From: an uncultured Elusimicrobia bacterium | GTDB lineage: Bacteria > Elusimicrobiota > Elusimicrobia > Elusimicrobiales > Elusimicrobiaceae | Assembly (NCBI GenBank): GCA_945913025.1 | Contig: CAMECJ010000001.1 | Location: 310,001-374,000 of the forward strand | Reading direction: 5' to 3' | Length of the DNA stretch: 64,000 nt | In this document: in pieces, positions 1 to 64,000 of the stretch | Numbering within the stretch: the first letter of the stretch is position 1 | Layout of the letters: every line of letters begins with the position of its first letter | The notes under the pieces: model-generated | The model's input: the letters and a program-made list of their open reading frames with translations, nothing else | What the model was told of the DNA's origin: nothing | The model's database searches: none | Translations under genes and position numbers: made by a program

Positions 1-1092
1 TATTTTTAATTCTCCTCTTTGTATTTTTTCTTGCACTCCCTTAGGAGCATAAGATATTCCCATTTTATTGCCACTCAACTTTCCAAAATATACATACCCC
101 ATATCAATGAGTTTCTTTAATTTTACCGGAGTATACATCCAACGGCCTTCCGTCCCATTTTTGTGAATTGGCCAAATAGCCACTTCATTATCGCGGATTT
201 GAATACTATCTCTAGATTGATTCTTAGGCAATACATTCCCAATTCTTATAAATTTTCCTTCTTTGGAGAATATAATTGGATAGAAACATCCTGGAGAATC
301 ATTTCTTCCGCTTCCAGTACCAGAACGCAATAAACCAGCTAAGCGTACAGAATCCTTTCCAGTAGCTTTAATATTGCCTAACCACTCTTTAGATAAATTT
401 AATCTAGCAACGCTTGAATTTCCAACTTGTACAAAGAATATATATTCATTAACCCTTGCCAATTCGGCTTCCCTAGCCACCCCTTTAACATTAATTACCG
501 TACTAACCATATAAATCCTAGAATTTGGAAACATTTCTTCTAGAAGACACCCTAATCGCATGTATTCTTTTTCATCAATCGTACAAATCAGAACGGAATC
601 TGCTGGGTTTAGCAAATTTTTAGCTATTGCCAATCGATTCTTCATCATAGATAACCACTTACTGTGTCGATAGACATCATTACTATCAACATAATCATTA
701 TTGTATTTCCAGTCTCGTGCACCAGAATTGTACGGAGGATCTATGTAGATACAGTCAGCCTTTCCTTTGTGTGTTTTTTCCAATAAATAAAGAGCTTGAA
801 GGTTATCGCCTTCTATGATAAAATTCCATGGCAATTTTTCATCTTTACATAACCGTCTTGTTTTATCAGCGCAAAATACGGGAATATTTTCTTTTAACTT
901 ATCATCAACTTCTTCGGAGTGTTCTTCCCATACAAGGCCATATTTCTTTTCCCGTAACTGATTTTCGATTTCATTGAAAGCACGAATGGAAGCATCATCG
1001 GTATGCGTTTGTTTCAAACCTTCCAAGAAGGAAATCATTCTATCTCTCTTTTTCTTTGATAAATTTTCAGCCATAAGGATTCGCCGTACCAT
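1..1092 (-). CDS. Type III-type DNA adenine methyltransferase (Mod), 3' part off the window
   Basis: N-terminal about 364 residues of a DNA N6-adenine methyltransferase of the Mod type; the frame is open to base 1, so the gene continues left. Seen: catalytic motif DPPYNSG at about residues 125-131, preceded by the typical 'IIEGDNLQALYLL' stretch and followed by a segment ending in 'VLICTIDEKEY'. DPPY before the SAM-binding FxGxG motif is the beta-class order; FxGxG must lie beyond the edge. Mod methylates the recognition site and guides the Res nuclease; a res gene would be expected further left. Start: ATG at 1092 has AGGA 6 nt upstream, whereas the in-frame ATG at 1074 (MAENLSKKK) has none; either is possible. 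It is not close in sequence to the second Mod at 16258-17901. Confidence 0.85.
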   Translation of the reverse strand, partial: MVRRILMAENLSKKKRDRMISFLEGLKQTHTDDASIRAFNEIENQLREKKYGLVWEEHSEEVDDKLKENIPVFCADKTRRLCKDEKLPWNFIIEGDNLQALYLLEKTHKGKADCIYIDPPYNSGARDWKYNNDYVDSNDVYRHSKWLSMMKNRLAIAKNLLNPADSVLICTIDEKEYMRLGCLLEEMFPNSRIYMVSTVINVKGVAREAELARVNEYIFFVQVGNSSVARLNLSKEWLGNIKATGKDSVRLAGLLRSGTGSGRNDSPGCFYPIIFSKEGKFIRIGNVLPKNQSRDSIQIRDNEVAIWPIHKNGTEGRWMYTPVKLKKLIDMGYVYFGKLSGNKMGISYAPKGVQEKIQRGELKI

Positions 1093-1124
1093 CAGAATCC
1101 TCAAAAAGAGATAGATCCGTGTAT

Positions 1125-1392
1125 AAAAAAACGGCTGCACTATCTGAGCTATCGAACTAACCCAAAAGAAACAGCCGTAACCTCTTGCCGCCTAAAAAGA
1201 CGGCAAGAAGTATTTTCAGCGTATTAGCGTGGGCTCATGACTTCCCACACAGTACGCCTAAATTGGCTGCTTTTGGAGTTCGATATGCCTTTGATTTCTC
1301 AAAAGCTTTTCCTTTTCAGGATTCCAAAAACAGTTAAAAATGTCTTTGCCCTATTTTGGGCTCTATTTTTCTCCCTAATACTAAGTCTTAAT
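1125..1392 (-). ncRNA. Candidate structured RNA upstream of mod, ending in a terminator
   Basis: There is no convincing gene between 1093 and 1546, but the minus strand shows a run of hairpins in transcript order: GCCC/GGGC (1348-1361), an 18-nt hairpin closed by a GAAA tetraloop (1288-1305), a two-part stem GCGTA + GTGGG with CCCAC + TACGC (1219-1257), CTTGCCG/CGGCAAG (1184-1207), and ACGGCTG/CAGCCGT (1131-1178) followed by seven U, a rho-independent terminator. An extended -10 (TGcTACAAT) at about 1407-1399 would start a transcript near 1392, about 268 nt long. I do not recognise it: it lacks the signatures of tmRNA, RNase P and SRP RNA. It may be an independent small RNA or a leader of the mod gene 33 bp downstream. 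Confidence 0.38.
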
Positions 1393-1546
1393 ACTTTTAT
1401 TGTAGCAAACATATACCATAAACGCGCAAATTCCACTTAATTGCGCTAATTTCGCTACTTTCTTCCATATTTCCGCTTGACTTCTCTCCCTATAAGAAAC
1501 GTGAATGTGTGTACAGGCAAGATACACAATACTCCAGGAGAAAAAT

Positions 1547-1879
1547 ATGAGTATTAGATGCCAAATCAAAATAACTTATCTTCGTCAGGATGTGTTACTG
1601 TACCACCACCATGACGGCTATCCTGAAGGAGTTGGTCGCGATTTAATAAAGCGCCGCAACCAACTCAATATTTGGGATGGCAATATCATCGTCAACAATC
1701 TCGTAAAAGATATCAAAGATGCGTACGAAATCTCCTACCAAGTCCACACGGATATTGACTACTGGTACGAGATTGACTGTAACCGCAAAACGATCCGGTG
1801 TTGGAAGGTCAAAGGATATAACCTTTCAGATCACGCGGAAGTTATCAAAGGCAAAGAATCTATCCTTCACGCTGATTAG
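1547..1879 (+). CDS. Small hypothetical protein, 110 aa
   Basis: Unrecognised family. The ATG at 1547 (MSIRCQIK) has AGGAG 7 nt upstream, so it is preferred over an in-frame ATG 42 nt earlier without a ribosome site. The protein has no membrane segment. It contains a His-rich patch (YHHHDGYPEGVG) near residue 15 and a Trp/Tyr-rich second half (YWYEIDCNRKTIRCW), suggesting a small beta-rich domain. The last 20 bases overlap, tail to tail, the end of the DUF5681 gene on the other strand. Its position in a mobile region next to a DUF5681 gene suggests phage or island origin; function unknown. Confidence 0.7.
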   Translation: MSIRCQIKITYLRQDVLLYHHHDGYPEGVGRDLIKRRNQLNIWDGNIIVNNLVKDIKDAYEISYQVHTDIDYWYEIDCNRKTIRCWKVKGYNLSDHAEVIKGKESILHAD

Positions 1880-2918
1880 ACAACAACGGCAGCAATAGTT
1901 TCCTTATTGTTTGTATGGCTTCGTCTTCGCTGATGTTCAGCTCGTCAATGTATTTGGCACATTGGATCGCACTCGGTAAGGTTTGCGCAGATTGATATAC
2001 GCCCTTAAAATGCTCGTAGCTGTCGTTTAATTCTTCCATCTCCCATTGGAAATGTGTCTTTTTTAGAGCTTGGGTCAACATGTCGCCGCGCTTAAACTCC
2101 CACTCAGCCGTGGCATACTCGCTTTTCTCTGTCATTAGGTCCATATATTCTTTGAATTGCCGCACAAACCCAACGCGAACCAACTCTATTACTTTTTGGA
2201 TTTGTTCGTACTCTTCGTCTGTAATTCGCGCCATGGAGCGGTTTTCGGCTAGTGTTTGGTAAAGTGCGCTTTTTTGTTCCTCGGCAAGATTGAAAGTAGC
2301 ATCATCCACCCCTTGCCAATAGGCATATTCTTGGGATATTTCTTCCCAAAGGTTTTCCAAGATAAACAGGCACGCATACGTGCATAGCAAGTCTGACAAA
2401 ATAAGCGCGGTGCCAAATGCCTTCCTACCACCTATCTGCTTAAACATAGCGTTCATGTTCAAATCGCATTTTATCGGGTCGCACGTTTTGGCAGAAGATA
2501 TAATCTTGTTGTGATAGAGGAAGTTATCTATCATTTCTTCCGTTACATACCCCTCTTTTATCAGGCGGCCCATAAAGAGCTCGGCCTTATCCTTGCGCTG
2601 GCCCTTTTGGTGGATGTTAAATAGCAACTTTTGGCTTTGGATATCGCCGCGTAGTGCTTTGTTGGTTAATTGTCTTGCAAAACCCTGTTCTTTGGTAATT
2701 TTAGAGCCGTCCGTAAGCGTAATGGACGAGTTTAATTCGCGTTGGATATACGTGTAGATACCGTTTCTACTGCCTTTGGTGCGGCCTTTGGGGTTACCGC
2801 TTTGGCCGGGTTTGAATTGGGTTTTCTTAGGTGGCTTACCGTACCCCACTTCGTATTGTTTGGGTGTGGTAATGGATTCCGCTTGCGCGGTTACTTCTTT
2901 TACTTCAGTTTCGTTCAT
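1860..2918 (-). CDS. DUF5681-containing protein, 352 aa
   Basis: Residues about 23-50 carry the DUF5681 signature (GYGKPPKKTQFKPGQSGNP followed by KGRTKGSRN), a basic Gly/Pro-rich segment found in proteins of phages and integrative elements. The rest is helical and charged and I cannot assign it. Start ATG has GGAG 7 nt upstream. Another, much shorter DUF5681 protein occurs at 12243-12449 in the recombinase module, so the domain recurs in this region. Role unknown; the domain's company with recombinases and terminase-like genes elsewhere suggests DNA binding, which is inference. Confidence 0.85.
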   Translation of the reverse strand: MNETEVKEVTAQAESITTPKQYEVGYGKPPKKTQFKPGQSGNPKGRTKGSRNGIYTYIQRELNSSITLTDGSKITKEQGFARQLTNKALRGDIQSQKLLFNIHQKGQRKDKAELFMGRLIKEGYVTEEMIDNFLYHNKIISSAKTCDPIKCDLNMNAMFKQIGGRKAFGTALILSDLLCTYACLFILENLWEEISQEYAYWQGVDDATFNLAEEQKSALYQTLAENRSMARITDEEYEQIQKVIELVRVGFVRQFKEYMDLMTEKSEYATAEWEFKRGDMLTQALKKTHFQWEMEELNDSYEHFKGVYQSAQTLPSAIQCAKYIDELNISEDEAIQTIRKLLLPLLSNQREG

Positions 2919-3023
2919 ATACAGCTCCTTATGTTATGTTTTATTTGTTTCCATAGTTATCCCTCTCGAACTTATAATTTTCCCTTGCCGATAACGGCAA
3001 AACCCATGCTACATTAAAACATA

Positions 3024-3092
3024 TTTTCTATTTTATGTCAAGTTTTTCTATTTTTTATAGAAATTGACTCTTTTTGCAAAAAAAGTTATACT
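3024..3092 (+). promoter_or_regulatory. lexA promoter with upstream AT-rich repeats
   Basis: TTGACT (3064-3069), a 17-bp spacer and TATACT (3087-3092) form a near-consensus sigma-70 promoter 20 bp before the lexA start. Immediately upstream are two direct copies of TTTTCTATTTT (from about 3024 and 3044); the second is part of an inverted repeat TTTCTAT-N5-ATAGAAA (3045-3063) that touches the -35 box. This is a plausible autoregulatory operator, possibly for the LexA encoded here; binding is inferred only. Confidence 0.65.
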
Positions 3093-3111
3093 GTTTGTAT
3101 TGGAGATCACC

Positions 3112-3696
3112 ATGCTTTCGGCAAAACAAAAACAAATTTTAGAACTCGTCCAGCAAAACCCGCAAATCACTTTGGCAGAACTGGCTAAAGCGGTTGGCTT
3201 AAAATCGGTCAGCACCGTGCACGTGCATATCCGCAAACTCATTAAAGAAAACTTTTTAGAGCGCAACGGGCACGCGCTTATTGCTACCCATAGGCCCGTG
3301 GATGAGTTTACGCCTATCCCCTTTTACGGATTTGCCCAATGCGGGGATACGGACATTTTTGCCGAAGAAAATGTGGTGGATTATGTAAATATGCCCACCA
3401 AGTTTTTACCGACGCCTACACAGGATTTGTTTTTTATTAAGGCCAAGGGCGACTCTATGGAGCCGTCTATCAGCGAGGGAGACCTGCTGATGTTCCGCAA
3501 AACGAGTGAGTTGCCCCCTGTTGGTAGCGTGGTATTGTGCCGGCGTTCGGACGGGCTTAAAATCAAGCGCCTCGGCCAATATAATACAGAAAACGGCCCC
3601 GCCTACCGATTAGTATCGGACAATAAGGCCAAATACGAGCCGTTCCCGGCGGACGAGTCTGTCCAAATTTTAGGCAAACTTGTACGAATGAATTAA
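3112..3696 (+). CDS. lexA: LexA-family SOS repressor / S24 peptidase
   Basis: A 194-aa protein with a LexA-like winged helix at the N-terminus (about residues 1-65, 'AVGLKSVSTVHVHIRKL') and an S24 self-cleaving domain. Visible are a Cys-Gly cleavage site (FAQCGD, as in UmuD; LexA usually has Ala-Gly), the catalytic Ser in KGDSMEPSI and the catalytic Lys in GLKIKRL. Start ATG 3112 follows GGAG by 7 nt; an upstream in-frame ATG at 3064 overlaps the -35 box and is rejected. Ten bases after its stop begins a DinD-like gene, so the two probably form an SOS operon. It may be the chromosomal LexA or an island-borne paralogue; a broken relative lies at 22890-23274. Confidence 0.93.
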   Translation: MLSAKQKQILELVQQNPQITLAELAKAVGLKSVSTVHVHIRKLIKENFLERNGHALIATHRPVDEFTPIPFYGFAQCGDTDIFAEENVVDYVNMPTKFLPTPTQDLFFIKAKGDSMEPSISEGDLLMFRKTSELPPVGSVVLCRRSDGLKIKRLGQYNTENGPAYRLVSDNKAKYEPFPADESVQILGKLVRMN

Positions 3697-3705
3697 GGAG
3701 ATTAT

Positions 3706-4542
3706 ATGACTAAATCAGCACTTGCTATTTTTGAAGATTTCAAAATCCGCCGCCAGTATGACGAAAAGACGGAAACGTGGTATTTTTCTATTGTGGATGT
3801 GATTTATGCGCTGACCGAAAGTAAGGATCCGCTAGCCTATTGGCGCAAATTAAAACAACGTCTAAAAGCCGAGGGGAACCAAACCGTGACAAATTGTCAC
3901 GCTTTGAAAATGGTGGCTGCAGATGGCAAAATGCGCCTAACAGATGTAGCTAATCCAGAACAACTGTTGCGCCTTATCCAGTCCATTCCCAGTCCCAAAG
4001 CTGAACCTTTTAAATTGTGGCTTGCTAAAGTGGGCTATGAGCGTATCCAAGAAACTGCGGATCCATCCAAGGCATTAGACCGCGCTCGTTCCCATTGGAA
4101 AGCACAGGGACGTAGCCAAAAGTGGATACAACAGCGCATGATGGGCCAAGAAACCCGTAATAAGCTAACCGATTACTGGCAAGCGCACGGGGTAACCAAA
4201 TCGGACGATTTTGCCATGCTTACAAATGTTATCCACCAAGAATGGAGCGATTTATCGGTTGCTCAACACAAAAAACTCAAAGGGTTAGAGCACGAAAACT
4301 TGCGCGAGCATATGAGTGAAGCTGAACTGCTTTTTACAGCACTTGCCGAATTATCTACCCGCCAAATAGCGGAAAAGGACCAAGCCGAAGGTGTACAAGA
4401 GAATAAAGAGGCAGGTCGCAAAGGTGGAAAACTCGCCAAACAAGCACGCTTGCAATTTGAAGAAGCTACCGGAACTAAAGTAGTTACATCCAAGAGTTCT
4501 CTGCCTGACTTTACACCCAAAAAACAGATTAAAAAGGAGTAA
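3706..4542 (+). CDS. DinD-like / BRO-N domain DNA-damage-inducible protein
   Basis: A 278-aa protein. The N-terminal about 110 residues match the BRO-N/DinD pattern (FEDFKIRRQYDEKTETWYFS, then 'YWRKLKQRL'); the middle and C-terminal parts resemble DNA damage-inducible protein D (GRSQKWIQQRMMGQETR). E. coli DinD is LexA-controlled and inhibits RecA strand exchange. Here it sits 10 bp behind a lexA-type gene, with AAGGAG before the start, so co-regulation by DNA damage is likely. The lysine-rich tail (TPKKQIKKE) may help DNA binding. A phage antirepressor role is the alternative. Confidence 0.82.
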   Translation: MTKSALAIFEDFKIRRQYDEKTETWYFSIVDVIYALTESKDPLAYWRKLKQRLKAEGNQTVTNCHALKMVAADGKMRLTDVANPEQLLRLIQSIPSPKAEPFKLWLAKVGYERIQETADPSKALDRARSHWKAQGRSQKWIQQRMMGQETRNKLTDYWQAHGVTKSDDFAMLTNVIHQEWSDLSVAQHKKLKGLEHENLREHMSEAELLFTALAELSTRQIAEKDQAEGVQENKEAGRKGGKLAKQARLQFEEATGTKVVTSKSSLPDFTPKKQIKKE

Positions 4543-4670
4543 GCAGACAGTAATTCCCTCCTTGAGAACTATCGAGAATTTATCGGCAGCTCAATTTTAG
4601 CATTAGTTATAAATTTCTTTCGTAGACTAGATGGGTAATTCAATTGAAAAATTCATGGCATACATTTCAT

Positions 4671-6920
4671 TTATTCAAAATGTACATTTTCTTGATTAGA
4701 ATTATACAGTTGCAGTTGATTGGATACATCTAATTCTTTTACAATTAGGCCTCTCAACGTGCAAGCTTTTACAAAATCTTGAATTCGATTTATACCCGTA
4801 ATCTCTTTTAGAGTAATTACAATACCAAAATTAAGTTCTTTTTTGATTTGTGACCCAAGTCGTTCTTTAGATGTGAGAACTATTCCCCACAATCTATCTC
4901 CATATGTCATTAATGCTTGATTTTTATTTACCACCTTAGATATAAATTTAGAATTTTCCCACTTTCGAAAATCTTCTCTTGATTGTCTTTCATCTGCGTA
5001 CGAATTGGCATCGTCTTGAATATTTTCATTAATATCAACGATTGCCCCTTTTTCGTTAATTCTGCCAAATTTTAAGGATAATTCCCTATCTGTGTAGTCA
5101 ACTCCTTGATTTCTGGAACATTCTGGGAAATAACATAAAGTTGCTCTAGCAACATATGGATATTTGTTATTTTCATTCCTCGGTATGGGTATTGAATAAT
5201 TAACCGTCTTATAAGTATTTGCAGTACCATATACCACAAATTTAATTTCCTCATTTTTAGTTGAAAGAATATCTTGTATGTTTATTGGGACAACTCCATA
5301 TCCAACCAAATTTTTAATTTTATACGTAGATTTCTTGTATTCCCAAGTAGCCGCCGCATCAATAATCATTGCTTTTGCAACTTCTCGTGGTAAACCCATT
5401 ATATCTATGAGATAACAAAGTTTACGACTAATCCAAGGAGCAGCAAAAGAGGTCCCACATACTTGAGTTTCTCCCATCGTTGAGTATGCAGTAATTGGTT
5501 CACCTTCATCACCACCATAATAAGAGACATCAGGTTTATTAAAGAATGATAAGACTTCCCCCTTACGTGAATATGAGGCTGGGGTTCCATTACGTTTAAC
5601 AGAATTTACGACTAATGAATTTAAAGAATCCGCTGGAGCCCCTACTCGTATGACGGATCGTTTTTCGCGTCTATTATCGTTTGTGCCAGATACTACAAAT
5701 AGAACATTTTTTTCAGCTTGTAATTCATCGATAGCTGCAGCATCATAAGAGATAAAATTCTTTGATATTTCATCTTCAGTACCCAAAGATAAATTCCATA
5801 TATGTATATCAGGATTACTGGCAACAATTTCTCTGATTTTTCGAACGAGTCGCGTCGTCGAAATCCTATCCACACAAACCCCAAAATGCTTTACACGAAA
5901 TCGTCCACAGCCATCATCCAAATGTGGATTTAGACTTGGACCATCCACAATTAGAGAGGTCACTTCTGTTCCATGATCCCGTCTTGCATTTTCTATATCA
6001 AATTTCTCAACCTCGTCAAGATAATCTTCATTTTGTACCCAAGAAGAAAAATATACACTTTCATCAAAAAGAGTATCAATTACTCCAATGATTGGTTCAT
6101 TATGAGGAGCAGGGATTTCACGCTCGGGTAAAGATTTATCTGTTTTTATTTCGTTAAAAGTTATTTTTGACAGATCAGATGATATCATTGATATCAAATA
6201 GGGAACTTTTTCCTGAAGGATTTCATATAAATCTTTTGTAACTGAGATAGAATCCGACCCATAAAAAAAATATGGATATTTCCCTTCATCTATTTTCAAT
6301 TTTTCTAACAATTTTTCCAACGAAAGCTCTGTTTTATAAAAAGTAATTAAAAAAGAATTTTTATCGGGGGAATGAACTATCTTTGGGACAGAAAAAGAAT
6401 CCACAACAGAACAATCTACAATAAGATTTCTTATTTTACTTGTAGATAATTCGTATTTTTTAAACGGAACCTTATGTTCAGGATAGTTAAAATTACTTGC
6501 GATAGCTTTCCCTGATAACTCTTGATTTAAAAATTGTTTTAAAACATTTAATTCGCTTAATGTCCTTAAGATTGTTCCACGATCAACATAATATGTGATA
6601 ATGTGATTTTCTTCTCCATTCGCAACATCAGAGAATCGAGCACCCACGATCAGCTCATTTGTCGTTTTTCCAGTTGGTTTTAACAAATCCGTTATTCGGT
6701 TAGATTTTGCAATAATATCATTATAATTTACGTCGATAAGGATGTTATTAACTATTTGTGGAACAGATTGATAATAGCGTAAAACTGCCCGTAAATCCTC
6801 TGCTAAAGATTCTATTTTCTCCACAGATGTTTCATTATGAGCTCTCAAATTTCTCCCTGCTGGTTTTTGAGAATTCAATTCATGTCTAAATGGCAATTTA
6901 ATTTGCAACAAATGATTCAT
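4671..6920 (-). CDS. Subtilisin-like serine protease (IetS-like)
   Basis: A 749-aa protein whose S8 peptidase domain spans about residues 275-560. The catalytic triad is visible: Asp in IGVIDTLFDE, His in RRDHGTEV, Ser in CGTSFAAPW, plus the oxyanion Asn in VVSGTNDN. There is no signal peptide, so it is cytoplasmic; the long N-terminal region (about 270 aa) is unassigned. Its ATG directly abuts the stop of the AAA ATPase gene, showing tight coupling. An AAA ATPase paired with a subtilisin-like protease is the layout of IetAS, first described as a plasmid toxin-antitoxin pair and later listed among antiphage systems. The trigger and substrate are not visible from sequence. Confidence 0.9.
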   Translation of the reverse strand: MNHLLQIKLPFRHELNSQKPAGRNLRAHNETSVEKIESLAEDLRAVLRYYQSVPQIVNNILIDVNYNDIIAKSNRITDLLKPTGKTTNELIVGARFSDVANGEENHIITYYVDRGTILRTLSELNVLKQFLNQELSGKAIASNFNYPEHKVPFKKYELSTSKIRNLIVDCSVVDSFSVPKIVHSPDKNSFLITFYKTELSLEKLLEKLKIDEGKYPYFFYGSDSISVTKDLYEILQEKVPYLISMISSDLSKITFNEIKTDKSLPEREIPAPHNEPIIGVIDTLFDESVYFSSWVQNEDYLDEVEKFDIENARRDHGTEVTSLIVDGPSLNPHLDDGCGRFRVKHFGVCVDRISTTRLVRKIREIVASNPDIHIWNLSLGTEDEISKNFISYDAAAIDELQAEKNVLFVVSGTNDNRREKRSVIRVGAPADSLNSLVVNSVKRNGTPASYSRKGEVLSFFNKPDVSYYGGDEGEPITAYSTMGETQVCGTSFAAPWISRKLCYLIDIMGLPREVAKAMIIDAAATWEYKKSTYKIKNLVGYGVVPINIQDILSTKNEEIKFVVYGTANTYKTVNYSIPIPRNENNKYPYVARATLCYFPECSRNQGVDYTDRELSLKFGRINEKGAIVDINENIQDDANSYADERQSREDFRKWENSKFISKVVNKNQALMTYGDRLWGIVLTSKERLGSQIKKELNFGIVITLKEITGINRIQDFVKACTLRGLIVKELDVSNQLQLYNSNQENVHFE

Positions 6921-7958
6921 CTATATCCTCTGAAGTTTCCGTGAAATACTACTTTTGGGTATATTTGATAAAATTTCAATTTCTCTTGTTGTAAATCCTA
7001 TCTTACGCAGTTCTTGTAAATCAATTTTTTCGGGATTACCATTTAAGCTTAAATATATTTTCCGCAAATAATCATACTCACTAGAATCATCACTAAAAGC
7101 GATAGCCGTCTTAATTATTTGTTTCAAATCACCCGGATACGGAATTACATCTTTTGCCTCTAGTATCTTATGAAGTAAACGTAAATTTTGTCGCAGCATG
7201 GGTTTCTTTTTAAGATATGTAGAAAGGATAGAATCGGCAATCGCTATCAAATCCTTTCGTGAATACCTGTCAAAAGATATTATCGAATCAAATCGACGTA
7301 TCAAGGCTTTATCAAAATTCTTATATAAATTTGTTGTAGCAATAATTATTATATTTTCATTAAGTTTATCCATTTCTCGCAAGAATAAAGACGTGACACG
7401 CCCCATTTCTCTCAAATCATTCTTATTAATACGATCAAGCACTATGGAATCAATTTCATCAAAAACAATAATAACTTTATTATAAGCCACATGACTAATC
7501 TCATCAAATAGAGTAACTACATTCTTAGAGGTTTCCCCTAGACGGCTATCAACTATTTGGGCAAAATCTACTGACAAAATATCTCTGTTTAGTATTCTGG
7601 ATATTTGATATGCGGCTTCCGTCTTACCACTACCAGGGTCTCCATAAAAAAGAAATTTTGATAACCCAACCCGATCTGTTATCGCTCTAATAATTCCCAT
7701 AATATCTTCTTCAATGGAATTTGGCAACAACAACGGCTTAGAGGAATATTCTATTTTTTGCAAATATTTCAAATTCTTGTAACTATGTTGCGGCACATAA
7801 AAATTAGCACTCGATATTAATTCCATCATATACTGAGCAATTGAGGTATCGCCACACGAATCGAATTCTCGAGCAATTTTCGCTACCTCTGACACAAAGG
7901 CTTCATCATTTTTTTCAACATGGTATTTAACTAAATTAACTATGTCTTGTTTTTTCAT
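6921..7958 (-). CDS. AAA+ ATPase (IetA-like) paired with S8 protease
   Basis: A 345-aa protein with an AAA+ core at about residues 80-280: Walker A GDPGSGKT, Walker B VIIVFDEID, sensor-1 IIIATTN and arginine finger 'LIRRFD'. An N-terminal helical segment (1-75) precedes it and the C-terminus has a short helix-turn-helix-like stretch (FTTREIEILSNIPKSSISR). GAGG precedes the ATG by 8 nt. First gene of a two-gene operon whose second gene begins at the very next base after the stop. In IetAS the ATPase is thought to restrain or direct the protease. AT content is higher than in the exopolysaccharide genes, consistent with acquisition. Confidence 0.9.
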   Translation of the reverse strand: MKKQDIVNLVKYHVEKNDEAFVSEVAKIAREFDSCGDTSIAQYMMELISSANFYVPQHSYKNLKYLQKIEYSSKPLLLPNSIEEDIMGIIRAITDRVGLSKFLFYGDPGSGKTEAAYQISRILNRDILSVDFAQIVDSRLGETSKNVVTLFDEISHVAYNKVIIVFDEIDSIVLDRINKNDLREMGRVTSLFLREMDKLNENIIIIATTNLYKNFDKALIRRFDSIISFDRYSRKDLIAIADSILSTYLKKKPMLRQNLRLLHKILEAKDVIPYPGDLKQIIKTAIAFSDDSSEYDYLRKIYLSLNGNPEKIDLQELRKIGFTTREIEILSNIPKSSISRKLQRI

Positions 7959-8142
7959 AGGTATATTCCTCAGATATTAATGTTATAAAAAATAGGGACA
8001 AAAATCAATTTTTTGGGACACTTTCAATTATTTTTTAATTCCTTAACCACTTTTCTCATATAATTTTGGGGGGTTGGACGAATGTAAAAATTATTTCCAT
8101 ACCCATATCAGCTCTCTTATCTCTTAAAACATTCTCTGTTTC

Positions 8143-8530
8143 TTGCCTGATATTTCCCTGTTTCTCTGCGTAGGGAATTTGAAGTGTTTTTGGCAGATAT
8201 TTCTCAGAAGAGAGATAAAATTCTCACAATGCTTTAGAATCCAAAGGATAAACTTTTCAAATGCCTGTTTTTTGCCTGTTAATTGCCTGTTAAACAAGGA
8301 ATTGCGCATTGCCCCTCGGCGTTCTAAGAACCGACGACCCATCAAAAATTACTGCCCCACCATTTAAAAAGGCACCTCGTATGGGGTGTCTTTTTTATTG
8401 GGGTTATGGGTTGGCCTCCGTCGGGGCGCCGCCCGATTTTTTATCCATTGAGGTTTTAGAGAGGTATTTAGGGGTAAAAGAAAGGCCCGTTTCCGGGCCT
8501 TGTTCTCTAACGGGGAAAATGGGAGGATCC
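8143..8530. repeat. Intergenic segment A, related to segment B at 24.7-25.1 kb
   Basis: The 576-bp gap between ietA and the ADP-ribosylglycohydrolase gene contains no gene I can support. It shares ordered blocks with 24690-25085: clustered TTGCCTGTT/TCCCTGTT motifs, a near-identical stretch from about 8352 (CACCATTT to ATTGGG, about 45 bp, including a hairpin followed by T6), the words TTTTTATCCAT, a GGCCCG terminator, TCTCTAAC and AGGATCCA. Both copies lie just 3' of a leftward gene of the palindrome regulon. They could be attachment-site remnants or a conserved 3' flank. Confidence 0.5.
8474..8502 (-). terminator. Terminator of the ADP-ribosylglycohydrolase gene
   Basis: AAGGCCCG-tttc-CGGGCCTT hairpin 33 bp past the stop of the leftward gene, followed on the minus strand by a U-rich run (TTCTTTTA). 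Confidence 0.6.
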
Positions 8531-8534
8531 AAAC

Positions 8535-9401
8535 TTAAAATAAACATTCCTCAATAAGATCTCTATTTTGTAATTGGCTCATCCAAATCTCAGGAATAGA
8601 CTGATATCCATATATAATACCGGCCAAGGCTCCGGTTACGGCTCCCACCGTATCAGTATCATCCCCCAAATTAACAGCCTTTAATATGGCTTCATAAAAA
8701 CTATCGCTATTTGCCAAAACCCATAAACTTGCTTGCAATGTATCCAATACATACCCCGATGATTTTATTTCGCTTTCCAACCAGGTGTCAATGCTCCGTA
8801 TCCACTCAAAATCTGAAGAAGGCAAAGCAATATTACGATAAATTAATTGAAGGGGTACTTTTTGTATTAACTGGCGGGCAATATTGACATATAAAATACA
8901 AGCATCCGTAGACAGACGGTGAGCGTGCGTCAAAGCAGAAACAGCGGCAATTTCCTGCTCCTTAATATCTTTTACAAATGCCAACGGAATAATGCGCATC
9001 AAAGAGCCATTTCCATTACTCTGCTCATCGGATTCTCCTTCACCCCGCCCGATGGCAATCCGCGTGGTACTTCCAACATCAAACACTTCTCCTGTTGCCG
9101 TAAACTGCGCCTTGTACAACCAATTCCGAAAGCAATTTAATATATCTGCTAAATCTATACACCCTCGGTGTTTAATACTATAACAAGTTGCTAAAGTTAA
9201 AGCAGTATCATCAGACCAAGTTCCCGCCGGTTGCCCGTATGTCCCATAACCTGTCATATCGGTGACACAGAAACTCCCCCGAGGGGTAAACTCCCACGGA
9301 ACCCCCATAGCATCCCCTATGGCAAGCCCGTAAATAGCATCCCGCATCGTCGGGCATTTAGTCATCGTTATAGGCAGATTTTGCATTTTATTTTCAAACA
9401 T
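8535..9401 (-). CDS. ADP-ribosylglycohydrolase (DraG/ARH family)
   Basis: A 288-aa protein that should remove ADP-ribose from proteins, nucleic acids or small molecules using two Mg ions. All family motifs are visible: GLAIGDAMG near the N-terminus, TWSDDTAL, GNGSLMRIIP, ALTHAH and, near the C-terminus, GDDTDTVGAVTGALAG. Length matches the family. The promoter is one of the shared palindrome promoters: its -10 TATAAT ends 6 bp before the ATG, so the mRNA would be leaderless or nearly so; a second ATG 15 nt in also lacks a ribosome site. In defence islands such hydrolases can reverse ADP-ribosylation by toxins; no ADP-ribosyltransferase is seen nearby, and the target is unknown. Confidence 0.92.
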   Translation of the reverse strand: MFENKMQNLPITMTKCPTMRDAIYGLAIGDAMGVPWEFTPRGSFCVTDMTGYGTYGQPAGTWSDDTALTLATCYSIKHRGCIDLADILNCFRNWLYKAQFTATGEVFDVGSTTRIAIGRGEGESDEQSNGNGSLMRIIPLAFVKDIKEQEIAAVSALTHAHRLSTDACILYVNIARQLIQKVPLQLIYRNIALPSSDFEWIRSIDTWLESEIKSSGYVLDTLQASLWVLANSDSFYEAILKAVNLGDDTDTVGAVTGALAGIIYGYQSIPEIWMSQLQNRDLIEECLF

Positions 9402-9407
9402 ATTTCT

Positions 9408-9440
9408 ATTATACAGTAACTAAACGACAACATCTTGTCT
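9408..9440 (-). promoter_or_regulatory. Palindrome promoter, site 0 (ADP-ribosylglycohydrolase)
   Basis: CGACAA-CATC-TTGTCt at 9425-9440, 11 bp, then -10 TATAAT (9413-9408, minus strand). One mismatch in the arm. The palindrome overlaps the last codons of the upstream recombinase gene, so it is under two constraints. Same geometry as the five sites further right. Confidence 0.72.
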
Positions 9441-11054
9441 TTTTTCCCAAGCAGCTACTTGCTTTTCGAAAGAAACCTGACTCTCTGCCAAGGTCATCAG
9501 TTCTTTTAGGCTCATATTACGCGGATTTCTGTACTCTAAAATATCCGTTACTATCTTGGGCGACAGATAACACAGGTTCAAGTAGCGCGCGAAGGTACGT
9601 TTGTTCATACCGCTGGCCGCCTCGCATTCTCGCAGGGATTTCCCCTTTTCTAGCAGCCGTTTTAACTGCCACCCGCGGGATAAGCCGCGTACTAAACTCT
9701 CGTTTAGCTGCCGGACAGTTAAAATGTTCCGCGCCGTCCCATTTTGCAGTTTAACTGATGACACATTATCCACTACAAAACTATTTCTAACATATAACCT
9801 ACCGTCTAACTTTTCAGCGGATAGCGTCCGGCTTTCTGCCTGACCGGATATCCTCGGACAAGCACTTAAATCTGCCTTTATCTGCTTTTCATCAAGGAAA
9901 ATGCTTAAATAGTGGGTTTTATCCTCGCTTTGGCAAAACGCCTTAACAATCCATTTTTGCATTTGGGCGTCTGTCATTCCCTCTCTGTCTGCCAGCGGCT
10001 CCAAATCGGCAAAATCCGTCATTTTAAGCGTTTTTAGCACAAAACTATCCAGTTGCTCCGCAGGCAGATATCGCCCGCCTGCGCCATTGTAATAATAGAG
10101 GAACTTTTTCCCCTTCTTGTTTGACGAAGTTAACCGATAAGACCGTCCTTTATCATCATATAACTTGCCAGCGAGTACGGTTTGATGCGTTTGATAGTGG
10201 CTAAACGCATGCGGATTCGTAATCCGCCGCCGGACAGTATCTTGCACGGCTTCCCATACGCTTTTAGGCACAATTGATTTATGCCGCCCCATATAAACCT
10301 TATTTTTGGCGTGGTGGGCTATCTTGCCGATATATACGGGATTAGTCAAAATACGTTGGATACTGCTCTTTTGGAATGCCTTTCCGCCCCGCAGCTGACC
10401 TGCGCGCGGCACCCAGCACTTGGTATGATATCCGTTTTGGTTGAGCCACTCCGCCACCGCCAGCATATTTTCTAGTTCCAAATACTTATTAAAAATCAGA
10501 TTAACAAGTTCGGTTTCTTGTGGGTTTGGGATTAATTGCTTGTCTTTTAGGTCATACCCAAGCGGCGGGGTTCCGCCCATCCATAGCCCTTTGGCTTTAC
10601 TGGCCGCGATTTTATCCCGTACGCGCTCCGCTGATACCTCCCGTTCAAACTGGGCAAAGGATAGCAGCATATTGAGCGTCAGTTTCCCCATAGAGTTACT
10701 GGTATCAAACGATTGCGTAATGGACACAAAATTACATCCGTATTTATCAAACTCTTGCATCATTTTGTGGAAGTCTATAATAGAGCGCGAAAGGCGGTCC
10801 ACTTTATAGACCACCACTACCTGTACTTTGCAGGCGCGAACTTCTTCTAAAAGGGCCTGTAGTCCGGGGCGCTCCATGGTACCACCACTAATACCTCCAT
10901 CCGAATATGTTTTATAATATTCCCAGTTATTGAATGCTTGGGATAGAATATATGCTTTGCAGGCTTCTTCTTGGTTTTGGAGCGAGTTAAACTCCATATC
11001 TAGACCATGTTCCGTAGATTTACGGGTGTATATAGCACAATTAACTTTTGGCAT
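9420..11054 (-). CDS. Large serine recombinase 1
   Basis: A 544-aa site-specific recombinase. Resolvase catalytic domain at about 1-150: YTRKSTEHG carries the nucleophile Ser, and VVVYKVDRLSRS and the 'LLSFAQFEREVSAERVRDK' helix follow. The Recombinase domain (about 165-270, 'GGTPPLGYD') and a C-terminal DNA-binding region with a helix-turn-helix-like stretch (SLRECEAASGMNKRTFARYL) complete it. Start chosen at MPKVNCAIYTRKS; AGGAG lies about 13 nt upstream, rather far. It cuts and rejoins DNA at att sites to integrate or excise an element. A close paralogue lies at 39173-40795; their N-terminal halves are nearly identical while the C-terminal DNA-binding parts diverge, and a third copy survives as a scrap at 44.5 kb. 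Confidence 0.95.
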   Translation of the reverse strand: MPKVNCAIYTRKSTEHGLDMEFNSLQNQEEACKAYILSQAFNNWEYYKTYSDGGISGGTMERPGLQALLEEVRACKVQVVVVYKVDRLSRSIIDFHKMMQEFDKYGCNFVSITQSFDTSNSMGKLTLNMLLSFAQFEREVSAERVRDKIAASKAKGLWMGGTPPLGYDLKDKQLIPNPQETELVNLIFNKYLELENMLAVAEWLNQNGYHTKCWVPRAGQLRGGKAFQKSSIQRILTNPVYIGKIAHHAKNKVYMGRHKSIVPKSVWEAVQDTVRRRITNPHAFSHYQTHQTVLAGKLYDDKGRSYRLTSSNKKGKKFLYYYNGAGGRYLPAEQLDSFVLKTLKMTDFADLEPLADREGMTDAQMQKWIVKAFCQSEDKTHYLSIFLDEKQIKADLSACPRISGQAESRTLSAEKLDGRLYVRNSFVVDNVSSVKLQNGTARNILTVRQLNESLVRGLSRGWQLKRLLEKGKSLRECEAASGMNKRTFARYLNLCYLSPKIVTDILEYRNPRNMSLKELMTLAESQVSFEKQVAAWEKRQDVVV

Positions 11055-11055
11055 A

Positions 11056-11107
11056 TTTGTTATAATTCTCCTATACACAGTAATGCTTACTAATGGGAGA
11101 GAAGTCA
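11056..11107. repeat. Recombinase boundary repeat, copy 1
   Basis: The sequence 5' of recombinase 1 up to cttactaatgggagagaagtcaa is almost the same as that 5' of recombinase 2 (40797-40851). Similarity stops just before the divergent cargo gene. A third, shorter copy lies at about 12768-12797. Candidate att half site. Confidence 0.55.
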
Positions 11108-11108
11108 A

Positions 11109-11819
11109 ATGGTTAAATTACTATTAAAAGAAAAAACGCCAGAATTATTTAAAGCTCTAAAAAAAGCTCATGAAAAATTACTTAAGCAAACCCGCTATTC
11201 TAATGACAATATCTTATTAGAAAAAAACCTCAATAATCACCACGATTTGGAAAATGCTTATTTCAAAGCAATACTCATTAATGCATTTTATAGTACTAGA
11301 ATGGGCGCAGATTTGGTCTATCAAGCCGCGAAACACATTTGCAGACATAAAAAAAATATAGCGAAACTTATTGAAAAAAATGCTTTAGAAAGCAAAGATT
11401 TAGACTTTTTAGATAAATTTTGCCATAAGAAAATTTCTCGCGATAAATCAAATATAGAAAGTGAAGACTATAACCCATATTCATTTTTTACTAAGTACTT
11501 AGCTATACATGATCGAATTTTAAACAAGAAAGAATCAAAATTTCCCATATATGATACTTTAGTAGCAAAAACAATTAAATCTTCCGATTTGTTTGAAAGC
11601 AAATTTAACCTAAGGAACTATCACTCTTTATATAATACTCTACAAGAAATTGGTACCCCTTATGGTGGGCTGACATCTATAGACAATATCCTTTGGATAT
11701 TAGGAAGATTTATATTTCAGAACAAAGATAAAAAAGAAAAGCAAATTTCAAACTTCAATAAATATTTATCTCAAAATTCTATCGATAAACTAACTAAAGA
11801 CATTATTAATTCAAAGTAA
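11109..11819 (+). CDS. Recombinase-module cargo protein, paralogue of 35684-36430
   Basis: A 236-aa, helical, lysine-rich protein of unknown function. It shares blocks with the 248-aa protein at 35684-36430: AYFKAILINAFYSTRMGA, 'YSFFTKYLAIHDRIL', 'YDTLVAKTI', 'LRNYHSLYNTL' and 'TSIDNILWILGRFIF'. Those conserved Asn/Tyr/Arg residues suggest an active site or partner interface. No membrane segment. It is transcribed divergently from the serine recombinase and starts only 2-3 bp after the boundary repeat. Strikingly AT-rich compared with the recombinase, which suggests a separate origin. The paralogue follows a PD-(D/E)XK nuclease gene, so a defence role is plausible but not shown. Confidence 0.75.
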   Translation: MVKLLLKEKTPELFKALKKAHEKLLKQTRYSNDNILLEKNLNNHHDLENAYFKAILINAFYSTRMGADLVYQAAKHICRHKKNIAKLIEKNALESKDLDFLDKFCHKKISRDKSNIESEDYNPYSFFTKYLAIHDRILNKKESKFPIYDTLVAKTIKSSDLFESKFNLRNYHSLYNTLQEIGTPYGGLTSIDNILWILGRFIFQNKDKKEKQISNFNKYLSQNSIDKLTKDIINSK

Positions 11820-11821
11820 TA

Positions 11822-12253
11822 TTATCTCGTTAATCCAAAAAACTTGGGGCCACTAACATGACCCCGAGTTATCTTCTGCGCTATTGCCGTCAAATTAGGA
11901 TAGATATTATTCCCCCACTCGTATTCTTTCTCCCCTTTTACAGTAACTTGATATATTTTCCCCTTATACTTCTTGGTTAGGATAGTCCCTATTGCCAAGG
12001 AATACTTATTCTTATTCGCCCGCTGAATATATTTCTCTGGGTTACTGGCGTATTTATCCAGCCTAGTGATATATTTTTCAGCCAGTTTACATCTATACAA
12101 CTCGCATTGGATAGCATACCACAGAGGACGATATTTACCTTTCCTTCCTCTTAACGGATAACGGTAGAAGATATCCCAATAGAATTGGAGTTTCTCATCG
12201 GATAATCCTTTAAGTTCTTCAAAACTTTTAGACAAATAACACTTATTTCTCAT
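11822..12253 (-). CDS. DUF2924 protein
   Basis: A 143-aa protein. The C-terminal half shows the DUF2924 pattern: GTILTKKYKGKIYQVTV, a Gly-rich strand, then 'YPNLTAIAQKITRGHVSGP' ending KFFGL. DUF2924 genes are regular neighbours of serine recombinases in prophages and islands; their role is unknown, perhaps as an accessory or directionality factor (inference). Its start overlaps the end of the preceding DUF5681 gene by 11 bp, and that gene overlaps another DUF2924-like gene by 4 bp, so three genes form one operon running toward the cargo gene. A truncated near-copy lies at 41675-41966 beside recombinase 2. Confidence 0.82.
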   Translation of the reverse strand: MRNKCYLSKSFEELKGLSDEKLQFYWDIFYRYPLRGRKGKYRPLWYAIQCELYRCKLAEKYITRLDKYASNPEKYIQRANKNKYSLAIGTILTKKYKGKIYQVTVKGEKEYEWGNNIYPNLTAIAQKITRGHVSGPKFFGLTR

Positions 12254-12449
12254 TTAGCACCTTCCGAATACGGTTTAGTTTACGGACAGCTTGACCCTTA
12301 TCATAATAGGCTTTGGCTAATTCGTCAAAAAATTTTATGGCAAGGAGTAATAGCTCTGTATTGTGCAGTTTCTTGGGACGGCCGAGCGGATTGCCCGAAC
12401 GCCCCTTTACAAACCGCCCGGATATAGGTGGTAATTGACGTGGCGTCAT
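12243..12449 (-). CDS. Short DUF5681 protein, 68 aa
   Basis: The first 30 residues carry the DUF5681 motif (GRFVKGRSGNPLGRPKK); the rest is a single charged helical region. Overlaps its upstream neighbour by ATGA and its downstream neighbour by 11 bp. Much shorter than the 352-aa DUF5681 protein at 1860-2918, so it is either a minimal member or an N-terminal remnant. Confidence 0.65.
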   Translation of the reverse strand: MTPRQLPPISGRFVKGRSGNPLGRPKKLHNTELLLLAIKFFDELAKAYYDKGQAVRKLNRIRKVLNEK

Positions 12450-12715
12450 TTGGTAAGCCCAAAGAATACATAACCGCTGATTGGCCGTTTGACTATATCC
12501 ATAGCCACGCGGGAGATGCTTTTATAGACCTTGCCTTGGTATTCCAAGCCGTTTTCAAGCACTTTTACTTCAAGTGTTTGCCCGTGATAAGTTTTAGTGA
12601 TGACCGTGCCAACCGCAGGTAATCGGCTGTCGCGTTCTTTGGTTGGTAGAACGGACAAATCAACAGCATTTTGTTTGGCAATTTTTACAGCAGGTTGTTT
12701 AACTTTTCTCTTCAT
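12446..12715 (-). CDS. DUF2924 C-terminal domain protein, 89 aa
   Basis: Residues about 35-88 match the C-terminal half of DUF2924 (GTVITKTYHGQTLEVKV, then 'YKSISRVAMDIVKRPISG' and FFGL). The N-terminal part is a short basic segment and lacks the first half of the domain, so it is a minimal or truncated version. First gene of the three-gene operon; the second DUF2924 protein in the same operon suggests duplication. Confidence 0.68.
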   Translation of the reverse strand: MKRKVKQPAVKIAKQNAVDLSVLPTKERDSRLPAVGTVITKTYHGQTLEVKVLENGLEYQGKVYKSISRVAMDIVKRPISGYVFFGLTK

Positions 12716-12720
12716 AAAAA

Positions 12721-12800
12721 ACTCCCGATAGTATTTTGGTTTTAGTAGGGCTTTTTGGGCCCATCACTATTACCGCTTACTATCGGGAGGAAAGTCAAGT
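12721..12800. repeat. Inverted pair of the recombinase boundary repeat
   Basis: CTCCCGATAGTA near 12722-12734 and TACTATCGGGAG near 12778-12790 are a perfect 12-bp inverted repeat about 45 bp apart. The right arm continues (gaaagtcaag) as a third copy of the boundary found next to both recombinase genes. The size and imperfect dyad are what a serine-recombinase att site would look like. It separates the recombinase module from the restriction locus. Confidence 0.45.
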
Positions 12801-12820
12801 AGAACAACTTAATTCTCAAA

Positions 12821-15481
12821 TCAACCTTTTGCAAATTGCGTAAAGTAAGCAAAATCGCGATTTGCAAGAACTTCTGTATGAGGAATAAGCAAATACTTCC
12901 ATTTTTTTGCACCGGTTCTTCCGGCATATTCATTTACCTGTGTTATCCACGTTATTGCCGCACGGGATTTTTCTTCCACCTCTGCCGATTCCAACTCTCG
13001 GGCACTCTTTATTTCTACCAGAAATAGATTTTCTGGCGTTTCCACCACAAAATCGGGCTCATATTTATGGCTTCCGTTACGCCAGTAAATATCAAATTGT
13101 CTTTCATTGGGTCTAAGCCATTTTTGAACCTTTTCATCTTGCTCTAAAATACCGGAAAAATCTTTTTCCGCTTTAGAATCAAACTTATACAAATTATGGC
13201 ACGCTTTCTTAAACCCTGTAAACACTTTACTGGGAATGGCACTGGTAGGTTCTATTGTGTCGGTATAATGATACACCTTATCCGAGGTTATTTTATCGTA
13301 ATTATGCGGATAAATCCGTTCAAACGGATAAACTTTAGCCGCCGTATAATCCGGCTGTACATAAACGGAATGTTGTTTCATTTGGGCAAAAATCAACTCC
13401 GAAATCGGTTTACGAAAGCTGACCAATACATTTTTAACGTCTTCATCGCTCAAATAACTCTTTAATTTATAAATTACGCTCTGCACTAAACTATACAGCA
13501 AATCCGCATAGTCTTCATAAGGAATTTCCGGAATATCATATAACGCCGCCAGTAGGATATTTTCCGCACTTTCTTGATTGATATTTCCCGACACTTTCCC
13601 TTGTAAGAAAGCAAACTGCCCGTCAGTTAATGACTTAATAAAAATTTCCTGCGATGCAGGCTGATATGTGATATTTGTCGTATCCAATTTAAAAGGCTGA
13701 AATTTTAAATAACCGTCTTTACCGGGCTGAACGATTACCCGCGGGATGGCAATAGTAGCACCAATAAACTCACGCACAAGCTGTTCGGAATGTTGTTTAA
13801 TTTCCGCAATATATTGTTGCGCAAACAAATCGCCCTTTTGCGTTAGATGTTCTTCCAAACGCTTGAAAGCCGTCTCCTGTACTTGTACTTCGGACAATTC
13901 TCCGATTTTCTGCACCTCACGCCCCATTTCGGGCAAAACCGTATCTTGGAAAATAGCTACCGCCTCTTTTACTTCCGGTGTAGGCGGAACCCAGAAGGAA
14001 GACGCCTGTTCCGCATTCTGTTCTTCTCTGCCAACGGACAGTATCGTATTGGAAACCACTACTTCTTTTGCGGGAGTATTATCAAAATCTTCATCTAATT
14101 CAATAATATTCTCTTTACGCAACAAACTGTTTTCCTTATTGGCTTCATCAATAATTGCTTGGAATTTATCGTGCGCCACAATGGTCAGCCGGTCGGCGGC
14201 GGTATCATTCGTAATGCGCCCATAAGGCAAACGCAGCCCGCGCCCGATGGTTTGTTCCGTAAGCGTATCGGAAGCGGACGTACGAAGCGGAACAATCGTA
14301 TACAAGTTGGTAACGTCCCATCCTTCTTTCAGCATATTGACGTGAATAACAATTTCCACTTTGTTCAAAGGATTTTCCAAAGAAAGCAGCTGCGCGATAT
14401 TTTCGTCTTTTTCGCTTCCTTTTTGGGCAGAGTGTACCACAATTACTTTGTCTTTATAGTAACCGTTATAAAAATCCTCGCCTTGAATCATTTGCTTGAT
14501 TGATTCGGCGTGTTCCGTATCTTTGGTAACGATAAGGACAAAGGGTTTTATAATTTTTCGTCCGTTATTGCGGGCGTACTTTTCCAGTTCCACCCGCGTA
14601 TGCTGATGAAGGCGAATGCCGTCCTGCACTTTCAAACGGTCAATTTCTTCCGGCGTAAAGTTATCCGGTTTCCAGTTTTTGCGGGTGGCGACATACGGCT
14701 TTTTAACAAACCCATCTTTTATGGCACGGGCTAAAGAGTACTCGTACACCACATTTCTAAAAGGGACAGCCTTACTGCCCTTTTGGATTTGCGGCGTAGC
14801 GGTTACTTCTATGCCCAAAACGGGGTTTAACTCGTTAATTACCTGCATAGCCCGTTTGGCGCGGTAGTGATGGCTTTCGTCCATTAATATCACCAACCGT
14901 TCGCGCGTAGCCAAATAATCAAAATAACTTTGCCCCAAATACTCGGACAGACGTTTAATCAACGGTTTATCTCCACTGCGTTCATCTGCATTGATTTTGG
15001 AAATATTAAAAATGTTGATTCGGATACTCTCTTGAAATAATTGGTGTTCCGTCATTTCGCGGTAAGTATCCCCCGTAATAACTAGCGGAGGATTCACTGC
15101 AAAATCCGATATTCCCTTGAAAACATATTTAGGGTTAGACGGCTGAGAAAAATCATCAATAAGTTTATTGTAAATAGTCAAATTCGGGGCCAGAATAAAA
15201 AAATCCTGTATGTGATATTCTTTATACAGATAGGCCACAAACGCCCCCATTAAACGGGTTTTGCCCACACCGGTAGCCAACGCAAAGCAGATGTTGGGAA
15301 ATTGCCGCTCAAAATCCTTAAAAACGGGGTATTTTGCCCGAATTTCCGCCACTTGAGAGGCGATGTCATTTTCTTTAGAAAGCGGCAAGAATTGGCAGAT
15401 ATCCGCCAAGATATTGAGGGCCTGCTCTTGCGGCGCGCGCAAAGAAAGACGATTTTTAATATACAAAGCGTTTTGATTCAT
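12821..15481 (-). CDS. res: Type III restriction enzyme Res subunit (DEAD/DEAH helicase-nuclease)
   Basis: An 886-aa protein with a superfamily 2 helicase core: Walker A region ALATGVGKTRLMG at about residue 65, DEAH-type box ILMDESHHYRA, motif III VTATP, and motif VI 'EQTIGRGLRLPYG'. The C-terminal nuclease domain has the PD-(D/E)XK residues in EPDFVVETPENLFLVEIKSA. Start chosen at MNQNALYIKN (AGGT 7 nt upstream), four bases after the preceding stop; a longer frame would overlap that gene. It cuts DNA when paired with Mod (16258-17901), from which it is separated by a membrane-protein gene, an unusual insertion. Confidence 0.93.
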   Translation of the reverse strand: MNQNALYIKNRLSLRAPQEQALNILADICQFLPLSKENDIASQVAEIRAKYPVFKDFERQFPNICFALATGVGKTRLMGAFVAYLYKEYHIQDFFILAPNLTIYNKLIDDFSQPSNPKYVFKGISDFAVNPPLVITGDTYREMTEHQLFQESIRINIFNISKINADERSGDKPLIKRLSEYLGQSYFDYLATRERLVILMDESHHYRAKRAMQVINELNPVLGIEVTATPQIQKGSKAVPFRNVVYEYSLARAIKDGFVKKPYVATRKNWKPDNFTPEEIDRLKVQDGIRLHQHTRVELEKYARNNGRKIIKPFVLIVTKDTEHAESIKQMIQGEDFYNGYYKDKVIVVHSAQKGSEKDENIAQLLSLENPLNKVEIVIHVNMLKEGWDVTNLYTIVPLRTSASDTLTEQTIGRGLRLPYGRITNDTAADRLTIVAHDKFQAIIDEANKENSLLRKENIIELDEDFDNTPAKEVVVSNTILSVGREEQNAEQASSFWVPPTPEVKEAVAIFQDTVLPEMGREVQKIGELSEVQVQETAFKRLEEHLTQKGDLFAQQYIAEIKQHSEQLVREFIGATIAIPRVIVQPGKDGYLKFQPFKLDTTNITYQPASQEIFIKSLTDGQFAFLQGKVSGNINQESAENILLAALYDIPEIPYEDYADLLYSLVQSVIYKLKSYLSDEDVKNVLVSFRKPISELIFAQMKQHSVYVQPDYTAAKVYPFERIYPHNYDKITSDKVYHYTDTIEPTSAIPSKVFTGFKKACHNLYKFDSKAEKDFSGILEQDEKVQKWLRPNERQFDIYWRNGSHKYEPDFVVETPENLFLVEIKSARELESAEVEEKSRAAITWITQVNEYAGRTGAKKWKYLLIPHTEVLANRDFAYFTQFAKG

Positions 15482-15485
15482 AACA

Positions 15486-16247
15486 TTACCTAAAGATTGT
15501 TGCTCCAATTGTTTGGAGGTATCTCACAATATTTGCCAATATCCAAATAACAAACGGGACTACAATTACTGTTAATAATACATTTACCAGATATTTTTTT
15601 AATTTATTTTCTTTAAATGCTACCACAGGAAATATCTTAGGCATTAAAGTTCTTAAATTTAGCATAGTATATGTCCAACAATTTGAGAACAACAATAACC
15701 AACCAATAAATGCAATCAAAAAAGGATGTTCAACATTCAATATAGAACTAGTTTTTACGGCTAAATATAGTGCGCAGAAAAACATCAATAAAACTGCAGT
15801 TATTTGAACAAACGCGTCCACTTTCCAGTTTCGAACCCACGAATACGAATTTTGATACTTACTCAATATCCCTTTTAGACGGTAAAAGGTTGCCTCCGTC
15901 CATTCTTTATAATCATTGGTAACACAAAAATATGAAAGATTTTGAATATTATTATTGAAACAAATAGAAATAATTTTTTCATTTTTTACTATTGTAATAT
16001 CCGAAACTTCAAAAAAGATTCTTTCCACTTTTTGGGCGTCGGAAAAATATTTTAATAAAGAATCAATATCATCAACAATATACCCTTTTCCGTCAAACCG
16101 AATTAGATACAAAAGCCGAGTATTCACTTCTTCTTTACCCGTATTGTATTGTCGGACAATATCCTTCAATTCAGTATCTATTCTTTTTATAGCATCTGCA
16201 GTAATTGTACACGCTTCAATAGTTTCTTCTACTAGGAATTTACCCAT
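15486..16247 (-). CDS. Membrane protein inserted between mod and res
   Basis: A 253-aa protein of unknown function. The soluble N-terminal part (about 1-150) is followed by three hydrophobic segments ('AVLLMFFCALYLAV', 'FLIAFIGWLLLFSNCW', 'VLLTVIVVPFVIWILA'), so the N-terminal domain probably faces the cytoplasm. Start ATG 16247 follows AAGGAG by 6 nt; eight residues of the longer frame are discarded. It lies 10 bp after mod and 4 bp before res, so it is co-translated with the restriction enzyme. A membrane effector within an RM operon is unusual and suggests an abortive or signalling add-on; it may also be a passenger. Confidence 0.68.
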   Translation of the reverse strand: MGKFLVEETIEACTITADAIKRIDTELKDIVRQYNTGKEEVNTRLLYLIRFDGKGYIVDDIDSLLKYFSDAQKVERIFFEVSDITIVKNEKIISICFNNNIQNLSYFCVTNDYKEWTEATFYRLKGILSKYQNSYSWVRNWKVDAFVQITAVLLMFFCALYLAVKTSSILNVEHPFLIAFIGWLLLFSNCWTYTMLNLRTLMPKIFPVVAFKENKLKKYLVNVLLTVIVVPFVIWILANIVRYLQTIGATIFR

Positions 16248-16257
16248 ATTCAACTCC

Positions 16258-17901
16258 TTACTCTTCCTCATCGTCTATGATGGGCGGGTTGATGATGTTT
16301 AGGTTGTAATTGTCTTTGCCAAATTCACAGCGGCCTAAAATGGCGGCAGGAATTTTTTTAACGGTTATGTTGGCAAAACGGGCAGATAAACCCGAATCAA
16401 AACTTTTACAGCAAACAAGCAGGCTTTCGCCGGCTTTCATATCCTGCGCAATACCGGACAGCAATTCTGCCCCCACGTGATTAGTGGTGGTATAAATATA
16501 GTCTGTTTCGCTGCTTTGGCCTTGTTTCCAAAATTGCTCAGCAGACGGCGCATATTTAAAACCTTCGTGCTTGGCTACCGCCGCGGCCAACATATCGGCA
16601 TTGTATTCTTTGGATATTACATATTGTCCGTATTTGTCTTTGTTGAGCAAGCTAGGAGCTAAATAGTAGTATTTGAAACCGCCTCCGCCTTTCCAGCCGA
16701 CGGCTTTGGATATACCGCCTTGATCCATACCGTCAATTACTTTTTGTAAGCGCGGGATACAATGGGTGTGGCAATGTAATGCCATTTCCACTCCAATGTA
16801 TTTTCGATGCATTTTATGTGCTACTGCAGCCGTTGTACCAGAGCCCAAAAAAGAATCTAATACTAAATCTCCTTTTTCCGTCGACATCTCGAGTATGCGT
16901 TTGATTTGAACTTCTGGTTTTTTCCCTCTTTTAAACGTTACTCCACCTTCTCGAGCAATACCTTGATAATTCATATCTGTCCACAGATTTGTTACCAATT
17001 CTGCAGTCACCAATTTTCCATCCACCAATCGCATTTTATCTTTATAAAATAAAATGCGATTACCATTCAACAAAAATAAGTCCGGATGAGCAGTTCTTGA
17101 ATGTTTGTAGATAATTTGCGGATTCTTTTTAGATAAATCGATTGCTTCTCTAATATCTTTTCCTACATTGGCATAATCAGGTTGCGCAAATCTAATAATT
17201 CTTTCGGGGAAATGTGTTAAACAATATTGTAAAGATTTATTATTTTGGTTTAAATATTCTTTTAAAGAGCAAAAATGCCATTGATTATATGGTTCTTCGT
17301 AGTTGATAATAATAGAATTATAAGCCTCATCATATTCTCTAGATTTATAAACTGGATGATAAACATATGAATCTTTGTCTTTAGCGTATGCCAACATCAA
17401 ATCACAAACTTGAACGGGTGTTGGATTAATGGCTTTATGTCCAGTCGCAGCTCCGCGTTGTACAATTGTTTGAATAATAAAATTTTTTCTTTTAAACACC
17501 TCATCACATAAAACTTTAAGATAATGCCCTTCTTTTTCATCTATGGAAATCCAAATACTTCCATCATTACTCAATAGATTTCTCATAATTTCCAAGCGAG
17601 GTTTCATTAAGGACAGCCAAGTGGAGTGTTCTAAATTATCATCATAGCCTACTTCATTACCGTCTGCATCAATACGACTTCCGGTGTTATAGGGTGGGTC
17701 AATATAGATACATTTTACTTTTCCGGCATATTCTTGTTCCAATGCTTTTAAGGCAAGCAAATTATCCCCATAAATAAGCATATTATCGGTGTTTTTATCG
17801 CCATAGTCTTTAGTGGGGTCATGCACCAAAATCCGCGGTTCCACCTTAATAGGGGTATCTTTTCCAATCCACGTCAGTTCCAACTTCTGTTTATTTGCCA
17901 T
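16258..17901 (-). CDS. mod: Type III restriction system methyltransferase (Mod)
   Basis: A 547-aa beta-class DNA N6-adenine methyltransferase. DPPYNTG (about residue 70) is the catalytic motif and LDSFLGSGTTAAVA (about residue 350) the SAM-binding motif. The region between them is the likely target-recognition domain; its local AT content is higher than the flanks, which suggests exchange of specificity. Start ATG 17901 (MANKQKLEL) follows AAGGA by about 8 nt; an in-frame TTG two codons earlier is rejected. The C-terminal about 150 residues (with 'YYYLAPSLLNKDKYG') are of the kind that binds Res. Together with res and the SNF2 gene it forms a restriction locus. Confidence 0.95.
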   Translation of the reverse strand: MANKQKLELTWIGKDTPIKVEPRILVHDPTKDYGDKNTDNMLIYGDNLLALKALEQEYAGKVKCIYIDPPYNTGSRIDADGNEVGYDDNLEHSTWLSLMKPRLEIMRNLLSNDGSIWISIDEKEGHYLKVLCDEVFKRKNFIIQTIVQRGAATGHKAINPTPVQVCDLMLAYAKDKDSYVYHPVYKSREYDEAYNSIIINYEEPYNQWHFCSLKEYLNQNNKSLQYCLTHFPERIIRFAQPDYANVGKDIREAIDLSKKNPQIIYKHSRTAHPDLFLLNGNRILFYKDKMRLVDGKLVTAELVTNLWTDMNYQGIAREGGVTFKRGKKPEVQIKRILEMSTEKGDLVLDSFLGSGTTAAVAHKMHRKYIGVEMALHCHTHCIPRLQKVIDGMDQGGISKAVGWKGGGGFKYYYLAPSLLNKDKYGQYVISKEYNADMLAAAVAKHEGFKYAPSAEQFWKQGQSSETDYIYTTTNHVGAELLSGIAQDMKAGESLLVCCKSFDSGLSARFANITVKKIPAAILGRCEFGKDNYNLNIINPPIIDDEEE

Positions 17902-17937
17902 ATTCAAAATCCTTCAAAAAGTTATAAAGTCATTGTA

Positions 17938-18534
17938 CTAAATAGTCTTTTCGTATTTTGCTTTTGCATTTTTAACAAGAGATTCCAAACTTACATTGCG
18001 TTTAAGAAACGGATACAGCAACCACGCAATTCCGATTAAAAGGGCTAAATTAGTCAACAGCACCCAACCAATACATATATTATTAAAACGAAATATAAAA
18101 GCCCACATTACATTCAGCATCCCTAGCGCAAAACAGACAAAACCAATAATTACAAATACAGGATTCATAAAAAGATTTAAATTTTTAATATCAATATCTT
18201 CTTGTTCGTATCTAATAGCAAAATTAGCTTCCGCAATGGCTTCAACTACATCATAAATAGAGTTAGCCAAGCAAATTAACATATATCCAAAGGCAAAAAC
18301 AAATGCTAACAAAGAAATTAACATACAGAAACAACTTATCAATGTAAAAATGGAAGACATTATAGAATTTCCTAAGTGAAAAGTATTTGCTAAACCTAAA
18401 ATACCAATCAAAATAGTCGCATTTAAGGGAATTAAAACCCGCATCATAGCACGTTGCGAATCCCGCGTTTCTTTGGCCATATCATAAAGATGGTTGCTCG
18501 TTTCTTTCACATATTCTTCTGCATTTACTTTCAT
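17938..18534 (-). CDS. Four-helix membrane protein of unknown function
   Basis: A 198-aa protein with four hydrophobic segments at about residues 33-50, 58-85, 125-148 and 155-172, a short cytoplasmic N-terminus rich in charged residues and a polar loop between the pairs. Not recognised. Lies 36 bp upstream of mod and 23 bp after the toxin gene, on the same strand. The operon therefore holds two membrane proteins; neither looks like a transporter. Confidence 0.65.
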   Translation of the reverse strand: MKVNAEEYVKETSNHLYDMAKETRDSQRAMMRVLIPLNATILIGILGLANTFHLGNSIMSSIFTLISCFCMLISLLAFVFAFGYMLICLANSIYDVVEAIAEANFAIRYEQEDIDIKNLNLFMNPVFVIIGFVCFALGMLNVMWAFIFRFNNICIGWVLLTNLALLIGIAWLLYPFLKRNVSLESLVKNAKAKYEKTI

Positions 18535-18557
18535 ATTTTATTTCCTATATAATTTTT

Positions 18558-18929
18558 TCATAAATGTTTTATAAAATTCTTAATTCTTGCCCTATCTTCA
18601 TTAGCCTTATCAGCCTTACAGTATATTTCTAAAAAAGTTACTTGCTGTTTATCCGGTTCAAATACATAAATCAACCGCAACCCTGTATTAGCTCCTTTTC
18701 CTTTAAGAGAACGGCAGGCAAACTTTTTTACTTTCATAGATAAATAATGCTTTTCATTGGAGCATAAACCTTCTATCGGAAAAGTAGCCAGAGCATTAAT
18801 CCCTTTAAGATGATACAGTTCTATAACCGCCGTTTTTAGAGTGGACAAATCATCAAGCAATGAAGGATATCTCTTTGCCATCTTTTTTAATTCTCGGTCA
18901 AAAACAGTTATAGAACAATATTTAATCAT
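18558..18929 (-). CDS. RelE/ParE-like toxin
   Basis: A 123-aa protein of toxin size. The C-terminal part resembles the RelE/ParE fold: 'SLKGKGANTGLRLIYVFEPDKQQ' followed by 'VTFLEIYCKADKANEDRARI', with conserved Arg and Tyr positions typical of mRNA interferases. It overlaps the preceding antitoxin gene by 8 bp, the usual layout of this toxin-antitoxin combination. It would block translation when freed. A degraded, non-toxic relative cannot be excluded from sequence. Confidence 0.78.
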   Translation of the reverse strand: MIKYCSITVFDRELKKMAKRYPSLLDDLSTLKTAVIELYHLKGINALATFPIEGLCSNEKHYLSMKVKKFACRSLKGKGANTGLRLIYVFEPDKQQVTFLEIYCKADKANEDRARIKNFIKHL

Positions 18930-19683
18930 TCGTGCTTTCCCTTACTGAGGTTTCGGGGGTACGGTAAAATACAGCCTCATAATCGATAATGCCGCCATCC
19001 TCTGCCGCTAACCACGGCACATCTTTATGCGAATAAGCAGAAAGTTCCTTTGCCGACCAATCCTCATATTTTTTAATAGTCAAATTGATATGTTCCAATT
19101 CTTTGCCGGACAAATGGGAAATATCGGCTTCTCGGCGAGGCAAATATTTGGTTTGTTCCCGCTCAAAGTATTTACTTTTAACTTCCACACAATCGCCATC
19201 ATTTTGCATTTTGCAAATAATTTTTGCAAAATCTACCGGAGTGGGCCCAAAAGTATTTTTAATATATTTGGCTCCAATCAGCTGCTCTTCATATTTCTCA
19301 TAATAATCGAAATCAATAAAATAGAGTATTTTATATAATACCGTTTGCCCCACATTGGCTTTTGCACCTATTTTGTTAATGATATATAAAAATACTTCTT
19401 TAAATTTATTGATATTTTCTTGTGGAATACTAATACGCATTTGCGGAGCTGCCTTTTGCACTTTTGCAGGAAGGACATCGTAAGAAGGCTCCTTTGGTAA
19501 ACGACCATTCAAAAGATCCCCTTCGGAAATCCCAAAAAGTTGGGCCAGTTTTTTTATGCTTTGAGCAGAAGGAGTACGCCCAGCCTCATACGCGATAATC
19601 GTTTGGCGAGTAACCCCTATTTTTTCAGCCAATTCCTGTTGGGAATATCCGCTCCGCTCCCGTAATTGTTTTAAAATATTCAT
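18922..19683 (-). CDS. XRE-type regulator fused to a Panacea (DUF4065) antitoxin domain
   Basis: A 253-aa protein. Residues 1-60 form an XRE helix-turn-helix (LRERSGYSQQELAEKIGVTR); residues about 95-235 match Panacea/DUF4065 ('GQTVLYKILYFIDFDYY', 'NTFGPTPVDF', 'LSAYSHKDVPW'). Panacea proteins are promiscuous antitoxins that neutralise varied toxins. Start ATG 19683 (MNILKQLRERS) follows GGGAGG by 5-6 nt. Its 3' end overlaps the RelE-like gene by 8 bp. The XRE part likely represses this operon; being encoded upstream of mod and res, it could also time their expression. Confidence 0.88.
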   Translation of the reverse strand: MNILKQLRERSGYSQQELAEKIGVTRQTIIAYEAGRTPSAQSIKKLAQLFGISEGDLLNGRLPKEPSYDVLPAKVQKAAPQMRISIPQENINKFKEVFLYIINKIGAKANVGQTVLYKILYFIDFDYYEKYEEQLIGAKYIKNTFGPTPVDFAKIICKMQNDGDCVEVKSKYFEREQTKYLPRREADISHLSGKELEHINLTIKKYEDWSAKELSAYSHKDVPWLAAEDGGIIDYEAVFYRTPETSVRESTND

Positions 19684-19770
19684 AGTATCCTCCCTACCAT
19701 ACACATTCATAGTATAGTAAAGAAACGAGAAAATGTCAAATTTATTTTACATATTAAAGTAAATTAACAT

Positions 19771-22734
19771 TTACACCACTTTCCACCCGATGGTAAAAAG
19801 TTCCTGTTCGGTTACATCGTTTTGCAAGCGCTGTTGTAAATCGTCTAAAATACGGTCTTTACGATGAGAAATTTCATCCTGTTCCTCATATAGGCGGGCA
19901 CGCTTTTGGCGGCGTAAATCCTCCTTTTCTTTCTGTTGGTGGCCCAAAGATAATTTCTCCTGTAAAGACGTGGTTTCTCGGTTTTGTTTTTTTAAGGCTT
20001 TTATTTCTTTATCCAAATCCTTAATTTCCCGTTCTAAATCGTTCTTTAAATCGTCAGCCCATTGGTCCAACTTATCCATTTCAGCGTCAAAATACTGGCT
20101 GTTCTCTTGGGATATTTGCTCCAAAATCTGTTTTTTACGCGTTTCAGCGTTTTCCACCAACTGATGACGGATTTTATCCCCAATTTGTATGGGTTCCGCC
20201 TCCACCGGCAGCGTTTTAAATAACTTTTGGGCATATTCGGGCGATAACGCCTTTCCCTCATCAGTATACATAGAAAATATTAAATACTCGGTAGTATCCA
20301 AAGCGGAAACCGTCATTTTTGTTACCCGCAAATAGCCACTTTTACCCACTAAATGCTTTATCATAGCCAAATTTTTGCCGCTATGCGTATAGTCAAACGT
20401 AATTTGTTCCTCTTGCGGTTTCCGCGCAAGTACATACTGAAGCAACGTCTGCATCATCGGCAAATTTAAATGCAAGGGGCGCGTGGCAACCAGCGACTGT
20501 TTAAGGCTATAAGTACCGCTCCATTCTTTTTGCCAAAACGGCAATTTGGGAGTGGTAATAAACACGGAATGCGTATTTTTATCGTAAGAAAATGATTTCC
20601 CCAAAGAGGCCTGTAAAAACGATAACATATACTCTTCGTATTGGGTTAAATCCGCCAAAGACTTATCCAACCCCTTAATGCGTCTTTGCACGTCTTCGTC
20701 AAAATTATCAAAGATTTTGCTCTTGGCTTGATTGGTAGCTTGAGCAATGGTATCACTCAACTGGGCTTGTAAGTTGTCAAAAGCCTGCTGAATTTCCCGC
20801 TCGGTACGGCATTTTTGAAAAATATCGGCTATGGCTTTTTCAATATCCACGCCGGATTCCAACGCCCCTAAAACAGGATCCGACGAGCCAAAGACCCCGT
20901 CAAACAGGTTTAACTTGTTTTTTAACAGCTCCAATACGCGTTGATCCGCCGCATTTGCCGTATTTAAAAAATTAATGACCACCACATCATATTTCTGCCC
21001 ATACCGATGACAGCGGCCGATACGCTGTTCCACACGTTGAGGGTTCCACGGCAAATCATAATTCACCACCGCGTTACAAAACTGCATATTTAAACCTTCG
21101 GCACCCGATTCCGTGGCCAATAAAATTTCCGCATGCTCTTTAAATTCTTCCAAAATTGCGGCGCGGGTATCGGCCGACGCAATACCGGTAATTTTACCGT
21201 CTGTTTGATGGCGTTCCTTCCACTTCTTTAACAGGGCTTTACTGGCCGGATCGGTATTGGTGCCATTAAGGGTTAACGTGCATTTGGAAAAACCGTTTTT
21301 ATCCAGCAATTCTTTTAAGTATTGTTGGGTACGACAGCTTTCGGTAAACACTAAAATTTTACGCGGGCTCCCCAACTGTTTTGCCTGCGCAAAAGCCTGT
21401 TCAATTCCGCGCAACAAGGCTTTTCCTTTCGCGTTTTCAGTAATACTTTGAGCCAACTTACGATAATCTTCCAACTGCTTGATTTCATTAGTAATTAACT
21501 CGCGAAAGTGCGCTTTTTCTTTTAATGTCAGCGTGTGTGAAGATTTTGGAAAGGGATATAAACAACCTTCCTGCGAATCCCCCGCTTCAGCCCAATCGTC
21601 CCGCATATCTTCCAAAGAATCAAAATCCGACGCCAAATTTACATCCGGCTCCGGATATTGCGTTTCACGCACCTTTTTTAGACGTTCCACCAGTTTGCCC
21701 AAAGTGTCCGAAATAGCAAAGGAAGAAGAAGCCAAAATCTTACGAATCACCAGCATTAATAAAGCATTATTACTGGCAGATACCCCAAAAGAAGGATTGC
21801 GAAGATACTCGGATACTTTTTCATATAAAGACAATTCCTCTTTGGAAGGCGTAAAATCTATCGTCAGGGAACTGCGTTTGGTGTAACGCACATATTGCTG
21901 CACTTGCCGACGAAGAGTTCTGTGAGCGATAGGAGAAATCCTTTGTTTAAGGTCATTAAATAAACGCTCGGCGCGGCTTTCCGCCGCCGTTTTATCCCCT
22001 TCTGGCAACATAGGAAACGAATCAAAAACTTCGGAATGTTGAATAAATTGCGATTTAAAAGATTCTAAATTGCCAAAAATCCGGTCATCCACAAAACTGA
22101 CAAGCCCGTACAACTCCAGCAAAGAGTTCTGCAGGGGAGTTGCCGTCAATAACAGTTTTTTCCGTTGGGCGGTAGATACTTGAATAGAGCGGGCAATTTT
22201 ATTGTCGGAACGATACACATTACGCAACCGATGAGCTTCATCTATCACCACCAAATCCCAATCCGTTAAAGCGACTTCTTTTTCCATCCTTCGTGCATAT
22301 TGGTAAGAGCAAATAACAACCTTATTCTTTTGATTAAACGGAAATTCGTTACCCTCTTTTTGACATTGTTTATAGGTTTTAGTATCCAGGATAAAAGAAT
22401 CTATAAAAAATTTATCGCTTAATTCCCCCTGCCACTGTTTGCGGATGGAAGCCGGTGTAATACACAGAATTTTGCGCTTATTCTCCGCCCATAGTTGACT
22501 GATTACAAGCCCCGCTTCAATCGTTTTTCCCAACCCAACTTCATCCGCCAAAATAGCCCCTTTAGAAAGAGGATTTTTAAACGCAAATAAAGCCGCATCA
22601 ATTTGGTGCGGAGTTAAATCAATAGTAGAATTGAGTACAGAACGCCCGAGTTTGCTGACAGAGTTGGCCGGATTTTGTAAGGTTAAAAGTTGGGCGAAAT
22701 ATTGTGCTTGGGCAAATGATTTCACAAAAAACAC
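19771..22734 (-). CDS. SNF2-family helicase of the restriction locus
   Basis: A 987-aa SNF2-type ATPase. Motifs in order: LADEVGLGKTIEAGLV (Walker A, about residue 62), VVIDEAHRLRN (Walker B), LLTATPLQN (III), the helicase C-terminal domain with 'LATESGAEGLNMQ' and 'NPQRVEQRIGRCHRYGQ' (VI), then a long charged coiled coil (about 840-960, rich in Glu/Lys/Gln). There is no obvious nuclease motif. First gene of the leftward run ending in res. SNF2 translocases occur in DISARM and other composite restriction systems, but DISARM partners (DUF1998 protein, PLD nuclease) are absent here, so this is a different combination. Confidence 0.93.
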   Translation of the reverse strand: MFFVKSFAQAQYFAQLLTLQNPANSVSKLGRSVLNSTIDLTPHQIDAALFAFKNPLSKGAILADEVGLGKTIEAGLVISQLWAENKRKILCITPASIRKQWQGELSDKFFIDSFILDTKTYKQCQKEGNEFPFNQKNKVVICSYQYARRMEKEVALTDWDLVVIDEAHRLRNVYRSDNKIARSIQVSTAQRKKLLLTATPLQNSLLELYGLVSFVDDRIFGNLESFKSQFIQHSEVFDSFPMLPEGDKTAAESRAERLFNDLKQRISPIAHRTLRRQVQQYVRYTKRSSLTIDFTPSKEELSLYEKVSEYLRNPSFGVSASNNALLMLVIRKILASSSFAISDTLGKLVERLKKVRETQYPEPDVNLASDFDSLEDMRDDWAEAGDSQEGCLYPFPKSSHTLTLKEKAHFRELITNEIKQLEDYRKLAQSITENAKGKALLRGIEQAFAQAKQLGSPRKILVFTESCRTQQYLKELLDKNGFSKCTLTLNGTNTDPASKALLKKWKERHQTDGKITGIASADTRAAILEEFKEHAEILLATESGAEGLNMQFCNAVVNYDLPWNPQRVEQRIGRCHRYGQKYDVVVINFLNTANAADQRVLELLKNKLNLFDGVFGSSDPVLGALESGVDIEKAIADIFQKCRTEREIQQAFDNLQAQLSDTIAQATNQAKSKIFDNFDEDVQRRIKGLDKSLADLTQYEEYMLSFLQASLGKSFSYDKNTHSVFITTPKLPFWQKEWSGTYSLKQSLVATRPLHLNLPMMQTLLQYVLARKPQEEQITFDYTHSGKNLAMIKHLVGKSGYLRVTKMTVSALDTTEYLIFSMYTDEGKALSPEYAQKLFKTLPVEAEPIQIGDKIRHQLVENAETRKKQILEQISQENSQYFDAEMDKLDQWADDLKNDLEREIKDLDKEIKALKKQNRETTSLQEKLSLGHQQKEKEDLRRQKRARLYEEQDEISHRKDRILDDLQQRLQNDVTEQELFTIGWKVV

Positions 22735-22889
22735 CTATAATCCAAAAGAATTATTTAGTTACAAAAGAACTTCTTTTATTGTACTATACATAAAGCGTTT
22801 TGACAAAATACAAAAACTAGAACCATCTCTTTTAAACTTGCACACGCATACAGGCTATTCCTCACGGAAGTAAGGCGGCCGTTGTTTCA

Positions 22890-23274
22890 TCAAACCACTT
22901 ACCGGACATATACCAATCCAATATGGCGGAAATACTCGTCCACCGGCCGGCAGTTTCTATCTGCCGTTGACATTCTTCCAACGAAGGCAGAGCGGCGGAC
23001 TGTTGATATTGTCCGTTCCAAAGGGGATTCTATGGAACCGACGATTTCCGAAGGCGAACTGGTAATGTTTCGCAAGACCGACGGCGCCCTGCCGCCGCGT
23101 AACAGCGTAGCTCTGTGCCGCAGAGAAGACGACCTTAAAATCAAACGGCTGGGGATTTTTAATAGTGAAAACGGCCCTCAATATCGCTTGATTTCAGACA
23201 ATAAAGCAAAATATGAGCCGTTTTTGGCTGATGAATCCGTGGAAATCTTAAGAAAAATGGTTAGAATGAATTAA
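22890..23274 (+). pseudogene. LexA/S24 remnant
   Basis: The last about 80 residues (KGDSMEPTISEG to VRMN) closely match the S24 domain of the LexA at 3112-3696, with both catalytic residues kept (Ser in GDSME, Lys in LKIKRL). Upstream the similarity is lost: no winged helix and no cleavage site, and the frame reads as noise. It is either a 5'-deleted copy or, less likely, a short S24 protein. It lies beside fic at the right end of the restriction segment. Confidence 0.72.
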
Positions 23275-23332
23275 AAACAGCCTTTTTTGTTGCTCCCCCC
23301 GCACCGTATTTTGGCAACTTGAATACAATAAA

Positions 23333-23423
23333 ATGTTAAGATTACAAAATTATATTTCGTAATATAAATAGCAAATAATGTTAAGATTATACTTGAAAAA
23401 TGTTAAGATTATTGTTAAGATAC
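23333..23423 (+). promoter_or_regulatory. Iterated operator in front of fic
   Basis: Three copies of ATGTTAAGATTA (23333, 23378, 23400) and a fourth near-copy (TTGTTAAGATA, 23413) precede the fic start, with the last ending 5 bp from the ATG. Spacing is 45, 22 and 13 bp. They probably bind the winged-helix tail of Fic or another regulator. Confidence 0.62.
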
Positions 23424-23427
23424 TGGT

Positions 23428-24546
23428 ATGAAACATTATATCTATCAAAATGAAGGTTGGCCCCATTTTACTTGGGAACATCAAAAAATAAATTCCTTAT
23501 TGACCGAAGTATTAACGGCCAAAGGTTTTTTGTTTGGACAAATGTCTGCCGTAGGGCTCCAACCGCAAGACACCGCCCATTTGGACAACATCACAAAAGA
23601 TATTGTTACCTCTGCCGAGATAGAAGGCGAAAAACTGAACCTCCAAGAGGTGCGATCTTCTATTGCCCGCAAATTAGGTATATCCATTGCGGACAGCATT
23701 CCCAGCAAGCGTAATGTGGACGGCTTGGTAGATATGATGTTGGATGCTTTACACAATTATAATGCACCCTTAACAGACGAACGTCTTTTTGGGTGGCATA
23801 ATTGCTTGTTCCCTACCGGATACAGCGGCTTTTTTAAAATTGATGTCGCTATGTATAGGAAAGACCAGAAAGGCCCTATGCAGGTAGTGTCTGGCCCTAT
23901 TGGTATGGAAAAGGTACATTATGTTGCCCCGCCAGCAGCAGAAGTGCCCGCTGACATGAACGATTTTTTGGACTATATAAATAATTCTTCGGAAAATTTA
24001 ATTATTAAAGCAGCGGTAGCTCATTTATGGTTTGTATCCATTCACCCGTTTGACGATGGAAATGGACGCATTACCCGTGCAATTACCGATATGCTTCTTA
24101 CCAAATCAGATAACGGAAGCAAGCGGTTTTATAGTATGTCCGCCCAAATACAAAAAGAGAAAAAAGCATACTATGGCATACTAGAAAAATGCCAGCAAGG
24201 TTCTCTTGATATTACAGAATGGATGGAGTGGTTTTTGCTTTGCTTAAAACGGGCATTAGAAAGCGCCTCCAGCGCTACGCGTATAATTTTGCTTAAATAT
24301 CAATTCGTGAACCAAGCAAATGCCGACTTAAATCCACGGCAAAAGAAGATGATTGGACTTCTTTTCGAAGGATTTAATGGTAAGCTAACTTCTTCCAAGT
24401 GGGCTAAAATTAACAAAGTAACGCAAATGACGGCTAACCGGGATATTACGGATTTGTTAGGCCGCGGCTTGCTTATCAAACACGGCGACGGAAGGAGCAC
24501 TCACTATACCTTACCGGATAAGATTAAAACAGAAGAAGAATTATAA
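23428..24546 (+). CDS. Fic family protein (AMPylase) with C-terminal winged helix
   Basis: A 372-aa protein of the class with the inhibitory helix at the N-terminus. The active-site loop is HPFDDGNGR (about residue 205); the inhibitory motif TSAEIEGE (about residue 70) carries the (S/T)xxxE(G/N) glutamate that blocks ATP. An N-terminal DUF4172-like region and a C-terminal helix-turn-helix ('SSKWAKINKVTQMTANRDIT') complete it. It should transfer AMP to a target hydroxyl after relief of inhibition. No ribosome site precedes the ATG; the four operator repeats run up to it, suggesting autoregulation and perhaps a leaderless mRNA. Confidence 0.93.
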   Translation: MKHYIYQNEGWPHFTWEHQKINSLLTEVLTAKGFLFGQMSAVGLQPQDTAHLDNITKDIVTSAEIEGEKLNLQEVRSSIARKLGISIADSIPSKRNVDGLVDMMLDALHNYNAPLTDERLFGWHNCLFPTGYSGFFKIDVAMYRKDQKGPMQVVSGPIGMEKVHYVAPPAAEVPADMNDFLDYINNSSENLIIKAAVAHLWFVSIHPFDDGNGRITRAITDMLLTKSDNGSKRFYSMSAQIQKEKKAYYGILEKCQQGSLDITEWMEWFLLCLKRALESASSATRIILLKYQFVNQANADLNPRQKKMIGLLFEGFNGKLTSSKWAKINKVTQMTANRDITDLLGRGLLIKHGDGRSTHYTLPDKIKTEEEL

Positions 24547-24576
24547 AACTTCTCTTCTATAGACAGATATTTCTAT

Positions 24577-24625
24577 AATCAGCACAATCTACGCATTTTT
24601 TGCGCAGATTGTGCTGATTTATTAT
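24577..24625 (+). terminator. Long inverted repeat after fic
   Basis: AATCAGCACAATCT with CGCA pairs with TGCG and AGATTGTGCTGATT around a T-rich loop (24577-24619), an 18-bp stem with one bulge, 31 bp past the fic stop. Confidence 0.6.
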
Positions 24626-24689
24626 GAAACTAAACACAAAAAAGAGATGGAAAAGACCGTTTTCAAAATTCCTTGCTATCTACGGACAC

Positions 24690-25085
24690 TTTCCTTGATA
24701 TTTAATAATTTTTCCCTGCATATCCCTGCTTTTTCCCTGTTATCCGTTTTAGGGAATTTAGAGAACTCTAAAAAGGCTCTTCCCGAAGAAAAACCGCTTT
24801 TATAGTATAGCTCCAAGAATTCCCAAAAGACACGAAAAATGTCAAAATTCCCTGTTCTTTCCCTGATAAACAGGGAATTTAACGTACTGGTTTTAGAGGG
24901 GAGACACCATCAAACACCCCTGCACCACCATTTGAAAAGGCACTTCGTATGGGGTGTCTTTTTTATTGGGTTGTTTTCTCCTATCCCGTCGGTAAAATAC
25001 AGCGGTTTTTATCCATGCAGGTCATAGAGTGCTTTTAAGTGCGCACAAAAAAGGCCCGAAACGGGCCTTTTTCTCTAACTGCCAA
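24690..25085. repeat. Intergenic segment B, related to segment A at 8.1-8.5 kb
   Basis: No gene is supported between fic and the 226-aa protein. The segment repeats the order of blocks seen at 8143-8530: TCCCTG-rich stretch, CACCATTTgAAAAGGCAC with the following hairpin and T6, ATTGGG, TTTTTATCCAT, GGCCCG hairpin, TCTCTAAC and AGGATCCA. The core (about 24926-24971) differs at only a few positions; the rest has diverged. Confidence 0.5.
25046..25073 (-). terminator. Terminator of the 226-aa protein gene
   Basis: A6-GGCCCG-aaa-CGGGCC-T5 hairpin, symmetric enough to work in both directions, 35 bp past the leftward stop. Confidence 0.7.
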
Positions 25086-25107
25086 ATTCGCAGGATCCAC
25101 TTTTCCC

Positions 25108-25788
25108 CTATAACTTTGTATCGATATGATTGATATAATCTAATTCGGCATTAAAACCATACTCATAATAATCTTCCCGGCGACCGGTGCCCAAATGGTG
25201 GCACAGGCACATTAGCCAAGGCCCGTAATCAGCATAAGCATCTTTAGTATACGTACGCCACACGCCAAACATCAAAAGCGGGTCTTTGAGGCACGCACCA
25301 TATTTACTCAAAAACACCAAAATACCATTGGGTGTTAATTTGTCCACAAATTGACGCGGTGCGCCTTCGGTAGGATTAGTTATATACTCTCCATTCTGCA
25401 TTTTGCCCATACACACAATGGTACCCATCACAGCCGGCACTCCCGTACAAGTATAAGTAGCCGTTCCCCAATCTCCATTTTCTATGGCTTTCATGGTACG
25501 CTCGTAAATTTGGTTAGCCAAATCAATCGGGCTATGGTTATAACAATTCATTTTATCCCAAAACACGTCCCCTTTTTTATCACTGCTATCACGCAGGAAT
25601 AACCACGCCGCCTCCCTCCTAGGCATCAGATAGCCCTTATTTAATTGGTAAGGACCGGATAACATACTATCTAGATCCTTTTCTGACACTTTACCCGCTT
25701 CATACAGAGCATCAAAAAGCACCTCCAATTGGACATTTTCGTCTTCAAAACTGCGTTTCCATATTTCAACCATTCCATATTGTTTCAT
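25108..25788 (-). CDS. Hypothetical protein of the palindrome regulon, 226 aa
   Basis: Not recognised. Soluble and Cys/His-containing: 'TYTCTGVPAVMGTIVCMGKM' in the middle and 'WLMCLCHHLGTGRREDYYEYG' near the C-terminus, so metal binding is possible. The N-terminal 60 residues look helical. GGAG lies 5 nt before the ATG. Expressed from the leftward half of the bidirectional palindrome promoter at 25.8 kb; it ends in a strong terminator, so it is monocistronic. Its 3' flank resembles that of the ADP-ribosylglycohydrolase gene, another regulon member. Confidence 0.8.
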   Translation of the reverse strand: MKQYGMVEIWKRSFEDENVQLEVLFDALYEAGKVSEKDLDSMLSGPYQLNKGYLMPRREAAWLFLRDSSDKKGDVFWDKMNCYNHSPIDLANQIYERTMKAIENGDWGTATYTCTGVPAVMGTIVCMGKMQNGEYITNPTEGAPRQFVDKLTPNGILVFLSKYGACLKDPLLMFGVWRTYTKDAYADYGPWLMCLCHHLGTGRREDYYEYGFNAELDYINHIDTKL

Positions 25789-25805
25789 AACATCTCCTTT
25801 CTTAC

Positions 25806-25855
25806 AGGATATAACAGTCTCACGACAACCTGTTGTCGCGCCATTTTGCTATACT
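25806..25855. promoter_or_regulatory. Bidirectional palindrome promoter, site 1
   Basis: CGACAA-CCTG-TTGTCG at 25823-25838. Rightward: 11 bp then TATACT (25850-25855). Leftward: 11 bp then TATCCT (25811-25806). No -35 consensus; the palindrome occupies that place in both directions. Confidence 0.82.
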
Positions 25856-25862
25856 ATAATTA

Positions 25863-25984
25863 CCATAGAGAGTGTACGAGGGACAAGCCCGGTGACTACA
25901 CAGCAACCTGCCTAGGCAAGGTGCTAATGCTTGGAAGATGGGATTACCTCCATTAGACCCATCTTTACGATGGGTTTTCTTTTT
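25863..25984 (+). ncRNA. SAM-I-like (S-box) riboswitch with terminator
   Basis: Aptamer 25863-25941. P1 is CCAT/ATGG (25863-25866 with 25938-25941); then AGAG; P2 GTGT/ACAC plus GGG/CCC with the kink-turn GA; the GCAACC core; P3 CCTGCC/GGCAAGG (25907-25921); then GGTGCTAAT and AAGATGGG. These match the S-box core in order, though the usual P4 hairpin is missing. The 3' P1 strand AAGATGGG can instead pair with CCCATCTT (25958-25965); when P1 forms, CCCATC pairs with GATGGG (25958-25974) followed by TTTTCTTTTT. So SAM should switch transcription off. The promoter is palindrome site 1. Confidence 0.8.
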
Positions 25985-26019
25985 GATACTCCTATGGAAT
26001 TTATCTACAAGAGGTAATT

Positions 26020-26496
26020 ATGAAAATAATTCTTAATAGTATGTATCAAAAGCGTTTTCCTTCGGAAATAAAAATAGATAAAGATGCCCAACTAGAAGTA
26101 TTTTTATTTAAATATCTTCACTTTAACAAAAAACTAATCACGCAGGAAGATTTCAAAAAAGCCTGTGGAAACAGTTTAAGAGGAATCAAATTCCCCACAG
26201 AGTTTAACTGCAAAATAAAATGGGCTTATATTCGGTGTTTGCATAGTTTCTTAGCTGAAAAGAAAGACGTCCGTTTCCTAGACAAGTTACGCAACGACTA
26301 TCCCGAATATTATAGAGCAACCGAACTTTATCTGAAGAAGTTTTATTATGGCATTATTAGACAGTTAGTAAAAGATTATCATACTAAACAAATGAGAAGA
26401 AAATATGCCGATATGATGATGTCCGGTTTAAGTCTGCTAGAAGATGCTGGGTTAAAACCGACTTTTGGCCCACAACAAACCACTAAAAATAAGTGA
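26020..26496 (+). CDS. Riboswitch-controlled hypothetical protein, 158 aa
   Basis: Unrecognised soluble protein, rich in Lys, Tyr and Phe and predicted helical; no signal peptide, membrane segment or Met-pathway motif is visible. AGAGGT lies 6 nt before the ATG. It is the only gene between the SAM-I-like riboswitch and the next regulon promoter, so it is what the riboswitch controls. S-box targets are normally methionine or SAM synthesis and transport genes, and this is none of those by sequence. It is also controlled by the palindrome promoter, so it would be made when the regulon is on and SAM is low. Confidence 0.78.
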   Translation: MKIILNSMYQKRFPSEIKIDKDAQLEVFLFKYLHFNKKLITQEDFKKACGNSLRGIKFPTEFNCKIKWAYIRCLHSFLAEKKDVRFLDKLRNDYPEYYRATELYLKKFYYGIIRQLVKDYHTKQMRRKYADMMMSGLSLLEDAGLKPTFGPQQTTKNK

Positions 26497-26513
26497 TATT
26501 GTTTCCTCTTATC

Positions 26514-26549
26514 CTGCGACAATAGATTGTCGCAGTTGTTTTATATTCT
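26514..26549 (+). promoter_or_regulatory. Palindrome promoter, site 2 (ankyrin gene)
   Basis: A perfect 22-bp palindrome (26514-26535) containing CGACAA-TAGA-TTGTCG, then 11 bp from the arm to TATTCT (26544-26549). No leftward -10 at the matching distance, so it works in one direction only. Confidence 0.82.
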
Positions 26550-26578
26550 ATATGTAGAAGATATATAAGGAGTAAATT

Positions 26579-27292
26579 ATGCTTAAAATGACACTCGGCG
26601 AGGCTGTCAGCCAAAATTGTATGCGCGTGGTGCGTGAATATATTGAATCGGGCGCGGACCCAAATGCATCTGCGGACGGACTTGTTCCGCTGCGTGAAGC
26701 GTGTTTTAGTGAAAACATTCCCATGATTAAGTATTTGCTAGAACATGGGGCAAACCCGAATGGACGCGACCCGGACGATGATGAAACTGTGTTGGAATCG
26801 TATATCCACCACTGTTATAAGCGTGTTAATACAGCGGTATTGCGCCGGTTATTGCGTGCAGGAGCGAACCCAAATCTACGCAAAGCCAAAGAACTACGTC
26901 CCATGTTTCATTGGGCCATTTTTAACAATATAAAACGACTGGTTTCTATCTTATTGGAATATGGTGCGGATGTAAACCAACGTGGAAAAGTGCACGACGG
27001 AGAGACTCCGCTGATGACTGCAGCTTATTTTGCCGATATTTCTATTATGGAAATGCTCCTCAAGCACGGTGCAGATGTCAACGCACGAGATGGAAGCGGA
27101 TGTAATGCCTTATTCTATGTTGTTATGGGCGATTGTCCGTGGCAAGAAATACTGCCGCGGTTTAAGTTGCTTTTCAAGTATAGCATTGATTTGCACGCAC
27201 AGGAAAAACACGGCAAAAACATTTTACAGTATGGTTTTCGTTTGAATAATGCCACAAAACGTTGGCTTCGCAAGCACGGAGTTAAAGAATAA
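26579..27292 (+). CDS. Ankyrin-repeat protein
   Basis: A 237-aa protein of about six ankyrin repeats filling nearly the whole length; typical repeat hallmarks are VREYIESGADPNA, 'IKYLLEHGANPNG', 'LRRLLRAGANPNL', 'VSILLEYGADVNQ' and 'MEMLLKHGADVNARD'. There is no signal peptide, so it acts in the cytoplasm, probably as a protein-binding scaffold. AAGGAG precedes the ATG by 7 nt. It has its own palindrome promoter and stands alone. Ankyrin proteins appear in several antiphage and toxin-associated loci, but the partner cannot be named from sequence. Confidence 0.92.
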   Translation: MLKMTLGEAVSQNCMRVVREYIESGADPNASADGLVPLREACFSENIPMIKYLLEHGANPNGRDPDDDETVLESYIHHCYKRVNTAVLRRLLRAGANPNLRKAKELRPMFHWAIFNNIKRLVSILLEYGADVNQRGKVHDGETPLMTAAYFADISIMEMLLKHGADVNARDGSGCNALFYVVMGDCPWQEILPRFKLLFKYSIDLHAQEKHGKNILQYGFRLNNATKRWLRKHGVKE

Positions 27293-27312
27293 ACAGAATC
27301 TGACTTTTTACG

Positions 27313-28104
27313 CTAAATAGTAAAAGGATTTATAGGCTCTATCTTCCCCGTATCACTATCGTAATCAAAACGGCAACTTCCCGGGCTCAAAAAATGCGTG
27401 TTCCGTATGTTTAGATGTAATCCTTTGTGCGGGGAATGTAGATTAAAATCTTGACATTCTTGTAATTGGACAAATCCTATATAAGAACTAAATTCTTCTG
27501 GCAAAATAATTCTATTACGTGCATAGATGCTATTCCAGCAAACGGGGACTCCCTTAGGTAGCTTAACGAATAAAAACAACACCTTATTGCGTTCTTGTAC
27601 TTGTGGCCATAGTACATCTGGTTCAAAATTTTGCCAATCCTCCAATGAAACCGTTTTCATACACACAGAGGTTTTATCTTCTTCCGGCACATCTTCATCC
27701 TTATGCCATGTAATCGGATAGTTGGCTATACATTCCATTGATTTTTGAAGAGCTTGGAATACTTGAGCAGATAAATAACCTGTTCTAAAATGGATACGAT
27801 CTACCCCTGCCTGCAAACATAACAAATCACAAAAATCCTTATCAAACTCCTTGCCGCCTTCCAAAATATGGACAGGATCCCCGCCTTTTGCTATTTGCCA
27901 TAATAGATTTAGGCGCCACATCCACAGGGCATTATCCTCTGCCCCACCGAAAAAAGTATATCACTCTCCCGGCGCAAATTCCCCGCATATCTGCTCGAGA
28001 TTTGGATAGGGTATTTTAATACTGTCTTCAAAAGTATCCTTTTTATCTTCTATTTTATTTAAAAGAGGCTTAAAGCGTTCTACCATTTCTTTCATCGTTA
28101 TCAT
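27313..28104 (-). pseudogene. Paralogue of the next gene, interrupted by one in-frame TGA
   Basis: Read from the ATG at 28104 (GGAG 6 nt upstream), the frame is open except for a TGA at 27963-27961; with that codon read it is 263 residues, almost exactly the 262 of its paralogue at 28108-28896. The TGA stands where the paralogue has Cys (PGECYSFFG, codon TGT). About 16 nt downstream the mRNA can form GGGCA/UGCCC with an 8-nt loop (27944-27927), where a bacterial SECIS would sit. Either a fresh nonsense mutation or a recoded (Sec/Cys) codon. Shared blocks with the paralogue include 'NLLWQIAKGGDPVHILEGGK', 'LWPQVQERN' and 'LPKGVPV'. The 3' part after the TGA is intact. Confidence 0.68.
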
Positions 28105-28107
28105 AAA

Positions 28108-28896
28108 CTACTCCTTTTGCTCCTTTTCTGCCGGTGTAATTTCGTATGTACCCATATTACGATCAAACAAAATATAGTCCTTATAAAAGGATTTCGCATT
28201 TTTAAGCATTAAGAATAACTGTTCCTTTTCCTTTACCCCTTTCGTGTTTTTTTCCCACATCACAATCCCTAAATACGATGACAAATACTCAGGTCGTACG
28301 ATTTGGTTAGGGTGATATAAACTTTCAAACAACACGGGCACATCCTTCGGCATCTGCACGAATAGCAACAGCGCTACATTTTGTTCACGCGCTTGACTCC
28401 ACAATGCTTCAGCACTTTCCTGCCACTCCGATAATGTCATGTCCTTGACGCACACAACGGGATTCGAATTAGCTGGCACGGAATCACCTGTTTCCCATGT
28501 TAGTGGGTAGAGGGCAAGCTCCTTAAGTGCAACTCGCAAATCATCATAATCTGCTCTATTAAGATCGCGGTGAAAGTAGAGTTGTGCTTTGTTTATCTTG
28601 CTTTGCAGACAGAGCAACTCTACTGTGTCGGCATCAAAAGACTTTCCGCCCTCTAGCACATGTACAGGCACTCCATTTTTTATCAGTTGCCACAGTAAAT
28701 TTCTGCGCCATAACCGCAAAGCTATTTCATCTTTGCTACCAAAGAAACTATAACATTCCCCTGGCATAAAACTTCCCCAGACCGATGCCAAATTATCATA
28801 GGGAATGCGCAACCCAGTAACACAAGGTTTTTCTTCGTGCTGAAGATGGTCTAAAATAGTGGCAAACCGCTTAGATTGTTCTTTCATTGTTATCAT
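28108..28896 (-). CDS. Hypothetical protein in AAA+ operon, degenerate P-loop-like
   Basis: A 262-aa protein of unknown function. The stretch PGECYSFFGSKD, a helix, then GVPVHVLEGGKSF has the strand-loop-helix-strand layout of RecA/KaiC-type ATPases, but the Walker A Gly-Lys-Thr/Ser is absent, so I infer a non-hydrolysing relative. 'VALLLFVQMPKDVPVLFE' would be the Walker B strand equivalent. GAGGAG lies 5 nt before the ATG; the gene begins 10 bp after the stop of the tandem AAA+ gene and is followed 3 bp later by its own paralogue. The pair probably acts with that ATPase. Confidence 0.78.
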   Translation of the reverse strand: MITMKEQSKRFATILDHLQHEEKPCVTGLRIPYDNLASVWGSFMPGECYSFFGSKDEIALRLWRRNLLWQLIKNGVPVHVLEGGKSFDADTVELLCLQSKINKAQLYFHRDLNRADYDDLRVALKELALYPLTWETGDSVPANSNPVVCVKDMTLSEWQESAEALWSQAREQNVALLLFVQMPKDVPVLFESLYHPNQIVRPEYLSSYLGIVMWEKNTKGVKEKEQLFLMLKNAKSFYKDYILFDRNMGTYEITPAEKEQKE

Positions 28897-28906
28897 ATTT
28901 TCTCCT

Positions 28907-30919
28907 CTAATTTACACGGAAACCGATACCGCTGCCGTAGACATTGTGTTTAAGCTTTTGTTCGGTTTCCAACATTTCTTTGATGGCCACAAATTGTGAA
29001 GTTTTCCCTAAGATTGCCGCTTTATTCTTAACAAGGGCAAAATCACCGGGTGTCAGCTTATCCAACCCAGCCACTTGCCGGGGCGTTATCTTTAAGCCGA
29101 AAAAGTAGGAAAACGCTTCTTTTACCTGTTCACTCGTCAAAAAGTCATATTTGACCTTAAAACTAAACCGCCGCAAACTGGCCGGGTCTAATGCGTCCAT
29201 TAAGTTGGTAGTACAAATAAACGGATAAGGGTGACTTTCCAGCCACGTCAGCATTTCGTTCACCCCTGAAATTTCCCACGAGTGGGAAGCTGTGGCACGG
29301 TCGCGCAAGAAACTATCGGCTTCGTCAAAAATCAAAAGTGATTTATTCTCTTTGGCCTGCGAAAATGCCTCGGCAATGTTTTTTTCTGTTCCGCCAACCC
29401 ACATAGACAACAAATCAGATGCCCTGTGTTGGATTACATCCAGCCCCAGTTCTTCGGCCAAATACCGAGCGTAGGCAGATTTACCCGTCCCACTTGCTCC
29501 ATACAGACAAAGCGAGAAATTCAGCCGCCCTAACTCTTTTAATTGCGCGGTGAGCGCATTCAAGTCCATATCCGCATGAATAAGCGCCGGATAAAACTTT
29601 TGCCCACTTTTGGCTTCTTCCGGCTTTTTGTTGCCCCCATTGAGGGCCTGCATCATTAAAGTAAGGTGCTTTTTCACGGTGTAGATATCCCCTTTTACTA
29701 AACGCGCCGCACGGGAAGCCCCTGCAATCAGTGCGGGCGCTACCTCAAATTCTTTAGCCAATGTTTTAGTGATTTGAGGCGTGGCCGGCAATTTGTTTTT
29801 TGTTAAATAACCTTTCCACATTTTTTGACGCAAAGGCAAAGCGGGTTTTTCAAAATGAACCGCCAGGGTGAACCGCCGCACAAATGCCGGATCAATGGCA
29901 CGGATACTATTGGTCGTCCAAATGACAGGGCAAGCATTATGTTCCAACAAACGGTTCATCTCTACTTTGTTGTAACGTCCTCTTTTAGCATACATAGGGG
30001 AGAAAATATCCTCTGCCTCATCAAAAAGTAAACACGCATCCGTTACCCTAGCCAGTATTTTTTGCTTGCGGTACAGACTTTTTAAACGATTACTGGCTTG
30101 CTCCTCTTCTTCGTCTTCCCGTGTTTCACACACAGTATAGAGCTTTTTCCCCGCGTGAGCGGCCAACATAGCCGCAAAACTGGTTTTCCCGGTCCCCGGT
30201 TCACCGTATAATAGGATATTGCATCCTTTTTCCAAGCTGGCGCGCTTGAATAATTTGAGCGCCAACGGAGTTTCCTCAATAAAATCAAAATCTTTAGCTT
30301 TCCACGGGCTTTCTAAACTATCCCCCACAAAAGCGGTCCGCATATCCGTTTGATTTTCATAGGGCGTAGTTAAAAATGCCCCGATATCCTCTTGTAAGGA
30401 TAAAGTTTGACGCTCAAAACGGGCTGATTCTATAAATCCCCATTGTCTTAATTTGCTATGACGACCTGTTAATTTATCTATATCACAGCGGGAACAATGC
30501 AGCAGGTGTTGCAGCATGGACAAATTCCCCGAATGATGTTCATTAAAACGGCAAGCAAACCGGCCTAACAGTTCGGTAGTATGATATAAGGTTAAAAATT
30601 CTAAGATTAGTTTCTCTTCGGGTTTTAACTCAAAAATCTGCTCCAAAAAATCTAAATTCTGCGCCAAATATCCCGGTTCTTGTTTGAGGGATTGCGCTGC
30701 TAATTTATCAATTTCTTTTTTCCACCAATTCCCGGCGCGCGAAATATAGGACTTGGAATTTTCCTTTTTATGTTGAGCAGGTTGTTTTAAACGGTAACCT
30801 TTTGTCCAAAAATACAGTCCACGTTCTAAGGCATCTTCTTCCATGGCATTACTTTCTGCCCAATCTAAGAGTTGGTTCACGTAATAAAATACGCGGTATT
30901 CTTCGTATGAATAAGTCAT
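28907..30919 (-). CDS. Tandem AAA+ ATPase
   Basis: A 670-aa protein with two AAA+ modules. First: Walker A GEPGTGKT (about residue 240), Walker B 'ACLLFDEAED', sensor TTNSIRAID. Second: GASGTGKS (about residue 475), 'SLLIFDEADSF', TTNLMDALD and 'LRRFSFKV'. The N-terminal about 200 residues form a helical domain that could bind a substrate or partner. GGAG lies 7 nt before the ATG. It is the first gene after palindrome site 3, followed by the two degenerate P-loop paralogues. Such double-ring ATPases remodel or unfold proteins. The target is unknown. Confidence 0.93.
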   Translation of the reverse strand: MTYSYEEYRVFYYVNQLLDWAESNAMEEDALERGLYFWTKGYRLKQPAQHKKENSKSYISRAGNWWKKEIDKLAAQSLKQEPGYLAQNLDFLEQIFELKPEEKLILEFLTLYHTTELLGRFACRFNEHHSGNLSMLQHLLHCSRCDIDKLTGRHSKLRQWGFIESARFERQTLSLQEDIGAFLTTPYENQTDMRTAFVGDSLESPWKAKDFDFIEETPLALKLFKRASLEKGCNILLYGEPGTGKTSFAAMLAAHAGKKLYTVCETREDEEEEQASNRLKSLYRKQKILARVTDACLLFDEAEDIFSPMYAKRGRYNKVEMNRLLEHNACPVIWTTNSIRAIDPAFVRRFTLAVHFEKPALPLRQKMWKGYLTKNKLPATPQITKTLAKEFEVAPALIAGASRAARLVKGDIYTVKKHLTLMMQALNGGNKKPEEAKSGQKFYPALIHADMDLNALTAQLKELGRLNFSLCLYGASGTGKSAYARYLAEELGLDVIQHRASDLLSMWVGGTEKNIAEAFSQAKENKSLLIFDEADSFLRDRATASHSWEISGVNEMLTWLESHPYPFICTTNLMDALDPASLRRFSFKVKYDFLTSEQVKEAFSYFFGLKITPRQVAGLDKLTPGDFALVKNKAAILGKTSQFVAIKEMLETEQKLKHNVYGSGIGFRVN

Positions 30920-30951
30920 GTTGATACTCCTTTTTCAGTTTAGTTACTTAT

Positions 30952-30984
30952 AGTGTAGAAAACCCGTGCGACAGCACCACGTCG
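30952..30984 (-). promoter_or_regulatory. Palindrome promoter, site 3 (AAA+ operon)
   Basis: CGAC-N8-GTCG at 30969-30984 within the longer arms GTGCGAC/GTCGCAC (30966-30987); 11 bp on the leftward side, then TACACT (30957-30952). Inner arm bases differ from the other sites but spacing is identical. Confidence 0.78.
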
Positions 30985-30995
30985 CACCAAAGCCA

Positions 30996-31023
30996 CAAAA
31001 AAGACCTAGGCAAATGCTAGGTC
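30996..31023 (-). terminator. Terminator of the deiminase/HNH operon
   Basis: GACCTAG/CTAGGTC hairpin (31003-31023) followed on the minus strand by seven U, 26 bp past the stop of the last gene. Confidence 0.78.
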
Positions 31024-31048
31024 TGTTCCAATGTGCTATTTATAAATA

Positions 31049-31726
31049 TTACGATAAGAGATATTCTTTAAAGCATTGTTTTACTAACAAAAAATATTCC
31101 ACATCATTTAATTTAGTACTTTGTGGATGATATACATTTAATATCAGTTGCCCAGTTGAAGGGAATCGCCCTATCATAAAAGCTCCCTTCTTGTTGCAAG
31201 AGGGAATTTCTTGCCATGCTCTTTTATACTTACGGTCAACTACTTCCCCAAACAATTCTCCTTCATCAAACATTTCATTTACTTGATTTGCATTGATAAT
31301 AATATCCGGATTAATAGCTTTTATTTGGCGCATTAGCAATTGTTTATTTTGCTTATAATAAGCAAGAATTTCTCTGTGTTTAGATTTACTTGTTCCTCCC
31401 ATTTTATTGATATTGATAACAGCTATTTGAGGAACAATTATGGGAAATTTTAGTTTTGCATCACTCATTGAATCCCAATTTTTCTCTAAAATTGCGGAAG
31501 AAATTTGTACTACCCGGCGATAGGTTTTATGAAAACCGCCCCAATTTTTCTGTTTTGCTTGATAACCCAATGCCCAAGCCAATTCAAAATCTTGCCCATT
31601 TGTTTCTTTCAATATCCATAAAATTTTGTAAGGAGCACATTCATATTGCTTTTTGTCAATAATACCATCGGAAACACCCATTAAAGCCAGTTGGTTTAAT
31701 TCTTCTAAATTCGGCATACATTTCAT
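31049..31726 (-). CDS. Hypothetical protein, possible uracil-DNA-glycosylase-like fold
   Basis: A 225-aa soluble protein. Faint resemblance to the uracil-DNA glycosylase superfamily: an early strand with 'YKILWILKETNG', 'IAVININKMGG' in the middle, 'NPDIIINANQV' and a late 'NVYHPQS' where UDGs have their His-Pro motif. I hold this loosely. The first ATG overlaps the HNH stop as ATGA, but SD spacing fits the ATG three codons later better (31717). Last gene of the four-gene operon, followed by a strong terminator; pairing with an HNH nuclease suggests that the two act on the same nucleic acid. Confidence 0.72.
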   Translation of the reverse strand: MKCMPNLEELNQLALMGVSDGIIDKKQYECAPYKILWILKETNGQDFELAWALGYQAKQKNWGGFHKTYRRVVQISSAILEKNWDSMSDAKLKFPIIVPQIAVININKMGGTSKSKHREILAYYKQNKQLLMRQIKAINPDIIINANQVNEMFDEGELFGEVVDRKYKRAWQEIPSCNKKGAFMIGRFPSTGQLILNVYHPQSTKLNDVEYFLLVKQCFKEYLLS

Positions 31727-32445
31727 CCTTTGAAAATGTCTTTATTATCTTTTTGGTGTTCCCAAAACACTTTTAAATCTTCGACAGCGTTTTGATTATC
31801 TTTTAATTTTTCTTGCCAAAACTTATTGATTCCTTCTGCAATTGCTTTGAAATCTTCTGGGCTAATAAAATCACTCTTGGCATTATTACAAATATAGCAT
31901 GCTAATTTGCAATTATCTGCATTATATATATTTTTATTTTCTGGAAAAGTTTCAAGGCGTTCTACTTCCAAATTAAACCCTCTTCCACGATCATATGCTT
32001 TTTTTGTTTGCCCATTTTCATCTGGTGTATACTCTTTAAAGTAACGTTGTGCATCTTTCTCGCGAACACCACAATAACAACATGTTTTTTCTTCTTTAAA
32101 ATACCAATCCACAAATGCTTTTTTACCAATTTTGAAACAATTATCAAATTTGTTTTTTTCTTCTTGTTTCAATGTATCATATAGATTTTTTTGTTTCGCT
32201 TCTTTGCTCGGGACATATCTAGTCCACCCGCCAAAACCCACTCTGCGAGCTTTATTGTTAAGCAAATTTTTGACGTGCTTAATTTCTTCTTGAATATCTT
32301 TATCCTGGCAACATTCATTATATATATCCTCAAATTCCTTTTTTAGCTTTTGCTCATTGGTAGTCCCATCTGTTGTCTTATCTTTCCAATAGTCCGTACC
32401 TAGTACCGATGCTTTAATAAATTCTATTTCTCTCTCATTCATCAT
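31723..32445 (-). CDS. HNH endonuclease
   Basis: A 240-aa protein. The HNH/zinc-finger core occupies about residues 120-195: CCYCGVRE (first Cys pair), then 'NLEVERLETFPENK', 'YNADNCKLACYICNNAKSD' with the second Cys pair and the Asn; the general base is less clear. N-terminal region helical and charged. Its start overlaps the end of the deiminase gene by 11 bp and its stop overlaps the next gene, so it is translationally coupled on both sides. It probably cuts DNA in a restriction- or abortive-type response under palindrome site 4. Confidence 0.86.
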   Translation of the reverse strand: MMNEREIEFIKASVLGTDYWKDKTTDGTTNEQKLKKEFEDIYNECCQDKDIQEEIKHVKNLLNNKARRVGFGGWTRYVPSKEAKQKNLYDTLKQEEKNKFDNCFKIGKKAFVDWYFKEEKTCCYCGVREKDAQRYFKEYTPDENGQTKKAYDRGRGFNLEVERLETFPENKNIYNADNCKLACYICNNAKSDFISPEDFKAIAEGINKFWQEKLKDNQNAVEDLKVFWEHQKDNKDIFKG

Positions 32446-33295
32446 ATTCCCTCGTTAAACAATGTACGGCACCGCCGTACTGAGATATTTGCTCGCAATC
32501 CACGCGCACAAGAGGCTTGCGGGTGTGCTTTTTCATTATGTTAACAATTTCGTCGTCTTCGGGCAAATTAAATTGCGGAATAAAAACAGCCTGCGAAGTT
32601 TCCAAAAAATTCACGTAAAGGCCTTTGGCACTTAACCAGTTGTTTTCGTCTATCCGGCATAACAAAGGCACCGTCTTAAAATGATGAAAACTAGCTAACA
32701 AATTGCTAGATTTATCATCAAGCAACGTGTCCAGGGCAATATCTCCGTCAAAAATGTTTGTCGCGCCCTCCATTAAAAAATCACCTAAAAACTGGATATA
32801 CCCGTCCATATGGCCAATTTTATCGCCTTTTTGTTGGGGTAGCCATAGGATTTCCTGCACGCCGAGCGCACGCTTTAATTCTTGTTCCACACGTCCCTTT
32901 TGCGCAGGGTTTGATTTATGGAAAATCGCTTGTTTTTCCAAGCAAAATGCCTGTTTCTTGTCAGGGGACAGCACGATATTTCCCCCGTCTATACGCACAT
33001 TACACGGTTTAACACGCGGGAAAGCACCCCGTACCTGTTCGCGGATAGCATCCGTAAATTTAGGCGTGTAATTAGCATAGCGCGGATCAAAAAATTGCTG
33101 ATACAACTCTCCGGTTTGTACGTTTTGCACAGGCAAAAAATCGCGCACCCATATATCGGGCAATTCCAACGAGCGCACCTCGTGATATTGCTTTAACTGC
33201 GACACAAAATGCTCATAAAATTTGGCGTGGCCGGGATATGTCTGCTCTGTGTACCAAGTGGGTTTAGCTATATAAATTACTTCATTTTTGGTCAT
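32435..33295 (-). CDS. Agmatine deiminase / peptidyl-arginine deiminase family protein
   Basis: A 286-aa guanidine-modifying hydrolase. Visible family motifs: DIWVRDFLPVQ, 'VRIDGGNIVLSPD', 'GHMDGYIQF' and the C-terminal catalytic region QYGGAVHCLT with the nucleophile Cys. It is about 60-80 residues shorter than usual agmatine deiminases. Start ATG 33295 (MTKNEVIYI) follows GGTGG. It may act on agmatine, on arginine residues or on another guanidine. Finding it in an operon with an HNH nuclease is unusual; it may be a metabolic passenger or a signal-modifying enzyme. Confidence 0.88.
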   Translation of the reverse strand: MTKNEVIYIAKPTWYTEQTYPGHAKFYEHFVSQLKQYHEVRSLELPDIWVRDFLPVQNVQTGELYQQFFDPRYANYTPKFTDAIREQVRGAFPRVKPCNVRIDGGNIVLSPDKKQAFCLEKQAIFHKSNPAQKGRVEQELKRALGVQEILWLPQQKGDKIGHMDGYIQFLGDFLMEGATNIFDGDIALDTLLDDKSSNLLASFHHFKTVPLLCRIDENNWLSAKGLYVNFLETSQAVFIPQFNLPEDDEIVNIMKKHTRKPLVRVDCEQISQYGGAVHCLTREYDE

Positions 33296-33722
33296 GTATC
33301 CACCGCCAAAACAGCTCTTTTTTATGCTCGGCTGCAATAATCACGCGGTTGTTGGGCCAGTAATATTCCAAGTCCATAACAGCCACCGCATCTATTACGC
33401 TACGCGGCATGAGATATTCGCTCCCCATTACCCGCACTAGCAAATCCAAATCAACTAACTCCTGCCACGCCACCTCATGTTTCAAATACAGCGTTGGCAC
33501 ATTGAGGTCCTTTTCCAGTTGCGAAATGAACAACGGCTGGGGTTTTAACTGGTACACATAGTAATAACTAAATACCAGTTTGGCTACATCGGACAAAGGC
33601 GGCAAAAAACTGTCTAATTCCGCAAGCGCTTTCTTTACCTCCGGTTGTTCCAGCGCCGCAAGACCGTCTTGTTCCACGCCGTCCAAGATAGCGTCAAAAT
33701 ACCTAAACAGACTAAACGTCAT
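33282..33722 (-). CDS. Hypothetical protein, first gene of the deiminase operon
   Basis: A 146-aa soluble, helical protein of unknown family. ATG 33722 (MTFSLFRYF) has GGAG 6 nt upstream; the longer frame would run through the promoter palindrome and is rejected. Aromatic-rich middle ('LVFSYYYVYQLKPQPLF') and an acidic N-terminus. Overlaps the deiminase start by 14 bp. Driven by the leftward half of site 4. Confidence 0.72.
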   Translation of the reverse strand: MTFSLFRYFDAILDGVEQDGLAALEQPEVKKALAELDSFLPPLSDVAKLVFSYYYVYQLKPQPLFISQLEKDLNVPTLYLKHEVAWQELVDLDLLVRVMGSEYLMPRSVIDAVAVMDLEYYWPNNRVIIAAEHKKELFWRWIHDQK

Positions 33723-33755
33723 AATCAACTCCATTTCCTTATTTGTCATAGGACT

Positions 33756-33805
33756 AGGATAACAAACTCTTGCGACAACATCTTGTCGCCCCGATGTGCT
33801 ATACT
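33756..33805. promoter_or_regulatory. Bidirectional palindrome promoter, site 4 (WYL regulator and deiminase operon)
   Basis: CGACAA-CATC-TTGTCG at 33773-33788 (GCGACAA/TTGTCGC arms). Rightward 11 bp then TATACT (33800-33805), about 18 bp before the WYL start; leftward 11 bp then TATCCT (33761-33756). The regulator gene's own promoter carries the palindrome, as expected for autoregulation. Confidence 0.85.
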
Positions 33806-33822
33806 TTTTGTAAGAGGTAACT

Positions 33823-34743
33823 ATGCAAAAAGAAATGCACAACAAACTAACACGTCTTTTGTATGAACTTAACGCCCTAGATAAAGGGCAAATCCGCTTA
33901 AAAGATATGGCGGTGGAAACCGGTGTAGCGGTGCGCACCATTCAGCGGGATATGAACGATATTCAAGAGGCCGATTTCCCGCTTTGGAACCCTGATCCCG
34001 GCGTATATGCCTTTATAGAAGGGTTTTCGCTAGAGCGCATGAAACTCTCCAGCGCGGAGGCCTCTATTTTGGTACTCATGAGTGATATGGCATCCTCGCT
34101 AGGCGGCAATTTCGGGCACTCGTTTGCCATGCTTAAAAACCGCCTATTAGCCACTCCGCAGGATAACCCATTCTTTATCAAAATGAATAGCGGAGAAATG
34201 TATAAAGATACCCCCATTACACGTACGCTGGAAGAATGCGTACGCGGACGTGAATATGTGAATATATGCTACAAAGGCGGGAGCATGGCGTGTTACCCTG
34301 TGCGACCATTAAAGTTAATGTGGGTAGACGGGTTTTGGTATCTTTTAGCTTTTACAAATGACGACAAACTCTTAAAATTCCGCTTGGAAAAGATTACCTC
34401 TGCCAAAGCCCTAAACAAACCCTTCAAATATAATAAAAATATTGATAAAATCTTGCGAGAAAGTACAAACATATGGTTTGAAAAAGACCGCCCCTTATCG
34501 GTGCAGTTAGAAGTATCGGCCGAGTGCGCGCATTTCTTTAAACAAAAGAACTATTTTCCGTTGCAAAAGCTAGAAAAGGAGCTCAAAGACGGGCGCATCG
34601 TCCTCTCGTGCAAAGCCGCCAAAGAGAACGAAATTTTGCCCACCATTTTGCATTGGTTACCGCATATTAAGGTGCTATCCCCCGCCACATTACACACGCG
34701 GGTAAAAGACGTATTAAACGATTATTTAAGGAGTGTAAAATGA
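33823..34743 (+). CDS. WYL-domain transcription regulator, likely master of the palindrome regulon
   Basis: A 306-aa protein. Residues about 5-60 form a DeoR/HTH_11-type helix-turn-helix (MAVETGVAVRTIQRDMNDI); the WYL domain follows at about 140-215 with 'YPVRPLKLMWVDGFWYLLAF', then a C-terminal WCX-like domain to the end. WYL regulators bind nucleotide or nucleic-acid ligands and control many CRISPR, BREX and other defence loci. AGAGGT lies 6 nt before the ATG. The gene is divergent from the deiminase operon across site 4. Binding to the palindrome is inferred from position, repeat symmetry (these proteins dimerise) and the lack of another regulator in this block. Confidence 0.93.
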   Translation: MQKEMHNKLTRLLYELNALDKGQIRLKDMAVETGVAVRTIQRDMNDIQEADFPLWNPDPGVYAFIEGFSLERMKLSSAEASILVLMSDMASSLGGNFGHSFAMLKNRLLATPQDNPFFIKMNSGEMYKDTPITRTLEECVRGREYVNICYKGGSMACYPVRPLKLMWVDGFWYLLAFTNDDKLLKFRLEKITSAKALNKPFKYNKNIDKILRESTNIWFEKDRPLSVQLEVSAECAHFFKQKNYFPLQKLEKELKDGRIVLSCKAAKENEILPTILHWLPHIKVLSPATLHTRVKDVLNDYLRSVK

Positions 34744-34943
34744 AGAAAATTTACTTAATTTTGGCCTTAATGATTGCCGCCGGAGTGGGATATAGTGCGG
34801 CACAAATTCAAATTAAAATGGAACAAGTTAAAACAATTACCCAATATGCCAGAGCGAATATCGCCCGCTACGATTTAGGCGATACAGAATGCTTTGTGGA
34901 ATCGACGAGCCACAGTATGTTCTGCATGATGAAATCAAATTAG
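34740..34943 (+). CDS. Small exported or membrane-anchored protein, 67 aa
   Basis: Start overlaps the WYL stop as ATGA, so translation is coupled. N-terminal signal-like segment (MKKIYLILALMIAAGVGYSA) with a possible cleavage after Ala; the remaining about 45 residues hold two Cys. Function unknown. Coupling to the regulator suggests that it is part of the response or senses the envelope. Confidence 0.65.
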   Translation: MKKIYLILALMIAAGVGYSAAQIQIKMEQVKTITQYARANIARYDLGDTECFVESTSHSMFCMMKSN

Positions 34944-34990
34944 TAATATATTTTATAATTAAAACAGATTAGAATTTAAAAGGAAAAGAT

Positions 34991-35635
34991 ATGAAACAAG
35001 AAAAAGCTATCTTTGAATTAAAAAATAATGTTAAAAAAGCATATAATAAAGAATTAAATATTATAAAAAAATTAGAAAAAACGAATCGCATTTTCCGTGG
35101 GCATGTTTCCTCTATGAGTTCAATTGTAGAAGATGCAATTGCCAAATTTATTCTCAAAGTCACTTCCTCAAAATGGAAAATTTTTTTAGACTCATCAGTA
35201 TCTATTAAACTTGATCAAAAAAGAGCAAAAACCTTTCGACCAGACATGCTTTTGCTTGATGAAAGGGAAAATGTAAAAGCAGTTTTCGAAATCAAAACAA
35301 GTATGGGATACTATCGTGATGCAACTGAAGTTATAGACAAGTTGATCGATATGCACACGGCGTTTGTTAAAGAACACAACCTCAACTGTTCCTTCTCACG
35401 AAAAGGTAAACAAAAATCCTTACACAAAGAGGCTAAATATCAGAAAAACGTGAAGTGTTTTATCATCACTTATTCTGATAACGCTTGCGATGAAAATTAT
35501 CACAAACAAAACAAAAAAAATGCGAGGAAAAAAGGAATTGAACATTTTGTGCTCTTTAAAGGCTGGTATGATGAAGCTGAAATACGTCACGATGATATTT
35601 CAGCCTTTATAAAACAATTGAAACAATTAAAATAA
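34991..35635 (+). CDS. PD-(D/E)XK-type nuclease
   Basis: A 214-aa protein. RPDMLLLDERENVKAVFEIK carries Asp...Glu-x-Lys of the PD-(D/E)XK fold at about residues 81-100; upstream 'SSIVEDAIAKF' supplies the usual helix with the conserved Glu. Very basic and AT-rich. AAAAGGAAAAG before the ATG. 49 bp later begins a 248-aa protein with the same composition, so they likely form a two-gene operon. Type II restriction-like or nickase activity is possible, but no cognate methyltransferase is adjacent. Confidence 0.78.
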   Translation: MKQEKAIFELKNNVKKAYNKELNIIKKLEKTNRIFRGHVSSMSSIVEDAIAKFILKVTSSKWKIFLDSSVSIKLDQKRAKTFRPDMLLLDERENVKAVFEIKTSMGYYRDATEVIDKLIDMHTAFVKEHNLNCSFSRKGKQKSLHKEAKYQKNVKCFIITYSDNACDENYHKQNKKNARKKGIEHFVLFKGWYDEAEIRHDDISAFIKQLKQLK

Positions 35636-35683
35636 AAATCTGATAATACCATTCACAATAAATTTAAACGAAAAGGAAAAGTT

Positions 35684-36430
35684 ATGAAAAGAGAATCTCT
35701 TAAATTAAATACTAAAACATTTAATTCTATATTAGAGATGCGTGAAAGATTAGCCCAGAAAAGCAATTTAAATCGCTACGACTATGATGAAAGATTGTTG
35801 AAAGAATATATAAAGCCGCCCTTGCTTGAAAACCATAATCTGGAATCCGCATATTTTAAAGCAACGCTGATAAATTCTTTCTATAGTACAAGAATGGGTG
35901 CGGAAACGCTATTTAAAGTGGCAAAGAAAATTGAGATTTATAAAGACAAAATTAACGATATTTTGTTTTCAAGACATGTCGTCCAAGAGCAACTAAACTC
36001 CCTAAATCCTTTTACAGAAATTAAGGTGGAGCGTGGTGAAGATTCGTATGGTCCTTATTCTTTTTTAACGAAATATTTGGCCATTCATGATCGTTTATTA
36101 TGCTATCACCATTCACAACATAAACAAGAATATTCTAGATTGCCAATATACGATCAGTTAGTTAGTCGATGTATTGTTAATTTGGAAAATAAAAAGCAGT
36201 TAGAAGCCACTCATAATAACTTGAGGAATTATCAAAATTTGTATAGGATTATCTCTCAAATAGCCCAAATGATGAATTATGGAGACAATCTAACTTCTGT
36301 CGATAATGTTTTTTGGGCAATTGGAAAATATCTATGGGGTAATAATAAGGCCAAATCCATTAAAGAATTTAATGAAGAAGCGATGGCTGGAAAGATTATA
36401 AAAAACATGGAGGAATCTTTGTCGTTATAG
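35684..36430 (+). CDS. Partner of the PD-(D/E)XK nuclease, paralogue of the cargo protein at 11109
   Basis: A 248-aa protein of unknown function sharing conserved blocks with the protein at 11109-11819: SAYFKATLINSFYSTRMGAE, 'YSFLTKYLAIHDRLL', 'YDQLVSRCI', 'LRNYQNLYRI', 'TSVDNVFWAIGKY'. It has no membrane segment. It follows a nuclease gene here and stands alone beside recombinase 1 in the other copy, so it can work without the nuclease or with one elsewhere. AAAAGGAAAAG precedes the ATG. I infer a defence or toxin-type role. Confidence 0.75.
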   Translation: MKRESLKLNTKTFNSILEMRERLAQKSNLNRYDYDERLLKEYIKPPLLENHNLESAYFKATLINSFYSTRMGAETLFKVAKKIEIYKDKINDILFSRHVVQEQLNSLNPFTEIKVERGEDSYGPYSFLTKYLAIHDRLLCYHHSQHKQEYSRLPIYDQLVSRCIVNLENKKQLEATHNNLRNYQNLYRIISQIAQMMNYGDNLTSVDNVFWAIGKYLWGNNKAKSIKEFNEEAMAGKIIKNMEESLSL

Positions 36431-36448
36431 TCTGGCAAAGAGATGAAG

Positions 36449-37918
36449 CTATTCGCTCACGCTGTTCCTTAGTACATCTACAATTTTAACCATCGCCCAT
36501 GTGTCTTGCTCACAGTATTTGAGTAAATCTTTGCGTAGTTGCTCTAACTCGGCAGGTGGCAGTTTTTGCACGTATAACACGTCAAAGGCATCCATAGCGT
36601 CCCCACCGTTGGCAACGGCCATGCCTTCGTAGCTCATTTCGGGTACGAGTGCGGGTAAAACCTTTTTAATAGACCAACTACAGTGCATTTTGGGGTGTAA
36701 ATAATCCTGTTTAAAAGGATCGCCAGTATCCATAAAGCGTTCCGTCATGTCCAACAGGCGTTTAGCATCCTTTTCGGGGATGGGTAAATCGTGCGCCATC
36801 TCTTTCATGCGCGTCTTCTCAAAAGCCGCATTGTGTGCCAATATAGTGCCACTATTGCCGATATATTTAAGTAATGCCTCTACACACCCATAGCGTGGGT
36901 CTTCCTTGCCCGTAGAAAGATACTCATAATGTTCAAACTTGCCGTTTGGCTCGCGTTGCACATGCAAAGAAAATTGGAACGGGATCTGCTGATAGGGCCG
37001 CGAGTATTTCCATAAGGGAACAACGGGTTGCGTCGTCTCAAAATCCAAATAATAAAGCGGGTACTCCAGTTTATTAAGCCACGCGGCCACCGCCGCATGG
37101 TCAATATAGGTCTTACCCGTGCGTAATACCTCTACCCAACGGTTATATTTTTCATTATCAAAACTATTCGGCGGCAAATCGGCTATGCGCAAAATCCCTT
37201 GCGCCATAAACTTGCGCGCCCGATTGCCGCGTAACAACGCAAACACGGAATCTTGCGGAATATCTTTCCAACAATAGTCGTGACATTCACAATCAGCACA
37301 CCCGCTTTTATCCAGTTCGACCGTCGGTTCAGTACCCACGAGTAATTTCTTAATATCCTCTAAATTTTCTTCAATATCTTCATCCGAGGAAAGTTCGCTA
37401 TCCATCGGGGTTAAAAGAAAAAGCTGTTGTAAGTCCGGCTCATCCGTTTCCATAAAATAGTCGCTATTTATGTGCATTAAATAACAATGCTCCGGCGAAA
37501 CCCCACAATGCGTAAGCACATAGCGTTGGATAGAGATGTCGTCCACATAAATTGGATCAATTTCGCGCCCGCTACTTTTTACTTCCACTAAATTCCACCC
37601 GGTAGGCGTTTTTTCCAAAATATCCACAAATACCAAAATACTGTTATAGGCAAAAGCGGCCTCATAGATCGCCGGTACCCCTTGCGCCATGAGTTCCTGC
37701 GTGCGTTTAATGGCCTCTTGCGGGTTTTTGGGTCCGTCTTTGACAAGTACCCCACCCGGGAAGCGCTTCCATGCAAGTTCGCCGATAAAGTGCCCTCTAT
37801 CAAAAATTTTTTGCTGGGCAGCATCTGGCGGCGTTAGCACCTCTTTTTTATTGCGGTACAGCCACAAGCGTTTGGGGCAACTGCGGTATTTTGTGTATTG
37901 TGATTTGGATAAATTCAT
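36449..37918 (-). CDS. DUF2779 protein with Cas4-like nuclease domain
   Basis: A 489-aa protein. The N-terminal half resembles Cas4/RecB-type PD-(D/E)XK nucleases: 'YTKYRSCPKRLWLYRN' at the start, 'WNLVEVKSSG' with the catalytic Glu/Lys, and a Cys cluster 'SGCADCECHDYCW' that could hold an Fe-S cluster. The C-terminal DUF2779 half shows RNase H/exonuclease-like residues ('LYYLDFETTQ', 'AHNAAFEKTRM', 'YCEQDTWAM'). Start ATG 37918 follows GAGG by 5 nt; a GTG two codons earlier is less likely. Probably the last gene of the site 5 operon. Confidence 0.9.
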   Translation of the reverse strand: MNLSKSQYTKYRSCPKRLWLYRNKKEVLTPPDAAQQKIFDRGHFIGELAWKRFPGGVLVKDGPKNPQEAIKRTQELMAQGVPAIYEAAFAYNSILVFVDILEKTPTGWNLVEVKSSGREIDPIYVDDISIQRYVLTHCGVSPEHCYLMHINSDYFMETDEPDLQQLFLLTPMDSELSSDEDIEENLEDIKKLLVGTEPTVELDKSGCADCECHDYCWKDIPQDSVFALLRGNRARKFMAQGILRIADLPPNSFDNEKYNRWVEVLRTGKTYIDHAAVAAWLNKLEYPLYYLDFETTQPVVPLWKYSRPYQQIPFQFSLHVQREPNGKFEHYEYLSTGKEDPRYGCVEALLKYIGNSGTILAHNAAFEKTRMKEMAHDLPIPEKDAKRLLDMTERFMDTGDPFKQDYLHPKMHCSWSIKKVLPALVPEMSYEGMAVANGGDAMDAFDVLYVQKLPPAELEQLRKDLLKYCEQDTWAMVKIVDVLRNSVSE

Positions 37919-37946
37919 ACGCACCTCTTAAAGTTATGATAGCACA

Positions 37947-38255
37947 TCAAAAGGCCCAAAACATAATGCTAAGGAGTTTGCCGTCTTTGTCGTACAAATC
38001 GCACGAATACGCCAAATCTCGCTTGGTACGCTCTAGTAGTTCTTCGCCATCTTTGGCAAACAAGTGCGAAACGCCTTTTTCATCTGTTTTGGAAATAATT
38101 TCAAAATAAACATAGCCACGATCGGTAACGTAGGTACCGCCCCATACTACTTTATCCCAAGGAATCCCTTTATCAATCATCCCCTGTGTGCCACCACAAG
38201 CATTGATAAGATCGTTAAAACGCTGCATATTGCCTTTAATTGATTCAAATTTCAT
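37947..38255 (-). CDS. Hypothetical protein, 102 aa
   Basis: Starts at MKFESIKGN with GGAGG 9 nt upstream; overlaps the end of the preceding gene by 11 bp. Its C-terminal 'DLYDKDGKLLSIMFWAF' echoes the 'NLYDKKGNVVSKAF' at the end of that neighbour, suggesting a shared domain. No function recognised. Confidence 0.68.
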   Translation of the reverse strand: MKFESIKGNMQRFNDLINACGGTQGMIDKGIPWDKVVWGGTYVTDRGYVYFEIISKTDEKGVSHLFAKDGEELLERTKRDLAYSCDLYDKDGKLLSIMFWAF

Positions 38256-38940
38256 ACTCGTCATCCTCCTCTGTATTGTAATCAAATGCTTTGCTAACCA
38301 CATTGCCTTTTTTATCGTACAAATTCCACCAAGTTACTACCGTTTTTACAGACATGATGTGTTTGATCCTAAACTCGGTTACTTCCAGTTTATCTTCTCC
38401 CACTTGCTTAACAGTATACTTTTTATTAATGGCCTCATCTTTGGCATATTTTACATTGGCCCAATCTATGGGATGTTTCAGCACAAACGGCTGCTTGTCC
38501 TCTTCGTCCCACTTGGCTTCTAACTTTTTGTGATGTTCACGCCAAAGCATATCTTCCACAAAAAACGCTTCACAACGGGGCAGGTAATCCTCGTCCAAAT
38601 GGTGATTTAATGCGCACTTTTTAAGGTCATTCCAATAGTCATCCTCGGTATATCCCCTGTAGCCAATCCAGGATATTTCCGGTTCCTCATCATAATAAAA
38701 GCGGTTCTCCGCACGGTTCCAATGACGGTAATCATAAATAGAAATCCCGAAACGTACACCTAAAATAGTTACCTCTATGCTTGGGCCGGCATGGTCCGTA
38801 TGGCGAGACCATTCAAACTCTATTTCAAAGGCCTCACAACCAAAATACGCAATTTGCATATCCAGAGCCTTATATTTCATGCCCAAAAAATGGTGGATAA
38901 CCTTACTCCAATTGATTTTTTCAACATACTTCCAAAACAT
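38245..38940 (-). CDS. Hypothetical protein, 231 aa
   Basis: Start ATG 38940 (MFWKYVEKINW) follows AGGAG by 5 nt. Soluble, Trp/Tyr/Glu-rich, beta-rich middle (ITILGVRFGISIYDYRH is close to the pattern) and a C-terminal repeat of the motif shared with the 102-aa neighbour. It lies 44 bp after a zinc-ribbon gene. Unrecognised; possibly a nucleic-acid or protein-binding module. Confidence 0.72.
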   Translation of the reverse strand: MFWKYVEKINWSKVIHHFLGMKYKALDMQIAYFGCEAFEIEFEWSRHTDHAGPSIEVTILGVRFGISIYDYRHWNRAENRFYYDEEPEISWIGYRGYTEDDYWNDLKKCALNHHLDEDYLPRCEAFFVEDMLWREHHKKLEAKWDEEDKQPFVLKHPIDWANVKYAKDEAINKKYTVKQVGEDKLEVTEFRIKHIMSVKTVVTWWNLYDKKGNVVSKAFDYNTEEDDEYEI

Positions 38941-38984
38941 AACTACTCCTAGCCCCGGCCACCGTGATGACCGGGGCATCTACT

Positions 38985-39098
38985 TTACCCTCTACGATAG
39001 AGTGGCCCACCGCAAGACGGGCATTTCATCCCGGCAGGCGGAAAGGTAAACGTAAACATCTGTCGGCATTTGCTACATTCGTATTTTTGTTCAGCCAT
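38985..39098 (-). CDS. 37-aa zinc-ribbon protein
   Basis: Too short for most callers but convincing: ATG 39098 has AGGAG 7 nt upstream, and the peptide has two Cys pairs (CSKC near residue 8, CPSC near residue 26) on a rubredoxin-type ribbon (FTFTFPPAGMKCPSCGG). First gene behind palindrome site 5. Could be a regulator or partner of the nuclease products downstream. Confidence 0.7.
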   Translation of the reverse strand: MAEQKYECSKCRQMFTFTFPPAGMKCPSCGGPLYRRG

Positions 39099-39132
39099 AG
39101 TTGTTCTCCTATCTAGTTTTTACTACACCTAT

Positions 39133-39165
39133 AGGATAATAAACCCGCGCGACAACACTATGTCG
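39133..39165 (-). promoter_or_regulatory. Palindrome promoter, site 5 (zinc-ribbon/DUF2779 operon)
   Basis: CGACAA-CACT-ATGTCG at 39150-39165, 11 bp leftward, then TATCCT (39138-39133). The start of the first gene is 35 bp further. It lies 7 bp from the end of recombinase 2, as site 0 lies at the end of recombinase 1. Confidence 0.82.
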
Positions 39166-39172
39166 CAGCATG

Positions 39173-40795
39173 TTATAGTCCGTTCCAAACTTTTTCGTAC
39201 TCCTCAAAATTTACTCGGCCCTCGGCAAGATTCATTAGTTCACGCAATGTTAAATTAGCCGGGTTTTTATATTCCAAAATATCTGCTACGATACGTGGGG
39301 ATAAATAACACAAGTTGATATACCGCATAATGGTACGCTTTGTCATACACTGTTCTTTCTCTAAATCTTTAATATAAATCCCCTGTTCTATCCGTTTTTT
39401 CAGTTGCCAACCGCGCGCAAGCCCCCGGACTAAACTTTCGTTTAGTTGTCGCACCGTTAATATATTTCGTGCGGTACCGTTTCGCAATTTTACCGAGGAA
39501 ACATTTGCCACCATAAAACTATCCCGCAAGTAGATTTTATCTTCTATCCTTTCCATTTTCAGCGGTTTAGTATCAACTTGCCCCGACATTTTCGGGCAGT
39601 TGCCTAGATCGACTTTTATTTGTTTTTCGTCTAAAAATAATGTCAAATAATGCTTTTTATCCACGGTTTGACATATGGCCTTAGTAATCCATGCGCTTAA
39701 TTGCGCGTCCGTAATAGCACTCATGTTCGCCAACGGCTCAATATCGTCAAAACCTGCCTTTTTGAGCATACTTAACACAAACCTGTCCAACTGCTCCACG
39801 GGTAAATAATGGCCTCCGACACCATTGTAATAATACAAAAACTTCTTACCCTGCTTTTTTGATGAGGTAAAGCGGAAATTCTGCCCCTTATCATCGTATA
39901 ATTTGCCCGCCAATACCGTTTTATGGCATTTATAGTGCAAGAAGGCGTTCGGATCGTTAATTCTTCGGTGTATAAGCGTTTGAACTTGCTCCCATAAATC
40001 CGGCGGTACAATTCCCGGATGCTTACCTTCATACACTTTGTTTTGAGCGTAGTGCGCGATTTTTCCGATATAAAGCGGATTTGTCAAAATGCGCTGCACA
40101 TTACTTTTGTGAAACTGCCCACCGCCATGTTCCCGTTTGCTGCGCCTAGCCATCCATTTCTTCGTACAAATACCTTGTGCGTTAAGGTAATCGGCAACAG
40201 CAAACATATTCTCAGTTTCAATATATTTTTGAAAAATCAGCCGGACTAACTGCGCCTCTTCTTCATTTACACTAAGTTGCCGCTCATTGGCATCATATCC
40301 AAGCGGCGGCGTTCCTCCCATCCATAACCCTTTGGCCTTACTGGCAGCAATTTTATCGCGCACACGCTCGGCAGATACTTCCCGCTCAAATTGTGCAAAA
40401 GACAAAAGCATATTAAGCGTGAGTTTTCCTATAGAATTGCTCGTATCAAACGACTGAGTTATAGATACAAAGTTACACTCGTACTTGGCAAATTCCTGCA
40501 TCATTTTATGGAAATCAAAGATAGAGCGCGAAAGACGGTCCACTTTATAGACGACAACTACCTGTATATTGCGCTCGCGGATTTCTTCCAAAAGCGCTTG
40601 CAAGCCGGGGCGCTCCATCGTGCCACCGCTAATCCCGCCATCCTCAAAAGTTTTATAATACTCCCACCCGTTACATGCTTGCGAGAGGATATAGGCCTTA
40701 CACGCCTCTTCTTGGTTTTGGAGCGAGTTAAACTCCATATCCAGTCCATGCTCCGTGGATTTACGTGTATAGATTGCACAGTTAATTTTTGGCAT
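39173..40795 (-). CDS. Large serine recombinase 2
   Basis: A 540-aa paralogue of recombinase 1 with the same architecture: nucleophile Ser in YTRKSTEHG, 'VVVYKVDRLSRS', 'SFAQFEREVSAERVRDKIAA', GGTPPLGYD. The catalytic domain is nearly identical while the zinc-ribbon and C-terminal DNA-binding portions differ more, as expected if the two recognise related but distinct att sites. Start at MPKINCAIYTRKS. Divergent from an HNH cargo gene. Its 3' end lies beside palindrome site 5. Confidence 0.95.
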   Translation of the reverse strand: MPKINCAIYTRKSTEHGLDMEFNSLQNQEEACKAYILSQACNGWEYYKTFEDGGISGGTMERPGLQALLEEIRERNIQVVVVYKVDRLSRSIFDFHKMMQEFAKYECNFVSITQSFDTSNSIGKLTLNMLLSFAQFEREVSAERVRDKIAASKAKGLWMGGTPPLGYDANERQLSVNEEEAQLVRLIFQKYIETENMFAVADYLNAQGICTKKWMARRSKREHGGGQFHKSNVQRILTNPLYIGKIAHYAQNKVYEGKHPGIVPPDLWEQVQTLIHRRINDPNAFLHYKCHKTVLAGKLYDDKGQNFRFTSSKKQGKKFLYYYNGVGGHYLPVEQLDRFVLSMLKKAGFDDIEPLANMSAITDAQLSAWITKAICQTVDKKHYLTLFLDEKQIKVDLGNCPKMSGQVDTKPLKMERIEDKIYLRDSFMVANVSSVKLRNGTARNILTVRQLNESLVRGLARGWQLKKRIEQGIYIKDLEKEQCMTKRTIMRYINLCYLSPRIVADILEYKNPANLTLRELMNLAEGRVNFEEYEKVWNGL

Positions 40796-40796
40796 A

Positions 40797-40851
40797 TTTG
40801 TTATAATTCTCCTATACACAGTAATGCTTACTATCGGGAGATAAGTCAAGG
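40797..40851. repeat. Recombinase boundary repeat, copy 2
   Basis: Nearly the same as 11056-11107; ends with cttactatcgggagataagtcaa. Beyond it the DNA differs completely (HNH gene here, unknown cargo there). Confidence 0.55.
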
Positions 40852-40863
40852 AGATAAAATTTT

Positions 40864-41685
40864 ATGCCGTACAGAAAAGACGAGAACTGGTACATTTCAT
40901 ACCAGAGGAAAGATGGGCAAAATAATGATTATTATATTTTCCCAAAAGATAAACAGGCCTTTTGGAAACTTGCTGAAGAAAATGGAGGAATTCTTTTGCG
41001 ATTTATAAGCAAGTTTTCCTCACCACTTCCGCAAACGCAACATTTTATTACAATTTCCAAAACACCACATACGAGCGATGTATCCACTTTTATTCGTACC
41101 AGCACCATAGGAAATACCAATATTTCAAAACTATTTAAAGATACTATTGTTTTAGCTGTTCCTAAAGGCGAAGAAGAAGCATTAGGGTACCGTTTATTTG
41201 CTTTTAACTATGAAAATGAAACTATCCGCGTTGAAAAAGAAATTAAAAGACAAAGAGAACTTTACCAATCTTTTCAAGAGCCGGTTGGCCCGGAACCAAA
41301 ACCACAATGTTCTGGTGTTGTTGCACACGCTATTTATCCCCGTGATATTCGAAAAAAAGCAAATGCTATCCGAAAAGCCAATTTTGTGTGTGAGATTTCT
41401 AATAGCCACAAACTATTTAAATCCCGATCTACCAACCAAAACTATGTGGAAGGGCATCATCTAATTCCATTAAAACAATGGGATAACTTTCCATTTTCTT
41501 TGGATGTAGAAGCAAATATTGTAGTACTATGCCCCCATTGTCATAAAATGTTACATCATGGGAAAAAAGAAGAAATTAGGCCGCTATTAGACCTCTTATT
41601 TCAAAAACGAGAGAAAGAGCTTGCCGGTAAAGGAATTAAACTTACTATTGAGCAACTATCTTCCTATTATGGATTTAGCTACTGA
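40864..41685 (+). CDS. HNH endonuclease, cargo of recombinase module 2
   Basis: A 273-aa protein. The C-terminal HNH domain (about 180-240) shows 'YVEGHHLIPLKQWDNF', 'LDVEANIVVLCPHCHKMLHHG' with the two Cys and catalytic His. The N-terminal 150 residues are a separate domain, possibly the MrcA/'EVE-like' recognition part found in HNH restriction enzymes (inference). AAGGAG precedes the ATG. It starts directly after the boundary repeat, where module 1 has its unknown cargo. A modification-dependent restriction role is plausible since no methyltransferase is adjacent. Confidence 0.86.
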   Translation: MPYRKDENWYISYQRKDGQNNDYYIFPKDKQAFWKLAEENGGILLRFISKFSSPLPQTQHFITISKTPHTSDVSTFIRTSTIGNTNISKLFKDTIVLAVPKGEEEALGYRLFAFNYENETIRVEKEIKRQRELYQSFQEPVGPEPKPQCSGVVAHAIYPRDIRKKANAIRKANFVCEISNSHKLFKSRSTNQNYVEGHHLIPLKQWDNFPFSLDVEANIVVLCPHCHKMLHHGKKEEIRPLLDLLFQKREKELAGKGIKLTIEQLSSYYGFSY

Positions 41686-41966
41686 GTCCAAAAAACGCGG
41701 GGCCACTTACATGGCCCCGTGTTATCTTCTGCGCTATTACCGTTAAATTGGGATAGATATTATTTTCCCACTCGTATTCCTTCTCCCCCTTTACGGTAAC
41801 TTGATATATTTTACCCTTGTATTTCTTGGTTAGGATAGTCCCTATTGCCAAGGAATACTTATTCTTATTGGCTCGTTGGATATATTTCTCTGGGTTGCTG
41901 GCGTATTTATCTAGCCTAGTGATATACTTTTCTGCCAATTTACAACTATACAATTCACATTGAATA
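41675..41966 (-). pseudogene. DUF2924 gene truncated by an IS
   Basis: The last about 95 residues are nearly identical to the DUF2924 protein at 11822-12253 (KNKYSLAIGTILTKKYKG and so on), ending PAFFGLSS. Upstream, similarity stops at codon 'IQCE' (about 41965), where an IS3-type end begins. The other module genes (DUF5681 and DUF2924-like) are absent. Its 3' end overlaps the HNH cargo gene tail to tail. Confidence 0.8.
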
Positions 41967-42220
41967 GTGGATTTGGTACAAAATCTGGGACAGTGAATAA
42001 GGATAAAAGTATAATGGATTGTATAGGAGAACTGGGAAAAGGGTTATGAAACGAAAGCAGTATACAAAAGAGTTTAAACGACAGATATTGGAGCTAAGAG
42101 AGCAAGGCAAATCGGTGAGAGAAATCAGCAGCGAATATGGCATAGATGTGTATCAAAATGGTTAACTAATCATCAGGTATAGTCTCTTATTTACTGTCCC
42201 ACTTTGTGTACCAATACCAC
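41967..42220 (+). mobile_element. Internally deleted IS3-family element, about 254 bp
   Basis: Ends are imperfect inverted repeats: left GTGGaTTTGGTACAaAAtcT then GGGACAG, right its mirror (42185-42220) with TGGTACACAAAGTGGGACAG. Inside is the beginning of an IS3-type OrfA (42046-42165): a 39-aa helix-turn-helix peptide (MKRKQYTKEFKRQILELREQ...) that runs into a stop by a one-base shift just before KWLTNH. The rest of the transposase is missing, so it is a MITE-like relic that can move only in trans. Confidence 0.75.
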
Positions 42221-42233
42221 AACCCTTGCAGAT

Positions 42234-42390
42234 TTAGCCGTTCTGATAAACCTCATCCGGCGTTTGATAACCAAGACTGCTATGCAATCTTCTTCTATTT
42301 TACCAACCTTCAATATATTTAAACAACCATAATTTAGCCTCCTCGTAATTTCTGTATTGTTTCGTATAAGATTCTTCCTTTTGTGTGATA
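42234..42390 (-). pseudogene. IS3-family OrfB C-terminal remnant
   Basis: The minus strand encodes the end of an IS3 transposase (YRNYEEAKLWLFKYIEGW, then NRRRLHSSLGYQTPDEV) with a stop where Tyr is usual. No DDE residues before it survive. Confidence 0.72.
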
Positions 42391-42391
42391 T

Positions 42392-42535
42392 TTAGGTAAA
42401 GATGCAAGATTTAGTAACAGCATCAACCTTATTTTTATCAAGGATTTCTCTTATCTTCCCTACTAATGGATAAAACCACATAACTTCATCTATATATTTT
42501 TTTCGTATAATATCCATTAGCGGGCGTTTTTTCAT
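42392..42535 (-). pseudogene. Short ORF fragment, 47 aa
   Basis: ATG at 42535 opens 47 codons (MKKRPLMDIIRKKYIDEV...), charged and helical; no good ribosome site, no recognised family. It may be a degraded gene of the disrupted module. Confidence 0.3.
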
Positions 42536-42538
42536 TTT

Positions 42539-42566
42539 AAAGAGTTTGAGATATCTCAAACTCTTT
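42539..42566. terminator. Perfect 28-bp palindrome, likely bidirectional terminator
   Basis: AAAGAGTTTGAGAT and its exact complement (42539-42566), flanked by T or A runs, so a stem of GAGTTTGAG/CTCAAACTC with a U tail can form either way. It could alternatively be an operator. Between it and 42823 (257 bp) I see only AT-rich DNA and the promoter of the next gene. Confidence 0.55.
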
Positions 42567-42823
42567 TATAGTATTTATTTCTACTATTTGACTTGCTGTT
42601 TGAGAAAATGTGTCAGATGAAATTAGAAATATAATTGTTAGGGCAGAAACCTCAATATACCGGCTATGTTTCGGTGCAAAAAAATTTCATCTTATGTTTT
42701 TTATAAGCTTGTGAAAAAATAACTTTTATTATACAATATAAGAAAAATTTTGAAAAAGTAACAATTCTAATTCAGATTTGTTGATGTAGTGCTAAAATAA
42801 AAAGAGAAAAAGGAGAGCACATT

Positions 42824-43387
42824 ATGAGATCAATAACAACATTTGATTTACAGTATGCACACCGCTTTTACGGGTTTAAAGGTGAAGCTCAATATTTGCA
42901 CGGACACACAGGCACGTTAACAATTGAAGTTGAAGATTCTGTGAATATGGGTGTAAATATGGTATTTCCTTGCAATGAAATTCAAAAAACTGCATGGAAT
43001 GTTTTAAAGAATTTTGACCACGCTCTAATTTTAAGAGAAGATGACCCATTATTACCTGCTATCTTAGGAGTATATGAACAACAAGGAATTAGAAATGGAG
43101 CCCCTCAAAACACAATGAAGGGCGAAGCTTTTAAAACCGAATTGGCAACAGCTTATCCTGAGTGTAGAGTCGTTGTTACGAAAGAAACTATGACAGTTGA
43201 AGGGATGATAAAAATTGTTTATGAACTTTTAAAAGACAAATTAAATATTGCAAAGATTACTTTTACTAGTGGTGTAAATGCTGCAACTTGTGATTACACG
43301 GTAAACGCAACATTAGATCGTTGTCCGTTGTGTGGAATTGCATTGACAACAGAGGGTGTTTGCCCTAAATGTGGTTATAGAAAATAA
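42824..43387 (+). CDS. queD: 6-carboxytetrahydropterin synthase-like (QueD family) with C-terminal zinc ribbon
   Basis: A 187-aa protein. QueD/PTPS fold: zinc ligands in YAHRFYGF and LHGHTGTL, 'NFDHALIL' and 'VTKETMTVEGM' with the conserved Glu. QueD makes carboxytetrahydropterin for queuosine/preQ0. It is longer than usual by a Cys4 ribbon at the end (DRCPLCGIAL, 'GVCPKCGYRK'). AAGGAGAG precedes the ATG. No other queuosine gene is near; it is boxed in by IS remnants, so it may be a stray housekeeping or phage-type 7-deazaguanine gene. Confidence 0.87.
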   Translation: MRSITTFDLQYAHRFYGFKGEAQYLHGHTGTLTIEVEDSVNMGVNMVFPCNEIQKTAWNVLKNFDHALILREDDPLLPAILGVYEQQGIRNGAPQNTMKGEAFKTELATAYPECRVVVTKETMTVEGMIKIVYELLKDKLNIAKITFTSGVNAATCDYTVNATLDRCPLCGIALTTEGVCPKCGYRK

Positions 43388-43396
43388 TAATATATA

Positions 43397-44353
43397 GGCC
43401 TAATTGCCAAAAAAGTTGATAATACCGTCTTAAAAATGATTTTATAGGGAATATGATAAAAAAACGTATCCCAAATGTGGTGGTATAGAACTTCGAAAAT
43501 ACGGCAGTAACAACCTACGAAAACAGCGCTATCAGTGTAAATACTGTAGTGCTGTTTTTGTCTTGAAACAAGATTTAACCTCTTATATATAAATCACTAT
43601 ACCATACCGGAACTAGCAAAAAAATATCGTTACAGTGAACATACCATCTGGAGACGATGAGATACCTATAAATTTAACAAACCATATCGTACGAATTATA
43701 CTTTATCAGTAAATTTAGTATTTGATGCCTTCTACTTAAAACGTGGGTATGGCTGGTTAGTGTTTAGGGCTGATGGTAAGACCATACACTACAACAAGAT
43801 AACCTACGAAAGAGCAGCTAATTTAAGTCATTTGGACCGTTTAGGGTACGAGTACAAGAGCATAACCATAGACGGCCGTAAAGGCGTATTAGCGTATTTA
43901 AAGGTCCATTACCCGAATGTACCCATACAGTACTGTATGTTCCACCAAAAACAGACTATTAGGCAATGTTTAACTAATAACCCTAAAACGCCTTGCGGAC
44001 AAGAACTAAAAGACATAGCCAACCACTTAAAGGACTATGATACAGATAGTTTATTAGTAAGGTTGAATGAAGTAAAACAACAATACAGAGATTTTTTAAA
44101 AGAACGAAATGAAGAGGGAAGATATATGCCCCGTAGAGTAAGAAGGGCAATACGGAGTTTATATACCAATGCCCCTTACTTATATACTTACAAGAGGTAC
44201 CCAGAGCTAGAAATACCCACCACGACTAACAGTTGCGATGGGTATTTTAGCCATATTAAAACCAAGTTAAGGGTACATAGTGGGCTAACAGCAAAACATA
44301 GGGATAAACTTATTGAGTTTATGCTAAATATCAACTTTTTTGGCAATTAGGCC
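43397..44353 (+). mobile_element. Insertion sequence with perfect 25-bp inverted repeats; broken transposase
   Basis: GGCCTAATTGCC... (43397-43421) and its exact complement (44329-44353) bound the element. The encoded transposase starts with an IS1/IS1595-type zinc ribbon (KCGGIELRKYGSNN...YQCKYC, about 43465-43545) and continues as a DDE domain with 'ITIDGRKGVLAYLKVHYP', 'YCMFHQKQTIRQCL' and 'TNSCDGYFSHIKTKLR' (43760-44350). At least one in-frame stop near 43590, another near 43660 and a frame shift in an A-run break it. Target duplications are not clear. It inserted 10 bp behind queD. Confidence 0.82.
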
Positions 44354-44410
44354 AATAATTTAAAAAGGGCCACCCTTAACCGCCAAATAACACGTATTTT
44401 GATATGCGAA

Positions 44411-44444
44411 CTGACCTGCTCCCCAAGCTGAAGCACGGGGATTC
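44411..44444 (-). repeat. IS200/IS605-type end hairpin
   Basis: On the minus strand GAATCCCCGTGCTTCAGC runs into TTGGGGAGCAGGTCAG, the recurrent right-end hairpin of IS200/IS605 elements. No tnpA/tnpB remains. The 44354-44691 gap otherwise holds only this and the recombinase scrap below. Confidence 0.6.
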
Positions 44445-44506
44445 TTTTAGGTATTAATAAAGAATAGAACAGCAAAGAAATTGAGGGCCCCTTGTTTGCT
44501 AATAAA

Positions 44507-44583
44507 CTATAGATTTAAATATCTCGCAAAAATACGCTTATTCATACCGCTTGCAGCTTCATACCCGCGCAAGGATTTCCTCT
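44507..44583 (-). pseudogene. Serine recombinase C-terminal scrap
   Basis: The minus strand reads RKSLRGYEAASGMNKRIFAR then YLNL and a stop, matching recombinase 1 (SLRECEAASGMNKRTFARYLN). A third, destroyed recombinase copy at the junction between the accessory region and the polysaccharide locus. Confidence 0.72.
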
Positions 44584-44691
44584 TTAATATTATCTTCCCC
44601 CCAAAAAATCTAATATAAAAAAGACACTAGCAATAGTTAGTTAGAATATGATATTCTTAATATAAGGAGTTTTTATATAGGAGGAATGTAA

Positions 44692-45228
44692 ATGAAAGCG
44701 AAATTAGCCTTAGTAATTGGATCGCTTTTTTTATTTGGCATCGCTCAAGCGAATATTTTGGTAACGCAAAACGGAAAAACAATCCAATATAAAAACGGTT
44801 CCACAGTCAAAGTCAACGCACCGATTGAAACAACCGTTAATTATAATAATGTTAAAGTTACAGTTCCGGCACGTGTCGTTATAGAAATTTCTCAGGCAAA
44901 AAACGGTAACGTTATTGTAAAAGGGAAAAATCTGTCCAACGTCAAAATAGGAGATATCTCCGTTGCGTCCGACGGCGAGGCCGTATTTACCGTTAACGCT
45001 AAAACCGCCGATATTACGGTAAACAAAGGTACGCTCTATGTAAAAAACGCGGACGGACAGTTTAAATCCGTCAAACAGGGGGACTCTTTTGGTACCCGCG
45101 CAAACACCGCCGCCGCGAATACGCCCGCCTTTGTAAACGAAGCCGTTTTCAATGAAAATACGGCTTCCCAGCAGGCCGTTGGAAACGTGACAGAAGAAGA
45201 AGTATTAAGCCCTTCTTCTCCGCGCTAA
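44692..45228 (+). CDS. Exported protein, possible FecR-like beta domain
   Basis: A 178-aa protein with a signal peptide (MKAKLALVIGSLFLFGIAQA, cleavage after Ala). The mature part has repeating short beta strands (Val/Thr/Lys-rich: 'TVNYNNVKVTVPARVVIE', 'VKGKNLSNVKIGDISV'), like FecR-type periplasmic domains. AGGAGG lies 7 nt before the ATG. Its stop overlaps an in-frame ATG for the next gene, which encodes an outer-membrane barrel; the two probably act together at the envelope. GC content rises here, matching the locus to the right. Confidence 0.75.
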   Translation: MKAKLALVIGSLFLFGIAQANILVTQNGKTIQYKNGSTVKVNAPIETTVNYNNVKVTVPARVVIEISQAKNGNVIVKGKNLSNVKIGDISVASDGEAVFTVNAKTADITVNKGTLYVKNADGQFKSVKQGDSFGTRANTAAANTPAFVNEAVFNENTASQQAVGNVTEEEVLSPSSPR

Positions 45229-45248
45229 TGGGAGAAATACATATTATT

Positions 45249-46373
45249 ATGAAGAAATTAGTAATTTGTTTTTTGAGCCTTTTGATGGCGTGGCCGTTGG
45301 CCGCGCAGACGCCGCTTACGTTTACCGCGTCCGAAGATCTCAGCTATGATGACAACATCTATCTGACCAAAGACGATACCAAGAGTTCCGTTATCAGCAC
45401 CACCCGCGTCGGCACCAATTACGAAGCCAACATTCCAGGCAGCGGGCTGACGCTTTCCGCCAATGCCTTATTGGGATACAACGCCTATACGGAAAAGCCG
45501 TCTACCAACAACTATTGGGATGCGTTTGCCGGCGTACAGCTGCAAAATGACTGGATGAAATTGGGCGACCGCTTCGTTTACACCTCCGATCCGGCTAACA
45601 GTGAATTGACGGACCGCGCCAAACGCTTGCAAAACGTGGGTTATTTATCTATGAAAACCTCCACGGAAAAAACGTTTGGTTTAGGTTTTACGGCGGAAGA
45701 TATCTTTGACCGCTATATGCAAGCCCGTTGGAGCTATTTGAACCGCAACCGCGTCAACTTGGGCGTACAAGCGTTCTACAACGTCTCCCCCAAGACCAAC
45801 TTCTTTGCGGAGTACGTCTATTCCGACATCAGCTACAGGAGCAACAAAATCAACGAATCTACGGGCAGCAGCCTTGGCCTCGGCGTCAACGGCCAGCTGG
45901 CGGCCAAAGTAACCGGTACGGCCAAAATCACGTATGATATGCGCGATTATGACCACGATCTTGCCGGAGCCAAAAACTATAATGATTTGTTGGGATATTT
46001 CGCCGAACTGGAATGGACTCCGACTGAACAAAATACGGTAAGACTGTCCGGCCAGCGCAAAATGGAAGAAACCACCTACGGTCCGAACCGCTATTTTGCG
46101 GATACGGTGATTTCGCTGTACGGGTCGCAGAAAATCTACAGCAAATGGACAGCTTCTCTGACGCTTTCTTGGGAAGATATGGACTATGCCCGCGAAGTAG
46201 CCGGCACCAAACGCAACGACGATTTGTGGATTGTCCGCCCCGCCGTGGATTACCAGTTTAAAGACTGGCTGTCCGCCGGAGTATGGTATCAATTCCGCAC
46301 GCGCCGTTCTAATGAAGATTGGGCCAAGTACGACCGCAATCAATTCGGCGTATACGCCCGTGCGATGTTCTAA
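45249..46373 (+). CDS. Outer-membrane beta-barrel protein
   Basis: A 374-aa protein with a signal peptide (MKKLVICFLSLLMAWPLAAQ) and alternating-residue strands ending in the C-terminal Phe (YARAMF) used by outer-membrane barrels. Resembles the BBP2-type barrels encoded in exopolysaccharide loci (VpsM/EpsL-like), which may form the export pore. Start 45249 chosen for the signal peptide; an ATG 21 nt upstream overlaps the preceding stop. It is followed by a strong terminator. Confidence 0.86.
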   Translation: MKKLVICFLSLLMAWPLAAQTPLTFTASEDLSYDDNIYLTKDDTKSSVISTTRVGTNYEANIPGSGLTLSANALLGYNAYTEKPSTNNYWDAFAGVQLQNDWMKLGDRFVYTSDPANSELTDRAKRLQNVGYLSMKTSTEKTFGLGFTAEDIFDRYMQARWSYLNRNRVNLGVQAFYNVSPKTNFFAEYVYSDISYRSNKINESTGSSLGLGVNGQLAAKVTGTAKITYDMRDYDHDLAGAKNYNDLLGYFAELEWTPTEQNTVRLSGQRKMEETTYGPNRYFADTVISLYGSQKIYSKWTASLTLSWEDMDYAREVAGTKRNDDLWIVRPAVDYQFKDWLSAGVWYQFRTRRSNEDWAKYDRNQFGVYARAMF

Positions 46374-46390
46374 TTTGCCGCTATCTGATA

Positions 46391-46428
46391 GAAAAAGAGG
46401 GACACGAATAGTGTTCCTCTTTTTTTAT
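46391..46428 (+). terminator. Terminator after the barrel gene
   Basis: AAAAAGAGG-GACAC/GTGTT-CCTC hairpin followed by seven T. Confidence 0.8.
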
Positions 46429-46819
46429 GGATAAGGGTTTTCCCCCCCGTGCATAATACAGAAGCGTAGCCCGCAGGCATAACATTTCATTCCTACGTCA
46501 TCCCGTAGCGTCTTTATGCGGTCTCTCGTTGTTATGAATTAGGGCTCCTGAGTCTGGCGGGCCGCTTACCTTTCCGGAATGACAACAAAAGAAAAAAGGG
46601 GCATCCCGTAAAGTTTCTATACGGGAACTTTTCCTCAGAAAACGACAGATTCCCGATTACAACCTTCGGGAATGACGAGGTGAGTGACAAGATTTCCGAT
46701 TACAACTTTCGGGAATGACGCAGAAAGTTGTTCCGCAATAACAGTTGGAAGTATGCCAGTCATACGCGCCCCCTGCATAGCTAAAATACAATTACTCTCT
46801 TTTTTCGCTTTTCTGCTAA
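46429..46819. repeat. REP-like palindromic repeats in a gene-free gap
   Basis: No gene in about 390 bp. Two tandem copies of a hairpin unit, TTCCCGATTACAACCTTCGG then GAATGACG (about 46650-46677 and 46693-46720); each folds as TTCCCGA/TCGGGAA. Weaker relatives (GGAATGAC, TCATCCCG) lie at 46490-46590. Confidence 0.6.
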
Positions 46820-47839
46820 TCAGGCGCGGCAGGCCAATACCATTACGTCATACGGCCCCAAAACGGTATTATTCCGCGTGCCGACCAAGCGTTTGCATTT
46901 TGCCGTCAGCAGTTCCGCCGGAAGAGATGCCTCGCTGTCGGAAGCATTGACAAGCACCGTATATTTTTTTCCCTTATACAGCCACGTTTTAGCCGACAAA
47001 GGGCTTTGGACGGGGAAACCTAAGGCGGACGGCGTGCCCTTTTCAAATACTTTTTTTAGCCGCGCCAGTTCCCGCGTAACTGCTGTTACGCGGCGCCACC
47101 ATTCGGGGTTGGCCTCGGGCAGCGGTTTCCCGTTAGACGTAAACACAAAATAAAAAACGCCCTCCGCCCCGTTTATAATAGAATGGTAGGACATAAAACG
47201 GATTTCACTTTCCGTGGGAAAACGCCCGATTCGGTCGTTATCGGGGCGATGCTGTTTAAACTCCTTCCAATTAAATGCCTGCACCACGCCCCACAACGGC
47301 TTCTCGGACGCGGCCAAAGAATCCTGCCCCTGTTTAGCCAGCGCAATTTGCTCCCCAAACGAAACCAGCGGCAAATGCGGTACGGGGTACCAATCCACCA
47401 TTAACGCGTCGGGTAAATCATAATAAGGCACCGCTGTTTTGCCTTGCCCTATCACAAGCGTAACATCGTGTGCGGGAAAGGTAAATTTCGTGCGGTTGTA
47501 CGCTTGCATCACCCGCGCACGGGACCACCGCCATACGTCCGGCTCGTCCACTAAATACCAAGCCAATACGGGCCAGCTCCGCGCCGCCGCTTCGTACGGC
47601 GTATCAAACAATTTATTGGGATAAAAAACCACCTGTAAGCCCGATTTTTTTGCTTGTTTAGCAAGCGCCGCTAATTTTTCGGGTTCCTGTTGATACGTTT
47701 GAAAACAAGAAAATCCGGCCTTTTTAATTGTTTTCAAATCGGCGGGGCGATCCACCCCATACATACAGATAGGGAAAGGTTTAGCAAAAGAAGAAACGGC
47801 CGCTAGCAGCAGCCCCGCGCAAGCCCATTTACACCACAT
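46820..47839 (-). CDS. Exported glycoside hydrolase-like TIM-barrel protein
   Basis: A 339-aa protein with a signal peptide ending near SSFA. TIM-barrel features: 'PICMYGVDRPADLKTIKKAG', 'AWYLVDEPDVW' with a candidate acid, 'ALMVDWYPVPHLP', 'WGVVQAFNW', and a C-terminal beta-rich tail. It may cleave or trim the polysaccharide made here (inference); no family is sure. Its start overlaps the end of the sugar transferase gene by 11 bp, so it is in that operon. Convergent with the barrel gene across a REP region. Confidence 0.78.
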   Translation of the reverse strand: MWCKWACAGLLLAAVSSFAKPFPICMYGVDRPADLKTIKKAGFSCFQTYQQEPEKLAALAKQAKKSGLQVVFYPNKLFDTPYEAAARSWPVLAWYLVDEPDVWRWSRARVMQAYNRTKFTFPAHDVTLVIGQGKTAVPYYDLPDALMVDWYPVPHLPLVSFGEQIALAKQGQDSLAASEKPLWGVVQAFNWKEFKQHRPDNDRIGRFPTESEIRFMSYHSIINGAEGVFYFVFTSNGKPLPEANPEWWRRVTAVTRELARLKKVFEKGTPSALGFPVQSPLSAKTWLYKGKKYTVLVNASDSEASLPAELLTAKCKRLVGTRNNTVLGPYDVMVLACRA

Positions 47840-49166
47840 TGGAATCCTTAATAAACATACGAATGCCGGTTTTGATGAGAATCTCCAAATCTAACAGAAA
47901 CGAGCGGTTTTGAATATACCACACATCATAAGAAAAGCGCGTAAATGCGCCGTCAAAGGCTTTTGTTTCAACGCTTTCAGCAGTTTTGTTACGAGAATTT
48001 ACATACGTCAACGGAGCCTTAAAATTAAGCTGTGCCCAGCCCGTAATACCCGGTTTTACCACAGTACGAATGGTATGATTGGGAATACTCTCATTCAAAA
48101 ATTCATACTCGTTTACCCAAATCGGCCGCGGCCCGACGAAAGACAAATTCCCCTGCAACACATTAATCAGCTGAGGGATCTCGTCCAGCCTAAACCGCCG
48201 CCAATACTTGCCCGTACGGGTTATTTGCTCATTTTCCGACTCTTGCCCTTTATGTTTAATCGTGCGGAATTTATAGAGCATAATCGGTTTGCCTAAATAG
48301 CCGGTGCGTTGTTGCTTAAAAAGCGGCACTTCTTTATCCACAAATTTAATTACCAGCCAAATCACTACGCCGGCACACAGGCAAAAAGGGAGCAGACAAA
48401 CGGCCAAGGCAACGTCCAAACAGCGTTTTAGCATATTATACAAGGCTTCTTCCCTGCGGGAACCTATCCCGCGCAGCAACCACATTTCGTCCCCGATGCT
48501 TTCGCGCGACACACGGCAAAAAAGCCGCTCGTACATATTAAAATCCGTATCTACGCAAACGCCTTTGGAGATAAATTTATCCACAATTACGGGCCACGCC
48601 TCCGGATGTTTGCGAAAAAGTTTACTGTCAAACACCACCCAATCCAAATCCCGCACAGGATAGGTGGTCCGCGGATTCGGGCACCCTCCCCCATTCCTTA
48701 CCTGAAAACCCTTTGAAGAAGCAGTTTCGCGCAAAATTTCATCTAATGTATCGCTGCTGCCAAAGACAAGCAGGGAGGTTTTGGCAAAATCCCACCGGAA
48801 ATAGGCTTTGCGCACCCACCAAATATACATAAAATACAAAACCAATACGCCCAGCAAAATAGCTTTCGGCGTGAGCAGCGGCAAGCGGCCCGACAGAAAA
48901 TAAAAGAAAGAGGCCGACAAAAACGTGCTGATAACAAGCGCGACCGCCAACGTTTTATAACGGATATTTTGTTTGCGCAAGGCTTTGATATCGTAAAAAG
49001 AGAACAGCCAAAGGACAAAAGTGGTAAAACCGAAAACGAACAGAAACAGTTTACAATTACTGACATAAACCGGCCAGCTGATTTCCCAACGGCGCAACGC
49101 CACCGTGATAAACAAAATCACGAAGAAAGCCGCAAAATCCAATAAAAAGAGGATACGCTGGTTCAC
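47829..49166 (-). CDS. Undecaprenyl-phosphate sugar phosphotransferase (WcaJ/PglC type)
   Basis: A 445-aa polyprenyl-phosphate sugar transferase that starts the repeat unit on the lipid carrier. Five membrane segments in the first about 130 residues, a cytoplasmic nucleotide-binding-like region, then the catalytic domain from about residue 255 ('KRCLDVALAVCLLPFCL'), with 'LYKFRTIKHKG', 'RFRLDEIPQLINVL' and 'LSFVGPRPIW'. Start: GTG 49166 follows AAGGAG by 5 nt and overlaps the epimerase stop as GTGA; an ATG at 49190 lies deeper in that gene. Functions at the inner membrane. Confidence 0.95.
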   Translation of the reverse strand: MNQRILFLLDFAAFFVILFITVALRRWEISWPVYVSNCKLFLFVFGFTTFVLWLFSFYDIKALRKQNIRYKTLAVALVISTFLSASFFYFLSGRLPLLTPKAILLGVLVLYFMYIWWVRKAYFRWDFAKTSLLVFGSSDTLDEILRETASSKGFQVRNGGGCPNPRTTYPVRDLDWVVFDSKLFRKHPEAWPVIVDKFISKGVCVDTDFNMYERLFCRVSRESIGDEMWLLRGIGSRREEALYNMLKRCLDVALAVCLLPFCLCAGVVIWLVIKFVDKEVPLFKQQRTGYLGKPIMLYKFRTIKHKGQESENEQITRTGKYWRRFRLDEIPQLINVLQGNLSFVGPRPIWVNEYEFLNESIPNHTIRTVVKPGITGWAQLNFKAPLTYVNSRNKTAESVETKAFDGAFTRFSYDVWYIQNRSFLLDLEILIKTGIRMFIKDSNVV

Positions 49167-50098
49167 AAACACTCCTTGCGTGCGTTCCACATTTCCGTTA
49201 ATCCCTCGGCCAGCGATACGGCAGGAGCGTAGCCCAGCGCGCGGATTTTAGTAATATCGGCTGACGATAATTTTACATCGCCCTCCCGCTTGGGGCGGAA
49301 TACGCGCGGCAGCTTTTGGCCGGAGATATTATCCAGCAAATCTGCCAGTTCCAATAACGAACAGGTACTCCCCCGCGCCACGTTGTAGGCTTCCCCTGGA
49401 ATGCCTTTTAGGGCAGCCAACAAATTGGCCTGCACCACATCGCGCACGTGTACGAAATCACGGCTTTGGCAGCCGTCCCAATCAATCCCCAACGGTTTGC
49501 CTTCGGCAGCCAACTGCATAAATTTGGCAATTACCGCCGCGTACGGCGAATGAGGGTTTTGCCCGTTCCCAAAGACGTTAAAATAAATCAGCGGGACGGT
49601 TTCCAACCCATATACGCGGGTGTACATTTGGCACAGTTCCAAGCCCATCAATTTGGAAAGCGCATAAGGGGACTGGCAGTCTTTCGGCGCGGTTTCTTTG
49701 TAAGGTAAATCGGGCCCGTTGCCGTAGATGGCGCTGGAACAGGCAAACATAACCCGCTTTACCCCCTTTTGACGGGCGGCTTCCAACACATTAGCCGTAC
49801 CTTGTACGTTAATTTGCCACGTTTGGAGCGGCTCCTGCACCGACTGCGGCACGGAAACCAACGCGGCCTGATGAAACACATAGTCCACCCCTTCAAATGC
49901 GCCGAGAAGGGCATTAAAATTGCAAATATCCCCTTTTATGATATTGATTTTATCCGCTACGGGAGCCAAATTGACCATACTGCCGGAAGAAAAATTATCA
50001 AAAACAAGGACGGTATGGCCTTTGTTTATAAGCGCACGGGCGATATGGGAACCGATAAAACCCGCCCCTCCGGTAATTAAACAGGTGGTGTGTTTCAT
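49163..50098 (-). CDS. NAD-dependent NDP-sugar epimerase
   Basis: A 311-aa extended SDR of the UDP-glucose 4-epimerase/WbpP group. GGAGFIGSH binds NAD; the catalytic pair is SSAIYGN and Tyr-x3-Lys in SPYALSKLMG. Likely makes UDP-galactose, UDP-GalNAc or a related sugar for the repeat unit. First gene of the leftward operon with the sugar transferase and glycosidase-like genes, diverging from the glycosyltransferase operon at 50.1 kb. Confidence 0.95.
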   Translation of the reverse strand: MKHTTCLITGGAGFIGSHIARALINKGHTVLVFDNFSSGSMVNLAPVADKINIIKGDICNFNALLGAFEGVDYVFHQAALVSVPQSVQEPLQTWQINVQGTANVLEAARQKGVKRVMFACSSAIYGNGPDLPYKETAPKDCQSPYALSKLMGLELCQMYTRVYGLETVPLIYFNVFGNGQNPHSPYAAVIAKFMQLAAEGKPLGIDWDGCQSRDFVHVRDVVQANLLAALKGIPGEAYNVARGSTCSLLELADLLDNISGQKLPRVFRPKREGDVKLSSADITKIRALGYAPAVSLAEGLTEMWNARKECL

Positions 50099-50146
50099 AG
50101 AGAAATTATAGCATTTTGTTATAGACTTATAATGATATAATATATA

Positions 50147-50962
50147 ATGATGAACGATTTTAAATTTTCGGTATTAATGTCCGTCTATGGCAAGGATAAT
50201 CCGGCTTGGTTTAGGCAGGCCCTGCAGAGCGTACTTAACCAAAGCGTTGCGCCGGCAGAGGTGGTTTTGGCGGCGGACGGCCCTTTAACCGACGAACTGG
50301 AAGCAGTAATAACAGAATTTAAGGATAACCTTAAAGTCGTCCGTTTGGAAAAAAACAGCGGGCGGGGCGCGGCTTTAGGGTATGCTGTTCCACAATGTAA
50401 ATATGACCTTATTGCCTTAATGGATGCAGATGATGTCTGCCGAAAAGACCGTTTTGAAAAGACTCTTTCCCAATTTAAAAATAATACTTCATTGGCCGTT
50501 GTAGGCGGACAAGTACAGGAAGTTGATGCTGAAACGCTTTCCCCCATTACATTAAGAAAAGTACCCCTTACCCATACAGACATTTACCAATATGTCAAAA
50601 CACGGATGCCTTTTAATAACCAAACAATTATGTTCAAAAAATCTGCTGTTTTAGACAGCGGGAATTTTAAACCTTTTCATCTTTTGGAAGACTATTATAT
50701 GTGGGCGAGGGTAATAGCCAAAGGCTACAAAACGGCAAATCTCCCCGATGTATTGGTAGATATGCGCGTAAGCCCAGCGATGTACGAACGGCGAGGCGGT
50801 TGGAAATATTTTCTAAGTAATAAAAAACTGTTTGATGAAATGAAGAAGCTGGGGCTGTTAAATTTGCGGGAATATTATTATACCCTTGTAATTCGGTTTG
50901 GCGTACAAGTGTTAATGCCCAACTGTTTAAGAAATATGTTTTATCAAAAGGTATTAAGATAA
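50147..50962 (+). CDS. Family 2 glycosyltransferase A
   Basis: A 271-aa GT-A enzyme: 'FSVLMSVYGKDNP' at the start, the DXD motif in 'LIALMDADDVC' (about residue 89) and 'DYYMWARVIAKG' downstream. No ribosome site; TATAAT boxes lie within 30 bp of the ATG, so it may be leaderless. First gene of the rightward operon. Adds a sugar to the lipid-linked unit at the cytoplasmic face. Confidence 0.93.
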   Translation: MMNDFKFSVLMSVYGKDNPAWFRQALQSVLNQSVAPAEVVLAADGPLTDELEAVITEFKDNLKVVRLEKNSGRGAALGYAVPQCKYDLIALMDADDVCRKDRFEKTLSQFKNNTSLAVVGGQVQEVDAETLSPITLRKVPLTHTDIYQYVKTRMPFNNQTIMFKKSAVLDSGNFKPFHLLEDYYMWARVIAKGYKTANLPDVLVDMRVSPAMYERRGGWKYFLSNKKLFDEMKKLGLLNLREYYYTLVIRFGVQVLMPNCLRNMFYQKVLR

Positions 50963-51916
50963 ATGACAAAGAATAATTCTCTTATTTCTGTCATAATACC
51001 AGTGTATAATACTGAACAATATTTACGGCAATGTTTGGATAGCTTACGTATGCAAACATATCCGTATTATGAAATAATTGTCGTAGATGACGGATCCACG
51101 GATAATAGTTCTGTTATCTGTGATCAATATGCTCAAATTGATAAACGATTTAAAGTCCTACATCAGTCAAATAGTGGATCTGTTATAGCTCGTAAAACAG
51201 GGATAGAACAAGCAAAAGGAGATTTTTTTACATTTGTGGATGCTGACGATTGGCTAGAACCCGATTTTCTACAACATTTATATGATTTACATTTAGAATT
51301 TAAATCTGAGATAAGCGTTTGTGCTCCTTTTGGGCAAATTTCTCGATACATGTGGTATAAAAAATTTTGTTCTAATAAAGAACAAGCACTGCAAATCTTA
51401 TTTACTGATAAATTTTTTGGCGGTTATGTATGGAATAAATTATATTCACGACACTTATGGGAAAAGATTACATGGGCACCTCAAAGTATGTTTGAAGATT
51501 TATACCTTAATTTCCAACTTTTCATAAAAGCAAATAAAATCGCATTTTCTTCTGAAAAGAAATACCACTATCGATTAATTCCCCTATCTATTAGTCATGG
51601 AACATTTAAAAGAGATAAGTTATTTTATTTTGATATTACATCCTATGCAATGATTTTTGCACAAAAACATAAAATGCAAAGTTTATATAATTATTTATGC
51701 GTACGAAATCTTATGGCTGCAGTACGAAATTTTATTCATTATTTTCGTTTTAAATCGCAAGATGACACGCTGTATTTAGAGTTAAAATCAATCGGGAAAA
51801 GGACAGCCCAATCAGTTCTTTTTCCTTTGCGGATCATACCCGTTAAAATCATTTATTTGATAAATGAATGTTTTTGGTTACTATTATCTGATTTATACCA
51901 AATTATACATAAATGA
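50963..51916 (+). CDS. Family 2 glycosyltransferase B
   Basis: A 317-aa enzyme: 'ISVIIPVYNTEQYLRQCLDS', 'IIVVDDGSTDNS', DXD in 'FTFVDADDWLE'. Begins at the base after the preceding stop. C-terminal third is hydrophobic-aromatic and probably membrane-associated. More AT-rich than the neighbouring export genes, as is the whole block to about 57.6 kb, suggesting transfer of this serotype-like segment. Confidence 0.95.
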   Translation: MTKNNSLISVIIPVYNTEQYLRQCLDSLRMQTYPYYEIIVVDDGSTDNSSVICDQYAQIDKRFKVLHQSNSGSVIARKTGIEQAKGDFFTFVDADDWLEPDFLQHLYDLHLEFKSEISVCAPFGQISRYMWYKKFCSNKEQALQILFTDKFFGGYVWNKLYSRHLWEKITWAPQSMFEDLYLNFQLFIKANKIAFSSEKKYHYRLIPLSISHGTFKRDKLFYFDITSYAMIFAQKHKMQSLYNYLCVRNLMAAVRNFIHYFRFKSQDDTLYLELKSIGKRTAQSVLFPLRIIPVKIIYLINECFWLLLSDLYQIIHK

Positions 51917-51923
51917 GGGTACG

Positions 51924-53072
51924 ATGATAAGGTTGAAAATAGGAAAACAAGTTTCTTTTGCGATTATTCTGACAATGCTAATGGTCGTATTCATTAACTT
52001 ATTATGTCCGGGGATCTTTTGGGCTTTTAAGTACTCGATATTATTAGTATCATTAAGTGGTGGTTTAACTCTATTTTTATTAAATATAGGTAATTTTAAC
52101 AAAGAACGACAAGATTTATTGATAGCAACTTTATTGATAATAACTCTTTTTCTATTTGGGCGTTTTGGAGAAAGTTATAATCGTGGAGATATGTTACAAG
52201 AATTAGGATCTTTTTTAGTATTGTGTAATTTTCTCACGCTTCTCTTATCTTTTGATATACTCGCTTTTGCAATGAAACAAATTAAAATAATTTTATGGAT
52301 TATTGCCATATATGCTAGCGCATTTATCCTTTATTATTATTTTCACCCTTCCATCAACAATAACACTATAGCTTCGTTTTCATTTTTATTGTTTATATAT
52401 GTTATGATTTTATTGTCTATATACGAAACCCATTGGTTATGTTATATTAGTACTGTAATATTATTTATTTCCTTTGCCTTTTTTTTGCAATCTCGTTCCG
52501 TCTTAATAGGAGAACTTTTTTTCATTACCATTTTGGCTTTTAAACATTTGTTTTGGAAAGAGATTGTCTTTAAGTTTTCTATTGTTAGCTTATTATTTGG
52601 ATCTATAGTTTTTGTATATTTTTGGGTATGGTGTTATAATAATTTCATTGATTTCAAGATTCCTTTCATTCATAAAAGTCTTTATACAGGAAGAGAGATA
52701 ATCTGGAATGCATTTTTAAGTTTATTTTATCAATCTCCATTTCTAGGTATAGGATGGGGAACGCTCATCGATGAGGCGCATACAGAGTTTACTGGATTTT
52801 CCCCTCATAATTTTATGCTAAGTATTTTAGTTCCTTATGGATGTTTCTCTTTTATTCTAACGATCTATATATTACTCAGAATATTTTTTAGTAAATATTC
52901 CATAATTAGGAAAAATAACTCAGCTCAAATTGCTGGGAGTGGTTTGATGGCAGTGTTATTATCTTCGTTTTTTGAGACACAACCCATTTCTTATATTCAC
53001 GCAATTTTAGTTTGGTTTTTATTAGTAATTATTAATTCCATATACACAGCAAGGAAAACTATATGTGGATAA
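51924..53072 (+). CDS. wzy: O-antigen polymerase/ligase-type membrane protein (Wzy)
   Basis: A 382-aa protein with about ten hydrophobic segments and the family's periplasmic loop 'GIGWGTLIDEAHTEFTG' with FSPHNF (Wzy_C-type His). It joins repeat units on the outer face of the inner membrane. Start ATG 51924 follows GAGGG by about 5 nt; the longer frame overlaps GT B. Overlaps the next gene by 10 bp. Confidence 0.88.
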   Translation: MIRLKIGKQVSFAIILTMLMVVFINLLCPGIFWAFKYSILLVSLSGGLTLFLLNIGNFNKERQDLLIATLLIITLFLFGRFGESYNRGDMLQELGSFLVLCNFLTLLLSFDILAFAMKQIKIILWIIAIYASAFILYYYFHPSINNNTIASFSFLLFIYVMILLSIYETHWLCYISTVILFISFAFFLQSRSVLIGELFFITILAFKHLFWKEIVFKFSIVSLLFGSIVFVYFWVWCYNNFIDFKIPFIHKSLYTGREIIWNAFLSLFYQSPFLGIGWGTLIDEAHTEFTGFSPHNFMLSILVPYGCFSFILTIYILLRIFFSKYSIIRKNNSAQIAGSGLMAVLLSSFFETQPISYIHAILVWFLLVIINSIYTARKTICG

Positions 53073-53944
53073 AATATTTAAGACGATTATTACGCAATAT
53101 AATAAAGAATATAATATATCTTTGTTCGCATGATTTAGAAAGTAAGATTGAAGCAACCTCTGTAGAAAATTTAAAATATGAATTAAATGACGCGCAAAAA
53201 ACTCTTATCAAGATATCCGTATGTTCAATAGAGAACACACTAAAAGCATTAAAAAACACAACAGCGTCCTTTTGTCGTTTTGGGGACGGAGAGTTTACAT
53301 TATTAAAGGGAAATTCTATTTCTTTCCAACAAGCAGACCCCATATTATCTAATCGTTTGAAAGAAATTCTATCGTCACAAGATAATAGTATTTTTATTGG
53401 AATACCTCAAGTCTTATTTATAGATAAAAGTAATGTATTGGAAATAGTACGTGATTTTTGGAATTTATATGGAAAAAAATTCAGAGATATTATTTTTCAA
53501 TACTGTCATCAAGACAGACAATATTACGCGGCTGAAACAACTATTCCTCTTACAACCTATAGACAATATAATTTAAAACAATATTTTTCAGACGTTCGTT
53601 CTTTATGGGAAAAGAAGAAGCTTACTCTAATATGTGGAGAACAAATTTTAAGCAATATCCGATACAATGTCTTTGATAATGCTTTAAGTGTAGATTATTT
53701 ATATGCACCTTCATACAACGCTTTTTCGCAATACCCATATCTATTGAAAGCAGCTTCTCAGATCAAAAAAGACCATACTATTGTAATTATTTTAGGACCA
53801 ACAGCAACTGTTTTGGCCTACGATTTAGCAAAAAAAGGATATAGAGCTTTGGATTTAGGACATATAGCAAAAACATATGATTGGTATATGAGAAAGATGA
53901 AAATTCCTTACAATATTCCTGCCTCTTTTTTTAATCCAGATTAA
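53063..53944 (+). CDS. GT-D fold glycosyltransferase (DUF1792)
   Basis: A 293-aa protein with the GT-D signature: 'SFCRFGDGEFTLLKG' (DxE metal motif) and 'ILGPTATVLAYDLAKKGY...LDLGHI', typical of streptococcal DUF1792 glucosyltransferases. Its start overlaps wzy by 10 bp. The 137 bp after it hold no gene. Confidence 0.88.
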   Translation: MWIKYLRRLLRNIIKNIIYLCSHDLESKIEATSVENLKYELNDAQKTLIKISVCSIENTLKALKNTTASFCRFGDGEFTLLKGNSISFQQADPILSNRLKEILSSQDNSIFIGIPQVLFIDKSNVLEIVRDFWNLYGKKFRDIIFQYCHQDRQYYAAETTIPLTTYRQYNLKQYFSDVRSLWEKKKLTLICGEQILSNIRYNVFDNALSVDYLYAPSYNAFSQYPYLLKAASQIKKDHTIVIILGPTATVLAYDLAKKGYRALDLGHIAKTYDWYMRKMKIPYNIPASFFNPD

Positions 53945-54081
53945 GAGGTAGGTTGGTTAACTTATACAGAAAACTATAATTTCATAAAAACAATTTATCT
54001 ATTAACTTATATTGTGTATACAAGTGAGAGCAACAGTTATATAAAACTTAGTTAATTGAACAAGATACAAAAAAATTTTAA

Positions 54082-55224
54082 ATGAAAAAAATCGGAATTT
54101 TAACCCAATATCTGCATAGTAAAAATATAGGTGGTTTATTGCAAGCCTATGCCTTGCCTCGCTTTCTAAATAGTTTGGGATATAAAGTGGAGCAAGTAAC
54201 TTTTGATTTCAATCATATTCCTGCTTGTAATAAATGGCAACAATTCAGGTTATTATGGGCAAAATTTACCCTAAACAAGCTGAAAAACAAGCTGACGCAT
54301 TTATCGGAAAAAAAGATTTTTCCTCCTGTTCAAAATTCTTTGCTTGAAATTTTCGAGCAGGAAATTCCTCATTCCACGCATATTTACACTTCAAATGAAT
54401 TAATAAATGCCAATCAAAACTATAACGCCTTTGTAATAGGGAGCGACCAAGTATGGTGTGATGCTTTTTTTCCCCTCTCCGCTTTTTGGGGCGAATTTGC
54501 CGCCCCCAATAAAAAAGTTATCTCCTACGCGGCAAGTTCCAGTGTAAAACAATTTATTCCTTACGCGGAAAAAATCTTTATTAAAAAATTACAGCGTTTG
54601 GACGCCATCAGCGTGCGGGAAAACACATTAAAATATTATATAGAAAGGATTACCGATAAAAAAGCCGATGTGGTATTAGACCCCACATTTCTATTATCTA
54701 AGCAAGAATGGCTAAAAATTGCCAACCCTGCAGTTGTACCCAACCCAAAATATATATTTTGCTACTTTTTGGGAGCCAAATCCGCTTGGCAGCGTAAAGC
54801 GGCCCGTGCCTATGCCGATAAATACGGCTACGAACTGGTACACTTGCCCTATATTATGCAAAATATCCGCACGGCTGATATCTATCTAAAAGGACAGGGC
54901 CGCTATGATGTCGGCCCGCGGGAATTTATATCCCTTATAAACGGGGCAGAGTGCGTATTTACGGATTCATTCCACGGAATGGCGTTTTCAATCAATTTTA
55001 ACAAGGATTTTTATGTTTTTAACCGTGATGATAAAGACGACATCAATTCTATGACGTCCCGCATAACGGATACTTTGGCGATGTTTGGTCTTACGGACAG
55101 GCATATAACGGATAAAAACGCCGTTTTGGAAAGTAAAACTATAGATTATACTGATACTAATAAGATTTTAAATCAAAAGAAGGAATTTTCCGCAAATTGG
55201 CTTTTAAATGCCTTAAAGGATTAA
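54082..55224 (+). CDS. Polysaccharide pyruvyl transferase family protein
   Basis: A 380-aa CsaB/WcaK-type protein: 'ILTQYLHSKNIGGLLQAYAL', 'FVIGSDQVW', 'ISYAASSS' and 'CVFTDSFHGMAFSINF'. Adds a pyruvate ketal from PEP to a sugar. Followed 1 bp later by the flippase, in the same transcript. Confidence 0.92.
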   Translation: MKKIGILTQYLHSKNIGGLLQAYALPRFLNSLGYKVEQVTFDFNHIPACNKWQQFRLLWAKFTLNKLKNKLTHLSEKKIFPPVQNSLLEIFEQEIPHSTHIYTSNELINANQNYNAFVIGSDQVWCDAFFPLSAFWGEFAAPNKKVISYAASSSVKQFIPYAEKIFIKKLQRLDAISVRENTLKYYIERITDKKADVVLDPTFLLSKQEWLKIANPAVVPNPKYIFCYFLGAKSAWQRKAARAYADKYGYELVHLPYIMQNIRTADIYLKGQGRYDVGPREFISLINGAECVFTDSFHGMAFSINFNKDFYVFNRDDKDDINSMTSRITDTLAMFGLTDRHITDKNAVLESKTIDYTDTNKILNQKKEFSANWLLNALKD

Positions 55225-55225
55225 T

Positions 55226-56746
55226 ATGAACCAACGCAAAGCAGGCGTGATTTTATCTTACGTTTTATTAGGTACCCAAACAGCAGTAGGATTGCTGTAT
55301 ATTCCAATGTTGCTAATGTTTTTAACCCAAGCCCAGTATGGTTTATACCAACTAATCGGTGCTATGATAGGTTATTTGGGGACAATGGATTTTGGCTTAG
55401 CTAATACTGTTACACGCTATTATTCGCACTATTTAGCCAAGAAAAAAAGAGCCCATCAGCAAAATCTATTAGCAACAGCAGCTATTTTATATGGCATAAT
55501 TTCCATTTTAATATGGTTGATTGGAATAAGTGGCCTCTACTTTTTATTGCCTTTGTATGCAGAAACACTGTCTACTGTTGAGCTGATAATGGCTAAATAT
55601 TTGTTTTGTATTTTATTGATTAATTTATCTATATTAATCGTTGGGAATATTTTTACAGCAGTAATTAATTCCCACGAAAAATTTATTTTTGCTAAAACAG
55701 TTATGTTAGTTAATACAATATTGCAACCAACTGCTGTGTTTGCAATATTGCATATTAAAAACAGCGTATTATCTGTAGCTATTGTACAAACCTGTTGCAA
55801 TCTAGCAATCGTACTAATTAATTATTACTACGCCACACATCATCTCCAAATCAAATTTAAACTATATAGTTGGAATTGGAAATTTATTAGAGAAATCCTT
55901 TCTTTCTCATTCTTTATTTTTTTAATTATATTAATGGATTTGATTTATGTAAAAACAGGACAGCTGATAGTAGGAGCTTTTGTTGGTACTGCTGCCGTAG
56001 CGGTATATTCTATTTCTGTACAAATGTTAATGATGTTCCGTAATTGTTCTGGTGCATTATATAGTCTGTTCTTACCCTATTTTTCTGCTATACACGCCAC
56101 AAAATTGGATATGCAACCAGTTAATTTAATGTTTATTAAAATTAGTCGCTTACAGTTTCTGATATTAAGCTTAATATTAGGGGGATTTATTTTATTTGGA
56201 AAGCAATTTATCATTTTATGGGCAGGTATTGATTTTGCTCCCGCCTATATATACACTATTATTTTAATGTTTGGTTTTTTATGGGTTTCCAGTCAAAGTG
56301 CAGGTTCATTAGTATTGCAAGCCCAAAATAAACATATGTTATATGCTTGTATATGCATTATTACGGCATTAGCCAATCTTGTTCTATCCTTTTTCTTAAC
56401 TCCTAAATGGGGAGGATTAGGATGTGCATTGTCTACAACAATCTGTTTATGGGTAGGACAATTTATAGTGGCCGATGTTTATTTTTATTATATTGGTTTG
56501 GATGTAAAAACATGTCTTAAAAATTTATTTAGTTTATTTATTCCTGTAACGATATTAGTCTGGGTATGGTACTATTTATTGCAAAGTTATATTAGCCTGC
56601 AAATAACAGTATTATTATTGCAAGGCTTTGGATTTTGCCTAACATTCACTGGAGTAGTGTGGTTATTTTGTTTAAATAAGTATGAAAAAGAGCTACTTCT
56701 AACCCCATTTAAAAAAATTATTTTATTATTGGAACAACAAAAATGA
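55226..56746 (+). CDS. wzx: Oligosaccharide flippase (Wzx)
   Basis: A 506-aa MOP-superfamily membrane protein with 12-14 hydrophobic segments evenly spread; it turns the lipid-linked repeat unit to the periplasmic side. Overlaps the next gene by 4 bp (ATGA). AT-rich like its neighbours. Confidence 0.92.
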   Translation: MNQRKAGVILSYVLLGTQTAVGLLYIPMLLMFLTQAQYGLYQLIGAMIGYLGTMDFGLANTVTRYYSHYLAKKKRAHQQNLLATAAILYGIISILIWLIGISGLYFLLPLYAETLSTVELIMAKYLFCILLINLSILIVGNIFTAVINSHEKFIFAKTVMLVNTILQPTAVFAILHIKNSVLSVAIVQTCCNLAIVLINYYYATHHLQIKFKLYSWNWKFIREILSFSFFIFLIILMDLIYVKTGQLIVGAFVGTAAVAVYSISVQMLMMFRNCSGALYSLFLPYFSAIHATKLDMQPVNLMFIKISRLQFLILSLILGGFILFGKQFIILWAGIDFAPAYIYTIILMFGFLWVSSQSAGSLVLQAQNKHMLYACICIITALANLVLSFFLTPKWGGLGCALSTTICLWVGQFIVADVYFYYIGLDVKTCLKNLFSLFIPVTILVWVWYYLLQSYISLQITVLLLQGFGFCLTFTGVVWLFCLNKYEKELLLTPFKKIILLLEQQK

Positions 56747-57648
56747 TATCAGAACCCTTAGTATCCCTAATTTCTCCATGCTATAATGGAGAAAAATTTA
56801 TTAGCCGTTTTTTAGATTCGTGCTTAGCCCAAACATACACTAATGTAGAATTTATTTTTGTGAATGACGCAAGTACTGATAAAACTGAAGAAATATTTTT
56901 TTCTTATAAAGCGCGTTTAAAAGCAAAAGGCTGGAAGGTCATTTATTTCAAACATTCAAAGAATCAAGGTCCATCAGCCGCTTTACAAAATGGATTACAA
57001 GTTTTTACAGGAACCTATTTAACTTGGCCAGATAGTGATGATATTTTATACCCTAATTATTTAGATGATAAAGTGAAATTTATGCAAGAACATATAGAGT
57101 GCGACCTTTGTTTTTCTATATGTGATATTGCTCTTGATGAAACTCCCAATAGAGTTATAGGAAAAATGGGACGTGTGCCCCCCCCTTTGGGAAAAGATTC
57201 CCTATTTGCAGATTTAATTATGTGTCATAATGTTGTATTTGCTCCAATATGTTCTTTTGTTCGGAGCAAGGCTTTATTAGCAGTTCTTCCCCATCGTACC
57301 ATTTATATAAACAAGGCCGGACAAAACTGGCAAATTCTTCTGCCTTTGGCTTATCATTTTAAGGCCGGATATATTACAAAACCTTTAGCCCGTTATATTG
57401 TTCGGCATAATTCATTATCTCACGATGCTTCGAAAGAACGGGAAAAACTCTATCAGCTTGAAGATATCTTAATTCATGTCCTGGATTCTTTACCTTTATC
57501 AATTGAAGAGAAATCTTATTGGTTGCACTGGGTTAAAAAAGAGTATTTAAAAAAACGTTGGAAGTATATGATTAAATCTTGGTTTATTTTTTTTATTGGA
57601 GAAAAAGGGTTTTCCAAAATCAAGTCTTTTATGCTTGCAAAAAAATAA
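56743..57648 (+). CDS. Family 2 glycosyltransferase C
   Basis: A 301-aa enzyme: 'VSLISPCYNGEKFISRFLDS', 'FIFVNDASTDKT', with DSDD in 'YLTWPDSDDILYPNYL' as the metal motif. C-terminal region basic. Last transferase of the operon before the ferredoxin-like gene, 8 bp away. Confidence 0.94.
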   Translation: MISEPLVSLISPCYNGEKFISRFLDSCLAQTYTNVEFIFVNDASTDKTEEIFFSYKARLKAKGWKVIYFKHSKNQGPSAALQNGLQVFTGTYLTWPDSDDILYPNYLDDKVKFMQEHIECDLCFSICDIALDETPNRVIGKMGRVPPPLGKDSLFADLIMCHNVVFAPICSFVRSKALLAVLPHRTIYINKAGQNWQILLPLAYHFKAGYITKPLARYIVRHNSLSHDASKEREKLYQLEDILIHVLDSLPLSIEEKSYWLHWVKKEYLKKRWKYMIKSWFIFFIGEKGFSKIKSFMLAKK

Positions 57649-57656
57649 GATTTCCT

Positions 57657-58883
57657 ATGATTACCATTACCGATAAAACAAAATGCTGCGGATGCGGCGC
57701 CTGCTTTAATATCTGCCCGAAACACTGCATTACTATGCAGGCAGACGCGGAAGGTTTCTTATATCCCAGTGTTGATAAACAGAATTGCGTAAATTGCGGT
57801 CTGTGCGAGAAAGTATGCCCCGTTTTACACGTTCCCTCTTTAACTAATCTTCCGCAAGCCTACGCGGCCAAACACATATCAGACGAAATAAAACTAAAAA
57901 GTTCCTCCGGCGGTATGTTTACAGCCCTAGCAGAATACATATTGGCGCGCGGCGGAGTGGTGTTTGGTGCCGGATTTGATAAGAATTGGAATGTGTGCCA
58001 CCAATACGCAGAAACAATAGACGATTTAGACAGGTTACGCCGTTCCAAATATGTCCAAAGTGATATAGGCCATACATTTGAGCAAGCCAAAAACTTTTTG
58101 ATACTGGGCCGTGAAGTGCTTTTTACCGGCACGCCTTGCCAAATAGCGGGACTAAAAAACTATCTGGGCAAAGATTACGCCAATTTGCTTACGGCGGATA
58201 TCATTTGCCACGCAACACCTTCGCCAAATGTTTGGCAAAAGTTTTTAACACAGAACTTTACGGTCTCCCAGATACGCGCCATTAACTTTCGGGAAAAACA
58301 TTTTGATTGGACTCATTTTTATTTAAGTTTTCTTATGCCGCACGCGTTATGCGCGCACGGAAATGTACAAACAATCAACGAAAAGATATTCTTCCATATA
58401 CGAGCAGCAGCAGCAGCAGCAGCAGTAATTTATAGAAATTGCTTCTTAAAAGCTTTTTTGCAAGAACTCATCAACCGTCCATCTTGCCATGTCTGCCAGT
58501 TCAAAGGGCAAAAACGTGCTGCGGATTTTACCTTAGGTGATTTATGGGGAAAATGGGACCGACTTATAACAAATGAAGATAGACGCTATGGTATATCGGC
58601 CTTACTGGTTAATTCTACTAAGGGACGGCAAGTGCTGTCCAAGATAAAAGCTATATCGATTACCCCTGTAGATTTGGAGCAAGTAGCCCGTTTTAATTCA
58701 GCACTACGAACTTCTACCAAAGCGCACCCCCGCAGAAAAGAGTTTTTTTCCCTGTATGACAAAACACCCCTTAAAATTTTAATTCCTCGTCTGTTGGGAG
58801 AGAAACCGTTGGTAATACAAATTCCTTTATCTTTTATGCGTAAAGTATGTAGTAAACTCTATCGTCTTCTACTGCATAAATAA
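57657..58883 (+). CDS. Ferredoxin/F420-dehydrogenase beta-type protein of the polysaccharide locus
   Basis: A 408-aa protein. N-terminal two [4Fe-4S] motifs (CCGCGACFNICPKHC and CVNCGLCEKVCPV), then the coenzyme F420 hydrogenase/dehydrogenase beta N- and C-terminal domains ('SSSGGMFTALAEYIL', 'FTGTPCQIAGL', 'FRREKH'-like 'NFREKHFDW', 'FTLGDLWG'). Proteins of this group sit beside pyruvyl transferases in capsule loci and may reduce or modify a sugar. Start 57657 chosen since the iron-sulphur domain begins there. Contains a (GCA)7 run, see that entry. Confidence 0.9.
   Translation: MITITDKTKCCGCGACFNICPKHCITMQADAEGFLYPSVDKQNCVNCGLCEKVCPVLHVPSLTNLPQAYAAKHISDEIKLKSSSGGMFTALAEYILARGGVVFGAGFDKNWNVCHQYAETIDDLDRLRRSKYVQSDIGHTFEQAKNFLILGREVLFTGTPCQIAGLKNYLGKDYANLLTADIICHATPSPNVWQKFLTQNFTVSQIRAINFREKHFDWTHFYLSFLMPHALCAHGNVQTINEKIFFHIRAAAAAAAVIYRNCFLKAFLQELINRPSCHVCQFKGQKRAADFTLGDLWGKWDRLITNEDRRYGISALLVNSTKGRQVLSKIKAISITPVDLEQVARFNSALRTSTKAHPRRKEFFSLYDKTPLKILIPRLLGEKPLVIQIPLSFMRKVCSKLYRLLLHK
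58404..58424 (+). repeat. (GCA)7 trinucleotide repeat within the ferredoxin-like gene
   Basis: Seven GCA units coding for seven alanines within an 'IRA(n)VIY' stretch. Slippage would change length by whole residues without a frame shift. Confidence 0.85.
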
Positions 58884-58900
58884 GAACATCCTATTATATA

Positions 58901-58933
58901 ACCCGCCCCGAAGGAAATCCTATCGGGGCGGGT
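58901..58933. terminator. Shared terminator between convergent operons
   Basis: ACCCGCCCCGA/TCGGGGCGGGT, 11-bp stem, between the rightward operon and the leftward wzc operon; the U tail is weak on both sides. Confidence 0.75.
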
Positions 58934-58958
58934 TATATCAAAAAACTTTCTTGTTAGG

Positions 58959-60668
58959 CTATTTTTCCTCGTTATAATAGCCGTAGGTTTTGTAATAGCC
59001 GTATTTGCCGTAGGAAAGCCCTTCCGGACGGTAATGCCCAATTACGGCCCCTAATATTTTTACGCCCGCTTTTTGCAATTTGTCTAAAGCAAGCTGCGCC
59101 AATTTGGCATTCGTTTGCCCATATTTGATAACAAACACGCCGCGCGGGATATATTTCCCCCACAAAAGCGTATCGGACACCGGCAAAATAGCGGGGCAGT
59201 CAACCACTACTTGGTCGTAATTTTCTACGGCCCAGTTGATAAAATCAGCCAGTTTGGGCGTATTTAACAGTTCCGCGGGGTTCGGCGGCCGCTGGCCGGA
59301 CGTCATTACAAATAAATTCGGCACATCCGGAACGGACTGTATATTCGCCGCATAGCCGGCCTTTTTCGGATCCGCATCCCAGATATTGCTTAACCCTTTG
59401 TCCGTAGAAAGTTTAAAAATGCGGTGGGCGCGGGAACGGCGCAAATCGCCGTCTATAAGCAACACTTTTTTACCCGTTTGCGCCATCGCCACGAGCAGCG
59501 CGGCCGATAAATGGCTTTTCCCCTCCCCCTGCATAGAACTGGTAATTAAAAGGGGTGCATTATGCTGGTCCGCCAAGGCAAAATCCAACATCGTGCGGAT
59601 ATTACGCACGTTTTCGGCCTGCAAAAAGTTGCCGTCTTTAAGTAAAGAGGCGTATTCGCTCTCTTTCTTTTTGGCCTTTTCATACGGAACAAACCCCAAA
59701 AAAGGCAGGTGGAGTTTTTCTTCCAAATCTTCGGAAGATTTCACGCTTTGATCTAAAAACTCCCAAACAAACACAATCAACAGCCCCAACAATCCCCCCG
59801 CCAAAAGGCCCACGGCAAGGTTAATCAGTTTACGCGGACGCACCGGTTTTTCCGGCGTAACGGCGGGATCAATCACGCGGATATTGTTGCCCGAAAATTG
59901 GCCGGAAAGCTCTATTTTAATACTTTGCACCAAGCGGCGGGTTTCCGTAGTAATTTGGGCGTTTATGGCGTCCAACTGGTTTTGTACGGAAATAACGTCC
60001 GGATGATATTTGGTATATTTTGCCAACAGCCGCGCCCGCTCGGCCGTCAGCTGCGCCGCCTGCTGTTTTAAGGTTTTAATAAAATCGCTGTTTACCACCT
60101 GCGGCATTGAGTTTAATAATTCTTGCTCGGCGGGGCTTTTTTCGCTGCTTTCCAAGGCGGCGATAACGTCCTGCCCCATAAAAACGCGGTTGGACACGTT
60201 ATCCGCCACGAAAGAATTGGTTAATGTATTGACGATATCCGCCGATAATTGCGGGTCGTAAGTGGTGGCGGAGACGTTGACCAAACGGCTGCGGGTAATC
60301 GGCTCCACTTTCAGCGCCTTTTCCAATTTTTTAATACCATTGGGATTGGCAAATTCCTCTATAGCAGACAACCCCATTTGGCGGTACACTTTGTCCAATA
60401 AGGAGCGGCTTGTTAAAAGCTGATACTGGGTGCGGTAGTAGTCCTCCACACTGGCAAAAGAAGCATACGAGGAAACGTCAATTTTCCCCGCGTCCTCTTG
60501 GTTAATCATCATCAGCGCAGTGGCTTTATAGGCGGGACGCATAAACAGGTTGACCAGCACGGCCGCCGCCAAACCCAAAGCCGCTATAGCAACAAGCAGC
60601 CAAAAGCGTTTAAAAATAATGTTGAGATAATAACTTAAATCCAGTTCTTCGTTCTGTTCCCGTTCCAT
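58959..60668 (-). CDS. wzc: Chain-length determinant / BY-kinase (Wzc-like)
   Basis: A 569-aa inner-membrane protein. Wzz domain with membrane segments at about 27-47 and 290-310; the cytoplasmic kinase has SSMQGEGKS (Walker A, about residue 385), VLLIDGDLRRS (Walker A') and 'QVVVDCPAILP' (Walker B, where Asp-Thr-Pro is more usual). The tail is a Tyr cluster (YGKYGYYKTYGYY), the autophosphorylation site. Controls polymer length and, with Wza 8 bp upstream, export. The phosphatase at 63.0 kb is its natural counterpart. Confidence 0.96.
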   Translation of the reverse strand: MEREQNEELDLSYYLNIIFKRFWLLVAIAALGLAAAVLVNLFMRPAYKATALMMINQEDAGKIDVSSYASFASVEDYYRTQYQLLTSRSLLDKVYRQMGLSAIEEFANPNGIKKLEKALKVEPITRSRLVNVSATTYDPQLSADIVNTLTNSFVADNVSNRVFMGQDVIAALESSEKSPAEQELLNSMPQVVNSDFIKTLKQQAAQLTAERARLLAKYTKYHPDVISVQNQLDAINAQITTETRRLVQSIKIELSGQFSGNNIRVIDPAVTPEKPVRPRKLINLAVGLLAGGLLGLLIVFVWEFLDQSVKSSEDLEEKLHLPFLGFVPYEKAKKKESEYASLLKDGNFLQAENVRNIRTMLDFALADQHNAPLLITSSMQGEGKSHLSAALLVAMAQTGKKVLLIDGDLRRSRAHRIFKLSTDKGLSNIWDADPKKAGYAANIQSVPDVPNLFVMTSGQRPPNPAELLNTPKLADFINWAVENYDQVVVDCPAILPVSDTLLWGKYIPRGVFVIKYGQTNAKLAQLALDKLQKAGVKILGAVIGHYRPEGLSYGKYGYYKTYGYYNEEK

Positions 60669-60676
60669 ATTTTCCC

Positions 60677-61321
60677 CTAGAACATACTCTGCGGCACAAA
60701 CACCACATCACCCGGCTGTAACGCGATATCCATTGATTTGTTCCCCTGTTTGGTAATTTGGGTTACGTCCACGTCCAGCGTTTTTTGCGAGCCGTTTTCC
60801 ATACGCAGCACGCGCACTTTGCCCGTGGCGGCGATATCCGTAAATCCGCCCACGGAAGTAACCGCTTCCAATACCGTAAGGGATTTTTCCGGCGGGATTT
60901 CAATAGCCGAGGGTTTTTTAACCTGCCCCAACACATATACGGTTTTGTTGCCGTATTCTTTAATGAGCATAGATACTTGCGGGTTATTTAAATACGTTTT
61001 TAACGCCTCGGAAATTTTATTTTCCGCCTGAACCGCCGTTAAACCGGCCACTTGAATCGTCCCCGCCAGCGGGAACGTAATCGTTCCGCCGCCGCTTATG
61101 CGCAGGGTGCGGTCCATACCGTCTTCCATAAACACTTTAATTTCCAGCAAATCGCCCGGCTGCAGCAGGTATGCTTCCGCCCTGCGCAGCTGTTCAATTC
61201 CTCTGTTAATTTCCGCCGAGGATACGGCAGAAACTTCCGCTCCGCCGCTGCGGGACGGATTTCCGGCGCAGGCCGCCAATAATACCGATGCGCCCAATAC
61301 AATAAAAGGTAGTTTTTTCAT
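60677..61321 (-). CDS. wza: Polysaccharide export lipoprotein (Wza-like)
   Basis: A 214-aa protein with a lipobox (LLAACAG) after a signal peptide, the Poly_export domain ('LLQPGDLLEIKVF', 'ISGGGTITFPLAGTIQVAGL') and an SLBB domain ('VYVLGQVKKPSAIEIP', 'VTSVGGFTDIAATGKVRVLR'). Shorter than E. coli Wza and lacks its C-terminal helix, so the neighbouring barrel protein may complete the outer-membrane pore. Confidence 0.95.
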   Translation of the reverse strand: MKKLPFIVLGASVLLAACAGNPSRSGGAEVSAVSSAEINRGIEQLRRAEAYLLQPGDLLEIKVFMEDGMDRTLRISGGGTITFPLAGTIQVAGLTAVQAENKISEALKTYLNNPQVSMLIKEYGNKTVYVLGQVKKPSAIEIPPEKSLTVLEAVTSVGGFTDIAATGKVRVLRMENGSQKTLDVDVTQITKQGNKSMDIALQPGDVVFVPQSMF

Positions 61322-61375
61322 TAATTATATTTTATCAAATATATACTATTTTGAGGATTTCCGTCTTTTTTCGGC

Positions 61376-63013
61376 TCAATCCTGCGGGATCGTGCGCATA
61401 TAAAGGCGGGAGAGTTCTTTTTCTTTGGGATATTTTTCCAAATACGTCAGCGCCACTTGATGCGCCTTTGCGCGCAAAACGGCCCGTTGCGCAGGATCAG
61501 CCGACCGACTTTGCTTTAGATAGGCATTTCCCAAATACAAGGCATAACGCGGCGCGGGATAATGCGCCAAGGCTTCGGCATATACCGCCGTTTGGCGGTG
61601 AGGCAAAAGTCCCTTGCCGAATAAGTGCAACCGCCACGCCATCGTTTTTTGCACCGGAAGATAACAAGAAGCGGCAAACAGCAGGACAAAACAGCACACC
61701 ACCGGCAGGGGAAGCGCACAAAACCGCGTATGCTCTTTATCATAAGACGGGCTGCACGCCATACCCAAAACAAAAAAGAATAATCCCCCCGTAGCGGGAA
61801 TAAACAAATCAAAATCCACCGCGCTTCCCGCCGACATCACGCTCAACGATGCCAAGAGGGCCGCAAAGGTTAATTTCTTGCGGCGCCCCAAACGGGCCAT
61901 ACGGCGCAGCGCCAACATAATAAAACATACTATTCCCGCCGCAACGGGCAAAAATCCCCCAAAGCCGAGCCCCAACAACAATTCAAGCCAATCCGAATGT
62001 AACCGCTCTACATAACTGGGAATCTGCCGCTCCAAGTAAGGCGTAATCGCCACCGGCATCGCGCCGACGCCTATCCCCCACAGCGGGCGTTCTTCCAGCA
62101 GGTTCCAAGCCGCGCGGTAAAGCATTTTACGCGTTTCTGCCGACGTTCCGCTCTGCCTGCGGGCAAACGCGTTAATCTCTTGCGTGTGCGTTGCAATCCA
62201 ACCGGAACACAGCACTAACGCCAGCAACGTGATGACAAGTCCTTTTAAACGTTTCTTCCAACCGTCCGGCAGAAAGCCTGTTCCTAAAAAAGCATAACTA
62301 AAAACACCCGTAAACAAAGCCAACATTCCCCCGCGCGAACGCGTAAAAACGGCTCCTACGACCAAACTGATAAAAACCAGAATGAAAAAAAACTGCCGCA
62401 AGAAAAATTGATTTTTGCGATGTTCTCCCACAAACCGCGCGTAATCCAAAAAAGAAGCCGACAAATAACCCAGCCACACCACCGCGCTCATAGCGATAAA
62501 CACTCCGGCGTGATTGCGGTTTAAAAACGGGCCGATTCCCCCGCCGCGCGTGCCGGTCAGCAACCGGATATACTCGCCGTCCGGAAGGCACACCGCACAC
62601 ACCACCACGGCCAAACCGCACAAGCCGATAACCAAGGAAAATTGTTTTAACGTATCGGAACGCCCCGCCAGTTGGGACGCAGCCGCCGCCACCGCGGCAT
62701 AGGTAATAAACAGGGAAATATGTTCCCACGTAAAAAGAGGCATCAGCGACGACGGGAACCACGGCACGGCAGACAGCAGCGTAGAAGGAAAAGCGGCTTG
62801 CAAAGCGCAGAACCCCGTTAAAAAGGCCAAGGTACCCAGTACTGTTTTTAATAAAACAGAAACCGTTACCCCGCGCTGATGATACACGAGAAAAGAAGCA
62901 ACTCCCAATATTCCGACCTGCCACACGGAAAAAGCCCAAGGTTCCGCACCTGCAAAAGCAAAAACGATAAAAAACAGCAGGCCGCCTGCCAGTATTCGGA
63001 GCAATCTATTCAT
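61376..63013 (-). CDS. O-antigen ligase/polymerase-family membrane protein (second copy)
   Basis: A 545-aa protein with about 11 hydrophobic segments, a Wzy_C-type loop ('PLWGIGVGAMPVAITPYLERQ' region, with Arg and 'YVERLHSDWLELLLGLG') and a C-terminal TPR-like soluble tail (AEALAHYPAPRYALYLGNAY). Ligase or alternative polymerase; the locus holds another at 51924. GC-richer than that one, so likely part of the ancestral core. Confidence 0.9.
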   Translation of the reverse strand: MNRLLRILAGGLLFFIVFAFAGAEPWAFSVWQVGILGVASFLVYHQRGVTVSVLLKTVLGTLAFLTGFCALQAAFPSTLLSAVPWFPSSLMPLFTWEHISLFITYAAVAAAASQLAGRSDTLKQFSLVIGLCGLAVVVCAVCLPDGEYIRLLTGTRGGGIGPFLNRNHAGVFIAMSAVVWLGYLSASFLDYARFVGEHRKNQFFLRQFFFILVFISLVVGAVFTRSRGGMLALFTGVFSYAFLGTGFLPDGWKKRLKGLVITLLALVLCSGWIATHTQEINAFARRQSGTSAETRKMLYRAAWNLLEERPLWGIGVGAMPVAITPYLERQIPSYVERLHSDWLELLLGLGFGGFLPVAAGIVCFIMLALRRMARLGRRKKLTFAALLASLSVMSAGSAVDFDLFIPATGGLFFFVLGMACSPSYDKEHTRFCALPLPVVCCFVLLFAASCYLPVQKTMAWRLHLFGKGLLPHRQTAVYAEALAHYPAPRYALYLGNAYLKQSRSADPAQRAVLRAKAHQVALTYLEKYPKEKELSRLYMRTIPQD

Positions 63014-63048
63014 ATTTTTATTGTATAAAATTTGCTATAGTAGAAACG

Positions 63049-63495
63049 ATGAAAGTACTGTTTATTTGTTATGCCAATGTATGCCGCAGTTTTATGGCGC
63101 AGGAATTGCTGAAAACCTTACTGCCGGAAGCAACCGTTTTTTCCCGCGGGTTATATGCCGATCCCGCCTGCCGCGTACCCGCCAAAGTGCTTGCTTTCTT
63201 ATCTAAACAGGGTTTATCCCCCGCACCACATACGCCCGCACCGCTTCGCACGGCGGATTTGGAAGCCGCCGATTTAATTCTGCTGATGGAACAGCGTCAT
63301 CTGGAATCTCTCGCTGACCGTTATGCCCAATACAGCGGAAAAATGTGGCTCCTCAACGATTTTGCCCACGGCAAAGAAACCGACGTGCCCGACCCAATTT
63401 CTCTTTCCGGACGGGATTTTGACAAAAGCGCCCGCCAACTGCTGCAAACGGTAAAGGCGGCGGCCCAACGCGTGGGAATGGACAAACACGGATAA
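63049..63495 (+). CDS. Low-molecular-weight protein tyrosine phosphatase
   Basis: A 148-aa enzyme. P-loop CX5R(S) is CYANVCRS at residues 7-14 and the general acid Asp is in DVPDPISL. This is the Wzb-type partner of BY-kinases: it strips phosphate from the Wzc tyrosine tail to allow polymerisation. The usual CxGNxCRSP is altered to CYANVCRSF but catalytic residues remain. A TATAGT box lies 25 bp upstream of the ATG. Confidence 0.95.
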   Translation: MKVLFICYANVCRSFMAQELLKTLLPEATVFSRGLYADPACRVPAKVLAFLSKQGLSPAPHTPAPLRTADLEAADLILLMEQRHLESLADRYAQYSGKMWLLNDFAHGKETDVPDPISLSGRDFDKSARQLLQTVKAAAQRVGMDKHG

Positions 63496-63693
63496 GAACG
63501 GGCAAAAAGCCGTTAAAGGCGGTGCGTGGGATACCCAGCGGACGGATTGCCGGACCGAAAACCGATCTGCCGCCCGCAATCCAAGCAAAAAATACGCCAA
63601 TGTCGGTTTCCGTCTCATACGGGAAAAATAGCAAACCAACCTTCCACGGGCTTACGCCCATACTTTCTTGATAGGGCGTCCGGCAAGAAAAAC

Positions 63694-63727
63694 ATAAAAA
63701 AACCCCTTCCGAAAAAGGGGTTTTTTA
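63694..63727. terminator. Bidirectional terminator
   Basis: A6-CCCCTTccgAAAAAGGGG-T6 hairpin between the phosphatase gene and the leftward partial gene. Confidence 0.85.
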
Positions 63728-63743
63728 TACTTTTGAAGAAAGA

Positions 63744-64000
63744 TTAGAAGTGACCGCCGCCCCTAAAGTAAAGACCCTCATACCATTGCATAGGAGCAGG
63801 TTTTTTAGGAGCAGGTTTTTTTGGAGACGCCATATTTGTTTTAACTTGGCGTCTAACAGATTGTTGTTTCTTTGTAACGGAAGCTTTTCTGTCAGTCTCC
63901 ATACGTTGAAGAGTTCTGACCAACGCATCTGCTTTGGCCTTATTGCCGATAGCCGTATACAAATCAACAGCATGGTAGCCAATTATGCTATACGCTACAG
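63744..64000 (-). CDS. C-terminus of a partial gene, right window edge
   Basis: The minus frame is open from the edge for 84 codons, ending at 63744. The visible part looks like the end of a tetratricopeptide-like helical region (AVDLYTAIGNKAKADALVRT) followed by a basic Lys/Pro linker with a duplicated KKPAP motif and an aromatic-Gly tail (YEGLYFRGGGHF). Function unknown; the true start lies beyond the window. Confidence 0.65.
   Translation of the reverse strand, partial: VAYSIIGYHAVDLYTAIGNKAKADALVRTLQRMETDRKASVTKKQQSVRRQVKTNMASPKKPAPKKPAPMQWYEGLYFRGGGHF

Follow-up and report, generated by a model that had tools for sequence, protein, structure and literature searches.

A palindromic operator at a fixed distance from the -10 box and its candidate WYL-type activator in Elusimicrobiota

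The window, a 64,000-nucleotide stretch of DNA from an uncultured Elusimicrobia bacterium, carries six copies of a palindrome next to predicted genes, which raises the question of whether they define a regulon and which protein would read them. The first-pass annotation placed the palindromes at 9425, 25823, 26517, 30969, 33773 and 39150, and all six were found there. Five match CGAC-N8-GTCG exactly and the one at 9425 has a single mismatch; 0.23 exact matches are expected per window, and none of 100 shuffles reached five. In all eight promoter directions that had been proposed, a TAnnnT hexamer starts 11 nt past the palindrome; the remaining four directions have none. These are ordinary -10 boxes (Table 1), and the sites are symmetric, several of them having a -10 on both flanks and serving both directions. 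The proposed lack of a -35 box was borne out by matching to TTGACA: the best match averaged 1.6 of 6 positions over own-family promoters (n = 64; 2.4 with shuffled spacers) and 2.2 of 6 over those of the sister family (n = 85; 2.3 when shuffled), so shuffled spacers were not exceeded in either family. The palindromes with their fixed -10 spacing are real.

Table 1. Predicted promoters, their putative targets and neighbouring features in the window
Feature	Position	Strand	Details
WYL-type promoter 1	9408..9440	-	palindrome 9425-9440 (one mismatch); -10 TATAAT 9408-9413
ADP-ribosylglycohydrolase	8535..9401	-	PF03747; predicted target of promoter 1
WYL-type divergent promoters 2a/2b	25806..25855	.	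palindrome 25823-25838; -10s TATCCT 25806-25811 (-), TATACT 25850-25855 (+)
226-aa protein	25108..25788	-	no Pfam family; predicted target of 2a
SAM riboswitch	25860..25976	+	leader of promoter 2b; 55.3 bits (cut-off 44.4)
158-aa protein	26020..26496	+	3' of riboswitch; predicted target of 2b; no Pfam family
WYL-type promoter 3	26517..26549	+	palindrome 26517-26532; -10 TATTCT
Ankyrin-repeat protein	26579..27292	+	predicted target of promoter 3
262-aa protein	28108..28896	-	probable operon partner of AAA gene; no Pfam family
AAA ATPase, 670 aa	28907..30919	-	predicted target of promoter 4
WYL-type promoter 4	30952..30984	-	palindrome 30969-30984; -10 TACACT
Peptidyl-arginine/agmatine deiminase-type enzyme	32435..33337	-	PF04371; probable operon member of 5a
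146-aa protein	33282..33722	-	behind promoter 5a; no Pfam family
WYL-type divergent promoters 5a/5b	33756..33805	.	palindrome 33773-33788; -10s TATCCT (-), TATACT (+)
WYL-WCX transcription factor, 306 aa	33823..34743	+	on promoter 5b; proposed regulator
DUF2779 / Cas4-like nuclease-type protein	36449..37924	-	probable operon member of promoter 6
118-aa protein	37947..38303	-	probable operon member of promoter 6
244-aa protein	38245..38979	-	first gene of promoter 6; no Pfam family
WYL-type promoter 6	39133..39165	-	palindrome 39150-39165; -10 TATCCT

The motif recurs in front of homologs of the predicted targets. The AAA ATPase is a distant relative of the anti-phage ATPase IetA, and all nine homologs found have the motif in front. 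The same holds for the single homolog found for the ankyrin-repeat protein and for one of three homologs of the 226-aa protein, both at locus L047. Homologs of the 118-aa protein lie behind the motif in L046 and L048, whereas the homologs in L047 and L058 have no motif within the scanned span, and a distant DUF2779 homolog in genome G045 (L165) stands immediately behind it. The 146-aa protein has a homolog (L058:9912-10154, 47% over 51 residues) that is also divergent beside a WYL gene, the second one. PADLOC, run on ten window proteins, matched only the AAA protein (IetA-like) and the DUF2779 protein (Cas4-like). The HNH and zinc-ribbon labels given earlier to small operon genes found no Pfam support; an HNH lies at 40864-41685, outside the operons.

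Genome-wide, the outcome depended on how strictly the motif was defined. The loose form CGAC-N8-GTCG was not enriched (20 sites versus 41 for the control), and the claim was therefore moved to CGACA-N6-TGTCG, with 13 sites versus 2. Each of these 13 strict palindromes is flanked on one or both sides by a -10 at +11, as are 34 of 39 in genome G112. The motif would have been discounted had it been spread over the genome without -10 spacing; its strict form withstood this test and its loose form showed no enrichment. In ten loci selected for their WYL gene rather than for the motif, 31 of 46 palindrome flanks carry TAnnnT at exactly +11 where about one is expected, in agreement with the assertion that the geometry exceeds chance. 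With the window included, where the spacing was first noticed, the count is 38 of 56 (background 0.020 per position); the ten loci are mutually related, so that flanks are not independent. Across 294 genomes, 916 exact sites occur in 105, compared with about 38 for a reversed control pattern (counted by hand), and 43 of 46 sister-family genomes carry 2 to 54 sites. The regulon that had been proposed is real, and its extent is not local: it reaches over the genome and the order.

Half-sites were also considered on their own. TTGTCG-N11-TAnnnT gave 33 matches versus 19 for the control in G000, 38 versus 6 in G112 and 23 versus 4 in G086; inspection by hand left about 12, 20 and 12 non-palindromic matches, respectively, above control in G112 and G086. 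All 20 half-site-only matches in G112 fall inside open frames of at least 208 residues, and just one of them carries CGAC where the distal half-site would stand. PafBC-like single-half-site promoters are accordingly unsupported in G112, and it is the full palindrome that marks promoters.

In the window's own genome, the genes behind the motif are mostly defence-type or of unknown function, and recA, which lacks the motif, was rejected as a target. In the sister family, 85 sites led to 82 first genes, 78 of which entered the Pfam count after omission of four short doubtful frames; the targets include RecA, SSB, RadC, RecQ and AddA/AddB-like, RecD2-like and SbcD-like proteins. Among hand-chosen genomes, recA carries the motif in 13 of 18 from the sister family and in 0 of 12 others. 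The presence of recA and other repair genes points to a regulon of the DNA-damage type rather than a local one. No match to LexA (PF01726, TIGR00498) was obtained in G112 and G086, two sister-family genomes listed as 100% complete, which carry 35 and 22 sites, respectively. LexA-like proteins are present in other motif-bearing genomes; that of the window's own genome scores slightly below the curated cut-off.

The first-pass annotation named the WYL protein encoded at promoter 5b as the regulator. This protein matches Pfam WYL and WCX above cut-off, and a paralog reaches 23.1 bits for HTH_11, slightly below the cut-off of 25. Its best PDB sequence matches are to DriD (E 6e-5), and a fold comparison placed the DriD C-domain first (Z 15.2, rmsd 4.6, 182 aligned), with BrxR and CapW also among the matches; only the WYL-WCX part of this comparison is informative, the model being poor over the HTH (pLDDT <50, residues 1-126). 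R187 and K190 are invariant in ten aligned sequences and stand where SiwR is described as having its R-x-x-R pair, the second arginine being a lysine in the window protein. The neighbours of the WYL gene (33282-33941 and 34991-35635) gave no Pfam match; other WYL genes exist elsewhere in the genome and could encode a partner. Nine of ten related WYL genes are preceded by a co-oriented motif at a distance of 46-175 nt, and for the tenth the motif faces away.

Motif and WYL relatives occur together. Among the 294 genomes, 80 have both, 25 the motif only, 16 a WYL relative without the exact motif, and 173 neither (Fisher's test, p = 3e-33). Corresponding counts are 42, 20, 16 and 170 with the sister family removed (p = 2e-19) and 24, 3, 11 and 20 within the genus (p = 4e-5); all three tests ignore relatedness. 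A Pfam scan of nine of the 25 motif-only genomes detected a WYL domain in three and none in G225, G275, G014, G147, G153 and G171, which have 2-9 motif sites each.

Operator spacing follows the WYL clade. In a tree from which one short row was left out, the clade of the window protein has an N8 site within 1.4 kb in 19 of 19 rows. A second clade (support 100/100) has CGAC-N9-GTCG in 8 of 11 rows, again with the -10 at +11, in hand-chosen genomes whose regions were selected after the N9 list, members without a near site included. No row of either clade has both operators, and 37 of 71 WYL rows lack a near site. Genome-wide, GAC-N9-GTCG-N11-TAnnnT did not exceed its control; the N9 case rests on sites adjoining WYL genes. 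Adjacency, co-occurrence and clade-specific spacing make the WYL protein a likely regulator.

Taken together, the data make it probable that a homodimeric DriD/PafBC-like WYL activator works through these palindromes to control a DNA-damage/defence regulon. The regulator would be a winged-HTH-WYL-WCX homodimer formed by the window protein and its paralogs, with each half-site (CGACA/TGTCG) read by the HTH of one subunit. The dimer would occupy the region where sigma would otherwise read a -35, its promoter-proximal half-site held 11 bp ahead of the -10, and housekeeping RNA polymerase could thereby be recruited to promoters lacking a -35. The symmetry of the site would let one dimer serve both directions, which accounts for the divergent promoters. 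The signal sensed by the WYL domain is most likely single-stranded DNA arising from DNA damage or phage attack. From what can be read in the sequences, namely the sites, their spacing, the missing -35, the predicted targets, conservation, co-occurrence and clade-specific operator spacing, we infer binding, dimerisation, activation and single-stranded DNA as the signal. Counting against this activator model are the six motif-bearing genomes without a Pfam WYL match, the 16 genomes with a WYL relative but no exact motif, the motif-free recA, the LexA-like protein and the mostly defence-type or unknown targets of the window's own genome, the lysine in the WYL pair, the poorly modelled HTH, a half-site separation of 8 where DriD has 7, and an N9 pattern that did not exceed its genome-wide control.

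The annotation had left activation and steric repression both open, and activation over the -35 region now appears much likelier. Under repression, a BrxR/CapW-like WYL protein would block RNA polymerase at the palindrome until a signal frees the promoter. Immune-system-linked WYL repressors are described in PMC11804915, several window targets are defence-like, and BrxR and CapW appear in the fold comparison. Autoregulation, too, is common among repressors. However, such repressors need a complete promoter with a -35, and no -35 above shuffled spacers underlies the operators here, so that the promoters would be weak once the repressor leaves. An 11-bp phasing is unnecessary for repression, the window protein has a WCX domain, and its closest relative in sequence and fold is the activator DriD. 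We consider repression unlikely.

It is also quite improbable that another regulator binds the palindromes and that WYL genes are frequent passengers of the same islands, an idea favoured by the six motif-bearing genomes without Pfam WYL and by the WYL rows without a near site. The pairing of two WYL clades with two spacings argues against it, as do co-occurrence without the sister family and the half-sites and 11-nt distance, which match those of DriD. An alternative sigma factor, with the palindrome acting as its atypical -35 element, would explain the absent -35 and the fixed spacing, but is highly improbable: sigma -35 elements are directional, whereas these sites are symmetric and several serve both directions; a sigma-70-type -35 needs a gap longer than 11 bp; and the -10 is of the ordinary type.

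A broader, joint reading, which we regard as evenly balanced, has three parts. In one Elusimicrobiota family, a WYL activator may have taken over the LexA role, with recA, ssb, radC, recQ, addAB-like and many mobile/defence genes under CGACA-N6-TGTCG-N11-TAnnnT promoters and some genomes without any LexA. Duplicated WYL regulators may be kept apart by the half-site gap alone (8 or 9; 7 in DriD), while neither the half-site sequence nor the 11-bp spacing before the -10 changes. PafBC, DriD and the Elusimicrobiota proteins may share one ancestral promoter geometry. The findings bear on the DNA-damage response in bacteria without LexA and on polymerase recruitment by WYL activators: a phylum-scale regulon offers hundreds of natural promoters, one 11-bp geometry common to PafBC, DriD and a third lineage, and a natural experiment that pairs paralogous regulators with operators differing by one bp of spacing. 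In Elusimicrobiota, the motif could also guide the search for uncharacterised defence and repair genes.

The regulon had been presented as seemingly unnoticed; its geometry has precedents in PafBC and DriD promoters. Among the titles and abstracts listed by a literature search, with most subscription journals and bioRxiv beyond its coverage, none could be recognised as dealing with WYL regulation in Elusimicrobiota. The comparison below draws on PMC6789036, PMC11804915, PMC10693628, PMC5656591, PMC7739468 and PMC12340889.

Like the LexA SOS response, the sister-family regulon spans recA, ssb and recombination genes, but it has a different operator, activator-type promoters and genomes (G112, G086) without a LexA match. 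BrxR and CapW resemble the window protein as WYL regulators amid defence-type genes; they are described as repressors, whereas no -35 is present in the Elusimicrobiota promoters and DriD is the nearest relative of the window protein. SiwR of Mycobacterium smegmatis is a homodimeric WYL activator acting under genotoxic stress. Its imperfect palindrome lies between the -35 and the -10, but spans 19 bp, and the genes controlled are two adjacent ones.

PafBC of mycobacteria is likewise composed of WYL proteins with DNA repair genes as targets, and is described as acting by sigma adaptation at promoters that are bound via a -26 motif (PMC11804915). The RecA-NDp promoter, given as tTGTCRgtg-8 nt-TannnT (PMC5656591), equals TTGTCR-N11-TAnnnT, the promoter-proximal half-site and distance found here. 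PafBC is a two-protein heterodimer with a non-palindromic motif; here one gene, with neighbours lacking Pfam matches, accompanies a palindrome (strict form, 13 versus 2).

DriD of Caulobacter crescentus, whose mechanism is described as distinct from that of PafBC (PMC12340889), has a half-site separation of 7, compared with 8 in the main class, to which the window belongs, and 9 in the second WYL clade; no N7 operators were found in four scanned sets of loci. Its regulon is described as small (PMC11804915), whereas sister-family genomes have up to 54 sites and recA as one of the targets, some lack detectable LexA, and several Elusimicrobiota sites are bidirectional. In other respects, DriD is close: it shares the WYL-WCX layout and a DNA-damage role, is the best PDB sequence and fold match, and has the consensus ATACGAC(X)7GTCGTAT, which overlaps the -35 and is separated from the -10 by a constant distance, measured as 11 nt on three printed promoters (PMC12340889).

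All six palindromes proposed by the first-pass annotation were found in the window, five as exact matches to CGAC-N8-GTCG (0.23 expected) and one, at 9425, with a single mismatch. TAnnnT begins 11 nt after the palindrome in all eight directions for which a promoter had been claimed, and is absent at this offset from the remaining four. If the −10 element is conventionally placed at −12 to −7, the palindrome extends from −39 to −24, giving the proposed centre of −31.5, and occupies the position at which sigma would recognise a −35 box. The proposed lack of a −35 box also held, with promoters of the window's own family scoring below shuffled sequences and those of the sister family at shuffle level.

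The spacing was assessed at ten loci chosen by their WYL gene, not by the motif, plus the window. TAnnnT occurred at offset 11 in 38 of 56 palindrome flanks (31 of 46 without the window), against 10 flanks for the runner-up, offset 13, and a background of 0.020 per position; these flanks come from related loci and are not independent. The assertion that such fixed geometry is not chance was thus supported. In the window's whole genome, the strict form CGACA-N6-TGTCG was enriched (13 sites versus 2 for the control), every site being flanked by a −10 element at +11 on one or both sides, whereas the loose CGAC-N8-GTCG form was not (20 sites versus 41). The sister-family genome G112 contained 39 strict sites versus 2 for the control, 34 with a −10 element. 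Half-site-only promoters were not supported in G112: all 20 matches at the right distance fell inside open frames of at least 208 residues, indicating that the palindrome is needed.

Motif promoters in the window's genome precede genes for an ADP-ribosylglycohydrolase, an ankyrin protein, an IetA-like AAA ATPase, a second AAA protein, a PD-(D/E)XK nuclease and an AbiEii-type protein, as well as the deiminase and DUF2779 operons, a type I restriction-modification operon (contig C20), and two WYL genes, one being that of the window. An AddAB-like operon (UvrD-helicase and PD-(D/E)XK proteins) has a weaker −10 element, CATAAT, and further targets match no known family. The 158-aa gene may be under dual control, by SAM and by WYL-type activation, judging from the riboswitch behind its promoter. 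The serine recombinase beside promoter 6 suggests that the window cluster forms, or once formed, a mobile island. Feature coordinates, including two broken-looking copies, are listed below.

Coordinates of features in the window and in related loci (L), contigs (C) and genomes (G)
Feature	Location	Remark
Palindromes	window 9425, 25823, 26517, 30969, 33773, 39150	
LexA-like protein	window 3064-3696	S24 peptidase and HTH
SAM riboswitch	window 25860-25976	between WYL-type promoter and 158-aa gene
Small-family gene	window 33282-33722	divergent to window WYL gene
WYL gene	window 33823-34743 (+)	306 aa
Large serine recombinase	window 39173-40849	adjoins promoter 6
Small-family gene	L058:9912-10154	divergent to second N8-site WYL gene
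Broken-looking copy	L058:7605-8330 (C6)	motif-driven start without open frame behind
Broken-looking copy	G000 C4:55-690	WYL remnant, two stops
PIF1/RecD2-like helicases	L131:5391-7037, L152:352-1959	WYL domain near C-terminus; motif-driven in sister-family genomes G112 and G086
LexA-like gene	G057 C20:32708-34388	divergent beside recA carrying WYL motif promoter

Relatives of the WYL protein came from genomes labelled uncultured Elusimicrobium, Elusimicrobiales or Elusimicrobia, and one labelled uncultured bacterium only, which places the window in the phylum Elusimicrobiota. The motif lies 46–175 nt upstream of nine of ten related WYL genes in the same direction; at the tenth, the site faces the opposite way. 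It also precedes all nine homologs of the AAA gene, one of three of the 226-aa gene and the sole homolog found of the ankyrin gene. The regulon is larger than proposed: exact GACA-N6-TGTCG-N11-TAnnnT occurs at 916 sites in 105 of 294 Elusimicrobiota genomes. The reversed control pattern gave ~38 sites (hand count), so a lone site in a distant family will often be a chance match. In the sister family, 43 of 46 genomes carry the motif, with 2–54 sites per genome.

WYL relatives and motif co-occurred (both 80, motif only 25, WYL only 16, neither 173; Fisher's test, p = 3e-33), also without the sister family (42/20/16/170, p = 2e-19) and inside the window's genus (24/3/11/20, p = 4e-5), so the co-occurrence is not confined to one family, although these tests take no account of relatedness. 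Two observations count against the WYL assignment: the WYL-only genomes lack the exact site, and a Pfam scan of nine motif-only genomes detected the WYL domain in three (G086, G030, G290) and gave no match in six (G014, G147, G153, G225, G275, G171). Exact sites in these six may reflect another regulator, a divergent WYL protein or missing contigs.

Operator spacing, surprisingly, tracks the regulator clade. The site near a third WYL paralog in the window's genome (C12), CGACAA-N5-TTGTCG, is wider by one base and is flanked on both sides by a −10 element at +11. In a scan of 21 chosen genomes, this N9 class recurred beside the same paralog in related genomes, and the N9 pattern overall was not above its control. 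A tree was built from 71 WYL proteins. All 19 rows of the clade holding the window protein (support 99/100) lie no more than 1.4 kb from an N8 site. Of the 11 rows in a separate clade (support 100/100), 8 have N9 sites; among the remaining three, one has just 42 nt of upstream DNA. No row in either clade had both. The 37 rows with no near site, including the sister family's main WYL proteins, would fit constitutive expression, by analogy with that reported for PafBC.

In the sister family, 85 sites in three genomes yielded 82 first genes. They include genes for RecA (3), SSB (2), RadC (2), one RecQ, RecB/AddA-like and AddB-like proteins, an SbcD-like nuclease and two RecD2/PIF1-like helicases that carry a WYL domain, several "-like" labels falling under curated cut-offs. 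Y1 transposases (5), DNA methylases (4), YhcG nucleases (4), ORF6N (4) and RhuM (3) were also present. Among 30 hand-chosen genomes, with one recA each and start codons picked by script, the motif stood 67–96 nt before recA in 13 of 18 sister-family genomes (all except G030, G082, G106, G175 and G225); none of the 7 genomes from the window's family, and none of the 5 others, had a motif-bearing recA. G106 encodes three LexA proteins above cut-off and has no motif site. The LexA DNA-binding model had no match in 10 of the 13 genomes with the recA motif, and neither LexA model matched G112 or G086 (both listed as 100% complete), which carry 35 and 22 motif sites, recA included. That some genomes have a repair regulon but no detected LexA is surprising. 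LexA loss is not universal, since in genus g10 many genomes encode a LexA-like protein that scores under the curated threshold; recA of G057 is possibly under double control by a LexA-like protein and the WYL motif. The window's genome encodes another LexA-like protein on C2. Most likely, the sister-family regulon has absorbed core repair genes, and that of the window's genome, where a LexA-like protein is kept, is a defence and island programme.

The window protein has WYL and WCX domains. Its closest PDB sequence relatives are DriD, with PafC lower in the list; in the C-terminal part, the only usable part of the AlphaFold model, DriD ranked first in the structural comparison (Z 15.2, rmsd 4.6, 182 aligned). 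Most of the 36 aligned rows, which cover both families, carry R-T/S-x-Q-R-D in their HTH recognition region. R187 and K190, unchanged in ten window-clade sequences, correspond in position to the R-x-x-R pair described for SiwR and by analogy may contact ssDNA. The proteins of the two small-family genes match at 47% over 51 residues and are possible partners of the regulator. In the most likely working, a damage signal, which we infer to be ssDNA, would activate a WYL homodimer; bound to both half-sites over the missing −35 box, the dimer would bring the housekeeping polymerase to the −10 element eleven bases away, and site symmetry would let one dimer serve two divergent genes.

The regulon would be a variant of the known WYL-activator kind. 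The literature gives the mycobacterial motif as tTGTCRgtg-8 nt-TannnT (PMC5656591), that is TTGTCR-N11-TAnnnT, with the same half-site and distance as the Elusimicrobiota sites, and describes PafBC as engaging promoters via a −26 motif by sigma adaptation (PMC11804915). The DriD consensus is ATACGAC(X)7GTCGTAT; the site overlaps the −35 element and keeps a constant spacing to the −10 (PMC12340889). By our measurement, G(T/G)CG-N11 precedes the −10 in the three DriD promoters printed there, the G falling at −14 as given in the paper. The 11-nt distance is therefore common to three lineages, although the DriD mechanism is described as distinct from that of PafBC (PMC12340889).

Follow-up and report, generated by a model that had tools for sequence, protein, structure and literature searches.

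The window, a 64,000-nucleotide stretch of DNA from an uncultured Elusimicrobia bacterium, belongs to a 1.76-Mb genome and contains an island with type III restriction-modification genes (Res, 12821-15508; Mod, 16258-17907), a gene for a DrmD-like SNF2 helicase (19771-22734), and genes for a WYL regulator and for proteins resembling SoFic and the AAA ATPase IetA. On either side the island has a serine recombinase gene (9420-11108 and 39173-40849), the two being related. These genes, together with the recombinase flanks, make the label ‘defence-type island’, given to the region in an earlier sequence-only reading, a fair one. The two recombinase regions (9420-12114 and 39173-41967) bracket the island and carry repeats that are 71-88% identical and lie ~29.8 kb apart. 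The features of interest are a riboswitch leader, the 158-aa open reading frame (ORF) behind it, and three copies of a palindromic operator:

25823-25838, unstranded: palindromic operator CGACAACCTGTTGTCG over the -35 region; exact palindrome, candidate site for the WYL regulator
25850-25855, + strand: predicted -10 box TATACT of the extended type (TGCTATACT), read from the sequence; the layout is alike upstream of the sister aptamers
25863-25941, + strand: P4-less SAM-I aptamer, from the RF00162 match and reading of the sequence
25935-25942 and 25958-25965, + strand: antiterminator AAGAUGGG/CCCAUCUU, exactly complementary and mutually exclusive with P1
25943-25950, + strand: AUUACCUC, exact complement of GAGGUAAU at the Shine-Dalgarno; paired in the SAM-type constrained fold
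25956-25976, + strand: intrinsic terminator hairpin with exact arms, read from the sequence, and a U-rich tail (to 25985)
25988-25997, + strand: post-terminator element ACUCCUAUGG; its complement is the 5' strand of the aptamer, CCAUAG...GAG (25863-25872)
26010-26014, + strand: Shine-Dalgarno AGAGG, read from the sequence
26020-26496, + strand: riboswitch-controlled ORF of 158 aa with a Shine-Dalgarno; predicted helical (low confidence), no family match
26517-26532, unstranded: second operator CGACAATAGATTGTCG, ahead of an ankyrin-repeat gene (26579-27292)
33773-33788, unstranded: operator before the WYL regulator gene, found as a palindrome match
33823-34743, + strand: transcription regulator of the WYL/WCX-domain type; candidate master regulator for the palindromes

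When the whole window was searched with cmscan, the sole Rfam match above its gathering score was the SAM family (RF00162), which spans 25860-25976 of the + strand with 55.3 bits (E 5.1e-10), the gathering score being 44.4. The aptamer proper has its 3' end near 25941, and the remainder of the Rfam span is expression platform. As read from the sequence, P1 is formed by CCAU and AUGG (25863-25866/25938-25941), which make four standard pairs followed by an A-G mismatch, the kink-turn P2 is formed by GUGUA..UACAC with GGG..CCC, and P3 includes GCAACC..GGUGC. In the pseudoknot that joins the P2 loop to J3-4, CAAGC (25884-25888) pairs with GCUUG (25929-25933). The aptamer has all known SAM-contact nucleotides, which we take to be U7-A87 and A6-U88 in P1, G11, GCAACC and GGUGC (T. 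tengcongensis numbering). Where the P4 helix is expected, 3 nt (GAA) lie between the pseudoknot strand GCUUG and the G preceding the 3' strand of P1, and the P4 positions of the Rfam alignment are occupied by terminator sequence. Since that helix is missing, the element is best called a P4-less SAM-I variant, judging from its sequence, and not a canonical SAM-I riboswitch. The sequence-only reading had described a SAM-I-like riboswitch without P4 and had proposed a search with the Rfam S-box model; the match above the gathering score, the presence of the core, kink-turn P2 and pseudoknot, and the short linker bear out this description.

The variant belongs to a wider class, in 127 members of which P4 is replaced by a linker of mostly 3-5 nt. 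Across the class the pseudoknot covaries, as A is combined with GCUUG in 125 cases and G with GCUCG in two, and covariation is also seen in the P2 extension (TA/TA, CG/CG, TG/CA and CA/TG). The search pattern for the class was built from known members, which in part builds in the conservation of the aptamer core and fixes most SAM-contact nucleotides of the wider set; the expression platform lies outside the pattern.

The expression platform contains two switch elements. The first is the antiterminator/terminator pair that the sequence-only reading had placed ahead of the 158-aa ORF; both pairings are indeed exact, with the terminator arms GACCCAUC and GAUGGGUU followed by the U-run. The second is the post-terminator element, which belongs to a CUCUUnUGG type positioned after the terminator, just upstream of the Shine-Dalgarno, and complementary to the aptamer 5' strand, comprising the 5' strand of P1, J1/2 and the start of P2. 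In 113 leaders the duplex between the 5' strand and the post-terminator element has a mean energy of -11.4 kcal/mol, as compared to -6.5 kcal/mol for dinucleotide shuffles, and in 106 of them the leader's own duplex lies below the shuffled value. When partners were permuted among leaders, the observed mean was reached in none of 10,000 trials, a comparison that ignores phylogeny. The pairing also appears to be partner-specific: CCAU P1 strands go with RUGG 59:0, CCUAU strands go with UAGG 21:9 (Fisher p 1e-13, uncorrected for relatedness), and one leader (L148) contains the exact partner pair CUAUCAAGAG and CUCUUGAUAG. In contrast, metK switches with the canonical, P4-containing architecture, taken from the same genomes, on average show no more complementarity to the 5' strand than shuffled sequence does.

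The Shine-Dalgarno itself is enclosed in a hairpin that is stronger than chance across the class (mean z -3.3), and it is paired in 89% of cases, as compared to 63% when the upstream part is shuffled. Six members without a terminator (L074, L096, L159, L163, L169 and L190) retain the Shine-Dalgarno element, and for this reason the post-terminator element looks, at the sequence level, like a translational platform in its own right, to which the terminator would be an added layer. In the window the long-range helix comprises 6 bp plus 3 more after a mismatch and is weaker than in many relatives. Constraining the window RNA to form the antiterminator and the long-range helix gives -52.2 kcal/mol, against -53.0 kcal/mol for the minimum free energy fold, and the SAM-type fold gives -43.7 kcal/mol, a value that does not count the ligand or the pseudoknot. 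The ligand-free, non-aptamer fold is thus favoured by ~8 kcal/mol, and switching would have to be co-transcriptional. The complementarity of the post-terminator element to the aptamer 5' strand suggests coupled transcriptional and translational control.

The promoter upstream of the aptamer carries the palindromic operator, which has the form CGACA-N6-TGTCG, and transcription is predicted to start at ~25861-25863, at P1. With up to 3 mismatches allowed, the window contains 10 copies of the palindrome, where 0.8 would be expected, and the genome has 13 copies of the degenerate form CGACAnnnnnnTGTCG per strand, as compared to 2 copies of a reversed control. In five genomes the palindrome keeps an identical position, at -45 relative to the GAG of the aptamer. 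The non-random palindrome over the -35 region, repeated in the window and the genome, agrees with the regulon promoter postulated in the sequence-only reading. Because the palindrome also lies ~25-120 bp upstream of the WYL gene in 9 of the 10 closest WYL homologues, the WYL protein is, from position only, the likely regulator of the palindrome and is probably autoregulated. Elsewhere in the same genome (L195:2104-11372), two large ORFs that by eye resemble AddA/AddB helicase-nuclease subunits lie, together with a second WYL gene, among three more palindromes. In genomes of another family of the same order (G061-G083), CGACAnnnnnnTGTCG is present 20-65 times in many genomes as compared to 1-8 times for the control, which suggests that the palindrome regulon is much larger in these genomes.

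Taken together, these features probably make the element an OFF switch that responds to SAM, belongs to a P4-less lineage of SAM-I and is equipped with a second switch strand for the Shine-Dalgarno and a WYL-gated promoter. The sequence itself shows the SAM-I core, the complementarities and their conservation; what we infer are the ligand, the occurrence and direction of switching, and a gate for two signals formed together with the WYL operator. With SAM bound, P1 and P2 would hold the 5' strand and the antiterminator strand would be caught in P1, so that the terminator forms, and the Shine-Dalgarno of any transcript that reads through would be sequestered. At low SAM, the 3' strand of P1 would pair with the 5' arm of the terminator and allow read-through, and the freed 5' strand would pair with the post-terminator element, which would destroy the aptamer and open the Shine-Dalgarno. 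As the operator covers the -35 region, the promoter would be under the control of the island's WYL regulator, and the 158-aa gene would be made only when the promoter is released and SAM is low. The claim that the gene is switched on at low SAM is thus supported as OFF-switch logic, with its direction inferred from anatomy. The leader could instead be an ordinary SAM-I transcriptional attenuator, in which the complementarity at the Shine-Dalgarno reflects shared ancestry or a local hairpin and has no regulatory role. The known S-box mechanism needs a terminator and antiterminator alone, the post-terminator element is weak or absent in some class members (L098, L119, L136 and several metK leaders), and a published covariation model of the whole RF00162 riboswitch found no significant covariation between aptamer and platform (PMC13273304). 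We nevertheless consider a simple attenuator unlikely, as it would not account for the partner-specific complementarity between the 5' strand and the post-terminator element, the lack of this complementarity in P4-containing switches of the same genomes, or the retention of the Shine-Dalgarno element by members that have no terminator.

The gene that would be controlled by this OFF switch is accessory island cargo and not a recognisable methionine gene, as had been read from the sequence; its product has no family match in Pfam, PHROGs or PADLOC. A profile of the protein searched against PDB sequences gave nothing meaningful (best E 0.59), and the AlphaFold2 model, built on a three-sequence alignment, is unusable (pLDDT 49.8). 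Searches with peptide patterns in genomic and viral contig collections found no homologues; searching the whole genomes of relatives did detect some, in 5 of 148 other genomes from this order, at up to 57% identity. All five are located at P4-less SAM aptamer loci, four behind the aptamer and one directly in front of it. In G015 and G028 the homologue follows the aptamer directly, as does a 42-aa remnant of it in L161 (taken as G155 from its contig position); it lies later in an aptamer-headed operon in G018, and it is immediately upstream of the aptamer in G034; ORF starts were assigned mechanically. The window's own genome has two RF00162 matches, neither of which belongs to metK, whose leader by eye contains no S box. 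The second aptamer (contig C4:6202; L008:6202-12588) heads an operon that comprises a 41-aa ORF and genes for a ClpX-like AAA ATPase, membrane/TPR proteins and a protein with an N-formylglutamate amidohydrolase (FGase) domain. A WYL-type HTH gene lies directly upstream of this aptamer in sister genomes, and a serine recombinase gene adjoins it.

The lineage extends well beyond this genome, to other gut and rumen bacteria and some of their phages. RF00162 matches, mostly of the P4-less type, are present in 26 of 120 relative genomes, and the core pattern occurs in at least 117 stretches of a genomic contig collection, with Ruminococcus, Lachnospiraceae, Oscillospiraceae, Erysipelotrichaceae, Spirochaetales, Bacteroidales, Gastranaerophilales and Elusimicrobia among the matches listed. 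It also occurs in 8 IMG/VR contigs, and similarity searches of a phage collection identified Ruminococcus phage NatCom_28274 and Bacteriophage sp. MT835503.1; at the sensitivity of a similarity search, a plasmid collection yielded no similar aptamer. In NatCom_28274 the P4-less aptamer precedes a gene at L192:6001-6297 and has undergone a compensatory change in P2b (GAGAGAC..GCUC). Surrounded by - strand genes, the cassette forms a small unit on the + strand that has a promoter-like sequence of its own, and a DNA methyltransferase gene lies 2.2 kb beyond the aptamer-linked gene.

The first downstream ORFs of 128 non-redundant aptamers include a ~100-aa orphan family (37), metK (9), N-formylglutamate amidohydrolase (8) and a zinc-ribbon family that is partly fused to a second domain (7), and among the remaining ORFs are those for MORN-repeat proteins and further small families; apart from the metK cases, most of the genes are orphans. 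In R. flavefaciens ND2009 and SAb67 and in Ruminococcus FC2018, metK lies behind a canonical P4-containing SAM-I riboswitch (~84 bits), whereas the P4-less switch fronts the ~100-aa orphan, and further genomes are split likewise. The ~100-aa protein, the commonest behind these switches, is predicted to have an alpha/beta fold (pLDDT 92.2). Foldseek searches of the model against the PDB returned no match at E <=0.001, a second structural comparison reached a best Z of 2.2, and what matched in a viral structure library, small and uncharacterised proteins of phages, did so only weakly (best E 0.02).

N-formylglutamate amidohydrolase genes are found directly behind P4-less SAM aptamers at six loci (L102, L103, L112, L126, L165 and L174) in Bacillota and Gastranaerophilales-type genomes, and the same family ends the Elusimicrobial ClpX operon; that this repeated link to SAM sensing reflects salvage of N-formyl-methionine is a guess. 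Zinc-ribbon proteins with the motif CPxCGK...SGxHxIKFxCLxC follow aptamers in several phyla (L058, L066, L070, L147, L145, L153, L181 and L014), either alone or fused to a domain that by eye is DnaA-like. At one further locus (L209; G123:C6), a divergent SAM-I match without a clear P4 precedes an ORF that by eye resembles an ECF-type transporter membrane protein.

The sequence-only reading had proposed the switch as a counter-measure to phages that deplete SAM; in such a scheme the 158-aa gene would protect the cell, or restriction in it, once a phage has degraded SAM. The gene lies in a defence-type island with a SAM-dependent type III restriction system, its regulon is of the WYL type, the logic would be ON at low SAM, and SAM-degrading enzymes of phages are a known form of counter-defence (PMC7877911). 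The class, however, is used far outside defence, in front of metK, amidohydrolase and MORN-protein genes, phages themselves carry it, and the 158-aa ORF has no recognisable function. Methyltransferases are also rare nearby, as a motif search detected a DNA-methyltransferase-like ORF at 7 of the 148 surveyed class loci, given here as a raw count. The anti-phage proposal is therefore not upheld as stated; we regard it as quite improbable, and a counter-measure to SAM depletion is one possibility for the window locus, and not a favoured one. A broader proposal is that the element is a mobile promoter-sensor cassette for low SAM, with which gut phages and islands would time accessory (host-conflict) genes to SAM depletion, using dual control by one aptamer strand and, in Elusimicrobiota, a WYL gate. 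This proposal is tentative, and we hold it to be doubtful.

Nine class members precede metK, and SAM is for this reason the likely ligand of the P4-less form. The unusual regulons and the loss of P4 could also mean that the aptamer has drifted to another ligand, perhaps SAH or an analogue of SAM; targets outside methionine metabolism would then be accounted for. We judge such drift very improbable, because the known SAM-contact nucleotides are kept, though most are fixed by the search pattern, and because in two of the genomes with a P4-less switch in front of metK (G136 and G137) this switch is the sole SAM-I match, among the genomes searched. Chance resemblance or a decayed riboswitch, to which the presence of just two such matches in the genome might point, has a negligible probability and was rejected, as the score exceeds the gathering cut-off and compensatory changes, the expression platform and the downstream ORFs are conserved across genomes.

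SAM riboswitches are textbook regulators of sulfur metabolism. If the proposed OFF switch operates as described, the SAM level would be read as a signal for something besides methionine supply, a view based on the P4-less lineage, the coupled platform, the orphan targets in islands and phages, and the ordinary metK switch in the same genome. It would also place a set of orphans, comprising the ~100-aa alpha/beta protein, the zinc-ribbon family, the amidohydrolase and the ClpX-like operon, under a shared and testable trigger. The P4-less variant of the SAM sensor has apparently not been described so far: a literature search for P4-less SAM-I, phage SAM riboswitches, links between amidohydrolases and riboswitches, and the present platform layout found none, although this does not prove their absence.

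Not all aspects of the element set it apart from known systems. It shares with SAM-I (S box, RF00162) the core, the SAM contacts, a kink-turn P2 split into P2a and P2b, the pseudoknot between the P2 loop and J3-4, and the logic of P1, antiterminator and terminator, but P4 is absent, a second switch strand acts at the Shine-Dalgarno in our model, and the targets are mostly non-methionine genes. SAM-IV also has no P4 and shares the ligand core. It contains P5, a second pseudoknot (PK-2) and a turn unlike the SAM-I kink-turn (PMC6890682), whereas the element described here has a kink-turn sequence of the SAM-I type and keeps PK-1; inspection revealed no conserved partner for P5 or PK-2, as the P3 loop is variable in both length and sequence and terminator sequence makes up the 3' side. 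SAM-I/IV (RF01725) likewise shares the ligand core, and in that family P2 is undivided, PK-1 is absent and P4 is present (PMC6890682, PMC2864571). Assignment to it was rejected, as the element has an internal loop in P2, forms PK-1 and has no P4. Among the WYL proteins known to regulate defence islands are BrxR and CapW (PMC9122601, PMC9122588, PMC9122589), and the island resembles these systems in having a WYL protein with an inverted-repeat operator at its own promoter. It differs in that the same type of operator also fronts a riboswitch-controlled gene, which would create a two-signal gate, with binding of the WYL protein to DNA being putative. Finally, in dual transcription/translation platforms, as proposed here, one ligand event affects both termination and ribosome access. 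In the known examples the ribosome binding site is buried in the 3' side of the terminator (PMC2258182), whereas in the P4-less leaders a separate post-terminator hairpin would open on re-pairing with the 5' strand of the aptamer; in such a platform design both switches would rely on a single aptamer strand.
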